From Antedon bifida (lineage: Eukaryota > Echinodermata > Crinoidea > Comatulida > Antedonidae), in NCBI GenBank assembly GCA_963402885.1, contig OY727093.1, positions 14,191,501-14,255,500 on the forward strand: 64,000 bases of DNA, written 5' to 3'. Positions 1 to 64,000 of this stretch are shown here, in pieces. The position numbers and the translations under genes were made by a program. Under the pieces are notes generated by a model, which made no database searches, was not told where the DNA came from, and was given only the letters and a program-made list of their open reading frames with translations. The first letter of the stretch is position 1. Each line of letters starts with the position of its first letter.

Positions 1-111
1 TGAATTGATTCGTTGACAACATAATCAACAGCGTTTATACTATGACTATGTGACGATACACGATTTCAGTTAAAATCAAGAACCGTTCACGACAATTCTA
101 TGAATTCTTAC

Positions 112-3100
112 CTAGAAATGCGAACAGTTTCCTTGTTTGCAAAATATTCAAGTATTTATGACGAATGATGAAGTCTGCACATACACCAGAGGTTAGAGTG
201 AAGAAGCAATCTGCAATACCTAGAATCGACATAAGCCATCCAGTCTAAATATTAATAAGAAGTCCAACTATATATCATTATATCCATGCCTATGCAATGG
301 TATGCATGTACTAGTACGACTTATTTTAGCAAAATACGTTACTTAATACTCTTACCGTTTCTAAGTCAAATCCAAATATTTCTGAGATAAATGTCGGAGC
401 TTCAGTAATAATAAAATAGAAACCAAAACAATAAGCAAGGTAAACAAGGACTATCGCCCAGACAGCCGACGATTTAATTATACTCAGCAATGGAACCGAT
501 ATGTTCTTTAAAAAACACAAAAAAAATAAATGATTTAGTGATTGACTACAATGTGTGTGAGGCCTTATAAATCTAGCCATATAAAGTGAAACCATGAATT
601 GTATGATACAATAGTAATAGCAGTGAACGCATAATATGCATTTATGTTAAAGATATTTCATGAATATGCCATTTTATTGTCGTAATAGTTATTTAATTTT
701 AATCAAAAATTGGATCGAAAACAAATTATTTACCTGAAAAAACTTTTGTCATTTTATAGGTGATAAGTGATTAACTTATTAAAACTAACAAAAATGACCA
801 ATTCAACATCTGATTTTATTCATTTTCATTTTTCATATTTATGGGGGACAATACATCTTAAAATTGTATTATGATACCTTGTCATTATTCTCTCCATCTC
901 CAGTGTCAAAACCTTTTAAGTATTCGACCTCGTTACTCGATATAAACGGATCTTCATCAGGAGTTTCGTAAATTAAAACAACCCATAATATTGCAGAAAC
1001 AGCTCCAAATGTACCTGGATTAAAATAAATGTGAATATTTCAATGATATTTACTATTATTATTATATTATGCACCATCATAATAAGGTAAGATTTTACTA
1101 ATCCTATAAACACAAACATACAAATCGTCTGTATAACGTCATATTTTATTCTTTTATTATATATTGTATGCCTAGTAATGATTTGTTTTTAAAGTTAAAC
1201 AAAATGTGGGTCCTACTACCACACAAAACATAATACAAACAAAGAAATTCAAATTGCTTGCAGGAAAGTTCTTGATCAGAGTATATGTCTATTATAAAAT
1301 CTGCGTTTAAAAAAATATAAAATTAAAAGGTAGTCGTACTGTATGTATAAAATGATAATGGCCAATTGTACGCAGAACAAATCCAAGCAGAAAGAGGGTT
1401 AGAGATGACCTCAGCTAAGGCCAAACCTACGAAACAATCGGTGATATCCATTAAGTTACAGTATAGAGATATTATAATCTCTATGGTTACAGTGAATAGA
1501 ATCAAGAATTAAAATCGTATAATACTTTAAGAAGTAGGTATCACAGATATTAAATCACCACGATTGATTTGGGTAGGAGGGTCGGCTTAGTCTAGATTCA
1601 AGATCGTAATTCAATACAAAAATTCATATATTTAACAAACAATTATAAAAACGAATCAGGTAGACTTTCATCACAGCCTATGTGATAATATCAAACAATG
1701 TTATAATTAGGCCTATATCCAGTAACGGTTCGTGCGATATTCCCATCATGGAATAATACAATTTCACGTATCTAAAAAAAATAAAATAATCCGTGTAGGT
1801 CTAAAGTGTATCAATGAAACTCTATTAACACGGAGTTACTGTGGACAAATGAACAAATCTTTTAAAGAAGATAATGAAAATAATTTACCAAAAAAAGCAA
1901 TGGATACAAGAGTACTCCGTTCATGTGGAACAGCCCACTTTCCCAGTGTCACCACCGTTGCCGCATTGTTTAATCCCTGAAAAGAAAAGTTTCCGCTCAA
2001 CCGCTTATCCGGTCTTCCATAGAGATATTGATAGTTCACTTTAATATGGGTCCTCGTTTTGTGTAAATAGTCATTACAGAAATAACAGATTATATAATCT
2101 TTAGTTTTGTTTTCCGCTTAACCTTTACCGCTATTTATTTACTCTTTCCTAGCAGTATAACTATAACTTATTACATTGCGAAAACAACCTTAAAATACAT
2201 GTGTCTCGGGCATTGAAATTGAATTCCATCATACAAAGAAAATAACATTGATTCAATGATGAATATTATTGATTTTCATTGCACTTTTAGGCCTACAACT
2301 AGAAAAAAATAATTTAAAAGAATTATTATTATTATTACCATCATTCTTATTACCACCATTATTATTATCATTATTAAACCAAAGAGTTAATAAATAATAT
2401 TCAAATGGAATTTTATTGCACTTCAATTACTCATTAATAATAATATAAGTAGATTATTCATACTAACCTGTGCCATGCCGTCTAATACACGTATAACTAT
2501 TAGAAGATTACTGCTAACTCCAGCTGCCCAAGGTATCAGTGCTGTAAGAATACTTGACGAAAGAAGTGAAAATAGATTAACTCGTTTTCCACCAAGTCTA
2601 CAAGCGATCCATCCTCCGGGAACGGGTGCTATGGTATAGCCATAGAAGAAACCACTAAGTATCATTTGACGTGTTTCTTCATCCCAGACGTAAGTTGGTA
2701 CCTATATTGACAACAACAAGATCGATTATGCCGTCCTTACCCATCATAGAGATTAATTTACAAAAAAAACTTCAATAAAAGTTATTATATAGGCCTACTA
2801 TGATATGATAAGTTTCTTTCTTCAATGTTCTCTTTACTTGGTACTTGATCCCTTTTTGCAGATAAACTGGGATCGGGTACAGGCGAAGCGTCAAGACAAA
2901 ATGTGCAAAAACGTATATATATAACAATTAAAAGAAAAACTGAGTAAAAACAAGGGTGAATTAAAACCCAATGCTTATTAAAAAAATACTAAAATGAAAG
3001 AAAAAACAAATCATGTTGTCAATGTGTTTAGACTTTGAAACCTACCTGTGTTGTCAAAGTGACATTTGAAGCGTCTTCTTCGGTCAAATTCTGAGTTTGG

Positions 3101-3195
3101 ACCATTTCGATTATGGCAATATTTATATTGACTCTCATGCATAGCAAACAAAATTTTATCATGGAACACATTCCCGCTACTAAAAAACGCTTCAT
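112..3195 (-). CDS. SLC17-like anion transporter, copy A (3' end beyond window)
   Basis: This is a major-facilitator transporter of the SLC17 family (sialin, vesicular glutamate and phosphate transporter relatives), inferred to move an organic anion across a membrane; the substrate cannot be read. Seven of nine exons are visible, each with GT/AG borders and matching phase: 3046-3195, 2468-2701, 1889-1976, 1340-1426, 878-1014, 356-505 and 112-244. Exons 8 and 9 lie left of base 1. Exon 1 starts MKRFLVAGM and carries the TM1 signature RVNINIAIIEMV, then N-glycosylation sites NLT and NVT. Exon 2 has GYTIAPVPGGWIACRLGGKR, very like the sialin TM2-TM3 loop, and exon 3 has VPHERSTL, matching the PPLERSKL segment of relatives. 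Exon 4 lacks three residues (LGG) present in the other copies. No break was seen in the visible exons. The start codon sits almost at TM1, giving a very short cytoplasmic N terminus. Confidence 0.85.
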
Positions 3196-4349
3196 GTTGA
3201 CAATTTCGCTGATTTCGCTGACAATTCAATCCGGGATCCAACCCTATCCGTTATTCCTTTTTAAAATTGACTCTAGAATAATGTCTACCGGTTAGCAGCC
3301 TTGATATGCCATTGATCGACTGGTATGGGAGTACGGTCGACTTGAATGGATTTGAATAATGGACGTTTCAAAAGACGATTCCCAGTGCTGTATCTCCACA
3401 GTTTCCGAGGTATCATAGGAATATTTGAGAATACAGCATATAATTCATATCACATGCGGTGCCTGTATCATGTATAGGTTAGGTTAAGGGTTAGGTTACT
3501 ACTAGATACAATAAATGTGATGTTGTATTACCAAATATATTCCTTATGATACTTCGGAACAGTACAGAGAATCGGCTCAGCTGTCAAAAGGGCAGTCTTT
3601 TTAGTTTAAACCATGTAGATTATGTCGTATCGTTTAACACCTTCTTTATAGCAACTTTATTTAAAAACGTTGGTGTTTTTCACAAGGCCGTTACTTACTA
3701 CAAAACTATTTATACTATTACACAAGTTATCATTTACATTACATATGATGAAAAAAAAAAATGATTTCATGAAAAACATATTTATAATTGCGCTAGCTCA
3801 TTGAGAATACCAGTATGCAGTATATACGATTCATTCAAATAATTCGGTGGAAGTATGTGAGAGTGGCTAAGGACACTTGAAGGATCCGTGACCCGTGACG
3901 GCGGAGAAAGTTTATACAGCAATTCAGTTTGCTTCTGTTTAGGCCTAATCCCGTCACCGTCACGGGTTTTTGTTTGTTTTTTGTTATATTTCTGTCTTGA
4001 CGAAATAAAGGAAAAGAAATGAAATTAAACGAAATTGTGTTCAGAATAAATACGACACTCATATTTACTTTTTACCTTTTAATATTGAACACTGTGTTGT
4101 TTCTTGTCTGTTTACAATGCATGTTCAAACGATGAAAAAAATTTTTTGTAATAGAATAAATTTTCAATAAAACAGAGTGAAAAATATAGATAGGTTCTTG
4201 TTTTGAAATACTGAATGTAGCCTAATTAAAGTCAAACAAATTTAGCAATCCCGTTGGCTTTCAAATTAAAGTAGCAATGATGGAATGCTAATAATGGTAA
4301 TATCTTATCAGACCAATCAATATGTAACGTATCACTCATTGTAAGTTCA
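3196..4349. other. Intergenic spacer between copies A and B
   Basis: No gene is visible here. Short open frames are not supported by splice sites or family resemblance. A direct match of about 15 bp (gacccgtgacgg / cccgtcaccgtcacggg) forms a weak inverted repeat near 3888-3966, and one TAGGCCTA octamer lies near 3944. Confidence 0.6.
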
Positions 4350-7300
4350 CTATTCAGTATCTTTTATACTTTCATAAGATACTTGTTTGGATATGTTTTC
4401 GATGGAATGGAACTGCTCCTCTGCTTTTGCAAACAACAAAAATATCGTCAGTCCAAACAACTGTATTCCCGCAGTTATCTTAAACATCAAGTACCACTGA
4501 TCATGTGTGTTCTGAAAATTAATAGTAATAAAATGGTGATAATAACTAAATGGATAGGAACCAAAGTTACACATGTAATCCTGCAATACAGAGTGATTAA
4601 TACAATAATTTGCAAACTTACCTTTTTCTTTATTAATGCAGCAAATATTGTCGGTCCAACAAACCCAGTACTACTTGCTAAACATGACATGATTCCTACG
4701 ATTACTGATGAATAATGCTTCGTTATGTCCAATACGTTCGCCATAAAACACGTATTATAACATCCTAGTAACCCGAATGCTAGTATTAGCATAATCAGAC
4801 ATACTATAGCACTGTCTTGGAAAAATCCTAAACAACTAAGTAAGAAAGCAGATAACCCCATACCTAAGAAAGAGAAATATATTAGTAAATGATTCTCATT
4901 CTTTGCTTTTCAGTTTTCTTTCTAATACTGAAACCTTGCTAGTATATTTATTCCATAAAACAATAAATATACAAGTGCTAAATTGAATTGTATTCTTTAA
5001 AAAATATGGAACAATAAAAAGATAATCACAATTTACAAAGATAAAATGTATATCAAAAGTAAAATGTATATTTTAAAAAAAATGAAAATACTAAATAATA
5101 GTTTTTAAAGTAGTTCAGCTGCTGCCTTTGTGGATTTTATGGAGAGTTTTTCTAACTTTCGTAAGAAGTGTTTAAGGTGTTATAGACTTTCGACAGCATA
5201 GTAGAATTAGAAATAATACTATAATAAAACGTTCGGCGTTTTCCGAAATGTATAATACTCAAAAATAGGTTAATATTGTAATAGCATAAAGGCCTAATAC
5301 TTCCTATGAACAAAGATGTTTTCTAAATAATAAATATATGAACATTTACTGCAAACTGCGTTCAATTTCCTTGCTTGCAAAATAGTCAACTTTTCACGGC
5401 GAATAAAGAAGTCAGCACATACACCAGAGAGTAGGGCCAATACGCATTCCACAATACCTAGAATCGACATTACCCATCCAACCTGTAAATATAAGTTACC
5501 ATCATTCGCGTCCCACAACAACCTTTCTTTTCAAGTAACTGCACGACTCGCATTTTCCTTATTGCAAAATATACCATTTGAATACTTACCGTTTTTATAT
5601 CAAATTTTAAGACTTCTGAGATAAAGATTGGTGCTTCAGTAATAATGAAATAGAAACCAAACACGTTGCTAGTGAAAGCAATGACTACCGCCCAAACAGC
5701 TGACGACTTCAGTATACTCAACCATGGAACCGAAGTGCTCTATTATAAAAAGCGGAATGATAATGTTTATTATTTACGTTTTTGATTAACTAACATGTTT
5801 CATACAAACTATATATATATCACAATCTTCATTTTAGTGTTGTGTAGCAATAGTGCTAGGTGCAATTGTTAGTTAGGTAATTACAACAATAAATTCGTAT
5901 TATAAATAACGGGAAGAAGAAAACTAGAAATAAATACATAGGCCATGGAGAGAGGATGGGACAGAGTATAATGGAGGCGTGTAAACATTTTACATTATTA
6001 TACCATACCTTATTTTTCTCTTCATCTTTAGTGTCTAAACCTTTCAAATATTCGACCTCATTACTCGATATATACGGATCTTCATCAGGAGTTTCGTAAA
6101 TAATGAAAGTCCATAATATTGCAGTAACAGCTCCAATGGCACCTAAATAAAATTCAATTTAATTATTCCGAAGAAAAATATATCAATCGTTTGAAAATAT
6201 AAATAATTTTTACAAAAATAATATTGTTCAAGTTACTGTATGTATAAAATGACAACGGCCATCCACCGAGTTTATAATCAGAACAAATCCAACCGGACAG
6301 TGGGTTACAGATAACCTCAGCTAAAGCCACACCTGTATAACAAGACGGTTCAATATGTAGTTTGGTGTGAAGTGAATAGAAGACAAAAATGACTATTCAT
6401 CTTTTATTCATCAAAAATTATAAAATAACAGGAATAAATACAGTTTAAGAGGGGCAGAGGACATAACAGAATAAAACGCTAAGAACAGGAAACAATTGCA
6501 CAATGCCATTATAAACTGATCAATGTGTAGGCCTACTAGTTACCTCCCAGGTCAGACTTGTATTTTGCATTCCATATTGTGTATTATAGGGCTGATTCAC
6601 TTAGATCTTTGAAGTACCAACTTATTCTAATAATTTACAATTGAATCTTTTACATTGGAGGTCATTATGAGATGGTCAACTTCTCAGATTTGTAAATGTG
6701 AGCTCTAAATATATTTGGCTCAAAAGGGACACATAACTAAAAAATTCAATTTTTCCTGGCCTATCAAGACAAACAATATCTGGCTTAAGATTAGTACAAG
6801 TGATATCGGGAGAGGTTAGTTCCCCCTGCCACGGAGAGACTCGACATCAGCAAAGACCTCGCCCACCTGTCGAATATTCACGAATAGATCCCAATAGGCT
6901 TTGATTTCTTTATTTCCTCATTAGTATATTACGCTGATCTTATATAAGCTACGATATCAAATATTTATAAGCCTATCTATTTACCAAAAAAAGCAATGGA
7001 TACAAGTGTACTTCGTTCATGTGGAACAGACCAGTTTGCCAGTATACTCAGCATTGCCGGATTGTGTAATCCCTGAAAAAACACAACGAATATTATTATT
7101 TTCCCTTTGTCGTCTTATATTGTTGCATTGTGTAATCAATAGAAAGAACGACTTCAGATTTAATTATAAATAAATTCATATAAAACATATTGTTCGATAT
7201 ATAAGATATTTCAGTTCAGCAAGAGCAACACAAATTATTCCGAAAATACGTAACTACAATTATACAGAGAGACTGAAATACTTAAAACTGCCAACACTAT

Positions 7301-8174
7301 CTTTCAGAAGACAGCGGGCCGATATGCTTCAAATATTTAAAATGATGCGAGGTATCAAAAGTATCGAATGCAAGACAGAATAATTATGTTCTCTATAAGA
7401 ACTATAAATTGTTTGAGCTCTTTGCGAAAATATGATTGAGTCTCAAAATGTAAATAATAATAATAATTTAAAACCACACTAAAAAAGCACTGGTCTAACC
7501 CGTTAAAATACAGCCCATATAAGAAGAATATGTTCTAGTCACGAGGGGCACAGAAGCATTAAGTCTTAAAATCCATGTAGATCCAGGTAGGTAGGTAGAT
7601 ATTTGGCATCAATTTATAAAACTGATGAAAGTCCAAATTACAAGTTTTGCTACTAACCTGTGCCAGGCCATCGAATACATATAGAACTATTAAAAAATTA
7701 CTGCTAACTCCAGCTGCCCAAGGTATCAGTGCTGTAAGAATACTTGAAGAAAGAAGTGAAAATAGATTAACTCGTTTTCCACCAAGTCTGTGCGTCACCA
7801 ATCCTCCAAGAAGTGCTGATACGCTAAATCCATAGTAAGCAGCACCAAGTATCATTTGACATGTTTTTTCATCCCAGGCATATCTTGGTATCTATTGACA
7901 ACAAAAATAGCAGGTTGGTTTATATATCATGAACGCCCTGGGATTTCATGTTTGCATTTTGATCAAGAAAAACGAAGATGGTGCTTACCTTGGCATCAAT
8001 TATTTCATTATACCTTGCAGCTGATGTCTTTGTCACAGTTTCATTAAATTCGTCCCTCTCTGTCGAATTCCTAGTTTGAACCATTTCGATTATGGCAATA
8101 TTAATATTCACTCTCGTGCTAAACAAATAAAACTTTAGCATGGTACAGATTCCAGCTACTAAATAACGCTTCAT
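4350..8174 (-). CDS. SLC17-like anion transporter, copy B (complete, 474 aa)
   Basis: A complete nine-exon SLC17 family transporter. Exons on the minus strand are 7989-8174, 7658-7891, 6985-7072, 6237-6332, 6009-6142, 5590-5739, 5350-5482, 4622-4863 and 4350-4511; they sum to 1425 bp with consistent phases and no internal stop. The protein opens MKRYLVAGICTMLKFYL, with the TM1 motif RVNINIAIIEMV, the loop LGGLVTHRLGGKR, VPHERSTL, and the C-terminal LDITKHYSSVIVGIMSCL helix shared with sialin-type proteins. The last exon ends in a polar tail with EQFHSIENISKQ. About 12 membrane helices are expected from the family. Length fits the family (about 460-560 aa), with the N-terminal tail unusually short. 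Substrate and membrane (lysosomal, vesicular or plasma) are not determinable. B and F resemble each other more than the C/D/E group in exon 1 (FSTRVNIN) and in exon 6 (STSVPWLSILK). Confidence 0.9.
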
Positions 8175-9056
8175 ATTTACGATTTAGCAAATGATTTGTG
8201 TACGATACATGCTAATTTATTTTACTTCATTTGTGTTAATATTCCATTTAACTGGTAATTTTGTAAACGTGGTGAATTCTTCAATTTATTGTTTACAACC
8301 ACAAATGAATTTGAATAAAAATAACATACTGTACCAGCATATCTATTAGTCTACATTATATTGTTTATTAGACCATGGATACTTTGGTCTGATGACTGTA
8401 TACAGTATACAGTAAGCTATCCGTACATTTATAAAGTTAAACAATCATCCGATACACGTTGTCCGTATGCCGAAGTGTTTTACATTTTATATCATTTTGC
8501 AGAATAAAAGAATACATTTGAGTTAGGCCTATTCAATAATAGTAAACACATATTTGCATTAAATGCCTCTATTTAGTCGCGTGGACGCGGCTCAATAGTT
8601 CACTATGTCGTCGGTCGGTCTGTCTGTCGGTCCGGTATCACTATGCGTTTTATCGCTTTTCTGTACTTTTTTGTTTTGATGTACAGAAAAGTTTTAAAGT
8701 ACATTACTTTTTGAAAGTTTATTTTTTTCTGAGAGCACGCGACTTATGGCTGTTGGCCTTGTTTTTATTAAACGAACTGTATACAAATTATGAAAACTAC
8801 AATAAAGTAAATGCATTTCTTTCATGACTTCAATTTTAATTTGGCTATGCCTGTTTTGTATAGTTAAATCGAGATTCAACAAGTCATTGAATTTGGCATA
8901 TTTATATTATATATAATTCAACAAGAAATATAAAAAATAAAGAGACATAGGCCTGCATAAGCAAAAAACAAGGAATCCTGTTGCACTCTTCATATTGAAC
9001 CAATCTGTGTAACGTATCTATCATTGTAAGTTGGAATATGCCAATCAATAAGTTCA
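8175..9056. other. Intergenic spacer between copies B and C
   Basis: No gene seen. A low-complexity run of gtcggtctgtctgtcggtcc lies near 8610-8635, between two short inverted pieces (tagtcgcgtgg near 8574 and cacgcgactta near 8737), suggesting an old, poorly preserved repeat. TAGGCCTA occurs near 8525. Confidence 0.5.
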
Positions 9057-12000
9057 CTATTCAGTGTCTTTTATACTGTCATATTTCATTTCTTGTTTGG
9101 ATATGTTTTCTTCGATGGAATGGAACTGCTCCTCTGCTTTTGCAAACAACAAAAATATCGTCAATCCAAACAACTGTATTACCGCAATTATCTTAAACAT
9201 CAAGTACCACTGACCATGTGTGTTCTGAAAATTAATAATTACAATATGGTGATAATAACTAAATGGATAGGAACAGAAGAGGTTCCATTAATGTAAGCAT
9301 ACAGTGATTAATATTAGCAAACTTACTTTTTTCTTTAATAATGCAGCAAATAATTTGTCCCAATAAACCCAGTACTACTTGCTAAACATGACATGATTCC
9401 TACAATCACTGATGAATAATGCTTCGTTATGTCCAATACGTTCGCCGTGAAACAAGTATAACATCCTAGTAACCCGAATGCTAGTATTAGCGTATTCAGG
9501 CATAATATCTTATATCATAAAATCCTATACAAATAAGTAAGAAAGCAGATAACCCCATACCTAAGAAAGAGAAATATTATATTAGTGAATGATTCTCATT
9601 CTTGGTTGTCATTCTAATTCCGAAACACTATTACGATACAATGTCAACATTGTGAAAAAAATACGAACTCAGAGGCAAGAAATTTGGACACTCAAATATA
9701 GGTATCGTTCACTACAACAAGTATTTGTATTCAAGTTGTTATTATCCATGTGTCGTATGTTAAAGTAAACTTTGTTTTCGTCTAAATGCTTGGCAATACT
9801 CAATTATTATAAGGCTTATATTGAATAGAATATAACTTCTTAAAATGAGTGACTTTTTTTCCATAATAAATCTATGAACGTTTACTGAGAATTGTGAACA
9901 GTTTCCTTGCTTGCAAAATAGTCAACTTTTCACAGCGAATAAAGAAGTCAGCACATACACCAGATAGTAGGCAGAATAAGCATTCCACAATGCCTAGAAT
10001 CGACATAAGCCACCCAATCTGTAAAATTTAAGGTATATTATACAATCGAATTTGAACTATACCACGAACTCTCCAGTGGTCTAATGGTTAGGACATCTGC
10101 ATATCAAGCAGGAACGTTCCGAATCTCGGTTGGGACGGCTTTTTCTCACATTCTCACAGATTTTCTCATCTTTATCGTTTTAAATTAATTAATATTCAGT
10201 ATATCCCCGGCCGTCTAGAATTCTTCTATGCCTATGTAAGGTATTACAATAAAGGCCTTTGTCACAACAACCAGATTGTCACCGTCAACTCTTATTTCCA
10301 TTTTGCATCTATTATAGACTTACGGTTTTTAAATTAAACCCTAAGACTTCTGAGATAAAGATTGGTACTTCAGTAATAATTAAAAAAAACCAAACATGCT
10401 GCTAGCGTAAGCAATGACTACCGCCCAAACAGCTGACGACTTCAGTATACTCAACCATGGAACCGATATTTTCTATATGAAAAAAAAATATATAGGCCTA
10501 TATATATAAAATTGTTATTTTTATACATCTAATGTTATGTTTGCTATATATTTATCAGACTCATCACCTTTCATACAACTTCATACAAAATATATAAACC
10601 TTACCTTATTTTTCTCTTAGTGTCAAAACCTTAAGTATACCACCTCGTTTCTCGATATACACGGATCTTTATCAGAAGTTTCGTAAATTAAAACAGCCCA
10701 TAATATTGCAGTAACAACTCCAAAGGCACCTAAATAAAATGAATTGTTTCCAATTTCAGGGGTGAAAACGTAACCTCCTATAGGCAGAGGTAATGTCAAT
10801 AATAGTTTGGTTCACTTTAAACAATAAATAAAAATAAGTAAAATACAAAAATGATATTGTTCAAGTTACTGTATGTATAAAATGACAACGGCCATCCACC
10901 GAGTTTGTAAGCAGAACAAATCCAACCAGACAGTGTGTTACAGATAACCTCATCTAAAGCCACACCTGTATAAAAGCTAACGATCACAAGCAAATAAGTT
11001 TTAATGTCTATTTACCGAAATAGGCAATGGATACAAGTGTACTTCGTTCATGTGGAACAGACCAGCTTGCCAGTATACTGAATGTTGCCGGATTGTGTAA
11101 TCCTTGAAAAACACCATAAATATTATTATTTTCCTTTCTTTTGAGGTCTTATATTGTGTATCTCTATGATTCTTCAGATAATTAAATATTAGTAAATATA
11201 AGCAAAAAAGTTTTTTCTAAAACCAACTATGCATCGTTCAATCTGGAATAAAACTAACCTGTGCCATGCCGTCTAGTACACGTAGAACTATTAGAAGATC
11301 AGTGCTAACTCCAGCTGACCAAGGTATCAGTGCTGTAAGAATACTTGACGAAAGAAGTGAAAATAGATTAACTCGTTTCCCACCTAGTCTGTGCGTCACC
11401 AATCCTCCAAGAAGTGCTGATACGCTATACCCGTAGTAAACAGCACCAAGTATCATTTGACGTGTTTTTTCATCCCAGGCGTACCTTGGTATCTATTGGT
11501 AATAACAAAATTGGTCAAAAAAGGGTCACATCTATGTCATCCTTCTGTGATACGTAGGCCTATACCCATCATGCATGTGGAGATTATTTTACAACAGAAA
11601 ATTCGCTAAATAAATCATTTGTAGACAATCAGTGCAATTATTATTTACAGTTAAACACACAATATAACATAATATTTAGATTATACAAGCATAGCATAGC
11701 CTAGCCACTTTTCCACAAGTTTAGCTTTGCCAGATGTTCAGATTCTAAACGTAGGCTTGTACCCACTTTCCCCACACGTTTAGCATGACGTGCTTAGCTT
11801 TACCTGATGTTTAGATTCTAAACGTATCTTGTACCCACGTTTCAAGTTTAGCTTGATACATGCTAGCTTTGCCAGGTTATTGACGATGGGATTAACATAC
11901 AAAACATTAATTCAAATAAACAAAAGCAATAATAATTTTGTTTTGAAGCTTTAATACAATTTTCGAACTTTTTGGGGAAACATTTCTCGAGGAGAAGTTT

Positions 12001-12349
12001 ACCCCTTTATAAGATTACCTCAAACAAAGGGAATTTCATAGTTTTTGCCTACTCGCAATCTTAAAAACTTGCACTCCAATTTAAGAAAAACATAAAAGAA
12101 ATACATTGTGTAAAATCCTATAGATTTCTTCATTTGATAAATTATAGGCCTACGTTAATTTATTTTTAAGCATACCTCTGTGTTAATGATTTTAGACCGT
12201 GTAGCCTTTTTTGTTAGAGTGACATTTAAAGCGTTATCTCCGGTAGAATTTTGAACCATTTCGATTATGGCAATATTGAGATTCAGTCTCATGCATAGCA
12301 AACACACCTTTACCATGGAACACATTCCAGCTACAAGATAACGCTTCAT
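9057..12349 (-). pseudogene. SLC17-like transporter copy C, pseudogene
   Basis: All nine exon equivalents of the array are present in order, from MKRYLVAGMCSMVKVCLLC (exon 1, 12176-12349) and exon 2 (11261-11493) to the terminal exon (9057-9227), so this was a whole gene. It is now broken. Exon 5 (10610-10734) has lost bases near 10628 and 10635, giving an early stop after VVYL. Exon 6 has a one-base loss in a homopolymer near 10383-10392 that also leads to a stop. Exon 8 has a deletion near 9507-9530 and a single-base loss near 9357. Splice sites are mostly kept, so a transcript may still form. Intron and flank sequence is very close to copies D and E, making this a recent casualty of the youngest expansion. 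The TATA-like element upstream is intact. Confidence 0.88.
10070..10271 (+). repeat. tRNA-derived SINE in intron 6 of copy C
   Basis: A tRNA-like head (A-box-like TGGTCTAATGGTTAGGA, B-box-like GTTCCGAATCTC, and a 5-bp anticodon-like arm around ATATCAA) is followed by an unrelated body ending in aataaaggcctttgtcacaac. The same unit sits at the same intronic place in copies D, E and G, so it was inserted before those duplications. It lacks a foldable acceptor stem and is not a working tRNA. Confidence 0.65.
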
Positions 12350-13440
12350 ATTGGCGATGTTGTATGGTGCCTACAACACTGAATCCACTCCTGCTGCTCG
12401 TTATATAGGCGCTAACTTAGAATTTCCACACTGAAAGAGTGAGCTCAAATTTTACAACAACGTTTTAATTTGTGTTTTCAATACACCTACGCGTCGGTTT
12501 TTAAGCGGTTACAGTATATCGTTTGTATGCATTGATGAATTTAAATAATATATAAAAAGTAGTCCTTCAAGTGGAAAGTAGATACACAAAGCCTATATTG
12601 TACAGTAGCTAATCTGATATATTTAAGAGATGACCAATGATCATTTTCAACAAATAATTAGAATTAGAATAAGATTAATTCAATAAAAAGTTAAATAGCT
12701 CCAAAACCCAGAATTCGAATCCCATTACGTAGTGCTATATCGCGTGCTAGTATCAGGGTCACAAACTTTTTTTTTCTTTTTGGGTGAGTCGACCCGCATT
12801 TATTCTTTCGATTAGTACATTATAGAATATCTATAATTATATATATAAAATGTTCATTAATATGTTTTTATCTATTTATTACAAACATAATTCTAATTTT
12901 CTTATGTGATATTTCCATAACTATGTTTTAGTTTATACACATGATTATAGAATTTTATTTTAACATTTCTTCTTAAAAACAATTATAATCCTCTTATGAT
13001 GTGTTTATACACATTTATTTTTGTATAAATCTATAAAATACAATTATAATTTAATTTGAATGCAATTAGTTCAACTAATAGTTCGTTGTTTCTAATACTT
13101 TATCTTATACTTTGGTTTTGTTCTCTTTTCTGTCTGATACATTATTGTATCTCGTTGTTATTTGCATTATATATGTAATAAATGCTCTAATACAAATTCA
13201 TGAATGTTCTATTCTCTTTTTGCTGATTCTTCATTCACATGATATTCATTTTCTTTTAATGTAGTGATTGATTTCAAAACAAAACAAAGACCAACTATTG
13301 TCGATTTCTTTCCAAGTCTCTCAATAATACGAACTCGAATACGAGAATTCTTTAAATAGATATTAAGACGGCTGCAGCCACCAACAACTACATGCTTAAA
13401 GATATATTTTCGCCCTATGAACACATCTATATCACTTATA
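12350..13440. other. Intergenic spacer between copies C and D, proximal part
   Basis: AT-rich and without a gene. It aligns by eye with the spacer upstream of copy D (18000-18660) and, around 13260-13425, with 20070-20200 (shared text gatttctttccaagtctctc), showing that duplication units included flanking DNA. Confidence 0.6.
12401..12407 (-). promoter_or_regulatory. TATA-like box upstream of copy C
   Basis: TATATAA on the minus strand, about 52 bp upstream of the ATG. The surrounding block (TAGCGCCTATATAACGAG) is kept in copies C, D and E but not recognisable in B or F. Confidence 0.5.
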
Positions 13441-13444
13441 TGCT

Positions 13445-13614
<170 letters not shown>

Positions 13615-13783
13615 CAATGATGTTGCGTAGCACTGTGTAAATTATATATAAATCCCGCCAGAGACATTTTTTCATACAACTAAAAAAAAAAAAAAATACG
13701 GAACTTTCGCCAATGAGCTATGCTCGACGCGATTATGAGATCATGTTCCGAATATGAGCACTGTTTCTATAATTTACAGTATG

Positions 13784-13814
<31 letters not shown>

Positions 13815-13825
13815 CTTATATCCCT

Positions 13826-14320
13826 CACGAAGAAGGAGCCCACGCATGTATTTTAAATTGCAAACAAATTCCAGGCAAAACGCCTACTAAAGCTCATTTA
13901 CGAGAACTGGTCATGTTGATTTTAACCAACCACAAAAATGGTGCCATCTTTTGCAAATTTATTTATGGGACAATTTGAGGCCAATTTTCTGTCCCTCCAA
14001 ACTAATAAACCACTTGTTTGGTTTAGATACATTGACGACATCTTCATGATCTGGACCCATGGTGAAGATAATTTGGAATCTTTTCTTCTCAATATTAATT
14101 CAGCCCACCTAACTATCAAATTTACAGCTAACAAATCCACTAGTAGCGTTGATTTTTTGGACACTATAGTGACCATAGAAAATGGTACACTCAAAACTGA
14201 CCTATTCCGTAAACCCACGGATAAAAATATGTACCTGCTCCCTAGCAGTTGTCATCCCCGACACTGTACTAAAAACATACAGTCAAGCATTACGTATCAG
14301 ACGTATCTGTTCGTCAGATT
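13826..14320 (+). mobile_element. Penelope-like element fragment (reverse transcriptase part)
   Basis: A remnant of a Penelope-like retroelement. The frame from 13938 reads PSFANLFMGQFEANFL, then the reverse transcriptase catalytic block RYIDDIFMIW, and further on SVDFLDTIV, LFRKPTDKNMYL and SCHPRHCTKNI, all typical of this class. Upstream, TPTKAHLRELVMLILTN belongs to the same family. It is a partial copy without the GIY-YIG end. It lies in the spacer between copies C and D, after the TA microsatellite. Confidence 0.82.
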
Positions 14321-14559
14321 TAGATTGACAAAATGGCCTATTAAAAGTCTAATTTTAATAATCTTTATTTTCATGTTTTTGGGGACAATACATCTTTAAA
14401 TACGCTATAGTACTGCTTAAAATCATTTGTAATCTGTGTCTTTAAGCAACGGTTAGACAATCTATTAGGTTTAGGCCATGCATATTTACATTTAACTAGC
14501 ATGTGCTCTTCATTTTCGACACTTTCTTTAGGCCACAAACTTAATAACCTTCTCGACAG

Positions 14560-17500
14560 TCAGTCTTCAGTAGGCCTATCAACAACTTCTGCGGAAGTAT
14601 CGTTTAGAGAATTATAAGATTTCATTTCTTTTTTGGATATGTTTTCTTCTATGGAATGAAACTGCTCCTCTGCTTTTGCAAACAACAAAAATATCGTCAG
14701 TCCAAACAACTGTATTCCCGCAATTATCTTAAACATCAAGTACCACTGATCATGTGTGTTCTGAAAATTAATAATAACAAAATGGTGATAATGAACTAAA
14801 TGGATATGAACAGATTAAAGAGGTTCCATTAATGTAAGCCTACAATACAGTGATTAATATTAGCAAACTATACCTTTTTCTTTAATAATGCAGCAAATAA
14901 TGATGGCCCAATAAATCCAGTACTACTTCCTAAACATGACATGATTCCTATGATCACTGATGAATAATGCTGTGTTATGTCCAATACGTTCGCCGTGAAA
15001 CACGTATTATAACATCCTAGTAACCCGAATACCAGTATTAGCGTAATCAGGCATAATATAGCACTGTCTTGGAAAAATCCTATACAACTAAGTAAGAAAG
15101 CAGATAACCCCATACCTATAGAGAAAGAGAAATACCATATAAATGATTCTCATTTTGGGTTGTCATTCTAATTCTGAAACACTATTATGATATAATGTCA
15201 AAATTGTAAAAAATACGAACCCAGAGGCAAGAAATTTGGACACCCAAAAATAGGTATCGTGTGATACCTAGCCTATATGTGAAAATAAACTTTGTTTTCG
15301 TCTAAATTCTTGACAATACTCAATTATTATAAGGCTTATATTGAATAGAACATAACTTCCTAAAATGAGTGACTTTTTTCCATAATAAATCTATGAATGT
15401 TTACTGAGAATTGTGAACAGTTTCCTTGCTTGCAAAATAGTCAACTTTTCACGGCGAATAAAGAAGTCAGCACATACACCAGATAGTAAGCCAAATAAGC
15501 ATTCCATAATACCTAGAATCGACATAAGCCACCCAATCTGTAAAATGTAATGTATATATAATAATATTATATAATCGAACTATACCACGAACTCTCCAGT
15601 GGTATAATGGTTAGGACATCTGCATATCAAGCAGGAACTTTCCGAATCTCGGTTGGGACGGCTTTTTCTCACATTCTCACAGATTTTCTCATCTTTATCG
15701 TTTTAAATTAATTAATATTCAGTATATCCCCGGCCGTCTAGAATTCTTCTATGTCCATGTAAGGTATTACAATAAAGGCCTTTGTCACAACAACCAGATT
15801 GTCACCGTCAACTCTTATTTTCATTTTGCAAAAATACGTTATCTATTATAGACTTACCGTTTTTAAATTAAATCCTAAGACTTCTGAGATAAAGATTGGT
15901 ACTTCAGTAATAATAAAAAAAAAACCAAACATGCTGCTAGCGTAAGCAATGACTACCGCCCAAACAGCTGACGACTTCAGTATACTCAACCATGGAACCG
16001 ATATTTTCTATATGAAAAATAGACGATATAAAATTGTTATTTTTATACATCTTATTTCATGTTTGCTATATTTATTAATATTAGACTCATCACCTTACAC
16101 ACAACTTCATACAAAATATATAAAACTTACCTTATTTTTATCTTCAGTGTAAAGACCTTTTAAGTATACCACCTCGTTACTCGATATAAACGGATCTTTA
16201 TCAGGAGTTTCGTAAATTAAAACAGCCCATAATATTGCAGTAACAACTCCAAAGGCACCTAAATAAAATTGAATTGTTTCCAATTTCAAGTTGTGAAAAC
16301 GTAACCTCCTATAAGCGGAGGCAATGTCAATAATAGTTTGGTTCACTTTAAACAATAAATAAAAATAGGTAAAATACAAAAATAATATTTTTCAAGTTAC
16401 TGTATATATAAAATGACAACGGCCATCCACCGAGTTTGTAATCAGAACAAATCCAACCGGACAGTGGGTTACAGATAACCTCAGCCAATGCCACACCTGT
16501 ATAAAAGTAACGTTCAACGATTTGGTGTGAAAATATCGGTCACAAAGAAGACCAACTTTAATAACAGTATTTAAGAAAACATTGCATACATTTATTTCTA
16601 AATCAAGAACATAATCGCCATAGTTTGAACATATAATATATTACAATGAAGAAAGCTAACGATCGCAAGCAAATACGTTTTAATATCTATTTACCGAAAT
16701 AGGCGATGGATACAAGTGTACTTCGTTCATGTGGAACAGACCAGCTTGCCAGTATACTCAATGTTGCCGGATTGTGTAATCCCTGAAAAACACCATAAGT
16801 ATCATTATTTTCTTTTCTTTTGTCTTATATTGTGTAACTCCATGATTCTTCAGATAATTAAATATTAGTAAATATAAGTAAAACAGTTTTTCTAAAATCA
16901 ACAAGATATTATGCATTGTTCAATATGGAATAAAACTAACCTGTGCCATGCCGTCTAGTACACGTAGAACTATTAGAAGATCAGTGCTAACTCCAGCTGA
17001 CCAAGGTATCAGTGCTGTAAGAATACTTGACGAAAGAAGTGAAAATAGATTAACTCGTTTTCCACCAAGTCTGTGCGTCACCAATCCTCCAAGAAGTGCT
17101 GATACGCTATACCCATAGTGAACAGCACCAAGTATCATTTGACGTGTTTTTTCATCCCAGGCGTATCTTGGTATCTATTGGTAATAACAAAATTGGTCAA
17201 AAAATGGTCACATCTATGTCATCCTTCTGTGATACGTATACCCATCATGCATGTGGAGATTATTTTACAACAGAAAATTCGCTAAATAAAACGTTTGTAG
17301 ACAATCAGTGCAATTATTATTTACAGTTAAACACACAATATAACATAATATTTAGATTATACAAGCATAGCATAACCTATCCACTTTTTCACAATTGCCA
17401 GATGTTCAGATTCTAAAAGTAGGCTTGTACCCACTTTCCCCACACGTTTAGCATGACGTGCTTAGCTTTACCTGATGTTTAGATTCTAAACGTATCTTGT

Positions 17501-17993
17501 ACCCACGTTGTACTAAAGTTTAGCTTGATACATGCTGGCTTTGCCAGGTTATTAACGATGGGATTAACATACAAAACATTAATTCAAATAAACAAAAGCA
17601 ATAATAATTTTGCTTTGAAGCTTAAATACAATTCTCGAACTTTTTGAGGAAACATTTCTCGAAGAGAAGTTTACCCCTTTATAAGATTACCTCAAACAAA
17701 GGGAATTTCATAGTTTTGGCCTACTCGCAATCTTAAAAACTTGCACTCCAATTTAAGAAAAAATAAAAGAAATACATTGTGTAAAATCCTATAAATTTCT
17801 TCATTTGATAAATTATACGTTATTTTATTTTTAAACTTACCTCTTTGTTAATAATTTTAGACCGTGTAGCCTTTGTTGTCAGAGTGACATTTAAAGCGTT
17901 GTTTCCGGTAGAATTTTGTACCATTTCGATTATGGCAATATTGAGATTTACCTTTACCATGGAACACATTCCAGCTACAAGATAACGCTTCAT
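14560..17993 (-). CDS. SLC17-like anion transporter, copy D (474 aa, short TM1)
   Basis: Nine exons with correct phases and no stop: 17841-17993, 16941-17174, 16695-16782, 16401-16496, 16131-16258, 15858-16007, 15405-15537, 14874-15115 and 14560-14760 (1425 bp). The protein keeps the family landmarks LGGLVTHRLGGKR, VPHERSTL, FFFIITEVPIFISEVLGF and DITQHYSSVIIGIMSCL. Two oddities are visible. Exon 1 has an in-frame 21-bp deletion relative to copies C and E, so TM1 reads MCSMVKVNLNIAIIEMV and loses seven residues, including the arginine usually found before VNL. Exon 9 carries an extra GGCCTA, which adds Arg-Pro to the tail (VVDRPTED against VVDTEE in copy F). Whether the protein still transports is uncertain. 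Confidence 0.82.
14571..14578. repeat. TAGGCCTA octamer inside coding exon 9 of copy D
   Basis: Copies E (TA at 20714-20715) and F (TA at 32945-32946) have agTAtcaacaactt here; copy D has agTAGGCCTAtcaacaactt. The difference is exactly GGCCTA and keeps the frame. Other sites with the same presence/absence pattern: 11555-11562, 12145-12152, 23708-23715 and 45924-45931. Confidence 0.85.
15593..15796 (+). repeat. tRNA-derived SINE in intron 6 of copy D
   Basis: Orthologous to the copy at 10070-10271, with the same A- and B-box-like blocks and the same tail. Same position between exons 6 and 7. Confidence 0.65.
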
Positions 17994-18047
17994 ATTGACG
18001 ATGTTGTATGGTCGTGCCTACAACACTGGATCCACTCCTGCTGCTCG

Positions 18048-18054
18048 TTATATA
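18048..18054 (-). promoter_or_regulatory. TATA-like box upstream of copy D
   Basis: TATATAA on the minus strand, about 55 bp upstream of the ATG, in a block conserved with copies C and E. Confidence 0.5.
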
Positions 18055-18674
18055 GGCGCTAACTTAGAATTGCCACACTGGAATAGTAGAGGTCAAATTT
18101 TAATATTGACGGTTTAATTTGTGTTTTCAATACACCTACGCGTCGATTTTTAAGCAGTTATTTCGTTTGCATGCATTGATGAATTTGAATAATATATAAT
18201 TATAACAATAGTCTTTCAATGGAAAATAGATATACAAAGCCTATATTGTACAGTAGCTAATCTGACATTCTTATTCTTAGAATAAGATTAATTCCATAAA
18301 AAGTTAAATAGCTCCAAAACCCATGTTTTAGTTTATACACATGATTTATTTTAACATTTCTTCTTATACACAATTATAATTTTCTTATGTTTATACACAT
18401 TTATTTTTGTATAAATCTATAAAATACAATTATAATTTAATTTGAATGCAATTAGTTCAACTAATAATTCGTTGTTTCTTATAATTTTATCTTATACTTT
18501 GGTTTTACGGTTCTCTTTTCTGTCTGATACATTATTGTATCTCGTTATTATTTGCATTATATTATGTAATCAATGCTCTATACAAATTCATAAATGTTCT
18601 ATTCTCTTTTTGCTGATTCTTCATTCACATGGTATTTATTTTCTCTTAATGTAGTGATTTCAAGACAAAATATT

Positions 18675-18960
18675 TGAAGTACGTACGTTGATGGTCTTTC
18701 TTTTTATGAAAATCGACCTATTAAGCAACAAGGAATATTGCATGATCTCAATGTATTTTATAATTGGTGTACTGAAAACTCTTTACAATTTAATCTTAAA
18801 AAGTGTCATGCATTATAGGTCTGCTTTGCAAAAAACCCACCATTAATACAACCTTATTTTGACCACAAACCAATCACCATAGTTAATAAAACGGTTATAT
18901 TTGGAGTTACCCTTCAGAATATTTTGAAGTAGCACACCCAAGACCAACAGGAAACTGTTT
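18675..18960 (+). mobile_element. LINE fragment (reverse transcriptase, CR1/L2-like)
   Basis: A degenerate plus-strand frame reads like the region after the catalytic site of a non-LTR reverse transcriptase: DLNVFYNWCTENSLQFNLKK then CHA, later PITIVNKTVIFGVTLQN. The same segment in the intact element at 50.6-52.7 kb reads LDSLSCWCKQNDMLPKPSKC. Both ends are lost. Confidence 0.6.
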
Positions 18961-19649
18961 ATACTCCGAAACCTTAAAAAGAGCTTAGTCTGGGCTCCAG
19001 ACGGAGTTTTGTCTTAATATTAGTAAAAATATAAATATTTTTGCACATATGGCGTTTCATACATGTATTACTTGAGTTTGGATACTCCGTGTCTGGGGAA
19101 ACACGCATAAGTCACGTGGTTTGACACCAAGAATTCTTGGTGTATAAATTATCCAGTTGACTAGTTTCAGCCGCATGCCATTGGCTACTCACTCGCAGGC
19201 AGTTTTAATATTCATATTTCAGAATTTCAAAGACTCAACATCTAATATGATACGCATGCGCTATGCTACGTTTAGACAATGTGTACTTGGGTATACATTG
19301 ATGAAAGTTTCTGAAGGCTATAAATGATTTTATATGCCTAGTAGTCTGGTAAACATTTGATGGGATTTTTCCCAAGAACATGAAAACTCGTCTTGATATG
19401 ATAGGCTAGCTTCTCCGCCAAATCAAACATTGAATGGATCATATTATGCGGAGATAATTTGATTTTATAATTCCCACCCAGACCCTGTCCTGTTCTGTGT
19501 TTGTGGTGGTGTAGCCCTGTTGTGTGCCGGTCGGTGGTGGTATGTACCTTATTTATTGGCGTTTTATTTGGCATGTCATACGTACGAGTTGAGTAGCCCT
19601 ACGAAGGAGGACTAAACAATTAATAAACAAAACTACGGTGGCCTATAAG

Positions 19650-19950
19650 TGTCACGGCAACTTTCAAAAAATATCACGGCAATTTTTTCAAAAAAAGCCA
19701 CGGCAATTTGAAAAAAGCCACGGCAATTTGAAAAAAGCCACGGCAATTTGAAAAAAGCCACGGCAAATTAAAAATAAAACATCACGGCAAATTAAAAATA
19801 AAACATCGCGGCAATTTAACAAAAATACCACGGCAACTTAAAAATGAAACACCACGGCAAATTAGTATTGAAACACCACGGCAAATTAATAATGGAACAC
19901 CACGGCAAATTACAGAATGCCACGGCGGAAGTGAGTTACCACGGCGGAAG
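19650..19950. repeat. Minisatellite with CACGGCAA core
   Basis: About fifteen units of 19-22 bp built on CCACGGCAATTTGAAAAAAG and variants (GGCAAATTAAAAATAAAACA), ending with two ccacggcggaagtga units. Unit length and sequence drift from left to right, as in a locally evolving tandem array. Confidence 0.9.
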
Positions 19951-20405
19951 TGAAACCTTTGGAATCTTCGATTTTTTCTGAGGTAAAGTAATTATTACAA
20001 GGAATTTGGCCCTTTGGGCCTCTATTTGTAAGATTTTTAATGGAATAAATAAAGATAAAGTGAACAATAAAACAAAGACCAAATATTCTCGATTTCTTTC
20101 CAAGTCTCTCAATAACACGAACTCTATGCTAGAATTTAAATAAACATGAAGTCGGCTGCAGCCACTAACAACTATATGCTTAAAGATATATTGTCGCCCT
20201 ATATATATATATATATATATATATAGGCCTATTTAAAAGTTTTTGTTGAATATGTCATTTTATTATTTATTCACTTTTACAAAAAACTTGATCGAAAAAG
20301 AAGAATTTACCTGAAAAAATATAATTTAAAGCAAAAAAATACTTAACTTACTAGTTTTTGGGTCAAATTAACCTTTTATTTTGTCTCTTTACAAGCGAAA
20401 TTATT

Positions 20406-20440
20406 GGTTATCCGCACTTGGCGGATAACCCCTTGTTATT
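20406..20440 (+). mobile_element. Helentron-like 5' end (isolated)
   Basis: A 10-bp inverted repeat GGTTATCCGC..GCGGATAACC with a 5-nt loop is followed by CCTTGTTATT. This is the same 5' signature as at 40755 and 40836. It is preceded by T, as expected for insertion between two Ts. No matching 3' end follows, so this is a truncated copy. Confidence 0.6.
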
Positions 20441-20702
20441 ATTTTTTTTCTACAGTAATAACTTCATTAAAACTACAAAATGGCCTATTAAAGTCTGATT
20501 TTATTAATCTTCATTTTTAATGTTTAAGACATGAATCTTTTAAGACGCTATAGTACTGCTTAAAATCAATTCTAATCTGTGTCTTTAAGCAACGGTTAGA
20601 CAATCTATTAGGTTTAGACCATGCATATTTACATTTAACTAGCATGTGCTCTTCATTTTCGACACTTTCTTTAGGCCACATACTTAATTACCGTCTCGAC
20701 AG

Positions 20703-23700
20703 TCACTCTTTAGTATCAACAACTTCTACAGGAGTATCGTTTATAGAATTATAAGATTTCATTTCTTGTTTGGATATGTTTTCTTCGATGGAATGGAACT
20801 GCTCCTCTGCTTTTGCAAACAACAAAAAAATCGTCAGTCCAAACAACTGTGTTCCCGCAACTATCTTAAACATCAAGTACCACTGATCATGTGTGTTCTG
20901 AAAATTAATAATAACAATATGGTGATATGGAACTAAATGGATATGAACAGATTAAAGAGGTTCCATTAATGTAAGCTTACAATACAGTGATTAATATTAG
21001 CAAACTATACCTTTTTCTTTAATAATGCAGCAAATAATGTTGGCCCAATAAATCCAGTACAATTTGCTAAACATGTCATGATTCCTACAATCACTGATGA
21101 ATAATGCTTCGTTATGTCCAATACGTTCGCCGTGAAACACGTATAACATCCTAGTAACCCGAATGCTAGTATTAGCGTAATCAGGCATAATATAGCACTG
21201 TCTTGGAAAAATCCTATACAAATAAGTAAGAAAGCAGATAATCCCATACCTAAGAAAGAGAAATATTATATTAGTGAATGATTCTCATTCTTGGTTGTCA
21301 TTCTAATTCCGAAACACTATTATGATACAATGTCAAAATTGTGAAAAAAATACTAACTCAGAGGCAAGAAATTTGGACACCCAAATATAGGTATCGTTCA
21401 CTACAACAAGTATTTGTACTCAAGTTGTTATTATCCATGTGTCGTATGTGAAAGTAAACTTTGTTTTCGTCTAAATGCTTGACAATACTCAATTATTATA
21501 AGGCGTATATTGAATAGAATATAAATTCCTAAAATGAGTGACTTTTTTTCCATAATAAATCTATGAACGTTTACTGAGATTTGTGAACAGTTTCCTTGCT
21601 TGCAAAATAGTTAACTTTTCACGGCGAATAAAGAAGTCAGCACATACACCAGATAGTAGGCAGAATAAGCATTCCACAATGCCTAGAATCGACATAAGCC
21701 ACCCAATCTGTAAAATTTAAGGTATATTATATAATCGAATTTGAACTATACCTCGAACTCTCCAGAGGTCTAATGGTTAGGACATCTGCATATCAAGCAG
21801 GAACGTTTCGAATCTCGGTTGGGACGGCTTTTTCTCACATTCTCACAGATTTTCTCATCTTTATCGTTTTAAATTAATTAATATTCAGTATATCCCCGGC
21901 CGTCAATAAAGGCCTTTGTCACAACAACCAGATTGTCACCATCAACTCTTATTTTCATTTTGCAAAAATACGTTATCTATTATAGACTTACCGTTTTTAA
22001 ATTAAACCCTAAGACTTCTGAGATAAAGATTGGTACTTCAGTTATAATAAAAAAGAAACCAAAAACGTTGCTAGCGTAAGCAATGACTACCGCCCAAACA
22101 GCTGGCGACTTCAGTATACTCAACCATGGAACCGATCTTTTCTATATGAAAAAAAATATTTATATATAATTGTTATTTTTATACATCTAATGTTATGTTT
22201 GCTATATTTATCAGACTCATCACCTTTCATACAACTTCATACAAAATATATAAACCTTACCTTATTTTTCTCTTCAGTGTCAAAACCTTTTAAGTATACC
22301 ACCTCGTTTCTCGATATACACGGATCTTTATCAGGAGTTTCGTAAATTAAAACAGCCCATAATATTGCAGTAACAACTCCAAAGGCACCTAAATAAAATG
22401 AATTGTTGCCAGTTTCAAGGGTGAAACGTAACCTCCTATAAGCGGAGGTAATGTCAATAATAGTTTGGTTCACTTTAAACAATAAATAAAAATAAGTAAA
22501 TACAAAAATAATATTGTTCAAGTTACTGTATGTATAAAATGACAACGGCCATCCACCGAGTTTGTAAGCAGAACAAATCCAACCGGACAGTGGGTTACAG
22601 ATAACCTCCGCAAAAGACACACCTGTATAAAGTAACATTCAACGATTTGGTGTGAACACCATATCGAATGAAGAAAAATATATCGGTCACAAAGAAGGCC
22701 AACTTTAATAATAAAAAACATCGCATAAATTGATTTCTAAATTAAGAACATAATCGCCATAGTTGGAACGTATAATATATTACGTTGATAAAAGCTAACG
22801 ATCGCAAGCAAATAAGTTTTAATGTCTATTTACCGAAATAGGCAATGGATACAAGTGTACTTCGTTCATGTGGAACAGACCAGTTTGCCAGTATACTGAA
22901 TGTTGCCGGATTGTGTAATCCCTGAAAAACACCATAAATATTATTATTTTCCTTTCTTTTGTCTTATATTGTGTAACTCCATGATTCTTCAGATAATTAA
23001 ATATTAGTAAATATAAGTAGAACAGTTTTTTCTAAAACCAACTATGCATCGTTCAATATGGAATAAAACTAACCTGTGCCATGCCGTCTAGTACACGTAG
23101 AACTATTAGAAGATCAGTGCTAACTCCAGCTGACCAAGGTATCAGTGCTGTAAGAATACTTGACGAAAGAATTGAAAATAGATTAACTCGTTTTCCACCA
23201 AGTCTGTGCGTCACCAATCCTCCAAGAAGTGCTGATACGCTATACCCATAGTAAACAGCACCAAGTATCATTTGACGTGTTTCTTCATCCCAGGCGTACC
23301 TTGGTATCTATTGGTAATAACAAAATTGGTCAAAAAAGGGTCACGTCTGTCATCCTTCTGTGATACGTATACCCATCATTCATGTGGAGATTATTTTACA
23401 ACAGAAAATTCGCTAAATAAAACGTTTGTAGACTAATCAGTGCAATTACACTATTTTCAGTTAAACATACAATATAATATAATATTTAGATTATACAAGC
23501 ATAGCTTGTAGCCTACCCACTTTTCCACAAGTCCAGCTTAATATATTCTTAGCTTTGCCAGATGTTTAGATTCTAAACGTATCTTGCACCCATTTGGGTG
23601 CAACATACAAAACATTAATTCAAATAAACAAAAGGAATACTAATTTTGCTTTGAAGCTTTAATACAATTCTCACACTTTTTGGGGAAATATTTCTCGAAG

Positions 23701-24054
23701 AGAAGTGTAGGCCTACCCCTTTATAAGATTACCTCAAACAAAATTTTATAGTTTTGGCCTACACGTAATCTTAAAAACTTACACTCCAATTTAAAAAAAA
23801 ATAAAGGAAATACATTGTGTAAAATCCTATAAATGTCTTCATTTAATAAATGTTATACGTAATTTTATTTTTAAGCTTACCTCTTTGTTAATAATTTTAG
23901 ACCGTGTAGCCTTTGTTGTCAGAGTGACATTTAAAGCGTTGTTTTCGGTAGAATTTTGAACCATTTCGATTATGGCAATATTGAGATTCATTCTCATGCA
24001 ATACAAACACACCTTTACCATGGAACACATTCCAGCTACAAGATAACGCTTCAT
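20703..24054 (-). CDS. SLC17-like anion transporter, copy E (complete, 478 aa)
   Basis: Nine exons with matching phases and no stop: 23881-24054, 23074-23307, 22834-22921, 22527-22622, 22261-22388, 21992-22141, 21575-21707, 21011-21249 and 20703-20897 (1437 bp). It opens MKRYLVAGMCSMVKVCLYC with a full TM1 (RMNLNIAIIEMV) and two N-glycosylation sequons (NST, NVT) in the first loop. It has the family loop LGGLVTHRLGGKR, VPHERSTL, SNVFGFFFIITEVPIF and LDITKHYSSVIVGIMTCL, and ends DTPVEVVDTKE. It is the best intact representative of the C/D/E subgroup. It is inferred to be an organic-anion or anion/proton symporter; substrate unknown. A TATA-like box lies 55 bp upstream. Confidence 0.9.
21759..21922 (+). 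repeat. tRNA-derived SINE in intron 6 of copy E (internally deleted)
   Basis: Same insertion as in copies C and D, but lacking about 30 bp between ccggccgtc and aataaaggcc. Confidence 0.6.
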
Positions 24055-24108
24055 ATTGGCGATGTTGTATGGCCGTGCCTACAACACTGGATCCACTCCT
24101 GCTGCTCG

Positions 24109-24115
24109 TTATATA
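24109..24115 (-). promoter_or_regulatory. TATA-like box upstream of copy E
   Basis: TATATAA on the minus strand, 55 bp before the ATG, embedded in the block shared with copies C and D. Confidence 0.5.
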
Positions 24116-24295
24116 GGCGCTAACTTAGAATTGCCACACTGGAAGAGTAGATGTCAAATTTTACAACAACGTTTTAATTTGTGTTTTCAATACACCTACG
24201 CGTCGGTTTTTAAGCGGTTACAGTATATCGTTTGCATGCATTGATGAATTTGAATAATATATAAAAAGTCTTTCAATGGAAACAAATTCTATTGC

Positions 24296-24440
24296 TAGGA
24301 AGTTTAGAATTGTTCTGATATGGTTAAATGCATGTTCTTTAGATCATATTGCTTAAATATGTATTTTGAATCATTATGGTCTAATTACAATAAAGGCACT
24401 TTGAAAAAGCTACAAGTTTGTTACAATAACGCATTGCGTT
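24296..24440 (+). mobile_element. LINE fragment (C-terminal part)
   Basis: A short stretch reads KLQVCYNNALRF, the C-terminal KLRVAYNNALR block of many invertebrate non-LTR retrotransposons. Only a scrap is left. Confidence 0.45.
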
Positions 24441-24507
24441 TCTAAATAATTATAAATTATGGTTAATTCTGACATAGGCGAGCACAATGGAAAAACTTCT
24501 TAAGCCA

Positions 24508-24790
24508 ATTGCTTAAACGGCACCCCAATCCAGTGGGGCATGTATTTAATGACGCAGTTGTGGATATTAATCGCAAACTAAAGTCTATTTACGCAAATGA
24601 TGCCGTGGTGACCTACTGGAAACACAGAGGGCTATGGAATGACTGGTCCCACATGCATTTTTACGGCGTACACCTCAGCAGACATTCCACTCAAGAACGA
24701 TCGTCGGGGATGTATCGATATGCACGGAGCGTCCGCTGTTTTGCACGCCAGGAAAGTTACGAGGCCAGTATAGATACCTTAATTACTTGC
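24508..24790 (+). pseudogene. Possible SGNH-hydrolase-like domain fragment
   Basis: An open stretch of about 90 codons contains DINRKLKSIYANDAVV, then HMHFYGVHLSRHSTQE and MYRYARSVRCFARQ. The arrangement (INRKL, a strand, then DGVHLS-like and YARSVR) resembles the C-terminal part of SGNH-type domains carried by some repeat-encoded proteins in invertebrates. There is no recognisable N-terminal part, and the frame runs straight into a minisatellite. Identity rests on motif memory only. Confidence 0.3.
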
Positions 24791-24819
24791 TATATCATTA
24801 TACTTTTATATTAACTTTG

Positions 24820-25310
24820 CCTTCGGGCGATTTACTTGTGTTGCTTTCGGGCTATTATATTTTATACCACTATATCGCCCGAGCTTTTTATGTTGCCTCA
24901 GCTGGGCTGTTTATATTGCCTCCGGGCTGTTTGTGTTGCCTCCGGGCTATTAGTATTATATTGCCTCCGGGCTATTTAGAATTTGTATTGCCTCTGGGCT
25001 ATTTGTATTGCCTCCGGGCTACCATTTTGCCTCCGGGCTATATTCGTATTGCCTCCGGGCTATTTTTATTGCCTCCGGGCTAGTTGTATTGCCTCCGGGC
25101 GGTCTTGCCTCCGGGCTATTTGTGTTGCCGCCAGGCTATTTGTATCGCCTTCGGGCTATTTGTATTTCCTCCAGGCTATTTGTATCGCCTTCGGGCTATC
25201 TGTATTGCCTCTTGGCTATTGTTGTATTGTATTTCTCGGGGGCATATACTGCCTCCGGGATATTTGTGTTGCCTTTGGGCTAATTTTAATGCCTCCGGGC
25301 TAATTCTATC
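24820..25310. repeat. GC-rich minisatellite, GCCTCCGGGCTATTTGTATT unit
   Basis: More than twenty units of roughly 20-24 bp with core TTGCCTCCGGGCTA. Because the unit lacks stops in several frames, long artefactual open frames arise in all three plus frames. Confidence 0.92.
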
Positions 25311-25902
25311 AGCTGTTTTCTCGGTTGATGGCGTCGTCCCAATAATAACATGTGTTTATATTGTTTTACATACCTCTTAGATATAATGCTTAAAGCCAAA
25401 CCTAGCAGTTTAGCATCTAAGGCTGCGGCAGCAACTAAGAAACAGCTCGCAAGGCAAGTTCGGAAGAGTTAACAAATGTAATCATACAATACAGTGTTGA
25501 GTGATTAATAAAATAAAACTTACCTTTTTCTTTATAATGCAGCAAATATTGTTGGCCCGATAAACCCAGTACTACTTGCTACACTTGATTCCTACGATCA
25601 CTGATGAAAAATGCTCCAATACATTCGCCATAAAACACGTATTATAACAATAAATCCTATTAAGCCGAATGCTAGTATTAACATAATCAATGGAATAATT
25701 TTACCGATATGTGGGAGTATGTTCCTAATATTAAGCCCAAAAGGCTTTGTGGTTTTAAGTAATGTAATATAATAATAATAATTTATTGAAACTACACCTT
25801 TACAACGGTGGCACCCGTTCATACACGGTGCGTTCTATATACAGATAGACATTCAACAGATACAAATTAATAAAAACAAACATACAAAATAAAACTAGTC
25901 AA

Positions 25903-25995
25903 CCGCCGACTCGATCGCTATCGTAGTCGTACGCCGCCGACTCGATCGCTATCGTAGTCGTACGCCGCCGACTCGATCGCTATCGTAGTCGTACA
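25903..25995. repeat. Three tandem copies of a 31-bp unit
   Basis: Units starting CCGCCGACTCGATCGCTATC begin at 25903, 25934 and 25965 and are essentially identical. They lie in the 3' UTR of the LINE remnant. Confidence 0.92.
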
Positions 25996-26119
25996 TCACT
26001 TATGCAATATACAATGAATAAAAAGAAAAGAAATACAAACAATTTTTAAGTAGTACAGTAATAACTGAAAAATATTGTACCAAATTTAAAAATAGTAATA
26101 TTAAAAAACTCAAAAATAA

Positions 26120-27157
26120 CTAGAATTTAATTCGTCACTTTGACGAATTATAGGTGATCATTTTTATCATGTTACTGAAATTAATTTTTTTTTAAACATG
26201 CACGCGTGATGACGTCATCAAAATGAAAATAGTGGCAAGTCATAAGAAAGTCAATTAATTGAGCAATCACATACTCAAATTTGAGCGAAAATCGGGCACA
26301 AAATAACCGAGATGCGCTATGTGGAATGTGATAATCTATGACGAAAGAGAAAAAACCCTAATTTTTAAATGGGAGTGGCCATGAAATGTGTACATGAATT
26401 CATATCTACAACTCAATGGCTTCCAGAATAAGTTTAAAAAGGTGGCGGTCATCGTGCATTCTGAAGAGTTATTTTTATTTAAAAATACCTTATTTTTGAC
26501 CATTTTCAGCACTTTGATGCAATTAATGTGCGAATATTGCCATATTTAACGTGCTCGTATAGCGCTATTTTAAGTCGAAATGGACTCAAAATCGGTGAAT
26601 GTACTAAGGATTGTGAGTAGAATGCGATTTGCACAAAATATTCGCATTTTTATACTTTTTAAATATTGCGCGCGCAAAAACGCATTTTTGCGCAGTAATT
26701 TTTTGAAACACGCAAATGGCCCAATTGATGCTCTAAATTGATCAAAACTTAATTTTGAGCTTTTTAAATTTTTAACGCGCAATTTCATAAGCATGACCTT
26801 GAAACGCGCAAGTTTTTATTTGCTAATATTTTTACCTTTGACCTGAAGTTTATGTGTAGTGAATTTTATTCACATGTGATTTTATTCACATGTGATAATG
26901 AATTATGGAGATATGATTGATAATGTGATTTCACAAAATGGCGTATAAATGACGTCACGGATGAGTGATCACGCTGAAAACCTAACTACAACTAAATTAA
27001 ATTATTTTAAATATATTTTAAAATTTTGGTGATTATTGACATTTAACTTTTTGAGATAATTGAAACACAAAATCTGTACAGAAAGAAATAAATAAGAACA
27101 ATAATAAAGATTTTATACAATAACAATAGGTGATCATTTTATTCTAAATGATCACCT
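26120..27157 (-). mobile_element. Non-autonomous Helentron-like element H2
   Basis: On the minus strand it opens with a palindrome of 12-13-bp arms (TAGGTGATCATTT.. AAATGATCACCTA, 27127-27158) followed by TTGTTATTGTA. It ends with another AAATGATCACCTA (26151-26163), a 9-bp hairpin AATTCGTCA-AAG-TGACGAATT (26129-26149), AAATT and CTAG (26120-26123). Both flanks are T, and there is no target duplication. This matches the known Helitron2/Helentron plan of asymmetric terminal inverted repeats with a 3' hairpin. No protein is encoded, so it is a passenger. Confidence 0.72.
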
Positions 27158-28105
27158 AAAAAGATGTCTATACCGCAACAAACAAAAACATTACATGCTA
27201 TCTGCGAGTTTTATAAGATTGTTTCGTAATTTCCATAATCTTGTTAGGTATTCTTTACAAAATTTGTCAAGACACAATAGAATATTATTACTGAGGGAAA
27301 GTGTATCCGTCCCCAGAACATATAACGTTTTTTCGTCATTGTTACTGGTGCAGAATGTTTCCCAAACATAACTCGTTATGATAAATTAAGTATATTTAGC
27401 TGTTCTTCTCTTACACATTGTAATGCATCACAACAAAATAAAAAGTGAGATATGTCCTCTATATTTCCAGAGTTACATAATGAACAGAGACCATCATTAT
27501 CCACGGTCCATTTACTTAATTTAAAATTTAAAGGTAGAGTATTGGAACGGGCTTGAAATCTAAGACGGGCACCATTAAAATTTGTTTTATCAAGTAAAAA
27601 CTTTTCAAGATCCGGCTTTGATTTGAACTTTGCATAAAAAGATAGCGACGATTTAGATGCGAGGTCCTCTGACCATTGGTTATTTACATTATTTAAAATA
27701 TTTTGTTTCAGTAAATTAAACCAATTTTCCATAGTGCGATTTTTAATAACATTGTTAAAAATATGCATGCATTCAAATCTACAGAAAGTGGTTCGTACAC
27801 AACTAAGGAATTTAAACTGTAATTCTTTTGTGTTGTGATTCCCAGTGGTTTTCTTGATAGCTGTTCCACCGTATCACGCATTAATAAGCATTCCACAGTA
27901 CAATCGACATAAGCCACCCAATCTGTAAATATATAAGGTTATATTGTAATATAAGTTTTTATCAGCCGATTGCGTACCAACTGACTGTCACTGACGACTC
28001 GTATTCAATTCGCAAAAATACATAATTGTCTTTACACGCTTACCGACTTTAAATCAAATTCATTGTTAAAGAGTCGCTATTCAATCGAGTTTGAACAATA
28101 CCACG

Positions 28106-28133
28106 AAATCCCCAGTGGTCTAATGGTTAGAAC
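28106..28133 (+). repeat. SINE stub in copy G
   Basis: ccccagtggtctaatggtta matches the tRNA-like head of the intron-6 SINE. The rest is replaced by the Penelope-like fragment. Confidence 0.55.
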
Positions 28134-28139
28134 AGAAAA

Positions 28140-29040
28140 GAAATATGTGCTGCATAGGCAGGATCATGTATAAAAATAAAACAGACAAAGTTCTTGTTTC
28201 TGCCTCAATGAATAAAATATTTATTGTACTAGTACTTTCGACCATAGGTCATCATCAGGTACTACTGATAGAATATTGGTAAAAGACGAATACATATAGA
28301 GAGGGTACACTAGAAAACAAAGGAGTCTATTGTGGGCTATATGGGCGTAACAATGAACAAGCAAATAACAAATTGACAAAAGCAATGACAAACAAAAGGT
28401 ATTACATAATAATAAACTCATGTCAATCAGATAGACAAGATAGTACTCAATTCCTAAATTCCTAAAATCCTAGATTTAAATGATACATTAAGTCCATTGG
28501 GTTTGAGAGTTCCAAGTTGAAAAGTATACGTTCTTCTAGTCGTCTACGGTCACGTTCGGATGAGTTGCATTGTTTTATGCCAGTAACCCGTATATCATTA
28601 ATATTATGGTTATCATGAAAATGTTCTGCCACAGGAAGACCGGGTGTATTAAGATGAATGGAACGTAGATGTTCTACAAATCTATCCCCAAGTCTTCTTT
28701 TGGTTTCTCCAACATAGATTACATTACATTTCGTACAAATAATAGCATATATCACATTAGTAGAAACACAATTAAAATTATCTTGAATATCAAAATTCTT
28801 ACGTGGTCCTATATGATACTACTAGTACATAATACATGTTTACACCGGCGTCTTACATCTATTTCTGTTACACTTAGTCATACCAACATCATTATGATTC
28901 GATGATTTTAATTTAGAATTCACTAACTGATCTTTAAGATTACGATCTCGTTTATATGATATCATGGGATGTACATTAAAAATGTTCTTAGTTACTGGGT
29001 CAGATTCCAAGATATGGTAGTTATCCATGACGATTTTTGC
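28140..29040 (-). mobile_element. Penelope-like element fragment (GIY-YIG part and 3' UTR)
   Basis: The minus strand encodes a linker with RDRNLKDQLVNSKLK and NRNRCKTPV (28840-29028) and then the GIY-YIG nuclease domain: YAIICTKCNVIYVGETKRRL, a C-X2-C before YVGET as usual in these elements, GDRFVEHLRSI, VAEHFH, and LEERILFNLE (28462-28755). Downstream lies a 3' UTR with a hammerhead-like motif. The reverse transcriptase part is missing. The fragment is old and partial; it interrupts the SINE of dead copy G. Confidence 0.85.
28226..28262 (-). ncRNA. Minimal hammerhead ribozyme motif
   Basis: On the minus strand: GUAC, the conserved CUGAUGA, stem II GACC-UAU-GGUC with one extra U, GAAA, a two-pair stem III (AG/CU) with a UA loop, then A as the cleavage base, and GUAC pairing back with the first GUAC as stem I. 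All core bases are present. Penelope-like elements are known to carry such minimal hammerheads in their terminal repeats. Activity is not shown; the single U before stem II is a deviation from the textbook form. Confidence 0.6.
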
Positions 29041-29727
29041 GATTTTTTATTGTGATATGTTCAACTGTTACGTTCTATTACGTTACGTGACCTATTAAAA
29101 GATTGATAACAAAAGAGAACAACGCAATATCTCATCTTTATTGCAAATTTGGTTCCATTATCTATTTATGTTCTAAATGTTTCCGACCTTATGAGTTATT
29201 GTTTTGATGAAACAATTTGATGAATTTCCCCTCGACCTAGGCCTACCTGTACCATCCCTTATTATATTATTATAGGTCAAACACACGTGTAACAAATGAG
29301 ATGATGACAATATAACGAATATCTAACTAAAAATTTGCGACTTAGGTTCGCCATTATTGCGAATTTCTGTTTTAATGTTTCAGACATCAAAGTTAATACA
29401 GTTTTATACTGTAGGTATAATAAGTGACAAAAATGTGATTATGTAACTCATATTCTTAAAGAACTTATAAATAAAAAACATAAATAACATTATACATTTA
29501 AAAAAACGGAATTGATTAAAAATTAAACTAAAAGGTTAGAAAACTGTTAAACAAAACAATATATATAATAATCAGTAGAATAACAGGATACATTCATATT
29601 CAACGAATAATCATTCTAATTTGAAAAACATAAACATAGTAATTCATAAAAACGAACGAATGTACCGACGAAAGGAACGTCAAATCAAAATATTGCTATA
29701 AAAGCGTCCCATAACTCAAACACTCAA

Positions 29728-29815
29728 CGTTTTAGCGCCAAAGGCAAATTATTCCAAAACATGTCCGCATAACATGTAGACGTGACTTCAGACACTTTCC
29801 TTTGGCGCTAAAACG
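29728..29815. repeat. 88-bp foldback with 17-bp perfect arms
   Basis: CGTTTTAGCGCCAAAGG (29728-29744) is repeated in inverse at 29799-29815. Size and symmetry suit a very small MITE or a solo end pair. No clear target duplication. Confidence 0.7.
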
Positions 29816-29939
29816 AGTAGTCTTCTTTTCCAGCTGCTTATAGAGGGGTCGTAGGCTTCCCATCATGCATGTCGAGTTTTCTATATTTTTCGATGACAGT
29901 GCCTTCGTTTTTTTTGATTAAATTTGATTAATACCTAAT

Positions 29940-30087
29940 GCTCTGTCTGCACTATCAAACTTTATGTGATCAAAAAATGGGATGTGCCCATATATGGACA
30001 TGATGATTGGAACATATTTGGGAATATCACTATCATTTTTTTGGCACATCACATTTTGTTGTCAACAAACCGTAGTTTGATAGAGCT
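29940..30087. mobile_element. MITE, GCTCTGTCTACACTATCAAA family, copy 1
   Basis: Left end GCTCTGTCTGCACTATCAAA and right end TTTGATAGAGC are inverted relative to each other. Interior text gatgtgcccatatatgg and cacatcacattt matches the other copies. Confidence 0.65.
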
Positions 30088-30148
30088 TAGGTTGTAAAAA
30101 TCGAAAGCTTTTTCTTTAAATCTTAATATCTTAATCTCATGTTTAATG

Positions 30149-30267
30149 CTCTGTCTACACTATCAAACTAATTTGATGTGCCCAAATATGGTAGTGATAT
30201 GACATCATCCATATTATATGGGCACATCACATTTTTGCTACATAAAGTTTGATAGTGTAGACAGAGC
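30149..30267. mobile_element. MITE, same family, copy 2 (best preserved)
   Basis: Perfect terminal inverted repeats GCTCTGTCTACACTATCAAA / TTTGATAGTGTAGACAGAGC, 119 bp overall. TTAA occurs on both sides (gtTTAAt|gctct and agagc|TTAA), which would fit a TTAA target, but other copies do not confirm it. Confidence 0.75.
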
Positions 30268-32239
30268 TTAAGATTGTTTCAAACATGTAATGTTTTGTTG
30301 ACTATAAATACTAGTTTTCAAAAACTATGGCATTGAGGCGAACACGACAAGACGGAGTTAATTACATTTTTTATTTATTAAAATTGCTGCCAAATACAGA
30401 AAATATGCAAGGAAAGACCGAACAAGTATGTTATTTGGTCAATCTAAAATCAACATGGACAAACTGCAAACATTCTCAAATAAAAGTGTTGATATAAATA
30501 AGTAGGCGTAGTCATCAAACTAAGTCTCTATTCATGTTATTAGAAATTAGTTAATTCATTAATTTATTATATAAAATATTGAATACTGAAAAGCTGTATT
30601 TGTCCATTATCATATAAAATAATAATAGAAATTCTTCTTAAAGATTGGCAAATATATATTATAGTATGATAAAAAAACAGATTTAAAATGTTGTAGCTAA
30701 AAAAGTTTTATTTGCATATTCTTTCTTAATTAAAATACAGTATTTTATCGATGGTGATGTGAGTTAATGATATGGATGGCATTTGCAACAAAGTTTGTTC
30801 TGTTTGTCTTTAGTTATTGGAACTTGTATTCTATCATTGCGTTTAATATTGTGATTATGCAACGGTTTTGATGATATATTGACTTCGATTGATAATATTT
30901 TGTTAGCTATACTATGTAACGGAACAATGACATGTTTCATTATTATACCATTGTTAAGTAAGTTTTTACTTTAAAGAGATTATACCATCATTATGGTTGG
31001 TCTTATAATAGGCCATTCTAATTTATCATGTGGAAATAACAATTCGAATATTATGGGGTTAGAATTTATTTTACTCAATTTGTATAAGTTCAATCCGTCA
31101 AAGCAACTCCAATTATATAGTCAATCGATAGACACACTTTCATTATGTTAAATTGTTACCGGTATCTTTAGTTTCTTTAAAAATGACTATCGATTTTTAC
31201 ACATTAATTTCAAAATTTGGTATACAAATCGATGTAGGCCTATAACTTTCCTCTTCTTAAAACTTGCATCGATTGATCATTGATCAATATAAATACAAAT
31301 TTTTCTTAATATGATTAAGATTGATTGCAATATTTTTTTCTTTCATTGTAACATAAGTAAAATATAATTAATATATCAAGGAAAGGGCTAAAAATAGTTA
31401 AAACTAATCAAATTCAGCCACTAAACATTGAAAAATAAATATTTATATAAATAAATTAGGGCTATTCACGTATATTGATCGGGCTCTCCTATATTTCTCG
31501 AGTCTGCTGCCACATATTCGCTAATAAGTATTAGTTAAGTCTGTATTTCATTTTTATTTTTCCAATAACGCACCAAATATTGTTCCCGACTACTACCGAT
31601 TTAAAGGTGCATGTTCAAATAAATAAATACATTTTTTCTCTTCTCTCCTATAGCTCGAATTTATTCCCATCTAATCGATCGCGTATATTGATCGGGCTTT
31701 CTGGTATATTGCTCCAAATCTCACCCTTCCCTCCTTTAACAAGTCTACTACAGGTAGGCCTAAAGTATATTGTACGGACCAACAACTCGCAATTACGATA
31801 ATATTGTTATGCACTGTACTGAAATTCAAACTACGAACTTTTTCAAAATTTAATTAGGCCTACTACTAGGCTACTTATGGGGTGCCACGTAACACATTTT
31901 TAATGAGATGGTCGAAGTTTGTCCGTTTTTTTGATGTATAGGAAATAGAACCTTCCTCATCAGAGTGATATACAAAAAACTTACATAAGATATTGACACA
32001 TTTATTATCTTGTTTGGTACAATTTGTAGCAGTGTATTTGATTGGTGCAATGTATTAAATGACTTAATAGATTTACATAATGTGTTTCTGCTATTATAAA
32101 ACCCAAACGTTCTCTCTCCCCAAAAGATAGCGAACTAAACGAACTGCGTGTGTGAATATTTTCTATTCAGTTGTTTACGTACAAAATATATAAACCTTCA
32201 ATTCTGAATAAGCAATATTTAGGAAAACTTCATCGCAAA

Positions 32240-32530
32240 ATGAAAATTATCCACGTAACACTGATCGCGTTAGCGTTGTTAACGGACATGCAACGCACAA
32301 GTTGGGAAATGTACACCACCATCATATCGCAATCTTCTTTACAAGGATGGAGTTATGAGATGACGCATATGCAGCGGATCTCATGTTTGTTAGCCTGTTC
32401 ACGAAAAATCTTTTGCTGGTCCTTGAACTACAGCTCACAAGATGGTCGCTGTCAAATCAGCAAACAACGAAGAGCAACAACCTCAATTGGAAACTTTAGA
32501 AAAGACAATTTGTTCCAATACTTCGAAAAG
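32240..32530 (+). CDS. First exon of a secreted, PAN/apple-like protein (partial)
   Basis: An open frame starts MKIIHVTLIALALLTDMQRT, a plausible signal peptide with a positively charged start and a hydrophobic core, followed by a domain with CLLACSRKIFCWSLNY and GRCQI. The C-X3-C...C spacing with a closing aromatic-rich strand resembles PAN/apple modules of marine invertebrate lectin-like proteins. It ends at a good donor (GAAAAG|GTATTT) after 97 codons in phase 0. No further exon was found before the opposite-strand copy F begins at 32934. It may be an orphan exon, the start of a gene whose remainder is not recognised, or a pseudogene. The ATG upstream at 32171 is in frame but would put the signal peptide inside the protein. 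Confidence 0.45.
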
Positions 32531-32933
32531 GTATTTGTTTATAATAAATCATTTATCGTAACAGTTATGGCATATTAAGTTGATTTTAACAACAAACCAA
32601 TATTGCATTACTACCATTTAGTATTATTATAATTAATTATAATTATTATCATATATTGGAATTACAACGTGACTCTGATTAAAAACCGTTATTCACATCC
32701 CTCAATTACCATTTTGACATCAATTTAACATATATGTAAACTAAAGATTCTTTATTGACTTTGCTCTTACAATACAACATTGAAATACAGCATAGACCAT
32801 GATTAAAGTGAGATTTACATAACAGTGTAATATTACTATAAATTATATAATATAATATTTTATAGTATATTATTTTTTATATTATGTTTTCGACACTTTC
32901 TTTAGGCCACAAACTTAATAACCTTCTCAACAG

Positions 32934-35900
32934 TCACTCTTCAGTATCAACAACTTCTGCAGAAGTATCGTTTATAGAATTATAAGATTTCATTTCTTGT
33001 TTGGATATGTTTTCTTCGATGGAATGAAACTGCTCCTCTGCTTTTGCAAACAACAAAAACATCGTCAGTCCAAACAACTGTATTCCCGCAATTATATTAA
33101 ACATCAAGTACCACTGATCATGTGTGTTCTGAAAATTAATAATAACAATAATGGAGAAAGTAGGGGGTTACCCTGGTATACTAGTAAACAGCCACTGTCA
33201 AACCCACTCATCACATCTGGGCCCTCATGTGGGAGACCAGTATTTGACTGAAGAGGTCACCCAAGGAATAAATAATAGACCTAAAGGAATAATTAAAGTG
33301 AGCATGGGCAAAAGATTACAAAATGTAAACATGCGATAGACAGTGAATATATTACTTATTACTACAACTTACTTTTGCCTTTAATAATGCAGCAAATAAT
33401 GTTGGCCCAATAAATCCAGTACTACTTGCTAAACATGTCATGATTCCTACGATTACTGATGAATAGTGCTTCGTTATGTCCAATACATTCGCCATAAAAC
33501 ACGTATAATCACATCCTAGTAACCCGAATGCTAGTATTAGCATAATCAGACATACTATAGCACTGTCTTGGAACAATCCTATACAAATAAGTAAGAAAGC
33601 AGATAACCCCATACCTAAGAAAGAGAAATATTATATTAGTGAATGATTCTCATTCTTGCTTTTCAGTTTTCATATATTCCGAAACATTATTCATAATACA
33701 AGAAAGTGAAACTTGTAAAAAGCCTAGATTAGAAACAGTTTCTAACCATCAAGTCAAGAAAGCCTAGATTAGAAACAGTTTTTAACCATCAAGTCAAGAA
33801 AGCCTAGATTAGAAACAGTTTCTAACCATCAAGTCAAGAAAGCCTAGATTAGAAACAGTTTTAACCATCAAGTCAAGAAAGCCTAGATTAGAAACAGTTT
33901 CTAACCATCAAGTCAAGTTATAAAGCTCGTTCGAACTCCGATGGAAAAAATTGAACCTTGGAAACTAATATAGCATACTATTACAACCTATTTCTATTTA
34001 TTTGTATTCAAGCTAACATATGTGTTGAAAGTGGATGTTGTTGTATAATTATGCTTGGCAATAATCAATAATAATAATATGCTTACACCATAGGATAGGA
34101 CTATCACTTCCTAACGAATGATGATAATAAATCTATGAAATCTTACTGAGAATTGCCAATAGTTTCCTTGTTTGCAAAATAGTCAACATTTCGCGGCGAA
34201 TAATATAGTCGGAACATACACCAGAGAGTAGAGCAAATAAGCATTCCACAATACCTAGAATCGACATAAGCCATCCAATCTGTAATTAGGTTTATACAGG
34301 TATTACAAAATATATAATATCACTAGTCACGTCCCACAATAATCAGTGTAACTTTCATGACTTGTTATGTTAAGATATCTTTAAGTATAAACTTATATAC
34401 ATCAATTTCAGTTGCAAATAAAGGGTTCTTTTAAATTAAAATAATACCATATGTAACAATACAACTGGGTAGCATCGTACAATATAATGACTAAAATGGG
34501 GAAAAGGGTGAGTGAATCTCAACAAAAGACAAACGTTACTAGACTCACCGTTTTTAAATCAAATTCTAAGACCTCTGAGATAAACGTCGGTGCTTCAGTA
34601 AGAATAAAAAAGAAACCAAACACGTTGCTAGCGAAACCAACGACTACCGCCCAAACAGCTGACGACTTCAGTATACTCAACCATGGAACCGAAGTGCTCT
34701 ATTATAAAAAGCGGAATGATATGATATGTTTACGCTTTTTATACTCACCATACATACTTCATATAAAGTACAAGCTTATTTATAATTGTTCTTCTGTGTT
34801 TGTTTTTAACAATTCATTATTTGTATAATAGACCATACCTTACCTACCATATCATCATACCTTATTTTTCTCTCCATCTTCAGTGTCAAAACCTTTTAAG
34901 TATACCAACTCGTTACTCGATATACACGGATCTTCATCAGGAGTTTCGTAAATTAAAATAGCCCATAATATTGCAGTAACAGCTCCAAAGCTACCTGACA
35001 TGAATAAAATTGTTTCCAATTATTTGCAATCCAATATTATAAATAATTTGAAAACACATTTCAGATAATTTTCTTTACACAACATTTTCTGTGTTTTGGT
35101 AATCTCACAGTAAAATACAAGAATAATATTGTTCAAGTTACTGTATGTATAAAATGTCAACGGCCATCCACCGAGATTGTAAGCAGAACAAATCCAACCG
35201 GACAGTGGGTTACAGATAACTTCAGCTAAAGCCATACCTGTATAAAAAGAATGTTCAAAAGTTTGGTGTGAAGTGATTTCGAAGTTGTCAGAATCATCAT
35301 GATGGACCATTCAATGTCTTGATACTATATTACGAGAATTAACTTATTTCTTCATAATTACGTTGATCAAAGTCTCCATGACCAATGCTACGATAAAAGC
35401 ATATTTATAATCTTATTTACCTAAAAAAGCAATAGATACAAGTGTACTTCGTTCATGTGGAACAGACCAGTTTGCCAGTATACTCAACATTGCCGGATTG
35501 TGTAATCCCTGAAAAAGCAAGAATACTATTATCTTTTCCTTGTTTTCCCTTGTACTTCCTATTACATGTCGGCATAACTTACAGTTAATTTAAATATCAA
35601 TGCAAGTAAAATAATTGTGGTATATTTCTAAAACCAACAAGATATTTGGCATCAATATAAAGCTGATTAAACTCCAAAGTTCATCACCACGTTTCGCTAC
35701 TAACCTGTGCCATGCCGTCTAATACACGTAGAACTATTACAAGATTACTGCTAACTCCAGCTGACCAAGGTATCAGTGCTGTAAGAATACTTGATGAAAG
35801 AAGTGAAAATAGATTAACTCGTTTCCCACCTAATCTGTACGTCACCAATCCTCCAAGAAGTGCTGATACGCTAAACCCATAGTAAACAGCACCAAGTATC

Positions 35901-38900
35901 ATTTGACATGTTTTTTCATCCCAGGCGTAACTGGGTATCTATTGAACAAAATATTATTATAAGCATTATATGCAATGTAATTCTTTATTAATACATCAGA
36001 ACAAATTTGATAAAATTAACATCAAGAAGGTAAGCAACAAAACAAACAAATAAACAAACAACATCGGAACTTTCAAAAACAATTAATTATGTCTCATAAA
36101 AAGGCGGAGTTAACATAATTGATAACCGGTAAAATAATATCAAAATCATGCGCGCCCATAAGAAATCAAAATAAATTGCTCCCTGTCTAACATTGATATA
36201 CAAATCATAACGTAAATCTGAATAAAATGAGCATTTGATGATGAAATTCATATTCAATTTCGTTCCTGTTGCAGGTACATAGTCTATCAGAGGGCAAAGT
36301 GCACAGGCCCGTAGCCAGGGGGGGGGGGGTTTGGTTCGGGCGAACCCCCCTTTACAGCGAACCACCCCCCTCCCCCACCCCAACCCTTAACCGACTGCGA
36401 ACCCCCATCCCCGACATCCCCAATACCTCACCACCCTCATCTCTGAAAATCCTCCAAATACGTGCCCCACAATACAAAAGGTTATTTGTAAATTTAAAAA
36501 TTCGTAAACTCGTTCGTGAATAACTCATACCTTAATGTTAAACAAATGAATTGGTTGCCGATTTTCACCTGAAAAATAATACGAATTTTTGGTCCCATGA
36601 TGTAACATGATATTGACGCGAGCTTGGGCACGAACGAATCGTACAAAGGACACCGCTAGACAACCGCGTACCTATTGTTTCGATCACTGGCAGTCAGCAT
36701 GCATAAAGTATATAGCCTTCCGACGTACATCAAAAAATGGAACGCTGCGGTTACCTACAATATTTATGTGTGGCTATGAAGTATAGTGTATCATCATCAT
36801 AGAGGATTATAGTGAATTTAATATATTACACTATAATATATATGGTATCATGTTCTGTAGTTTACATTAGGCCTATAGCATTCGATTTTTTTTTTCTAGA
36901 CCACCAGCCGATACGTAGACCTACTCAACTGTATTAATACCACCTATTTACATTGATATATTTAGTTTCCTCAACAAATTGCTGTAAATAAATATAGATA
37001 GAGCTATCAGGGGCGGTCGCAGGACTATTTTAAGAGGGTTGCCCAAAGACTCCAGGGCTGTAGACACTGAGTATTTGAGCAAGAAAATTGTTAAATGACA
37101 CCCCTAGATGGCCGCAAATGGTACTCTCGCGCGTAAAATTCATGATAATTTTTTTTTCGTTCAATGCGAACGTCACGGGGAAGTCCCCGATGAAGGTACT
37201 TTTGGTACGGTAATACATTCTAATAACTGTACTCAATTAATGTAAATTAATTATCAATTAATAATTTTAAAAAGTTATACAAAAAATATGAAGCTGTTGC
37301 TATAAATATATTGAGCGAAAGGTGTATAATTTGGAATTTTAATTCATTTAAAAATGCTAAATAAAGTCAGATGTTAAAACCACAATTTCCAAAAAATCAT
37401 TTTTATTTATCCACTATAAACTTTACAAACGTGTTGTTTTAAACCACACTCCAAATAAAACAAAGAAAATAATGATAGGACATTTGCAGAAAGAAGCAAA
37501 CTTTGCTCTGCTACCGGTATAACACGGTTCAAATTTCGGAACGTCTATAAATTACTACGGAAATTCGGCCTAATATTTACGAACGTACGGAAATGAAGAT
37601 AAATAGGGTACTACACGCATCGGAAATACAAAACTATACGCACAATTATGATTTGGCCTAAAAATTGGCCTTAGATTATGGAAAACCCCCGGCAAAACGC
37701 AATAATTATGGACAAATCGATTATTATTAGCCTTGGCAATATGCCTAATATTTAAAAGGAATGAATATAGGCTATATTTCGTTTGTCGATGAATTTTTGA
37801 ATTCATGTGTGAATGATTGATCCATTAGAGGTTATCTGTGATGGCGCTGGCTCTAGTAACACTGCTATGCGTGGATAATTTGTGAATAACGTAGTATGCT
37901 ACATACACGAGCCTAGATAGGGAAGATCTGTACTGTCGTTCATTGCGAGAGGAGGGGGAAGTCCGGTAATGTGTCATGAAAAATGTAACAAGCCAGAGAT
38001 GAAATAAAATCACTAACATTTAGCTGATTGTCGTTGTTTTAGTCGTCGTCAGAAGTTTATCGACCGACATCTATTTCTCATGTGTAGTAGAGCGTTTCTT
38101 TGATTGAATAATGTTGTTTGTATTATAACACAAGTTCATTTTGGATTTTCAGTAAATTACCAATGGTTTATTCAAAGTCAAACTGTAACTAATCCCTCAC
38201 TATTCAATCAAAATGTTATTATTATACTACTATATTGTTGAAAAATGGATTGCGTGATATGAAAATGGATTGATAGTAAAACGTAATAAAGATACGTTCT
38301 TGTCTGGTTATTAGGTATTCATGCTCTGATTTTTGTAGCGTTCCATTTAAAATAAATTACAAAGAAATATTTTAGTTGTGAAGGTCGTTTTAACAATTAG
38401 GCTAATCAAAACATTCAACAATGATAAAATGCCCTGCAACTCTGTAACTACTTTATGACTAAGCCTATCAAGTTCCGGGTCCGGATGGATATTGTATACG
38501 ATGAAATGGAACTCAATTTTAATTTAGTGGCAGAAACAACATTTAGTATGGCGCGGGGCAGTGACCCAAATACTTAGTGTCCGAACCCCCCTTGACAGAT
38601 CCTGGCTACGGCCCTGGTGCACTTGTTCTCAGTTAAGCAACTTTTAACGATAGTGGTAAGGCTAAGTTTTAGCATTTCATTACGAATTCCGTCATACGCA
38701 GCAGCAGACTACCGTTCTTAAGGTTTCGTACAGCCTTATCCAATGAATAAATACGACTGTCTAGTATAGGCATATTGCTAAATTGTTGAAATCATCATAA
38801 TTGTTAATGTCAGAATCTGAATGAGGGGTGCATCTATTTAATAAGTTAGAAAAGCCATTCTTTTGGCAAATACTATGCTCAGTTCTTTCCAATGTATTCA

Positions 38901-40551
38901 ATTCCAGAAAGCTATTTGACAATTACAAAATGTTTGAGTCTGGTTGTCATAATATTATGTTTCTGATTTCCTGTGGTTAGATAAAGGATTAGCCAATCAT
39001 AATGGTGTAATTGTGGTGGGAAATTAACCCACCACTAACCCTAACCCTAGCCTAGGGTCTATTTAATAACTAAATTAAATAAGCCTATCTGGGCCTAGGC
39101 CTAGCTAGCCTAGTAAGTAGGTCTAGAGTCTAGGCCCTGGAGGGAACATTTTATCCTCCTCTGAAGCCCCTAATTTGCATGTCCAGTATAAGTAGAAAAA
39201 TGTAATAGATATTAAGGGTAGAGAAAATAATATGATAGTAGAAAGACGTATAGAGTATAGAGAAGAAAGGTCTAGACTGGTAGAAAGTTGTATTGTATTA
39301 ATACTGAGTTACAAGAAATAAAAGTTATAGTTGAATATACTTTTTGTATGTGGAATCATTTGGCAGTCAGTGTACGTCGCGTGGATTAAATACGCCAGAG
39401 AACATATTACGCTCGGAACCTACAATATAAATCCACTACACTGTTCTATACCGTTCATAATTCTAATACCACTATTTCTGCATATAGTTTAACATTTAAT
39501 TATAGTTCGACATGTCGTCAGACGGTTTATTAGTTATTATCATGGTTTAATGGGGGTATCAACACCGTATTTAAAATTGTAAATAATTATCACTATCATT
39601 ATTCATTTAAAAAAATGTCATTGCATGTACGAGCGTTCAGATCACCAGAAACAGTACAATGCCCTACTTTGGAGAATTTAGTTAGTGTACGTAGGCCCTA
39701 TTATTATTAAATCAAATATATTTTCTCTTCGAGCTGTATAGGATGATTTTTTAGGCTAATATAATATGTAAAGCATAAATAAATAAGAATTGTCATCTGT
39801 ATTTAATCAAAATGATTTCAGTAGATTTACATTTCATTTCCAAAATACCCTTTAAGATATCAAATTTTATACCAATCAAATAAACCACCAAATGGATGCT
39901 GGGCTCTTGGGTCTAAGTTTATTAATAAAAGAAAAGGCAGGCATATTGAATCTGGAAGTGTCACTAATATTGCAATGTGTCTCTATTAACAAAAAATATA
40001 AGTTATTTAAAACGGTTATAATATTAAAATCAAGTTTAATTTACGGGTTCCACCAATTCTACAATGAAGCCCATCAATGTTCCCAAAATTATTTATAGTA
40101 TACATAAACATAATCAAAAACTGAAAATAATGCAAGTTATTATCGTAAATAGCCTATATAACGTTTAAAATTGAAAGTGTAAAATGTCCAACTTTAAATA
40201 CAGTAGTAGTTATCGTCTTACCACGCGAGCGTGGGTTTAAGAGATAGAAAGGGAAAACTCAATATTAAAACTACAGACTTTTAGAAAGTATTTAAGTTAA
40301 GAACATAGGATAAGATTGTTTTTTCACATTTTGTCTTGTTTGTATTTTGATGTGAACAAACGTGAAGTGATTACCTCGGTATATTTGTTTGTATAACTTG
40401 CAGCTAATGTCACAGTTCCATTAAAGCCGTCCCTCTCTGTTGAATTATGAGTTTCCACCATTTCGATTATGGCAATATTAATATTCACTCTCGTAGAAAA
40501 CAAACAAAACTTTAGTATGGTACACATTCCAGCTACTAAATAACGCTTCAT
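32934..40551 (-). CDS. SLC17-like anion transporter, copy F (complete, 482 aa)
   Basis: Nine exons with good phases and no stop: 40375-40551, 35705-35938, 35421-35508, 35142-35237, 34861-34994, 34549-34698, 34147-34279, 33373-33614 and 32934-33128 (1449 bp). It has MKRYLVAGMCTILKFCLF, the TM1 signature RVNINIAIIEMV, sequon NST, LGGLVTYRLGGKR, VPHERSTL, FASNVFGFFFILTEAPTF and LDITKHYSSVIVGIMTCL, with the tail ENISKQEMKSYNSINDTSAE. Exon 8 ends one base differently from its sisters, but the donor GTAAGT still joins in frame (KAK instead of KKK). Intron 1 is 4.4 kb because it houses a 2.3 kb hAT-like element and other repeats; intron 7 has a 40-bp tandem repeat. It groups with copy B by exon 1 and exon 6 sequence. 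Substrate unknown. Confidence 0.9.
33720..33918. repeat. 40-bp tandem repeat, five copies
   Basis: Units containing AGCCTAGATTAGAAACAGTT begin at 33721, 33761, 33801, 33841 and 33880. Differences are single bases in a T run. It lies in intron 7 of copy F. The repeats are contiguous, without spacers. Confidence 0.95.
36304..38616. mobile_element. hAT-like TIR element (2.3 kb, non-autonomous) in intron 1 of copy F
   Basis: Terminal inverted repeats CAGGCCCGTAGCCAGG (left) and CCTGGCTACGGCCCTG (right) differ at one position. GTGCA flanks both ends (36299-36303 and 38617-38621) as a 5-bp direct repeat. CAGGG-type ends are typical of hAT elements, though 8-bp duplications are more usual there. 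A long G run follows the left end. No transposase frame was found. Confidence 0.75.
38741..39672. repeat. Dispersed repeat, also present at 48.1-48.7 kb
   Basis: The text from aatgaataaatacgactgtc to about 38855, and again 39610-39672 (gtcattgcatgtacgagcgt...), matches one contiguous block at 48130-48655, so about 0.75 kb here is either inserted or was lost there. The intervening part includes a TAGGCC-rich patch (39050-39130) and nothing coding. Confidence 0.6.
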
Positions 40552-41687
40552 ATTTACGATATCGTTTACGATTCACTCCTTCCCCTTTTTAATTTAGCAC
40601 TACGTGAAAGAGTTGCTTCTAACATTTAACGATTCCAATGTCAGCAACACTGCTTTGACTATGCAGAATTATAAAGTTGTGTCATTCAATCCTCATGATT
40701 TTGTGTATAAAGGAAAACTAACCATTCATTGGTTTCATTGTTATGCATATTTTTAGTTATCCGCTTGGTATACCAAGCGGATAACTCCTTGTTATTGTAT
40801 GAGATATTTCTCCATGATGAGATCAACAGTTTTTTGGTTATCCGCAACTTAGTTGCGGATAACCCTTGTTATTGTCACGTTTCTTTTTCTTCATCTTTAT
40901 TCTTCTTTCTTTCCCGGATTTTTGTTGCAGCTATATCTCAAATTTTTGTAGACATAACTTTGTATAACTTTCTCATAAGATTGACCTGTAGCTGTAGATG
41001 TGCAGGAAACTTTGTTATATGACGTTAGAGTCGCGTAGCGTAAGTTACGCGCGATTTTATGAATTTCAATGATTGATCATAGATTATAAACCAAAAGTCA
41101 TTTTATATTGACACTTGGTGAAAATTTAAGTCATATCAAGGGCAAACTTTCTATGGATTAAAAATGGCATGTTTCACAAGAAGTTACGCGCGCACGCGCA
41201 TTTAAAATTTCAAAATGCGCAAAATTAATTTCTAATCAACTTTTTATGCGTTTCTTGTCATTTTGAGCATGTCATAAATTCCCACGGGCGCGCAATTTTT
41301 TACGCACGCCGTGCGCACGTAGCGTTAAAAACATATTTTTTTCTCTTGAATTATATTTTTCAAGCCTTTTCTAGTAATTTTGAAAACAATTTAGACCTTT
41401 TCCAATTTAAATAACGCCATACGAACACGTTGAATTAAACATTTCATGCGCGTTTTTTATGAAAAAGCTTAAAAAATCGTCAAAATTTTGTCTTTTTTTA
41501 AACAGTCTTAGTTTCTAAAGTAAACCGTGAACCGTTTATTTTTATTACAAAATCTAGAAGTTGATGAGTTGTAGATATCGGATCATGCATCGATAAGGCT
41601 AAAAAAAAAATTGTGACGTCATCGTATGGCCACACGAATGTAAAATATAGGATTTTTGTCTCTTTCGTTATTGCTCATCACATTCAA

Positions 41688-43968
41688 CACACTTAAAACT
41701 AAAGGTGCAATAAAGGGTGCAAACCTATAAAAGGGTGCTAATTTGCGCCTTTTTCTCATAAAATGGTGCAGAGTTCATAAAAGGTTTATTTTTGCACCTT
41801 TTATATCGAAAAATGCAGAAAAATATAAAAAGGTGCAGAACTGCACCACAAAGGCCCAAGTAGGCCGACGCCATGGTGACTGTGTGACAAAATAAGACCT
41901 ATTAGTGTTAGATTAATGAACGCTTCTTGATATATTTAACTTAGGGCTTCTAAAAACTTAAAAGGTAATGATTATGACAATTTTTTTAGAATGACATTAT
42001 TGTGGTAAGTTAAAACAAAAATAAGAAAGATTCATAATAATATCGGAATTCGAAAAAATCTGTTTCTTACGGAACATTAGAAAGTCGCTGGCTTGTAACT
42101 GAAAATTAAAGTTTTATACCTTTAACATGATAAATTCAAAGGTTCAACTGGGCACCCTATAAGGTTTAACATCAGTTAAAAGGTGCATAATAGCACCTTT
42201 TTGTACAATTTTCGTGCCGTATGCGCACGCAAGATGTCTTTAAACAATTTTTAAAATATTGAATTTCAGAGGTTATTTACTCTGGTTTGCTTAAGTCTAG
42301 AATAAGTAAACTTTTCTTTCATATTTAACAATATTATTAGAATATTTAATATCATAATGTAGGCATCTGTTGTAAATTTATTTGAAACAGGAATTGAACA
42401 ATAATTTTAAGCGCGTCCCGTGTGCGGTTGTTAAACATCCATCCATGCAGTTTAAATATTGTGAGCAGAGTTTGCGCCCAAAAAATCAGGCCTATAAAAC
42501 TAGGCCTAGCTCCCGGATCCCACACCTCTCCCGTGTAGGATAGCTGTTGAAAGTAAGTAACGAAGCTTTATAGGCATGTAATTTGGTGGTTTTTATTAGA
42601 TTAATTATTATATAGGCCTATAAGCCTAGGCTAAATAAATAAGGCTAGCTAGGCCTACCTAGAGGGTAGCCTAGGCCAGGCGGCTAGGCGCGGCCTAGGT
42701 TAGGCCTAAAGTAGGCAGTCTAGAGGCCTACAGTAGCCTCTCGGGGGGGGGGGGGGGGGGCTAGTCCTAGACCAGGCCTAGCCTACTTACCTGGGCCTAG
42801 GCCCTAGTTAGTGGGTTAGGCATAGGCTAGGTAGACCTTAAACTTAATTAAAAGCAGACCTAGACTAGGCTAGTCTAGGCCTAGCCGGCTAGCTAGGCCT
42901 ATAATTAATAATAGGCCTAGCCTAGTTATTAATATTAATAGTTACAGTAGTTGGGTATTATTATGCCTAGTAGGCCTACCTAGGCTATATTAATTCTTAT
43001 ACACATTATTTTTAATTATAAATAGTTACAGCCTACATGATGTCATGGAGGGATAAAATAAGTTTAAACATGAAAGAGCACCTCTGCTCTGATCAGCAGC
43101 AATGAAGATGTCCAGAAAAGGAGAAAGAAATGTGACCACATGTACCGTAATACTCTAGCTAGTATATATAGGGCCTACTATACTACGAGCTGAGGAAAGG
43201 GAGAGGAACATACTTTAAAGTATGTGAAGCATGTGGACTAGGTAATTTGACTTTAAAAATCAGAACAATGTCAATAATGTATTGTATGATGTTGTCATAT
43301 TAATGATAATATTAATATAATAGTTTCCCTTCCTATTTCATGCTTTTTAGGAAAGTACATAATCAGGTGAAAATGTTCGGAAAAGGTGAACCAGACATCA
43401 AGAACACTGTTTCAGATATATGGGGATACTGAAGAGAATACTGTCAAAGATGTCATCATTAGATACTTTTAACAATAGGCCTATTGTTGGTTTAAGAGAT
43501 GGCCACACTCTATTTAAGGTGCAAAGACTGGTAATTGCCATCCAATAATTCAGCAGTTGAATTGAATAATGTAATGTTTTAAAGTTGAATAAAATTATAC
43601 CACGCTTAATCAATATTTTTTGTATTTTAGTGATTTTTATTTGTGCACCTTTTTAACAGAAATTTGAACCTTAGAAGAGCATTATTGAACCTTTTATTAG
43701 GGTGTAAAGTTGCACCTTTATTTAGAGGTTGAATTTTGCTCCTTTGGGGAGCTGCTATTGTTGCATTTCATTTGCACCTTTTAGGGTAGAAAATTACACC
43801 TTATATGGTGCAAATGTGAACTCCAAAGGAGCATTATAGCACCCTTTATCAGGGTTCAAAATTGCACCTTCCGTCAAAGGTGCAGTTGTGCACCTTAAAG
43901 GGAGCTGCTATTGTTGCATCGGTTTGCACCTTTTTAGGTAGAGATTTGCACCTTTTTTTTTTAGTGTG
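41688..43968. mobile_element. TIR element with subterminal GGTGCA arrays, nested in H1
   Basis: Left end CACACTTAAAACTAAAGGTG and right end reading inward CACACTAAAAAAAAAAGGTG form inverted termini about 2.3 kb apart. GGTGC(A) motifs are repeated many times inside each end: left at 41703-42190, and mostly as TGCACC at right 43640-43950. CACT(A) termini with dense subterminal repeats recall EnSpm/CACTA elements; target duplication could not be settled. No transposase frame seen. Confidence 0.55.
42480..43010. repeat. TAGGCCTA/CTAGGCCTAG-dense patch with G18 run
   Basis: The stretch is built largely from overlapping aggcctag, gcctaggc and taggcctа-like words plus a run of about 18 G at 42743-42760. 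Similar patches occur at 39050-39130, 53450-53510, 56990-57130 and 61318-61558. Confidence 0.7.
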
Positions 43969-44709
43969 AATGGAGCGCATCACGCTTATCTGTATTCCTT
44001 TTTCTCCTACATTTAAATATTGTGTAGGTCAATCAACTTTCTTTAGCATGAGATAAAAATATTTTAATTTTTATGACGTCATCATGCCTAAAAATTTTAA
44101 TTACGTGGGTCATTAATTTCATCTTTACAGTAAATTTTATTCTGTAATAGCTCGTAAGAATAAAATGTGATAATCACGATTAAAACGTTTTCTGGAAGCT
44201 ATTGGATTGTAGATACGAATTCATGTAAACATTTTGCCAATCGGATGTTGTGACGTCATCATATGGCCAGTTGAATAAAAAAAGTTGTATTTTCATATTT
44301 TGCGTAATAGTTCATCACATTTAAAAGGGTGCGCATCTATATTTTACGTATTCAAATTTCTTCTACACGTTAATATGTTGTTCCTAAGATAATTTCCTTC
44401 TGAAATTGCTATCTAAGTGTTTCATTTTGATACCGTCGCCATGTTAAAAATTGGAATAAATGGCGGGTCCCGTAATTTCACCTATTCTACACTGTATGTA
44501 ATATGTATACAGATTATACTGTTTGCATGTATATACTATATGACACAAAATTGACAGAATTCAGCACTAACAGCATATCATATTCTTCAGTTCTTGTCAT
44601 AATGCCATAATCTTTATCTCTGTGTGCAATATTCCAACGTATGACGTGCACGTGGCGTTTGTCGTGGTGCGGATAACTAACTCGTCAAAGTGACGAGTTT
44701 CATGTCTAG

Positions 44710-45756
44710 TGTTTTATTTGTATTTTAAACTAATTTTTCTTTTGAATGTTGTAACATTTTGCTCTTTATTTTATTTACTTGATGTGTAGATGTGTTGTGC
44801 TTAGTTTATACATTTAGAGCTACCCTCCATGTGTTATAGTCTGTAGTATACAAGAACCAATAAGGAAAAGTGAAATTACACTTACACTTTCACTCTTCCC
44901 TAGGCATATTTACATTGTACAGTATATCATTTTGCAAGTGTAAAGCCGTGTGTAAAGAAGAGCGGGTCTTTTGTTCGTTGTCTTTCAGGCTTTCGCTATG
45001 TTCTTATTTCGCATTTGCAGTTGTTACCTTTATGTAAGTTATCGTATTATATACTGTATTTAGCAATTGGATGACATGCAAGTTTACTTGGTTATTATAA
45101 TCTTATAGTTCTTGCTCATATCGTAGGCCTATGTACTATAAGCAATTGTTACCAAATAACCATGCTGTGCTTAGCAATTAATGACACTTTATATATACAT
45201 TTACTATATTTATCTTAGTTTTGATACATTTTGAATGATTGTCAGCATTTTGCTCGAACGGAAGATGATGCGTCTACACGTTTAGGGCGACTTGTTGCCG
45301 TGTTATGGTGTTGTATAAATATGACTTGAGGTAATATTTATTATAATTAATTGTTCGTTGTTGAATTGTTGTGAATTACTATATTATTGACTATATAGGC
45401 TACAGTGATGTTTCTTATTCGTTTATTAATATTTTGCAGGGCTTGAATTCTCATGTACTTAAATGATATGTAATTGAAGTAATGTTTTGTTCCTATAGTA
45501 CAATAACGATCACTAATAAATCGGAAGGATAGAATCCAAGTGTTTATATTCTCCTTTTTTGTGTGGAACCACGACATAAATTCACTGATTTTCAACTTAT
45601 GCCTACAATCCTATAACGGCCATAATATTATTTATTTAAAAAAAAATATTTTCTTTCGATTTATGTACATTTTCCATAGGAAAAATGCATCAATTTTACA
45701 TAAATGATATACCAATTTTGATGAAGTAACCTATAATTAATATAAATTAAAAAAAG
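44710..45756. other. Gene-free stretch between H1 and the duplicated sphingomyelinase tail
   Basis: AT-rich. No coding region, hairpin or repeat boundary stood out. One TAGGCCTA lies near 45125. Confidence 0.5.
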
Positions 45757-45978
45757 TTCACTCTTTGAAAATCTATTTTCAAGTCTTTCATATAGTTCCA
45801 ATAACTTGGTCAGCTGGGTTATTGAATGTAACGTTTTCCATCCAAGAAATTGGTATGTGACAAACAAATAGAAAACTCACTTTTTACACAAAACTTACAT
45901 CATCAGCGGACTATTTATAGCTGTAGGCCTACGTCATTGTATTTTTTCACTCATCATAAAAAATATATAAAGAGTAAA

Positions 45979-46142
45979 GCTCTGTTTACACTATCAAACT
46001 AGATTGACAAAAAAAGTGTGATGTGTCCAAATATTGTAGTGATATGCTTAAATGTGGTAGAGATGACATCATCATTTCCATATATGGGTACATCACAATC
46101 CCATAAAGTGTTTTGACAATTTACGTGATTGTGAATGTAGCT
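45979..46142. mobile_element. MITE, GCTCTGTCTACACTATCAAA family, copy 3
   Basis: GCTCTGTTTACACTATCAAA at left and an eroded right end (gtgaatgtagc). Part of the duplicated block; its partner is copy 4. Confidence 0.6.
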
Positions 46143-46565
46143 TTAGTGAATATTTGTTACACAATGCAGTTTGAGAAAAAATATATTTTAACTTTATAAT
46201 AGTACAGTACTGTAGGCCTATTGTCTTTTAAAACGTATATTTTCTATAAAGTTGAGGAAATTAAAATAGTTGATTTTCACATTATTTACATAATTCAATA
46301 TGCACGTCCCTCTGGGTGTTCACATTTTGATCTCAAAATCAATTTTCAGGTTAAAGGTATGTATAGTTAAAAGTATTTATTCTGGTCCCATTTGTTTTGA
46401 ACAGTTTACTAAGGTATTTGACATGCACTATATGTACACGTGACCAACGGCTATACGTCCCATCCAAAGAAGAGAAGCAATAGTCAGGCATCTTGCCTAA
46501 TGACGCAATCAGTATGGTACAGATAGGCTATCACATGCTAGTCCGATATTATCATTACACCATAA

Positions 46566-46679
46566 CTCTGCGGTATATCATTCCCAGATGGTCTCCCATC
46601 AAGAACGAAACCGGGCCCAACGTTGCTTAACTTCAGTGATCTGACGAGAACCGGTGTTCAACGCAGTATGGCTATGGTA
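46566..46679 (-). repeat. 5S rRNA-like sequence, left copy
   Basis: The minus strand reads CCATACTGCG, GGTTCTCGTCAGATCACTGA, AAGTTAAGCAACGTTGGGC and TGATGGGAGACCATCTGGGA, a clear 5S rRNA outline including box A and box C of its internal promoter. Helix I is weaker than in the right copy. A 5S pseudogene or 5S-derived SINE is likeliest. Confidence 0.75.
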
Positions 46680-47401
46680 TATACAATAATTTTTTTTTTC
46701 ATAATTTCCCCGAATACATTTTACGAATTCTTACATTCTCTAAGAGTGCCATGAATGAATTAGCTTCAAATACACTTTGTACATAAAAATCCCATAGACA
46801 AATCCAGATAACCAACATAAGAAATGCAGATATTACAAATTTAGCATAGATGATATCTATAATGGATGTTAGCACGTATAACAGAAAGTAAAAGGCCTAG
46901 TAAAGCTGCTGAAACCTCTTGTTTGAACTTTATTGTAAGCTAATAAAAACTTTTCTTCAACATTATCTAGTAAACTAGTCCCATTCTAGAGAATGTACAG
47001 TGTCCATATTTAATAAATAAATAAATTATTTTAGTCGTATTTCAGTCTAGTAGATCTAAGTATTGGACATTGGAATACATTTGTTAGGCAACAGATAATT
47101 TCTAATAAGATTAAACCTGCATGGATATATATAAAGCATGGCAAGGATCTACAATAGCCCTGCTGTCATAACCCTTCTGATAGACTGAGGATAGAAACAG
47201 CATCAAGTCCTACAGGGATCTCTTAGATTATTAGGGAAAGCACCACCGTTTGATTGCAAAACAAGAGAATAAAAGATAAGAGTCTAAGAGTAAGCTCAAG
47301 TGTAGCAGAGATTTAATGGTTTGAATGTTATTAGCAACTTTCCAGTGTATCAACTAGACTTGTTAATGTGTTGACTATCCATCTCTATCAGAAGGGTTAT
47401 T

Positions 47402-47585
47402 GATATGGATACAGTAGATCTTGTTGCCACGCTGATCCGTACAGGTTTATCAGACGCCATGTCATCTCTTGCTATTTCTTGAAGCAGCATTTGCATCATT
47501 GCTAGTTCAATGAGTTCTACTGGAATATGATTGAATAATTGATTTGTATGTTCTCCAGATACTGAATGTACATTAATCCATTATC
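47402..47585 (-). other. Unassigned 61-codon open stretch
   Basis: The minus strand reads HTNQLFNHIPVELIELAMMQ, then MLLQEIARDDMASDKPVRIS and VATRSTVSISIT without a stop. The composition looks protein-like, and a second open stretch (NPALNRANMYNSRPGLKKIM) lies just upstream in another frame. No family recognised; it may be an exon or repeat-encoded fossil. Confidence 0.25.
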
Positions 47586-47599
47586 TTTTTCAATCCAGG

Positions 47600-47954
47600 A
47601 CGGGAGTTGTACATATTGGCACGGTTAAGTGCAGGGTTCATTGTACAGTTAGTGGCACAAAAAGTTTGTTTATTATTTTGACATTTGACCCACTCTTAAG
47701 CGTCTTTGACCCATTCTTAAGTGGCTTTTGCCCCAGATTTCAAACTTAAGAATGATGAATGTTCATAAGTATGTGTGGTGTGAATTTCGTTGATGTACTC
47801 AAAATGCTAATTAAATGTCTAATTAGCGCTAATTAAAGGCGTTCTTAAGTAAATTTAGCACAGGAATGGTCACTTAAGAATTATGGATATTGATTCCTGA
47901 TAGGTCAGAGAACATTTTAGAATTGGTTTGGTCCATGTACTCGAAATGCTAATT
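47600..47954. other. Non-coding DNA with repeated TTCTTAAG and AATGCTAATTAAA words
   Basis: The words cttaag and aatgctaattaaa recur several times with variable spacing, suggesting a decayed tandem array adjoining the 327-bp duplication. Confidence 0.45.
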
Positions 47955-48608
47955 AAATCCAATTTTAGGGGTAATTTGGGTGGTTCCCCCTTAAAATTGA
48001 ACAGGACCCGTCACTTAAGAATTGCCATTTCTGGGTCCCATAGATCATATCTACATACTCCACATCTCAAACCTTTTGTACTCAAATTGCTAATTAAAAC
48101 CTTCTGGGCTCCCAGACTATATCCAATGAATAAATACGAGTCTCTAGTATAGGCCTATTGCTAAATTGTTGAAATCATCATAATTGTTAATGTCAGAATC
48201 TGCATGAGGTGTACATCTATTTAATTAGTTAGAAAAATAATTCAGCCATTCATTATTAATTTTTAAAAATGTCATTGCATTAAATCCAATTTTAGGGGTA
48301 ATTTGGGTGGTTCCCCCTTAAAATTGAACAGGACCCGTCACTTAAGAATTGCCATTTCTGGGTCCCATAGATCATATCTACATACTCCACATCTCAAACC
48401 TTTTGTACTCAAATTGCTAATTAAAACCTTCTGGGCTCCCAGACTATATCCAATGAATAAATACGAGTGTCTAGTATAGGCCTATTGCTAAATTGTTGAA
48501 ATCATCATAATTGTTAATGTCAGAATCTGCATGAGGTGTACATCTATTTAATTAGTTAGAAAAATAATTCAGCCATTCATTATTAATTTTTAAAAATGTC
48601 ATTGCATG
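47955..48608. repeat. 327-bp tandem duplication
   Basis: Two adjacent copies start with AAATCCAATTTTAGGGGTAA at 47955 and 48282 and differ at essentially one base (gagtctctag against gagtgtctag). Each contains one TAGGCCTA. The near identity marks a very recent event or ongoing homogenisation. Confidence 0.92.
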
Positions 48609-49073
48609 TACGGGCGTTCAGATCACCAGAAACAGTACAATGCCCTACTTTGGAGTAAAAGAGTTGCTTCTAACATTTAACGATCTGTTAACTATCCATA
48701 TACTGTAACTGGTAAGTTTATACATACGTGCGCTGTCCTATTAATGAAACGAACGAATCTACCAGTATATTAATTATTAAATTATTTTTCTTATTATATG
48801 GTAATGGTACTCGAAGTTCACTAGACCATAGAGAAAAAAAAAAGAAAAAAGTCCACTCCTCTGAAAATTTATTTTTTAAGTCTTTCATATTGTTACAATA
48901 ACTTGGTCAGCTGGGTTATTGAATGTAAAGTTTTCCATCCAACAAGAAGTTGGTATATGTCAAACAAATAGAACTCTCACTTTTTACGCAAAACGTACAT
49001 CATCAGCGGGCTATTTATATCTGTACGTCATTGTATTTTTTTCACTCATCATAAAAAATATATAAAGACTAAA

Positions 49074-49233
49074 GCTCTGTTTACACCATCAAACTAGATT
49101 GACAAAAAAGTGTTATGTGTCCAAATATGGTAGTGATATTCTTAAATATGGTAGAGATGACATCATCATGTCCATATATGGGCACATCACAATCCCATAA
49201 AGTATTTTGACAAATTATGATTGTGAATGTAGC
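49074..49233. mobile_element. MITE, GCTCTGTCTACACTATCAAA family, copy 4
   Basis: Duplicate of copy 3 within the parental sphingomyelinase tail block, ends gctctgtttacaccatcaaa and gtgaatgtagc. Confidence 0.6.
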
Positions 49234-49596
49234 TTTAGTGAATATTTGTTACACAATGCAGTTTGAGAAAAAATATATTTTAACTTTATAATTGTACAGT
49301 ATTGTCTTTTAAAACGTATATTATTTATAAGGTTGAGGAAATTAAAGTAGTTGATTTTCAAATTTTCATCTAAAAATATAATCATCTTTAGGTTAAAGGT
49401 ATGTAAAGTTAGAAGTATTTATTCTGGTCCCATCTATTTTCGAATAGGGTACCAAGGTCTTTGACATGCACTATATGTACATGGGCCTAACGGCTATACG
49501 TCCTATCCAAAGAACGAAGCAATACTAAGGCACTTCCATAATGATGCAATCAGTATGGTACAGATATCCGATATTATCATTACACCATCATTCTCC

Positions 49597-49710
49597 ATAC
49601 AGCACCCGATATTCCCAGATGGTCTCCTATCCAAGCTCTAACCAGGCCCAACGTTGCTTCACTTCGGTGATCTGACGAGAACCAGTGTTTCAACGCAGTA
49701 TGGCTGTACA
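49597..49710 (-). repeat. 5S rRNA-like sequence, right copy (near full length)
   Basis: The minus strand from 49710 reads TGTACAGCCATACTGCG, GGTTCTCGTCAGATCACCGA, AGCAACGTTGGGCCTGG, TTGGATAGGAGACCATCTGG and GGGTGCTGTAT. The ends GTACAGC and GCTGTAT can pair as helix I, and box A and box C are close to eukaryotic consensus. No T-run terminator follows, so a pseudogene or 5S-derived repeat is more likely than a working gene. It begins 25 bp after the sphingomyelinase stop codon, on the same strand. Confidence 0.75.
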
Positions 49711-49734
49711 ATATACAATAAATATTTATTTTTT

Positions 49735-52700
49735 TCAGAATTTCCCCGAGTACATTTTACGAATTCTTACATTCTCTAAGAGTGCCATGAATGAATTAGC
49801 TTCAAATACTCTTTGTACACAAATATCCCATAAACAAATCCAGATAACCAACACAAGAAATGCAGATATTACAAATTTAGCATAGATAATATCCATAATG
49901 GATGTTAGCTGTATAACAGAAAGTAAAAGGCCTAATAAAGCTGCTAAGTAGGCAGACTGAAACCTCTTGTGTTGAACTTCATTGTAAGCTAATAAAAACT
50001 TTTCTTCAACATTATCTAGTAAACTTGGTAAATCATTAGATGGACTTGGAGACTGCGCATCTGTAATAGAAAAATGTAAAATTATACGTAAATTAATAAA
50101 TGAATAGTAGAAAAACGTAACATTATAAGTAAAATAATAATAAATGAATCTAAAAGATATTAATTATTTTGGTTTGTGAAAAGCAAGGCCAGATAACCAA
50201 CTAATGTTACATAAGCAAGATGGCTTTATTGTTATCTTTTCCCTGGATTGGATTTGTTGGTTCTGTGTGCATGAATGGTCTCATGGTGTGCTGATTATTA
50301 TAGGCTCTACTCAACTTGTCTGACTCTAAACCTGTCCAATAAATCTATATTGTATACCGACTCATAATGTAACATAAGCGTATAAGAGGGCGCTGTAGTG
50401 CTGACGCCTGTACTCCTAGCTAACCTGGACAAATTTTTTTCTTTTTACCTTTATTTTACTGTTTTGGTTACTGTTATACCGTGAATTTATTATACTAGGC
50501 GACTTCAATGAATTTGATACTGATGAGTTAGAAAACCATCTCTTACTTAAACAAGTCGTTCTTTTCCCAACTCGCAAACAAAATTGCCTTGACAAAATTG
50601 TCACTGATGTTGATAATGTCTACGAAACACCCATAAAGCACAGTCCATTGGGCAAGAGTGACCACTGTGTTATCATTTGGAAGCCTTTAAATCAAATTCG
50701 CAAGCCTACCTCAAAAGCCTTGATCACAAGGCCATTCAGAGAATCTTGTATTCGATCGATGGGCCAATGGATAACTCAGGAATCATGGGAGGAGGTGTAT
50801 TTGGCAGAATCAGGAGAGAAAATGGCAGAAATCCTTGAAAATATACTAAAACAAAAATATGAAGAACATTTTCCGCAAAAAGTAATTCGACGACGAAATA
50901 ATGAAAAGCCGTGGATGAACTATCGCATACATAAATTGATTGATGAGCGACAAAAGGCATATAGATCTAATAATATAAATTTATGGCGAAGCCTAAGAAA
51001 CAAAGTAAAGTATGAAATTAACAAAGCTAAAGAGAAACATTATAAGGATAATATAGAAGGACTAAAAAATGCACAACCCGGTAAATGGAATAAAAAAATT
51101 AAAAACATTACAGGATATAACAATAAGTCAGACAATGTTAAATTAAATAATTATGGTGAATCTGTTGAAGAACAGGCTGAACAAATTAATGAACATTTCT
51201 CAAGAGTATGTTGCCAGCTTCCACCACTCAGATTGGAAACACTTCCCTCGTACTTGCCTACAAAACCACCCCCCAAAATATACCATGGAGAAATTTGGAA
51301 GAGTTTAAACAAATTAAACTCCAATAAATCTGGCCACCCAGATGATATTCCGGTGAAACTCATTAAGCTGTTTTCTTTTGAAATAGCACAACCCCTGTTT
51401 TTAATCTTTAATACCTGTCTAAACGAAGGGGTGTTTCCAACTGTGTGGAAGACCGCATCAATTGTACCAGTACCTAAAGTTAAAAAACCGACAATGGTTG
51501 GCCAATTACGACCTATTTCACTAACTAAAATATTGGGTAGAGTATTTGAATCATTCCTAGCGGGATGGTTAAAAACGGATTTCGAACCAGTATTGGATTG
51601 TAAACAGTATGGTAACGTGAGAGGAACTAGTACAACACATTACTTAGTAGATATGTTGAATACGGTTATATCCAATATTGATGTGCCAGGGACCTACGCC
51701 ACATTATGTACAGTTGATTTCACAACTGCGTTTGATAGGATAAACCATAATGTTGCTATTTCAAAGATGATAGAATCTGGTGTTAGACCGTCGATAATTC
51801 CAACGATTAGCAGTTTTCTGATGAATCGCACCCAGTGTGTGAAATTTAAGGGTCATTGTTCTGGACTAAGAACTATAACGTGTGGGGTCCCCCAGGGTAC
51901 CAAACTGGGACCCAGCATATTTACTGTTATGGTGAATGATGCGGGTAACACCACTGATAATCGTTGGAAATTTGTGGATGATCTAACACTGGGAGAAATA
52001 ATTAATATAAAAAATAATAGTACAGCATCAGAACTTCAATCTCATTTAGATTCCTTGAGTTGTTGGTGTAAACAAAATGACATGCTACCCAAGCCTTCGA
52101 AGTGCCATGTTATTAATATAAATTTTATGAAATCCCAAATAAACTATCCCCAATTTACTATAAGTGGTGAAAAAATTGATACTGTACATAGTATGAAATT
52201 ATTAGGTCTTGAGCTACAAGACAATTTAGGTTGGGATATCCAAATCAAAAGTATTATCTCTAGAGCAAGTAGAAGAATGTTTCTTCTTTATGTATTGAGA
52301 GGCTATAGTGCACCTATTGGTGACATGTTAAGTATTTATCAACTCTATATTCGACCGCTGACTGAGTATGCATGTGTTGTTTGGCACTCTAGCATTACAA
52401 AACATCAGACCAATGAAATTGAGAGGTTGCAAAAGCGAGCGTGCAAAATTATACTTGGCCAGGACTATGAGAGCTATGATACGGCACTTACTCAACTTAA
52501 AATTACCAGCCTTGCTGAACGTAGAGAAAAATTAACATTAAAATTTGGAGAAGGTATCCTTAAGTCAGAGAGACATCGTAATATGCTGCCTGCTGAAAGA
52601 CCTAATATATCTAGATTACGTAACCCCAATAGATTTACATTACCTAAAATAAAAACTAATCGATATAAAAATTCAACGATTCCCTATATTATAAACAAAT

Positions 52701-55700
52701 TAAATTCCTCCTGTGAAAAATTAAATTAAAAAAATATATAATGAATGATTGTGCAATATTACCGCCTAAAATAATCAAATGAAGAGCACTGCAGACAACG
52801 TTTAATATTAATATATACTGTAAATTTTTTTTTTTTTTTAAATTTTCTTTTTTGTATTTGTATTTTCCGAAATTTAATATATTTTTGTAGATTTTTAATG
52901 TTGTGAATATTTTAGTGAATAATTGTGCAATATTGCCACCTATACTAAAAGATAATAATAATAATCAAATAAAGAACAGTGCAGATAGGTTTTAGTATAT
53001 TATAATGTAAATTTTTCGTTTTTTTAAATAAAAGTGCAATTGTATTTTCCAAAATTTTGTATATATTTTAAGATTCTTAATATTTTAAATTTTAGTGAAT
53101 AATTGTGAAATTTTGTAATTGTATTTTCCGAATTTATTATTGTAGTTTTTATAGATTTCATTTCAATATTTTTTATTGTAATACAAACGTTATTAGCTAT
53201 GTGCTATTGTTTTTGTAATTTTATATATACCGTAATAAATAAATAAAAAAAAAAAAAAAAAAACAAATATATTAAAGACACCTTCCCTACAATTTGTGAC
53301 GTTTTGTAAAAATAATACATATATATTACTTTAAAAACATTAAACCAGGTCATTCCTTGTCTTAAATGTACGTTTTATGGTAAATTACGATAAAAAGTGA
53401 GAAACAATGCACTACCAAAGTAGCTTGCGGCGACTGACCTCTCGTGGACGGTCTTTAGGCCTAACCTAGCTAGGCTTAGTTTTGTAGGCCTAGCTGGTAA
53501 ACATCGGTAACGTACGAACATCGTACACTAGTTATATACCTAGCCTGACGTTGTTTAGTTGCTGCATTAATTGTCTTTCTATTTTTGCCAGACTCCGTTG
53601 ATACAAATTGGGGGAAAACCCGGTATTTTCGCTGAAAAGTTAGGAGTCTTCCATTTGTTTTGGCCTCACGATCGATCGAAAAGTGGGTGAATTACAGAAG
53701 AAAAACAAAAATATCAATCCGTGCGCAATGCATTTTGGGATTTATAGCGGGCCGCTAAAATTATTAGAATCAACTTATTTTTCACATTTTTAACCATTTA
53801 AAGACGAAATAAGTTATCGCAATAGGACCATATAGTATTATTTTTACATTAAATATAGTTTGTGATCTTAAATTAGAACTTAAAAAACGTAGGGAGGTGT
53901 CTATAACAATAAATACTTACCATGACAATGTTGAATTTCCAAAGTTGCTGACACGGCCTCATGATCAGATGGATTCAGATCTGAATGAGGGATCTTTCGT
54001 AATGCCAGACGAGCATCTGTGCACTGCACCTTGTAACCACTGTTGGTATTGTACATTATGTAATCAATGCGCATCCCTTTTGGAAATTGTTCATAGACCC
54101 TGTGTACAAGGCCTGTGTAACAATTTGTATTGCACTCACATGTCTCTCCACTGCCATCCTGCAAGATATTGAAAAAAATAATTTGACTTGTTTAATTTAT
54201 GTCATTTCTATATTAAAATAATATATTTGTTATAACATTAAATTGAAAGAACAAAATTGATATGGATGGTCATTAAATAGTCTGGTATGTAGAGATTTAA
54301 AATAGTTATTGTTTATACTAATTCACGTCCAGTAGGGTTTTATGATATAAAATGATATCAAGTACATGTTATTATATATTTTTCTTTTCAGTAGGCCATA
54401 AGCAGTAGTTCAAAAGATGCCTAGAACATGGATTTCGTTCCCACCTCTTGGATCTACATTTTGAAAGTTGATATTGTGAAATGAATATGTTACCCATACT
54501 ATATCAAAAGTTCTCCATGAAATACCTGTACACTTTTGAGCAATGGCCTCTCAAAGGTACCCCACTACTGCAAAAAAGGCACTTTTTGAGGTCTGGAGGT
54601 ACTTTAATGGGCCAATATCTTTAAAAGTATTTGTCCAAATGCAATTGTCTTTTCTCTGTGAGTAGTCCAGTATATTGTGAACACTTATCCAAAATTTTAA
54701 ATTTTAAAAATAATTATTTTGTATGTGAGGAAAACTGAAAAATTACAATTATTTAGTTGTAAATGCACTTTTCAAGATTTTTAAGACACAATATCTTCGT
54801 AACTAATTGACATACCCTATTTATATTTTTTTCCCAACTATTTGAGAGGGCTGTTAACCAACATTTAAAGTTTTAACTTGTCAGCTTTAGGAAGTTTTTA
54901 TTTATGAAGATGCAAAAACTGAGATTTGGCCAATTTTATAGATAATTTTAATATTTTTTAGTCGTTTTTTGAGCAGTTATATCTTGATAATCAACTCTCA
55001 CTATGTATTTATATTCATGCAATGGGTATCCTAGTGAGTTAGTGACACACAAGTGAAGTTTCAATGCAAAAGAAATTATTATGCAATAATAATGATTGCA
55101 ACTTACATTGCACTTTTTTTGTTTTTAGTGCCAATATTTTGTGAACTCGATCGACTCAAACCGTAAAAAAAAGGCGCCTGCATAAATACTATCCCTTTTC
55201 TGTTCAACTACATGAGAGGGTTGATAAACAACCTTTTCAAACCAGCTTGATGAATTTTTTTTATATAGGAAGATGCGTTGCACCAGCTGAGAATTTGCTA
55301 ATTTTATAAATAATTTTGATGTTTTATTTGTTTTGAAAAGTACGTAAGCCTACATGATTTCTTAGAAAGTGACTTGACATAATAATATTTATATTCATGC
55401 AATGGATATGCTAGTAGGTTAGTGACACCCGAGTAAATTTTCAACACAAAAAATAAATGATTATGTAATAACTTATTTATTGTAACTTAAATATTGCATT
55501 TTTTGGGAGTTTTTAGTGCCAATTTAGGCCACCAGAAGCTTCCATAAAAACAACCCCTTTATTCTGTGAAACACCAGATAAGTAGGCCTGCCATCCCATT
55601 TTTACTGTTGTTATATTGATAACATGAATGTAACTCTTGTGGAGAGAATTATTGTTGATAATGATATGAACTGGACATAACACACAATATAAAAACAAAT

Positions 55701-58700
55701 ACCTTCTGTACACATGTACCTCATGGTACATGTATTTTCATTTATTTTTATTTTGTTTCTTTTGGATTTGTGTTTTTTCACAACCCTACATGTTGCCCAA
55801 TATACAATGTATATAATCCTACTCTTCTCTAGATACGTTGTATCAGCATAACTAGTAGTCAATTAGAAAAGTTGTCAATTTTAGGTGCGGCATGGCCAGT
55901 GTACAATGGAAATAGCAAATATACTTTAACTATGTAGTAATAATTACTATGTGGAATATCCTTCATATACAGTATGTACATACTACATGGTAGGTAGGTA
56001 CAATTAAATATTGTGCTGTTGAAATAAAATGTGATCAACAGAGATTCAGCAACATTTGCAGTAAGTATTTTACATTCAGCCAGTTGATGGTTGTGAAGTT
56101 TATGAAAAATTCAAGATGATGACAATTGTTTTGAAGCTGGTATCATTTCTGTAACAAATAATCAAGAATAGATTATCTAATTTATATCGATTACTTAATA
56201 TTTTAGTTAAACTGAATATTATTAAATTACAATGAATCTTTTTGGTTTTATATTTAAAAATTAGTTCAGATTTGTGGTAAACCATACACAGAAATGTTGA
56301 AACATTCTCAACTTTACTTACTCTACCACACACTTTACATTACTATATAGTGTTTATTGACAATGCAACCTGGTATATAAAACATTTTTAAAGTAATGGA
56401 TGTTTTTCAGCTATTTATTGCATTCATTACTATGTTTAACTTTCATTACTAATTTTACTAATATTGTACATAATTACAACAAAACATAAATCATTTGGCA
56501 TTTCTCATCTCTACATTAAAAAAGGATCCAAAACTTACCAGAATCAGTGAACATGTTAAGCATCTTTGTGCCTCCGTTCCACTAGACAACCTAGACATAA
56601 ATTGAATTGAAAAGATACAGTTGAAATGAAATATATTATTTTAAATTAAAATGAAGCATTTATAAATAAAAATAATACCGGGCTGATGTATGAATACTAG
56701 GCCTGGTCCGAGGATGAATGAATGCATAATTAATACTAAATAGGATAGCCTATGTACAGTATATAGGGAAAGCCTGCTTACTAGGCCAGACCAAATTAAT
56801 TATTTCAAACAATAACAGAATTAAACAACAGTAATTATTAATAATAATAAATAACAATATATTAATTTTAATGTGTATTTATTGTGTTTGCTCAAAATGT
56901 ACTAAAATTATGCTATCCTCACCTGTGTCTTTGTATTCCGTTTGTCGCCGTTTTAACTTAATAATAGCCCATTTAGTTATTATAGTTTAGTAGCAGGCCT
57001 AACTGTACTGTGCTGTTGCTGGGCCTACCTAGCCTATGCCATCTTGAGAGTAGCCTAGTATACACCTCCAGACCTAGGCTAGTGTGCTACCTTAAGCCTT
57101 TAGACGTAGCTAGCTAGGCTAGGCCTAGCCTTTCTGTACGAATATTAATATAGCACACTGGTTTAAGTGGTAACATTCTAAAAATCCCATTTCCTATAAT
57201 ATGAGCAGGAGACTATTTCAATACAATAGGATGATCATAAGATGCATCATTTCTTCGTTTACAGTAGCATTTGTTCGGTGGGGAAATCCTTTTCTTCCAC
57301 GTCTAGTTACTCCATTCATGATTGAATATTTTTGTCCACGTGTGACGTTGCGTGTGTGAGTTTTGGGGATTCCCTCATCTGTAACCAGAGCATGATTGGT
57401 GAAATACGATCACGTGGTACAGTTTTTAAGACGTTGCGGATAATTTGAACGTGTAACGTTCGGCCCGACCAAATCACTCACGCGGTGTATATTAAAATAA
57501 AGTACCAAAATAAAACAGTAATTTCTCAAAATTGTCTAACACGATTATGGAGAACTTTTGATATGTTGTTATTTATAAAATTATTATTCTAAATATGTAA
57601 AGAAATTGTAGATCCATGATATCGGAACGAGATGAAACGTTAGAATTTACTGCTTATGGCCTACAGAGACTAAATGCATCAATCATCAGCTTCAACGCCA
57701 CGAAACTCACTTATCACAGAGGGCGGTCTTCAGTTTCGGAATAAACTTATTTATATACCGTACTTAGTATTTTGACAGTTTTTTTACATTAAAAATGTAT
57801 AAAACGTACAATTAAATATCACAATAACATTAAAGATGTATTGTCCCTTTGTCAAATTCCAAAAAAATAAAAAATAAAAGATTTAAAAAAAAAGTGGGTC
57901 GTTTTGAAGTATCATAATAGTTATTAACTTTCACCAAAAATTAGTTGAAAAAAAAATCATTTAACTGAAATACAGACGTTTTTTGGTTTAAAAAATAACT
58001 TTGACTTCCAGTCAAAGTTTTCGATCAAAACATATCTCATAATGCAACGCGCTTATTTGGCTACTCTGTATGCATAATCATAAAACTTCCTTGCGATCTG
58101 TGTGAAAACACCTTCTCAACCGTGACGAGTTGTAAACAATCCTAATTAGCATCATGCATAATGTATAATCATGGTTTGAAATCTTTGTTTACTTTCGCTC
58201 GCGACGATTTTCCAGACGAAACGTAATCAAATTAATTTAGCTGTTAATTACGTAAAATTGTTGTTTTTGGCTCGAATTTTCGACTTAAAGTGAATAACTT
58301 TAATATTACTTTGATATGTCAATTTAAATTTAGAATATTCTGACCTTCATTTTTTTGTGTTTCAAGGGACAATACATCTTTAATATAATAATATTAGCAT
58401 GTAGTTCTAATATTTAATAATTCTATATATTACATAGCCTATGTAAATACGTGAACGTGATTGGTTGAAACTGCGTCACATGACTATCGCTGCGAGGATC
58501 GTAAATCGTATATATCCTCGAGAACGATGATATTGACTGAGTAATTTTCGCGTAATTATCGTGTCCCCTGTTAATAATCATATACATTCTCGAGTTCGAT
58601 GATATTGACTGTGTAATTTTCGTGTGGCAACACTCGCGTTCGCCGATAAATAAACAAAAGTCATCTACTGGATTTGAACTCGGGTGGAATTGTCACATCG

Positions 58701-61631
58701 CAAGACAACGCTTGAACCACTGCGCCACGGAAGTTGCTTGAAGAAATTAATTATCTAAACTATTTAAACTATGCATACATAGCGCCCTCATTTGTTATTA
58801 GTCCTCCCTAAATGTGATGAAACACCGTTTGTGATTGGTCAATACTCACGGTAGTAACCTAGTAACTAGTACGCGCTGAACATCCGGTGATTCGGCTCCT
58901 CGAAGAGAAGACGACGAATTGTTTATTCGGCCTACCTGATTATAATATTATTATTAATAGGCTTATTGATGGAAATTCTTCTGTTAATTTAAACGACCTA
59001 GGCCTAAGTGAATATTTTATTGCCAAGGAATCATTAATTAGTAATTATCTGTATATTATTCTTCGCAAGGTAAGGTGTCTAGGCAGGAGGCTTGTCTACA
59101 TACAATACAAATACTATAGAATAGGAGGCCTAGCCTAGCTTCACCCAACCCAGCAGACTTGTTCTTGGCTATATAATATAACAGATATCGCCTTTTATAT
59201 CGGTAAAATATAAGATTTAACATCCCCTCGGGATGATATTATGTTCTCGGGGAATTATATATCCCTCAGCTGCCGCTTCGGGATATATATATTCCCTCGA
59301 ACATAATATCATTCCCTCGGGGATGTCAAATCTTATATTTCACCTCTAAGCAGGCAATATCTGTATAATATTAATTGTTATGACCCAAATATTTTTACTG
59401 TTGCACTCAAGTTGAAAAGGTTGATATTTGAAATACAGAGGCAAATTGAATTCATGGATATTGATGGCAATTAATAATGTTGTCAACAAACAACCACTCT
59501 CCAACCATACACCCCCACAATTACAAATTGTTGTGACTTATTGTTTTCCCTTTTAGTTGCAATAACAGATTTATTACTTACATCAGCATTTGGCCTTTCA
59601 TCCCAAACATCTTTTAGGCCAGCATTGGCCATCAATACTTTTTTAGCCAATGAAAAAGGCTCACTGTTGAAATCTCCCATTAATACATTGACGTTAGCAG
59701 ATGTCCCAACTTGCCTTATTATGTTGCTAATCTCATAACATTGCGCCAACCGATGAGAGAACAGTACATCAGACTTTTCGTAGTGTAAGGGTGTATAAAT
59801 TGCACAAACCTGAAAACAAATAAAAGAAACAACTGTGATGTGTAATTCAATCAAGTGATAATGCAGGCGCACCGTCCCAGCTTATAGCTATACTTGAATA
59901 CAACATCTTAAGATATCATTTTTCAATTGTATTTGCTAATTTTACAAATAACATCATTGATAGGCCTATATTCAGTAAAATGTAGGAATTTGGACAATGA
60001 AATGTCTGTACATCAATACAAACTTTTTTGATAACTCTTGATTTCAGCAAGACTCTGTCTACACTATCAACTTGTGATGTGCCCAAATATGGTAGTAATA
60101 TGACATCATCATGTTCATATATTATGGGTACATCACATTTTTTTCCCATAATGTTTGATAGTGTAGACAGAGATTTAGTTACTGCAGATATTTCTTGAAT
60201 ATTTAGATATACACCTTAAACTCTTGAGTTACTTAACCAATCCAAATCCAGAATCCAAGAATATTCTTGTAGATTCATATCAATCATGGCATAAACCAGA
60301 AGTTATAGATTGTACATTACAATCCTATCAACATACAAAAACATATATTTAAATTATGGTACTGTATGACAAAAAGGCTTACGTGTGTTGTGAAAATATT
60401 GATGATAAAGCCTTTATGTTTGATTTTAACCAGGCCTAGCATTCGTCTAGCATACCAATCAAGCTGATTCAACTTATATGGAGATGAGTTGAGTGAATAA
60501 TAAAAGATGGCTGATTCAATAATAGGACAATTTGAGAATATGCAAACACCGCTTTTAATACCGCTAAAAATGATTACAAAATAAATTACAAAAACAAAAA
60601 GTAATTATTATTAACTTAATACTACCTGTACATTTAAAATAAATAAAATCATGCAATGGAGTAGAGTAACTGAATAATGTAAAAATAGAATGAATTATCA
60701 ACACAAAAATTCATAACCAATATTTATACCTGTGAAAATAGTGGTGAAAGGGATGTGTTAGAGACAGGTGGTCACATAGCAATGTGTAGTCTGAAGTATA
60801 AATAACCTTCAAAATAAAAGAATAAATATCTATATACTGTATTATTATTAGTAATCTTTTTTTATATAACAGCAGCTTATTTTCAGTTTTAGCACATCCA
60901 GCGATATATATGGATTATAACAACCATCCAAGCATTTCACTTATGCACACAATTATTATTATTATAAATACTCATTATACTAGTAATGCATAACAATGCG
61001 CAGTAAAAAATATTATACATTGTAATTCAAATCAAAGACACAAAATAGTTGTAATAAAAATTGAATGGGTTTGTCAATAAAGAAAAAAAAATAAAAGCAA
61101 TATTAAAGTTCCCGTTAGAAGCACCTCTTGCAATGCAATAACATCATATTCTCCTTTAGATAATTCCTCTGCTATGAACTTGAAACGAATGGTTTTATCA
61201 CTGGTAACTAAAGGCACACCCCTGTTGAACGAATATACCGTTTGATTTAATTTTAAGTAAGGATTGTTTTCAATTAAAATAATAAATTATAAAAATAATA
61301 AATCAATAATAGGCCTATAATATTATTTTACTACTAGGCCTAGACTCTAGACCTACTTACTAGGCTAGCTAGGCCTAGGCCCAGATAGGCTTATTTAATT
61401 TAGTTAATAAATAGACCCTAGGCTAGGCGCCTAGCTAGTCTAGGAGCTTCATAATAATAGGCTAGCCTAGTATTTAGTAGGTAGCCTAGGCCCTATACTA
61501 GTAGTAGGCCTAGCCGCCCTACTTAGTCCTACACTAGGCTAGCTAGCTAGGCCTAATTTGAAAAAATGAGATATATTAATAACAAACCAGCAATTCAAAG
61601 TTAACATCCGAAGCGAGACTCCCATACTCAT
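49735..61631 (-). CDS. SMPD2: Neutral sphingomyelinase (SMPD2-like), seven exons, 392 aa
   Basis: A Mg-dependent phosphodiesterase of the DNase I-like fold that cleaves sphingomyelin to ceramide, membrane-anchored. Exons: 61588-61631, 61125-61221, 60730-60806, 60383-60551, 59582-59809, 53921-54158 and 49735-50060 (1179 bp, phases agree). It starts MSMGVSLRMLTLNCW, joined to GVP as in human LNCWGIP. The catalytic set is visible: LQE (metal glutamate), GDFN, RIDYIMY and SDHEA (histidine). The last exon adds two membrane helices (AALLGLLLSVIQL and FVISAFLVLVIWICLW), as expected for this family. Human DWFSGKAVG corresponds to DWYARRMLG here, so the Asp is kept but the Lys of the Asp-Lys switch is Arg. 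An AATAAA overlaps the stop-codon region at 49725-49730. A LINE sits in intron 6 in the opposite sense. The exon 5 to exon 6 join (NAD|DGSGETCE) is in frame. Confidence 0.88.
50470..53262 (+). mobile_element. LINE, CR1/L2-like, 5'-truncated, reverse transcriptase intact
   Basis: A non-LTR retrotransposon that entered intron 6 of the sphingomyelinase gene in antisense. It begins within the apurinic endonuclease (EFIILGDFNEFD, then SPLGKSDHCVIIW). The open frame, from at least 50483 and with ATG at 50648, runs uninterrupted to 52729: reverse transcriptase blocks LRPISLTKILGRVFESFL, LCTVDFTTAFDRINHN, TCGVPQGTKLGPSIFTVMVN, the catalytic FVDDLTL, then SMKLLGLELQDNLGW and a C-terminal NRYKNSTIPYIINKLN. 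The 3' UTR (52730-53262) contains a degenerate direct repeat (ttgtgcaatatt at 52749 and 52923) and ends in AATAAATAAA plus about 19 A. The missing 5' endonuclease half makes it immobile, but the long open frame implies youth. Clade assignment is tentative. Confidence 0.88.
54830..55530. repeat. Degenerate tandem duplication, about 370-bp period
   Basis: Text such as aattttataaataattttga, tatttatattcatgcaatgg and ttagtgacac recurs at about 54930-55145 and 55290-55530, with the spacer tttttagtgccaat ending both. It is part of intron 5 of the sphingomyelinase gene. Nothing coding. Confidence 0.6.
55531..58660. other. Large intron 5 of the SMPD2-like gene, middle part
   Basis: No additional coding exon is needed or convincingly seen. 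A TAGGCC-rich patch lies at 56990-57130. Otherwise AT-rich and without recognised features. Confidence 0.5.
58663..58734 (-). repeat. tRNA-like sequence (SINE head or tRNA pseudogene)
   Basis: On the minus strand, TGGCGCAGTGGTTCAAGCG (A box) and GAGTTCAAATCC (B box) are well kept, but the acceptor ends do not pair and the anticodon arm has a loop of nine. A tRNA-derived repeat is more likely than a gene. Confidence 0.55.
59207..59345. repeat. Long foldback with about 58-nt arms
   Basis: aaatataagatttaacatcc (left) and ggatgtcaaatcttatattt (right) are inverted, and the arms continue through ccctcggg, gatattatgttc and atatatccc to a short loop near ctgccgcttc. It is in intron 5, close to exon 5. 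It could be a MITE or an RNA hairpin. Confidence 0.75.
60051..60173. mobile_element. MITE, GCTCTGTCTACACTATCAAA family, copy 5
   Basis: ACTCTGTCTACACTATCAA and TTTGATAGTGTAGACAGAG form inverted ends with the usual interior (gatgtgcccaaatatggtag). It lies in intron 4 of the sphingomyelinase gene. Confidence 0.7.
61318..61558. repeat. TAGGCCTA-dense patch in intron 1 of the SMPD2-like gene
   Basis: Overlapping aggcctag, ctagcc and gcctaggc words fill most of this interval, similar to 42480-43010. Confidence 0.65.
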
Positions 61632-62032
61632 AGTATTAGGGTTGCAACAAAATAAATAAATAAAACAAATTTGGCACGAACACACATGTGATGAATCGTC
61701 AACTCCGAAAAACTAAAACATATTATACAGTAAAAAAAGAAAGAGCTCGAGCGAAATATCACAATCGCACATAGATAGGCGCCATCTACCTCCGATTCAA
61801 CAATTTTGGCCACACATATTCAACGTCATGTTTCTTTTTCTATGGGTTTCTCCATGAGCTATTATATCTAATGGCATTCCCCCTCATTTGATTGATTTTG
61901 TGTATTCTTTACTCCATGCTTTTACGTACATACGTACCTTTACTATTTTTTTCGGAGTTGAGCGCCAAATTTGTTTTATTTATTTTGTTGCAACTCTAAT
62001 ACTATGAGTATTATAGGAGTCTCGCTTCGGAT
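61606..62032. repeat. Inverted repeat containing a copy of SMPD2-like exon 1
   Basis: The left arm (61606-61676) includes the minus-strand start codon and first codons; the right arm (61964-62032) is its inverse and reads ATGAGTATTATAGGAGTCTC on the plus strand, facing WEE1. Arms are about 70 bp with a few differences, and a shorter further match (caactccgaa) extends inward. The copied frame closes after 17 codons and is not a gene. Confidence 0.85.
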
Positions 62033-63031
62033 AAATCGAAAGGCAATTTGTCGATAATCTTTACTCCATGATAATACGGTAACCCCTATAATTAAGGGTA
62101 CTAAATATTGTTACTCGAAATGTCCCCATTGGTAGTGACACCCTCTCTAAAAAATAAAGTTGAAATAAAATAAATAGATAGAGGTTACTGTATTTTAAAA
62201 CAACTCAACGTCATTAGATTTAGGGAAACGCTGCTTGCCTTATTAACTGTACTGTGTACATACATAATATAATACGAAATATAACATTGTCATAGAATAA
62301 TATAAAAAGAAAGTCTCTCAATAAAAACATTATATATAAAATCAATAAAAGCTAAAAAAACAGTTCACATAAATTATCTATACAGTATTTCATTATAAAA
62401 AAGACAAACGTTTACCAGTACGGTACAGTATTACCATTATTCTTTAGAGTATACTCTTTATTCAGACAAAGGTACAATACCATTTTTTTTAATACAGAAA
62501 CACAAACACAATTTTGACGCAAAATATAATTTAAAATAAAATAGATTTTTAATTTATTTATACAGGATTATAATTATTATGGTTTATTACATTTCCGGAT
62601 AGTGTCAAAAATGACATAAGCCCAGTATGACGTATGTGTTGTATTGTAGAACAGTTGCATTTGTTTTCTTTGGTTTTGACAACAACCTTGAATGGGTTCA
62701 GGATTGGAATTTGTTTTAAATGATTTTTTTCATTGTAAGTTTATTGGGACGTGGGATGAGTCATTTTAAACGCTGTCACTGCCCTCTACGCCTACAGATA
62801 AGCATCCCCAAATATGGTTAACCTAATTATGACGCACACTATTAAACGACTCTGATTGGTTGAGATTGCTAATCCAAACAACCGTAGTCATGCCGCGCCA
62901 TTTTCTGAATAATTATTGAATCTGAAACTCATGATAAAGTTTGTGCTAATTTAAATCTGTAACTTTTAAATTAACTAGTTGTCTTCAGGTAAGCTAATCA
63001 ACAAATCAATGTGGTTGCATTTATATAGATA
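61632..63031. promoter_or_regulatory. Shared upstream region of SMPD2-like gene and WEE1
   Basis: The two genes are divergent, with 1.4 kb between start codons. Near WEE1 there is an inverted CCAAT box (GATTGG, 62854-62859) and a GC-rich element GCGCCATTTT (62895-62904) of the YY1/E2F-like kind common at cell-cycle promoters. No TATA box stands out. Assignment of factors is inference. Confidence 0.4.
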
Positions 63032-63750
63032 ATGTCTACGTGCCATTCTCTAGTTATGCATAGATCTCCAACAATCCAACGCCTAACGTTCCACGATAGT
63101 GATGGCGAAGAAGGCTCGTATGACGAGGAAGATGTGCCAAGCTTTCCTGCAGGCTTGCATCGCCGTGGTCAGTCCGTGCGAGGTGGCTCACTCAGTGGTT
63201 GTGAGGATGCCAGTTTTTCGTCCTTACCAGGCTCAGATTTTCTAGATATGGATACAGATACATCTTGGGATTCCACCCTTGCTACGCCAGAAAGTAGTCC
63301 AAGGAGAAGGCAGTTTAACTTAACAAAACATGTGGATTACTGGAATGGGGGAACCCCGAGTCGTTCAAAATCCCCAACCTGCAGTCTTTCAGGTCTGGGT
63401 ATACAGAGTCCCATGTTGATTAAGTCTAATCGCCCCGCAACACCTTGTAGTACGTCTCCTCCAAACAAAGATCTAAGGAACTTAAGACTATTCGATACAC
63501 CTCACACACCAAAGTCTTTGCTAAGAAAATCATCAAGATTGGGTCATCTTAAAAAGACAAACAATGGTGGCAGTGGGCTAGTTGGGCGATTATTTAGTGG
63601 ACAGCGTAATAGTCCAATTAACGATAAACCACAGACAGTGCCAGCAGTGAGCAAAACAATGTTTAGAAAACCACTTGCCAATGTAAATCCATTTACACCA
63701 AATGCAATAATGCAAAGTGCTACCAAGAAAAGATTGAAACGTGAAAAAAG
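63032..63750 (+). CDS. WEE1: Wee1 kinase, first coding exon (rest beyond window)
   Basis: N-terminal regulatory part of the Wee1 protein kinase, the nuclear enzyme that phosphorylates the ATP-site tyrosine of Cdk1 to delay mitosis. The exon encodes 239 codons plus two bases and ends at AAAAAG|GTTAGT. It contains an acidic stretch (HDSDGEEGSYDEEDVPSF), many Ser/Thr-Pro sites, and the two blocks diagnostic for animal Wee1: LRLFDTPHTPKSLLRKSS (human LRLFDTPHTPKSLL) and NVNPFTPNAI (human NINPFTPDSL), followed by a basic KKRLKREK, a probable nuclear localisation signal. The kinase domain lies past the right edge. The ATG is the first in frame in this open stretch. The first residues (MSTCHSLVMH) are less certain than the second methionine, eight codons on. 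Confidence 0.92.
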
Positions 63751-64000
63751 GTTAGTATTGTATATCACTTTTAAAGTTGAATTTGCTATTTAATATGTAC
63801 TGTATGACATCCTTCTCATGATACTACTTAGCTAAATATAATATCTGAAATATAAGAGATTATAATGTGTGTGTGTTTTTAAAAACAAATTGTCTGTAAA
63901 CTATGCTACCAGAGCAGTTGCTATATTATTAATAGTATACTGTTGTAATATTTATAAAGCTGTGCTCTTCCAAAGTAAGGAATGAGTATATAATTACGTA
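63751..64000. other. Start of WEE1 intron 1
   Basis: Begins with the donor GTTAGT; no further exon before the window ends. Confidence 0.7.

What the first reader, a model, noticed from the sequence alone, without database searches (positions are those of the whole stretch)
11555..45931. Recurrent 6-bp GGCCTA insertions at TA, creating TAGGCCTA palindromes
I count well over 25 exact TAGGCCTA octamers, where base composition (about one third GC) would predict fewer than one. In duplicated segments the octamer appears as a clean indel: copy C 11555-11562 against TA in D (17237-17238) and E (23368-23369); C 12145-12152 against D 17816-17817; D 14571-14578 against E and F; E 23708-23715 against C and D; 45924-45931 against 49024-49025. 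Each time TA becomes TA-GGCC-TA. This is what a transposon with a TA target and GG...CC termini would leave on excision, or it may be an unknown templated micro-insertion. I do not know of a description of this pattern.
Basis: partly seen in the sequence, partly recalled or inferred. Interest (0 to 1): 0.87.

Follow-up and report, generated by a model that had tools for sequence, protein, structure and literature searches.

The report
TAGGCCTA scars inserted at TA sites
This animal genome carries an eight-letter palindrome, TAGGCCTA, far more often than chance allows, apparently because something repeatedly inserts six letters at TA, most likely jumping DNA that leaves a scar when it departs, though the jumping element itself was not found.

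Summary
The window has 42 TAGGCCTA (0.67 expected); the 315.6-Mb genome has 109,821 against 1,444 for the reversed word. All five quoted indels are exact TA/TAGGCCTA differences, 5 of 19 six-bp indels. At four sites the octamer is in one of three aligned paralogues, which favours gain. In a high-copy MITE, inserts at one TA include CAG 10, CTG 9 and GGCC 3 of 100 listed. TACWGTA, the known Tc1/Sleeping Beauty scar (recalled), is also in excess (276,231 v 112,495). So TAGGCCTA most likely is a second class of TA-transposon excision footprint. The carrier was not found. A tempting candidate in the window (54392-57663, termini TAGGCC...GGCCTA) has 3-bp target duplications in 10 of 10 copies scored; it is Academ-like, and its excision should leave a 3-bp repeat that the scars lack. 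An element-free micro-insertion stays open. The genome is probably an echinoderm's (inferred from the mitochondrial code). Octamer searches of the paper library showed no description in the listings I saw.

The parts
11555..11562 (.). TAGGCCTA in one of three aligned paralogous segments (TA at 17237 and 23368)
12145..12152 (.). TAGGCCTA in one of three aligned paralogues
14571..14578 (.). TAGGCCTA in one of three aligned paralogues
23708..23715 (.). TAGGCCTA in one of three aligned paralogues
45924..45931 (.). TAGGCCTA against TA at 49024-49025 (two copies only)
46208..46220 (.). TACTGTAGGCCTA: 11 bp absent from the paralogue, readable as a Tc1-type scar (TACTGTA) and the octamer at one TA
57120..57127 (.). 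TAGGCCTA inside the Academ-like element; exactly 6 bp absent from copy L017, present in L016
12510..12516 (.). TACAGTA, a 5-bp difference from TA in the same duplicated segments (also at 24219); direction not tested
42451..43090 (.). CTAG-rich cluster with octamers and shorter TA-X-TA words
61171..61710 (.). second CTAG-rich octamer cluster
54392..57663 (.). Academ-like DNA transposon copy with TIR TAGGCCATAAGCAGTA and 3-bp duplication CAG; examined as source of the octamers and rejected

Best explanation
TAGGCCTA is the excision footprint of a TA-targeting cut-and-paste transposon (Tc1/mariner-like behaviour) whose termini read GG(CC)...(GG)CC. Insertion duplicates TA; excision leaves terminal bases of each end; joining gives TA-GGCC-TA, a net gain of 6 bp. 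I think the uniform GGCC is best explained if the cut leaves a self-complementary 4-nt overhang, GGCC, that anneals and is ligated cleanly, just as CAG overhangs anneal with an A.A mismatch and give TACAGTA or TACTGTA (recalled model). A 2-nt overhang (GG) filled in is the alternative. Shown: excess, exact 6-bp difference at TA, polarity by parsimony, a second TA-footprint class at the same MITE sites. Inferred: that a transposase does it, the overhang model, and that the responsible family is scarce, diverged or extinct.
For: Exact TA/TAGGCCTA indels and gain polarity at 4 of 4 three-copy sites. At a TA in a MITE TIR (20,717 exact copies) 192 places carry 1-12 nt inserted (reversed control 5); of the 100 listed, CAG 10, CTG 9, GGCC 3, AGCC 2 (one substitution from GGCC); GGCC is the commonest of ten 4-mers. 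At a second MITE TA, all 92 listed (control 0): CAG 5, CTG 4, GGCC 1 of six 4-mers. CAG and CTG near 1:1 fits repair of a mismatched CAG overhang (recalled). TACWGTA 276,231 v 112,495 for the reversed word. Next to the octamer T is scarce (0.17 v 0.32 around all TAs, p 1.2e-4) and A/G common. Isolated octamers sit in unrelated flanks and have an excess of one-substitution neighbours (84 v 39.5 expected; 50 intact v 1.49), as neutral scars of mixed age would.
Against: No resident TA|GG...CC|TA family: the GG pairs in the TIR scan of about 187 kb were five, one the Academ-like element, three between CTAG-rich clusters, one inside a large inverted repeat in L006. 15 DDE_3 matches genome-wide (lower bound) are few for about 100,000 scars, though copies can hop many times; PF01359 and PF03184 were not searched. 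GGCC is rarer than CWG at both MITE sites, and 76 of 100 and 82 of 92 inserts are neither class (slippage, pieces of the MITE). Flank likeness to TACWGTA is partial: octamers have more G at -1 (0.29 v 0.20), and their -2 T (0.39 v 0.36 background) and -3 A (0.38 v 0.32) are weak and untested. Known footprints are more variable (recalled; ZB leaves 0-3 bp, PMC7913693 passage); outside clusters the shorter GCC spacer is only 1.8-fold in excess. No filled-site/footprint pair was seen.
Confidence: 0.55

Rival explanations
1. A non-transposon micro-insertion: a staggered break at TA is filled in (giving TA...TA) and GG is added to each 3' end, untemplated or from a fixed template, before joining, giving TAGGCCTA.
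For: Explains the uniform GGCC, the TA duplication and the absence of a resident family in the scanned sample. CTAG-rich clusters with GGCC, GCC, GC, CC and C spacers look like repeated events at new TAs.
Against: Does not explain why a Tc1-type scar occurs at the same MITE TAs. I know of no enzyme that adds exactly GG (recall, not searched).
Confidence: 0.26
2. Excision footprint of the Academ-like family that ends TAGGCC...GGCCTA, present in the window at 54392-57663.
For: Terminal TAGGCC and GGCCTA would collapse to TAGGCCTA; 26 and 24 of the 40 scored hits per end are 97% or more identical, so copies are young.
Against: Its target duplication is 3 bp in 10 of 10 scored copies (CAG at the window copy), so a scar should read NNN-TAGGCCTA-NNN; the indels show no such repeat and start from a TA.
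Confidence: 0.04
3. A maintained motif (binding or methylation site) that spreads by substitution, like HIP1 in cyanobacteria (recalled).
For: Great excess, palindrome.
Against: Clean 6-bp indels, not substitutions; many one-substitution neighbours.
Confidence: 0.06
4. Replication slippage or tandem expansion of TAGGCC.
For: Tandem TAGGCCTAGGCCTA and CTAG-rich clusters.
Against: The isolated insertions are not copies of neighbouring sequence; 50 of 77 octamers lie outside clusters.
Confidence: 0.08

Closest known systems
Tc1/mariner excision footprints (Sleeping Beauty TACWGTA; Tc1/Tc3 TACATGTA, both recalled)
   Same: TA duplicated, short palindromic or near-palindromic remainder
   Different: remainder is GGCC (4 bp), no resident element with matching ends found, very high density; TACATGTA itself is not in excess here (12 against 15.8 expected, both strands counted)
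Academ/AcademX transposons
   Same: the window holds a family with TAGGCC...GGCCTA termini and 3-bp duplications; AcademX duplications are 3 or 4 bp (PMC10045372, passage)
   Different: should not produce TA to TAGGCCTA; it shares only terminal letters with the octamer
HIP1 highly iterated palindrome of cyanobacteria (recalled)
   Same: a very abundant 8-bp palindrome
   Different: TAGGCCTA arises by 6-bp insertion at TA

Membership tests
Tc1/mariner excision footprint | TA target site duplicated around the remainder | tested here: met
   exact TA/TAGGCCTA indels
Tc1/mariner excision footprint | remainder of 2-4 bp (PMC7913693, passage) | tested here: met
   GGCC, 4 bp
Tc1/mariner excision footprint | gain relative to the empty site | tested here: met
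   present in one of three aligned paralogues at 4 of 4 sites; parsimony only
Tc1/mariner excision footprint | palindromic AT-rich target preference (ZB: PMC7913693, passage) | tested here: inconclusive
   63 isolated octamers, 13 of them from L015, a stretch fetched because octamers were listed there: only the -1 shift is clear
Tc1/mariner excision footprint | resident element with TA duplication and GG...CC termini | tested here: inconclusive
   none in about 187 kb scanned; the rest of the genome was not scanned for termini
Tc1/mariner excision footprint | transposase linked to such termini | tested here: inconclusive
   15 DDE_3 matches; one fetched, no TA-bounded TIR pair seen; PF01359 and PF03184 not searched
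Academ transposon (window 54392-57663) | TIRs with 3-4 bp target duplication | tested here: met
   3 bp identical in 10 of 10 scored copies, 4 bp in 0 of 10
Academ transposon (window 54392-57663) | Academ transposase with nuclease part | tested here: inconclusive
   the 8.4-kb copy has a 1,148-aa open frame; DUF6589, CXC and flap-endonuclease matches are all below their cut-offs; I had no Academ model to compare
Octamer as Academ footprint | 3-bp duplication flanking TAGGCCTA | tested here: not met
   the indels lack it
HIP1-like iterated palindrome | spread by substitution | tested here: not met
   6-bp indels

The most novel reading that the evidence does not exclude
A previously undescribed process inserts the palindrome GGCC with a duplicated TA into this lineage's genome, without any mobile element ever occupying the site, about 100,000 surviving times; or, nearly as novel, a TA transposon whose palindromic GGCC ends give self-cohesive 4-nt overhangs and so heal to one near-invariant scar.
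Probability: 0.3. Interest if true: 0.85.

Novelty: new variant of a known kind. Interest (0 to 1): 0.64.

Why it matters
If these are excision scars, the genome keeps a dense record of transposon departures (word excess over the reversed control about 108,000 for TAGGCCTA and 164,000 for TACWGTA), from which excision rate, target choice and end-joining outcome could be measured without a resident element. If no element lies behind them, it is an unknown insertion mutation acting at TA on a genome-wide scale.

Tried and rejected
Academ-like element as source: at first I read its ends as TA|GGCC with a TA duplication; comparing three bases outside showed a 3-bp duplication in 10 of 10 scored copies, so I dropped it. 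Copies L016, L017 and L040 have damaged right ends and were not scored; L038 shows TTT on both sides. A second family nested in copy L017 seemed to begin TA|GGCC; reading 20 left ends showed the conserved part starts further out (RTGTAGGCC), so it is not a GG family. A Harbinger-type transposase (DDE_Tnp_4) in copy L039 lies in an insertion relative to the window element, read as nested. ISL2EU (AT duplications) and PIF/Harbinger (TWA) do not fit a TA duplication (PMC4482050, passages). The comparison of octamer flanks with Academ ends (p 0.014) is void, since those bases are its target duplication. Structure prediction of the 1,148-aa frame was useless (mean pLDDT 34) and no fold search was run. 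Attempts to name the organism through papers failed. In one search the printed site totals per dinucleotide cover only the last locus and are not used.
Full report
Observation. TAGGCCTA occurs 42 times in the 64-kb window against 0.67 expected, and 109,821 times in the 315.6-Mb genome against 1,444 for the reversed word. The window is denser than the genome; twelve 10-kb samples of contig C1 hold 35 in 120 kb. Among TA-N4-TA words outside CTAG-rich clusters it is by far the most enriched, 50 occurrences against about 1.5 under a second-order model. The spacing matters: TAGG and CCTA meet 77 times at spacing 0, 1-11 times at spacings 1-29.

Indels. Self-alignment of the window plus seven samples (134 kb) gave 703 unique insertion sites, 19 of them 6 bp; 5 of the 19 are TAGGCC (rotation), the next class has 2. 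At 11555, 12145, 14571 and 23708 the octamer is in one of three aligned paralogues and the other two have TA, which favours gain; gene conversion was not excluded. 45924 is a two-copy comparison. At 46213 the paralogue lacks 11 bp, readable as a Tc1-type scar and the octamer together. 10493 lies in a TA run and is uninformative. At 57120, inside a transposon, two nearly identical copies have the octamer, a third lacks exactly 6 bp, and a fourth (L040) is too rearranged there to score.

A genome-wide experiment on one TA. A MITE family with TIR AAGCTCTGTCTACACTATC is abundant; CTGTCTACACTATC occurs 20,717 times. With 1-12 nt between that TA and a repeated TA it occurs 192 times, against 5 for the reversed pattern. 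Only 100 of the 192 are listed. Of these 23 are 10-mers, mostly pieces of the MITE itself; 37 are 3-mers, of which CAG 10, CTG 9 and CAC 7 (CAC fits local duplication); ten are 4-mers: GGCC 3, AGCC 2, CACA 2, CCTG 2, CGTC 1. At a second MITE TA, whose empty count was not taken, all 92 matches are listed: T 21 (slippage or a sublineage), CAG 5, CTG 4, GGCC 1 of six 4-mers. So two recurrent inserts that do not look local exist: C(A/T)G, the known Sleeping Beauty/Tc1-type footprint (recalled), and GGCC. TACWGTA is 276,231 against 112,495 for its reversed word.

Flanks. For 63 isolated octamers (13 from L015, a stretch fetched because octamers were listed there) the base next to TA is A 0.40, G 0.29, C 0.14, T 0.17, against 0.34, 0.18, 0.15, 0.32 around all TAs (p 1.2e-4 for T). 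At -2 T is 0.39 (background 0.36) and at -3 A is 0.38 (0.32), weak and untested. For 128 TACWGTA, many of them chance words, the same positions are A 0.41, T 0.45, A 0.45. The likeness is partial: both disfavour T at -1, but only octamers clearly favour G. Tc1/mariner elements such as ZB prefer a palindromic AT repeat (PMC7913693, passage).

The false lead. The window element 54392-57663 has termini TAGGCC...GGCCTA. Each end gave 40 scored hits, 26 and 24 of them at 97% identity or more, and its first 12 letters occur 136 times. Ten copies read at both ends have different flanks, and the three bases outside TAGGCC and GGCCTA are identical in 10 of 10, four bases in 0 of 10. The duplication is thus 3 bp, and TA belongs to the TIR. 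An 8.4-kb stretch on C7 bounded by these TIRs encodes a 1,148-aa frame; that it is one element is inferred, as its interior does not match the window copy. The frame has sub-threshold matches to DUF6589 (E 9.3e-5) and a CXC domain (E 0.0027) and to flap endonuclease (E 0.027). AcademX elements make 3 or 4 bp duplications, linked by that author to an encoded nuclease (PMC10045372, passage), so I call it Academ-like. Excision should leave a 3-bp repeat around the octamer, which the indels lack; I do not take it as the source.

Clusters. Nine CTAG-rich stretches in 184 kb (3,980 bases), picked by density of CTAG, TAGG, CCTA, GCTA and TAGC, hold 27 of 77 octamers. With L014 added (chosen because octamers were dense there) the words between neighbouring TAs are C 61, A 58, none 41, GGCC 41, GCC 37, GC 16, CC 13 and others (512 in all). 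GCC, GGCC and GC are 14- to 29-fold over the outside, A is not; part of this follows from how the clusters were picked. They look like repeated events, then decay or slippage; this is inference.

Mechanism. Shown: 6-bp difference at TA, gain by parsimony, recurrence, co-occurrence with the Tc1-type scar. Inferred: transposase, overhang, scarce or lost carrier. A 4-nt self-complementary GGCC overhang would explain uniform healing. Against: no carrier family in the scanned sample, only 15 DDE_3 matches (lower bound), the one fetched without a TA-bounded TIR pair. An element-free micro-insertion remains the main rival (0.26).

Organism. Contig C27 (15,844 bases) carries COX1, whose ATA and AAA codons sit where I expect Ile and Asn (conserved sites recalled), fitting code 9, echinoderm or flatworm. 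I favour an echinoderm from recalled COX1 likeness; no database match was made.

Literature. Octamer searches of the held library: 182 papers hold the string, 40 listed; with 'palindrom' 9, all listed; the tandem form 0; TAGGCC with transposon and footprint 27, 15 listed. None of the listed titles and abstract beginnings describes this pattern; I opened none of them. PMC7913693, PMC10045372 and PMC4482050 were seen as passages.

Noticed in passing
window 54392-57663; L061: Young Academ-like transposon family (TIR TAGGCCATAAGCAGTA, 3-bp duplication); an 8.4-kb stretch on C7 bounded by its TIRs has an open 1,148-aa frame.
   Followed up: partly
window about 94-35950: Up to six tandem diverged copies of a roughly 5-6 kb segment (families D1-D8).
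   Followed up: no
window 30143-30267 and elsewhere: Very abundant MITE with TIR AAGCTCTGTCTACACTATC, 20,717 exact TIR cores in the genome; it allows genome-wide tests of insertions at a fixed site.
   Followed up: yes
window 50648-52729: Long open frame with reverse transcriptase domain RVT_1, E 5.2e-24; no octamer inside.
   Followed up: partly
L039:256-1365 (minus strand): 370-aa Harbinger-type transposase frame (DDE_Tnp_4, E 1e-33), read as nested in an Academ-like copy.
   Followed up: partly
L017 interior; 20 left ends L041-L060: Another young family, terminus RTGTAGGCCACTATGTAATTTCG, 40 scored hits at 98-100% of 277 candidates; a TA duplication is likely but only left ends were read.
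   Followed up: partly
L011: A 10-kb sample that looks like tandem satellite nearly throughout, without any octamer.
   Followed up: no
window 42743-42760: Run of 18 G in a CTAG-rich cluster.
   Followed up: no
window 47952-48607: Tandem 327-bp duplication, 99% identical, both copies with the octamer; a third homologue has TAGGCATA.
   Followed up: no
L062: 356-aa Tc1-like transposase frame without a TA-bounded TIR pair in my scan.
   Followed up: partly
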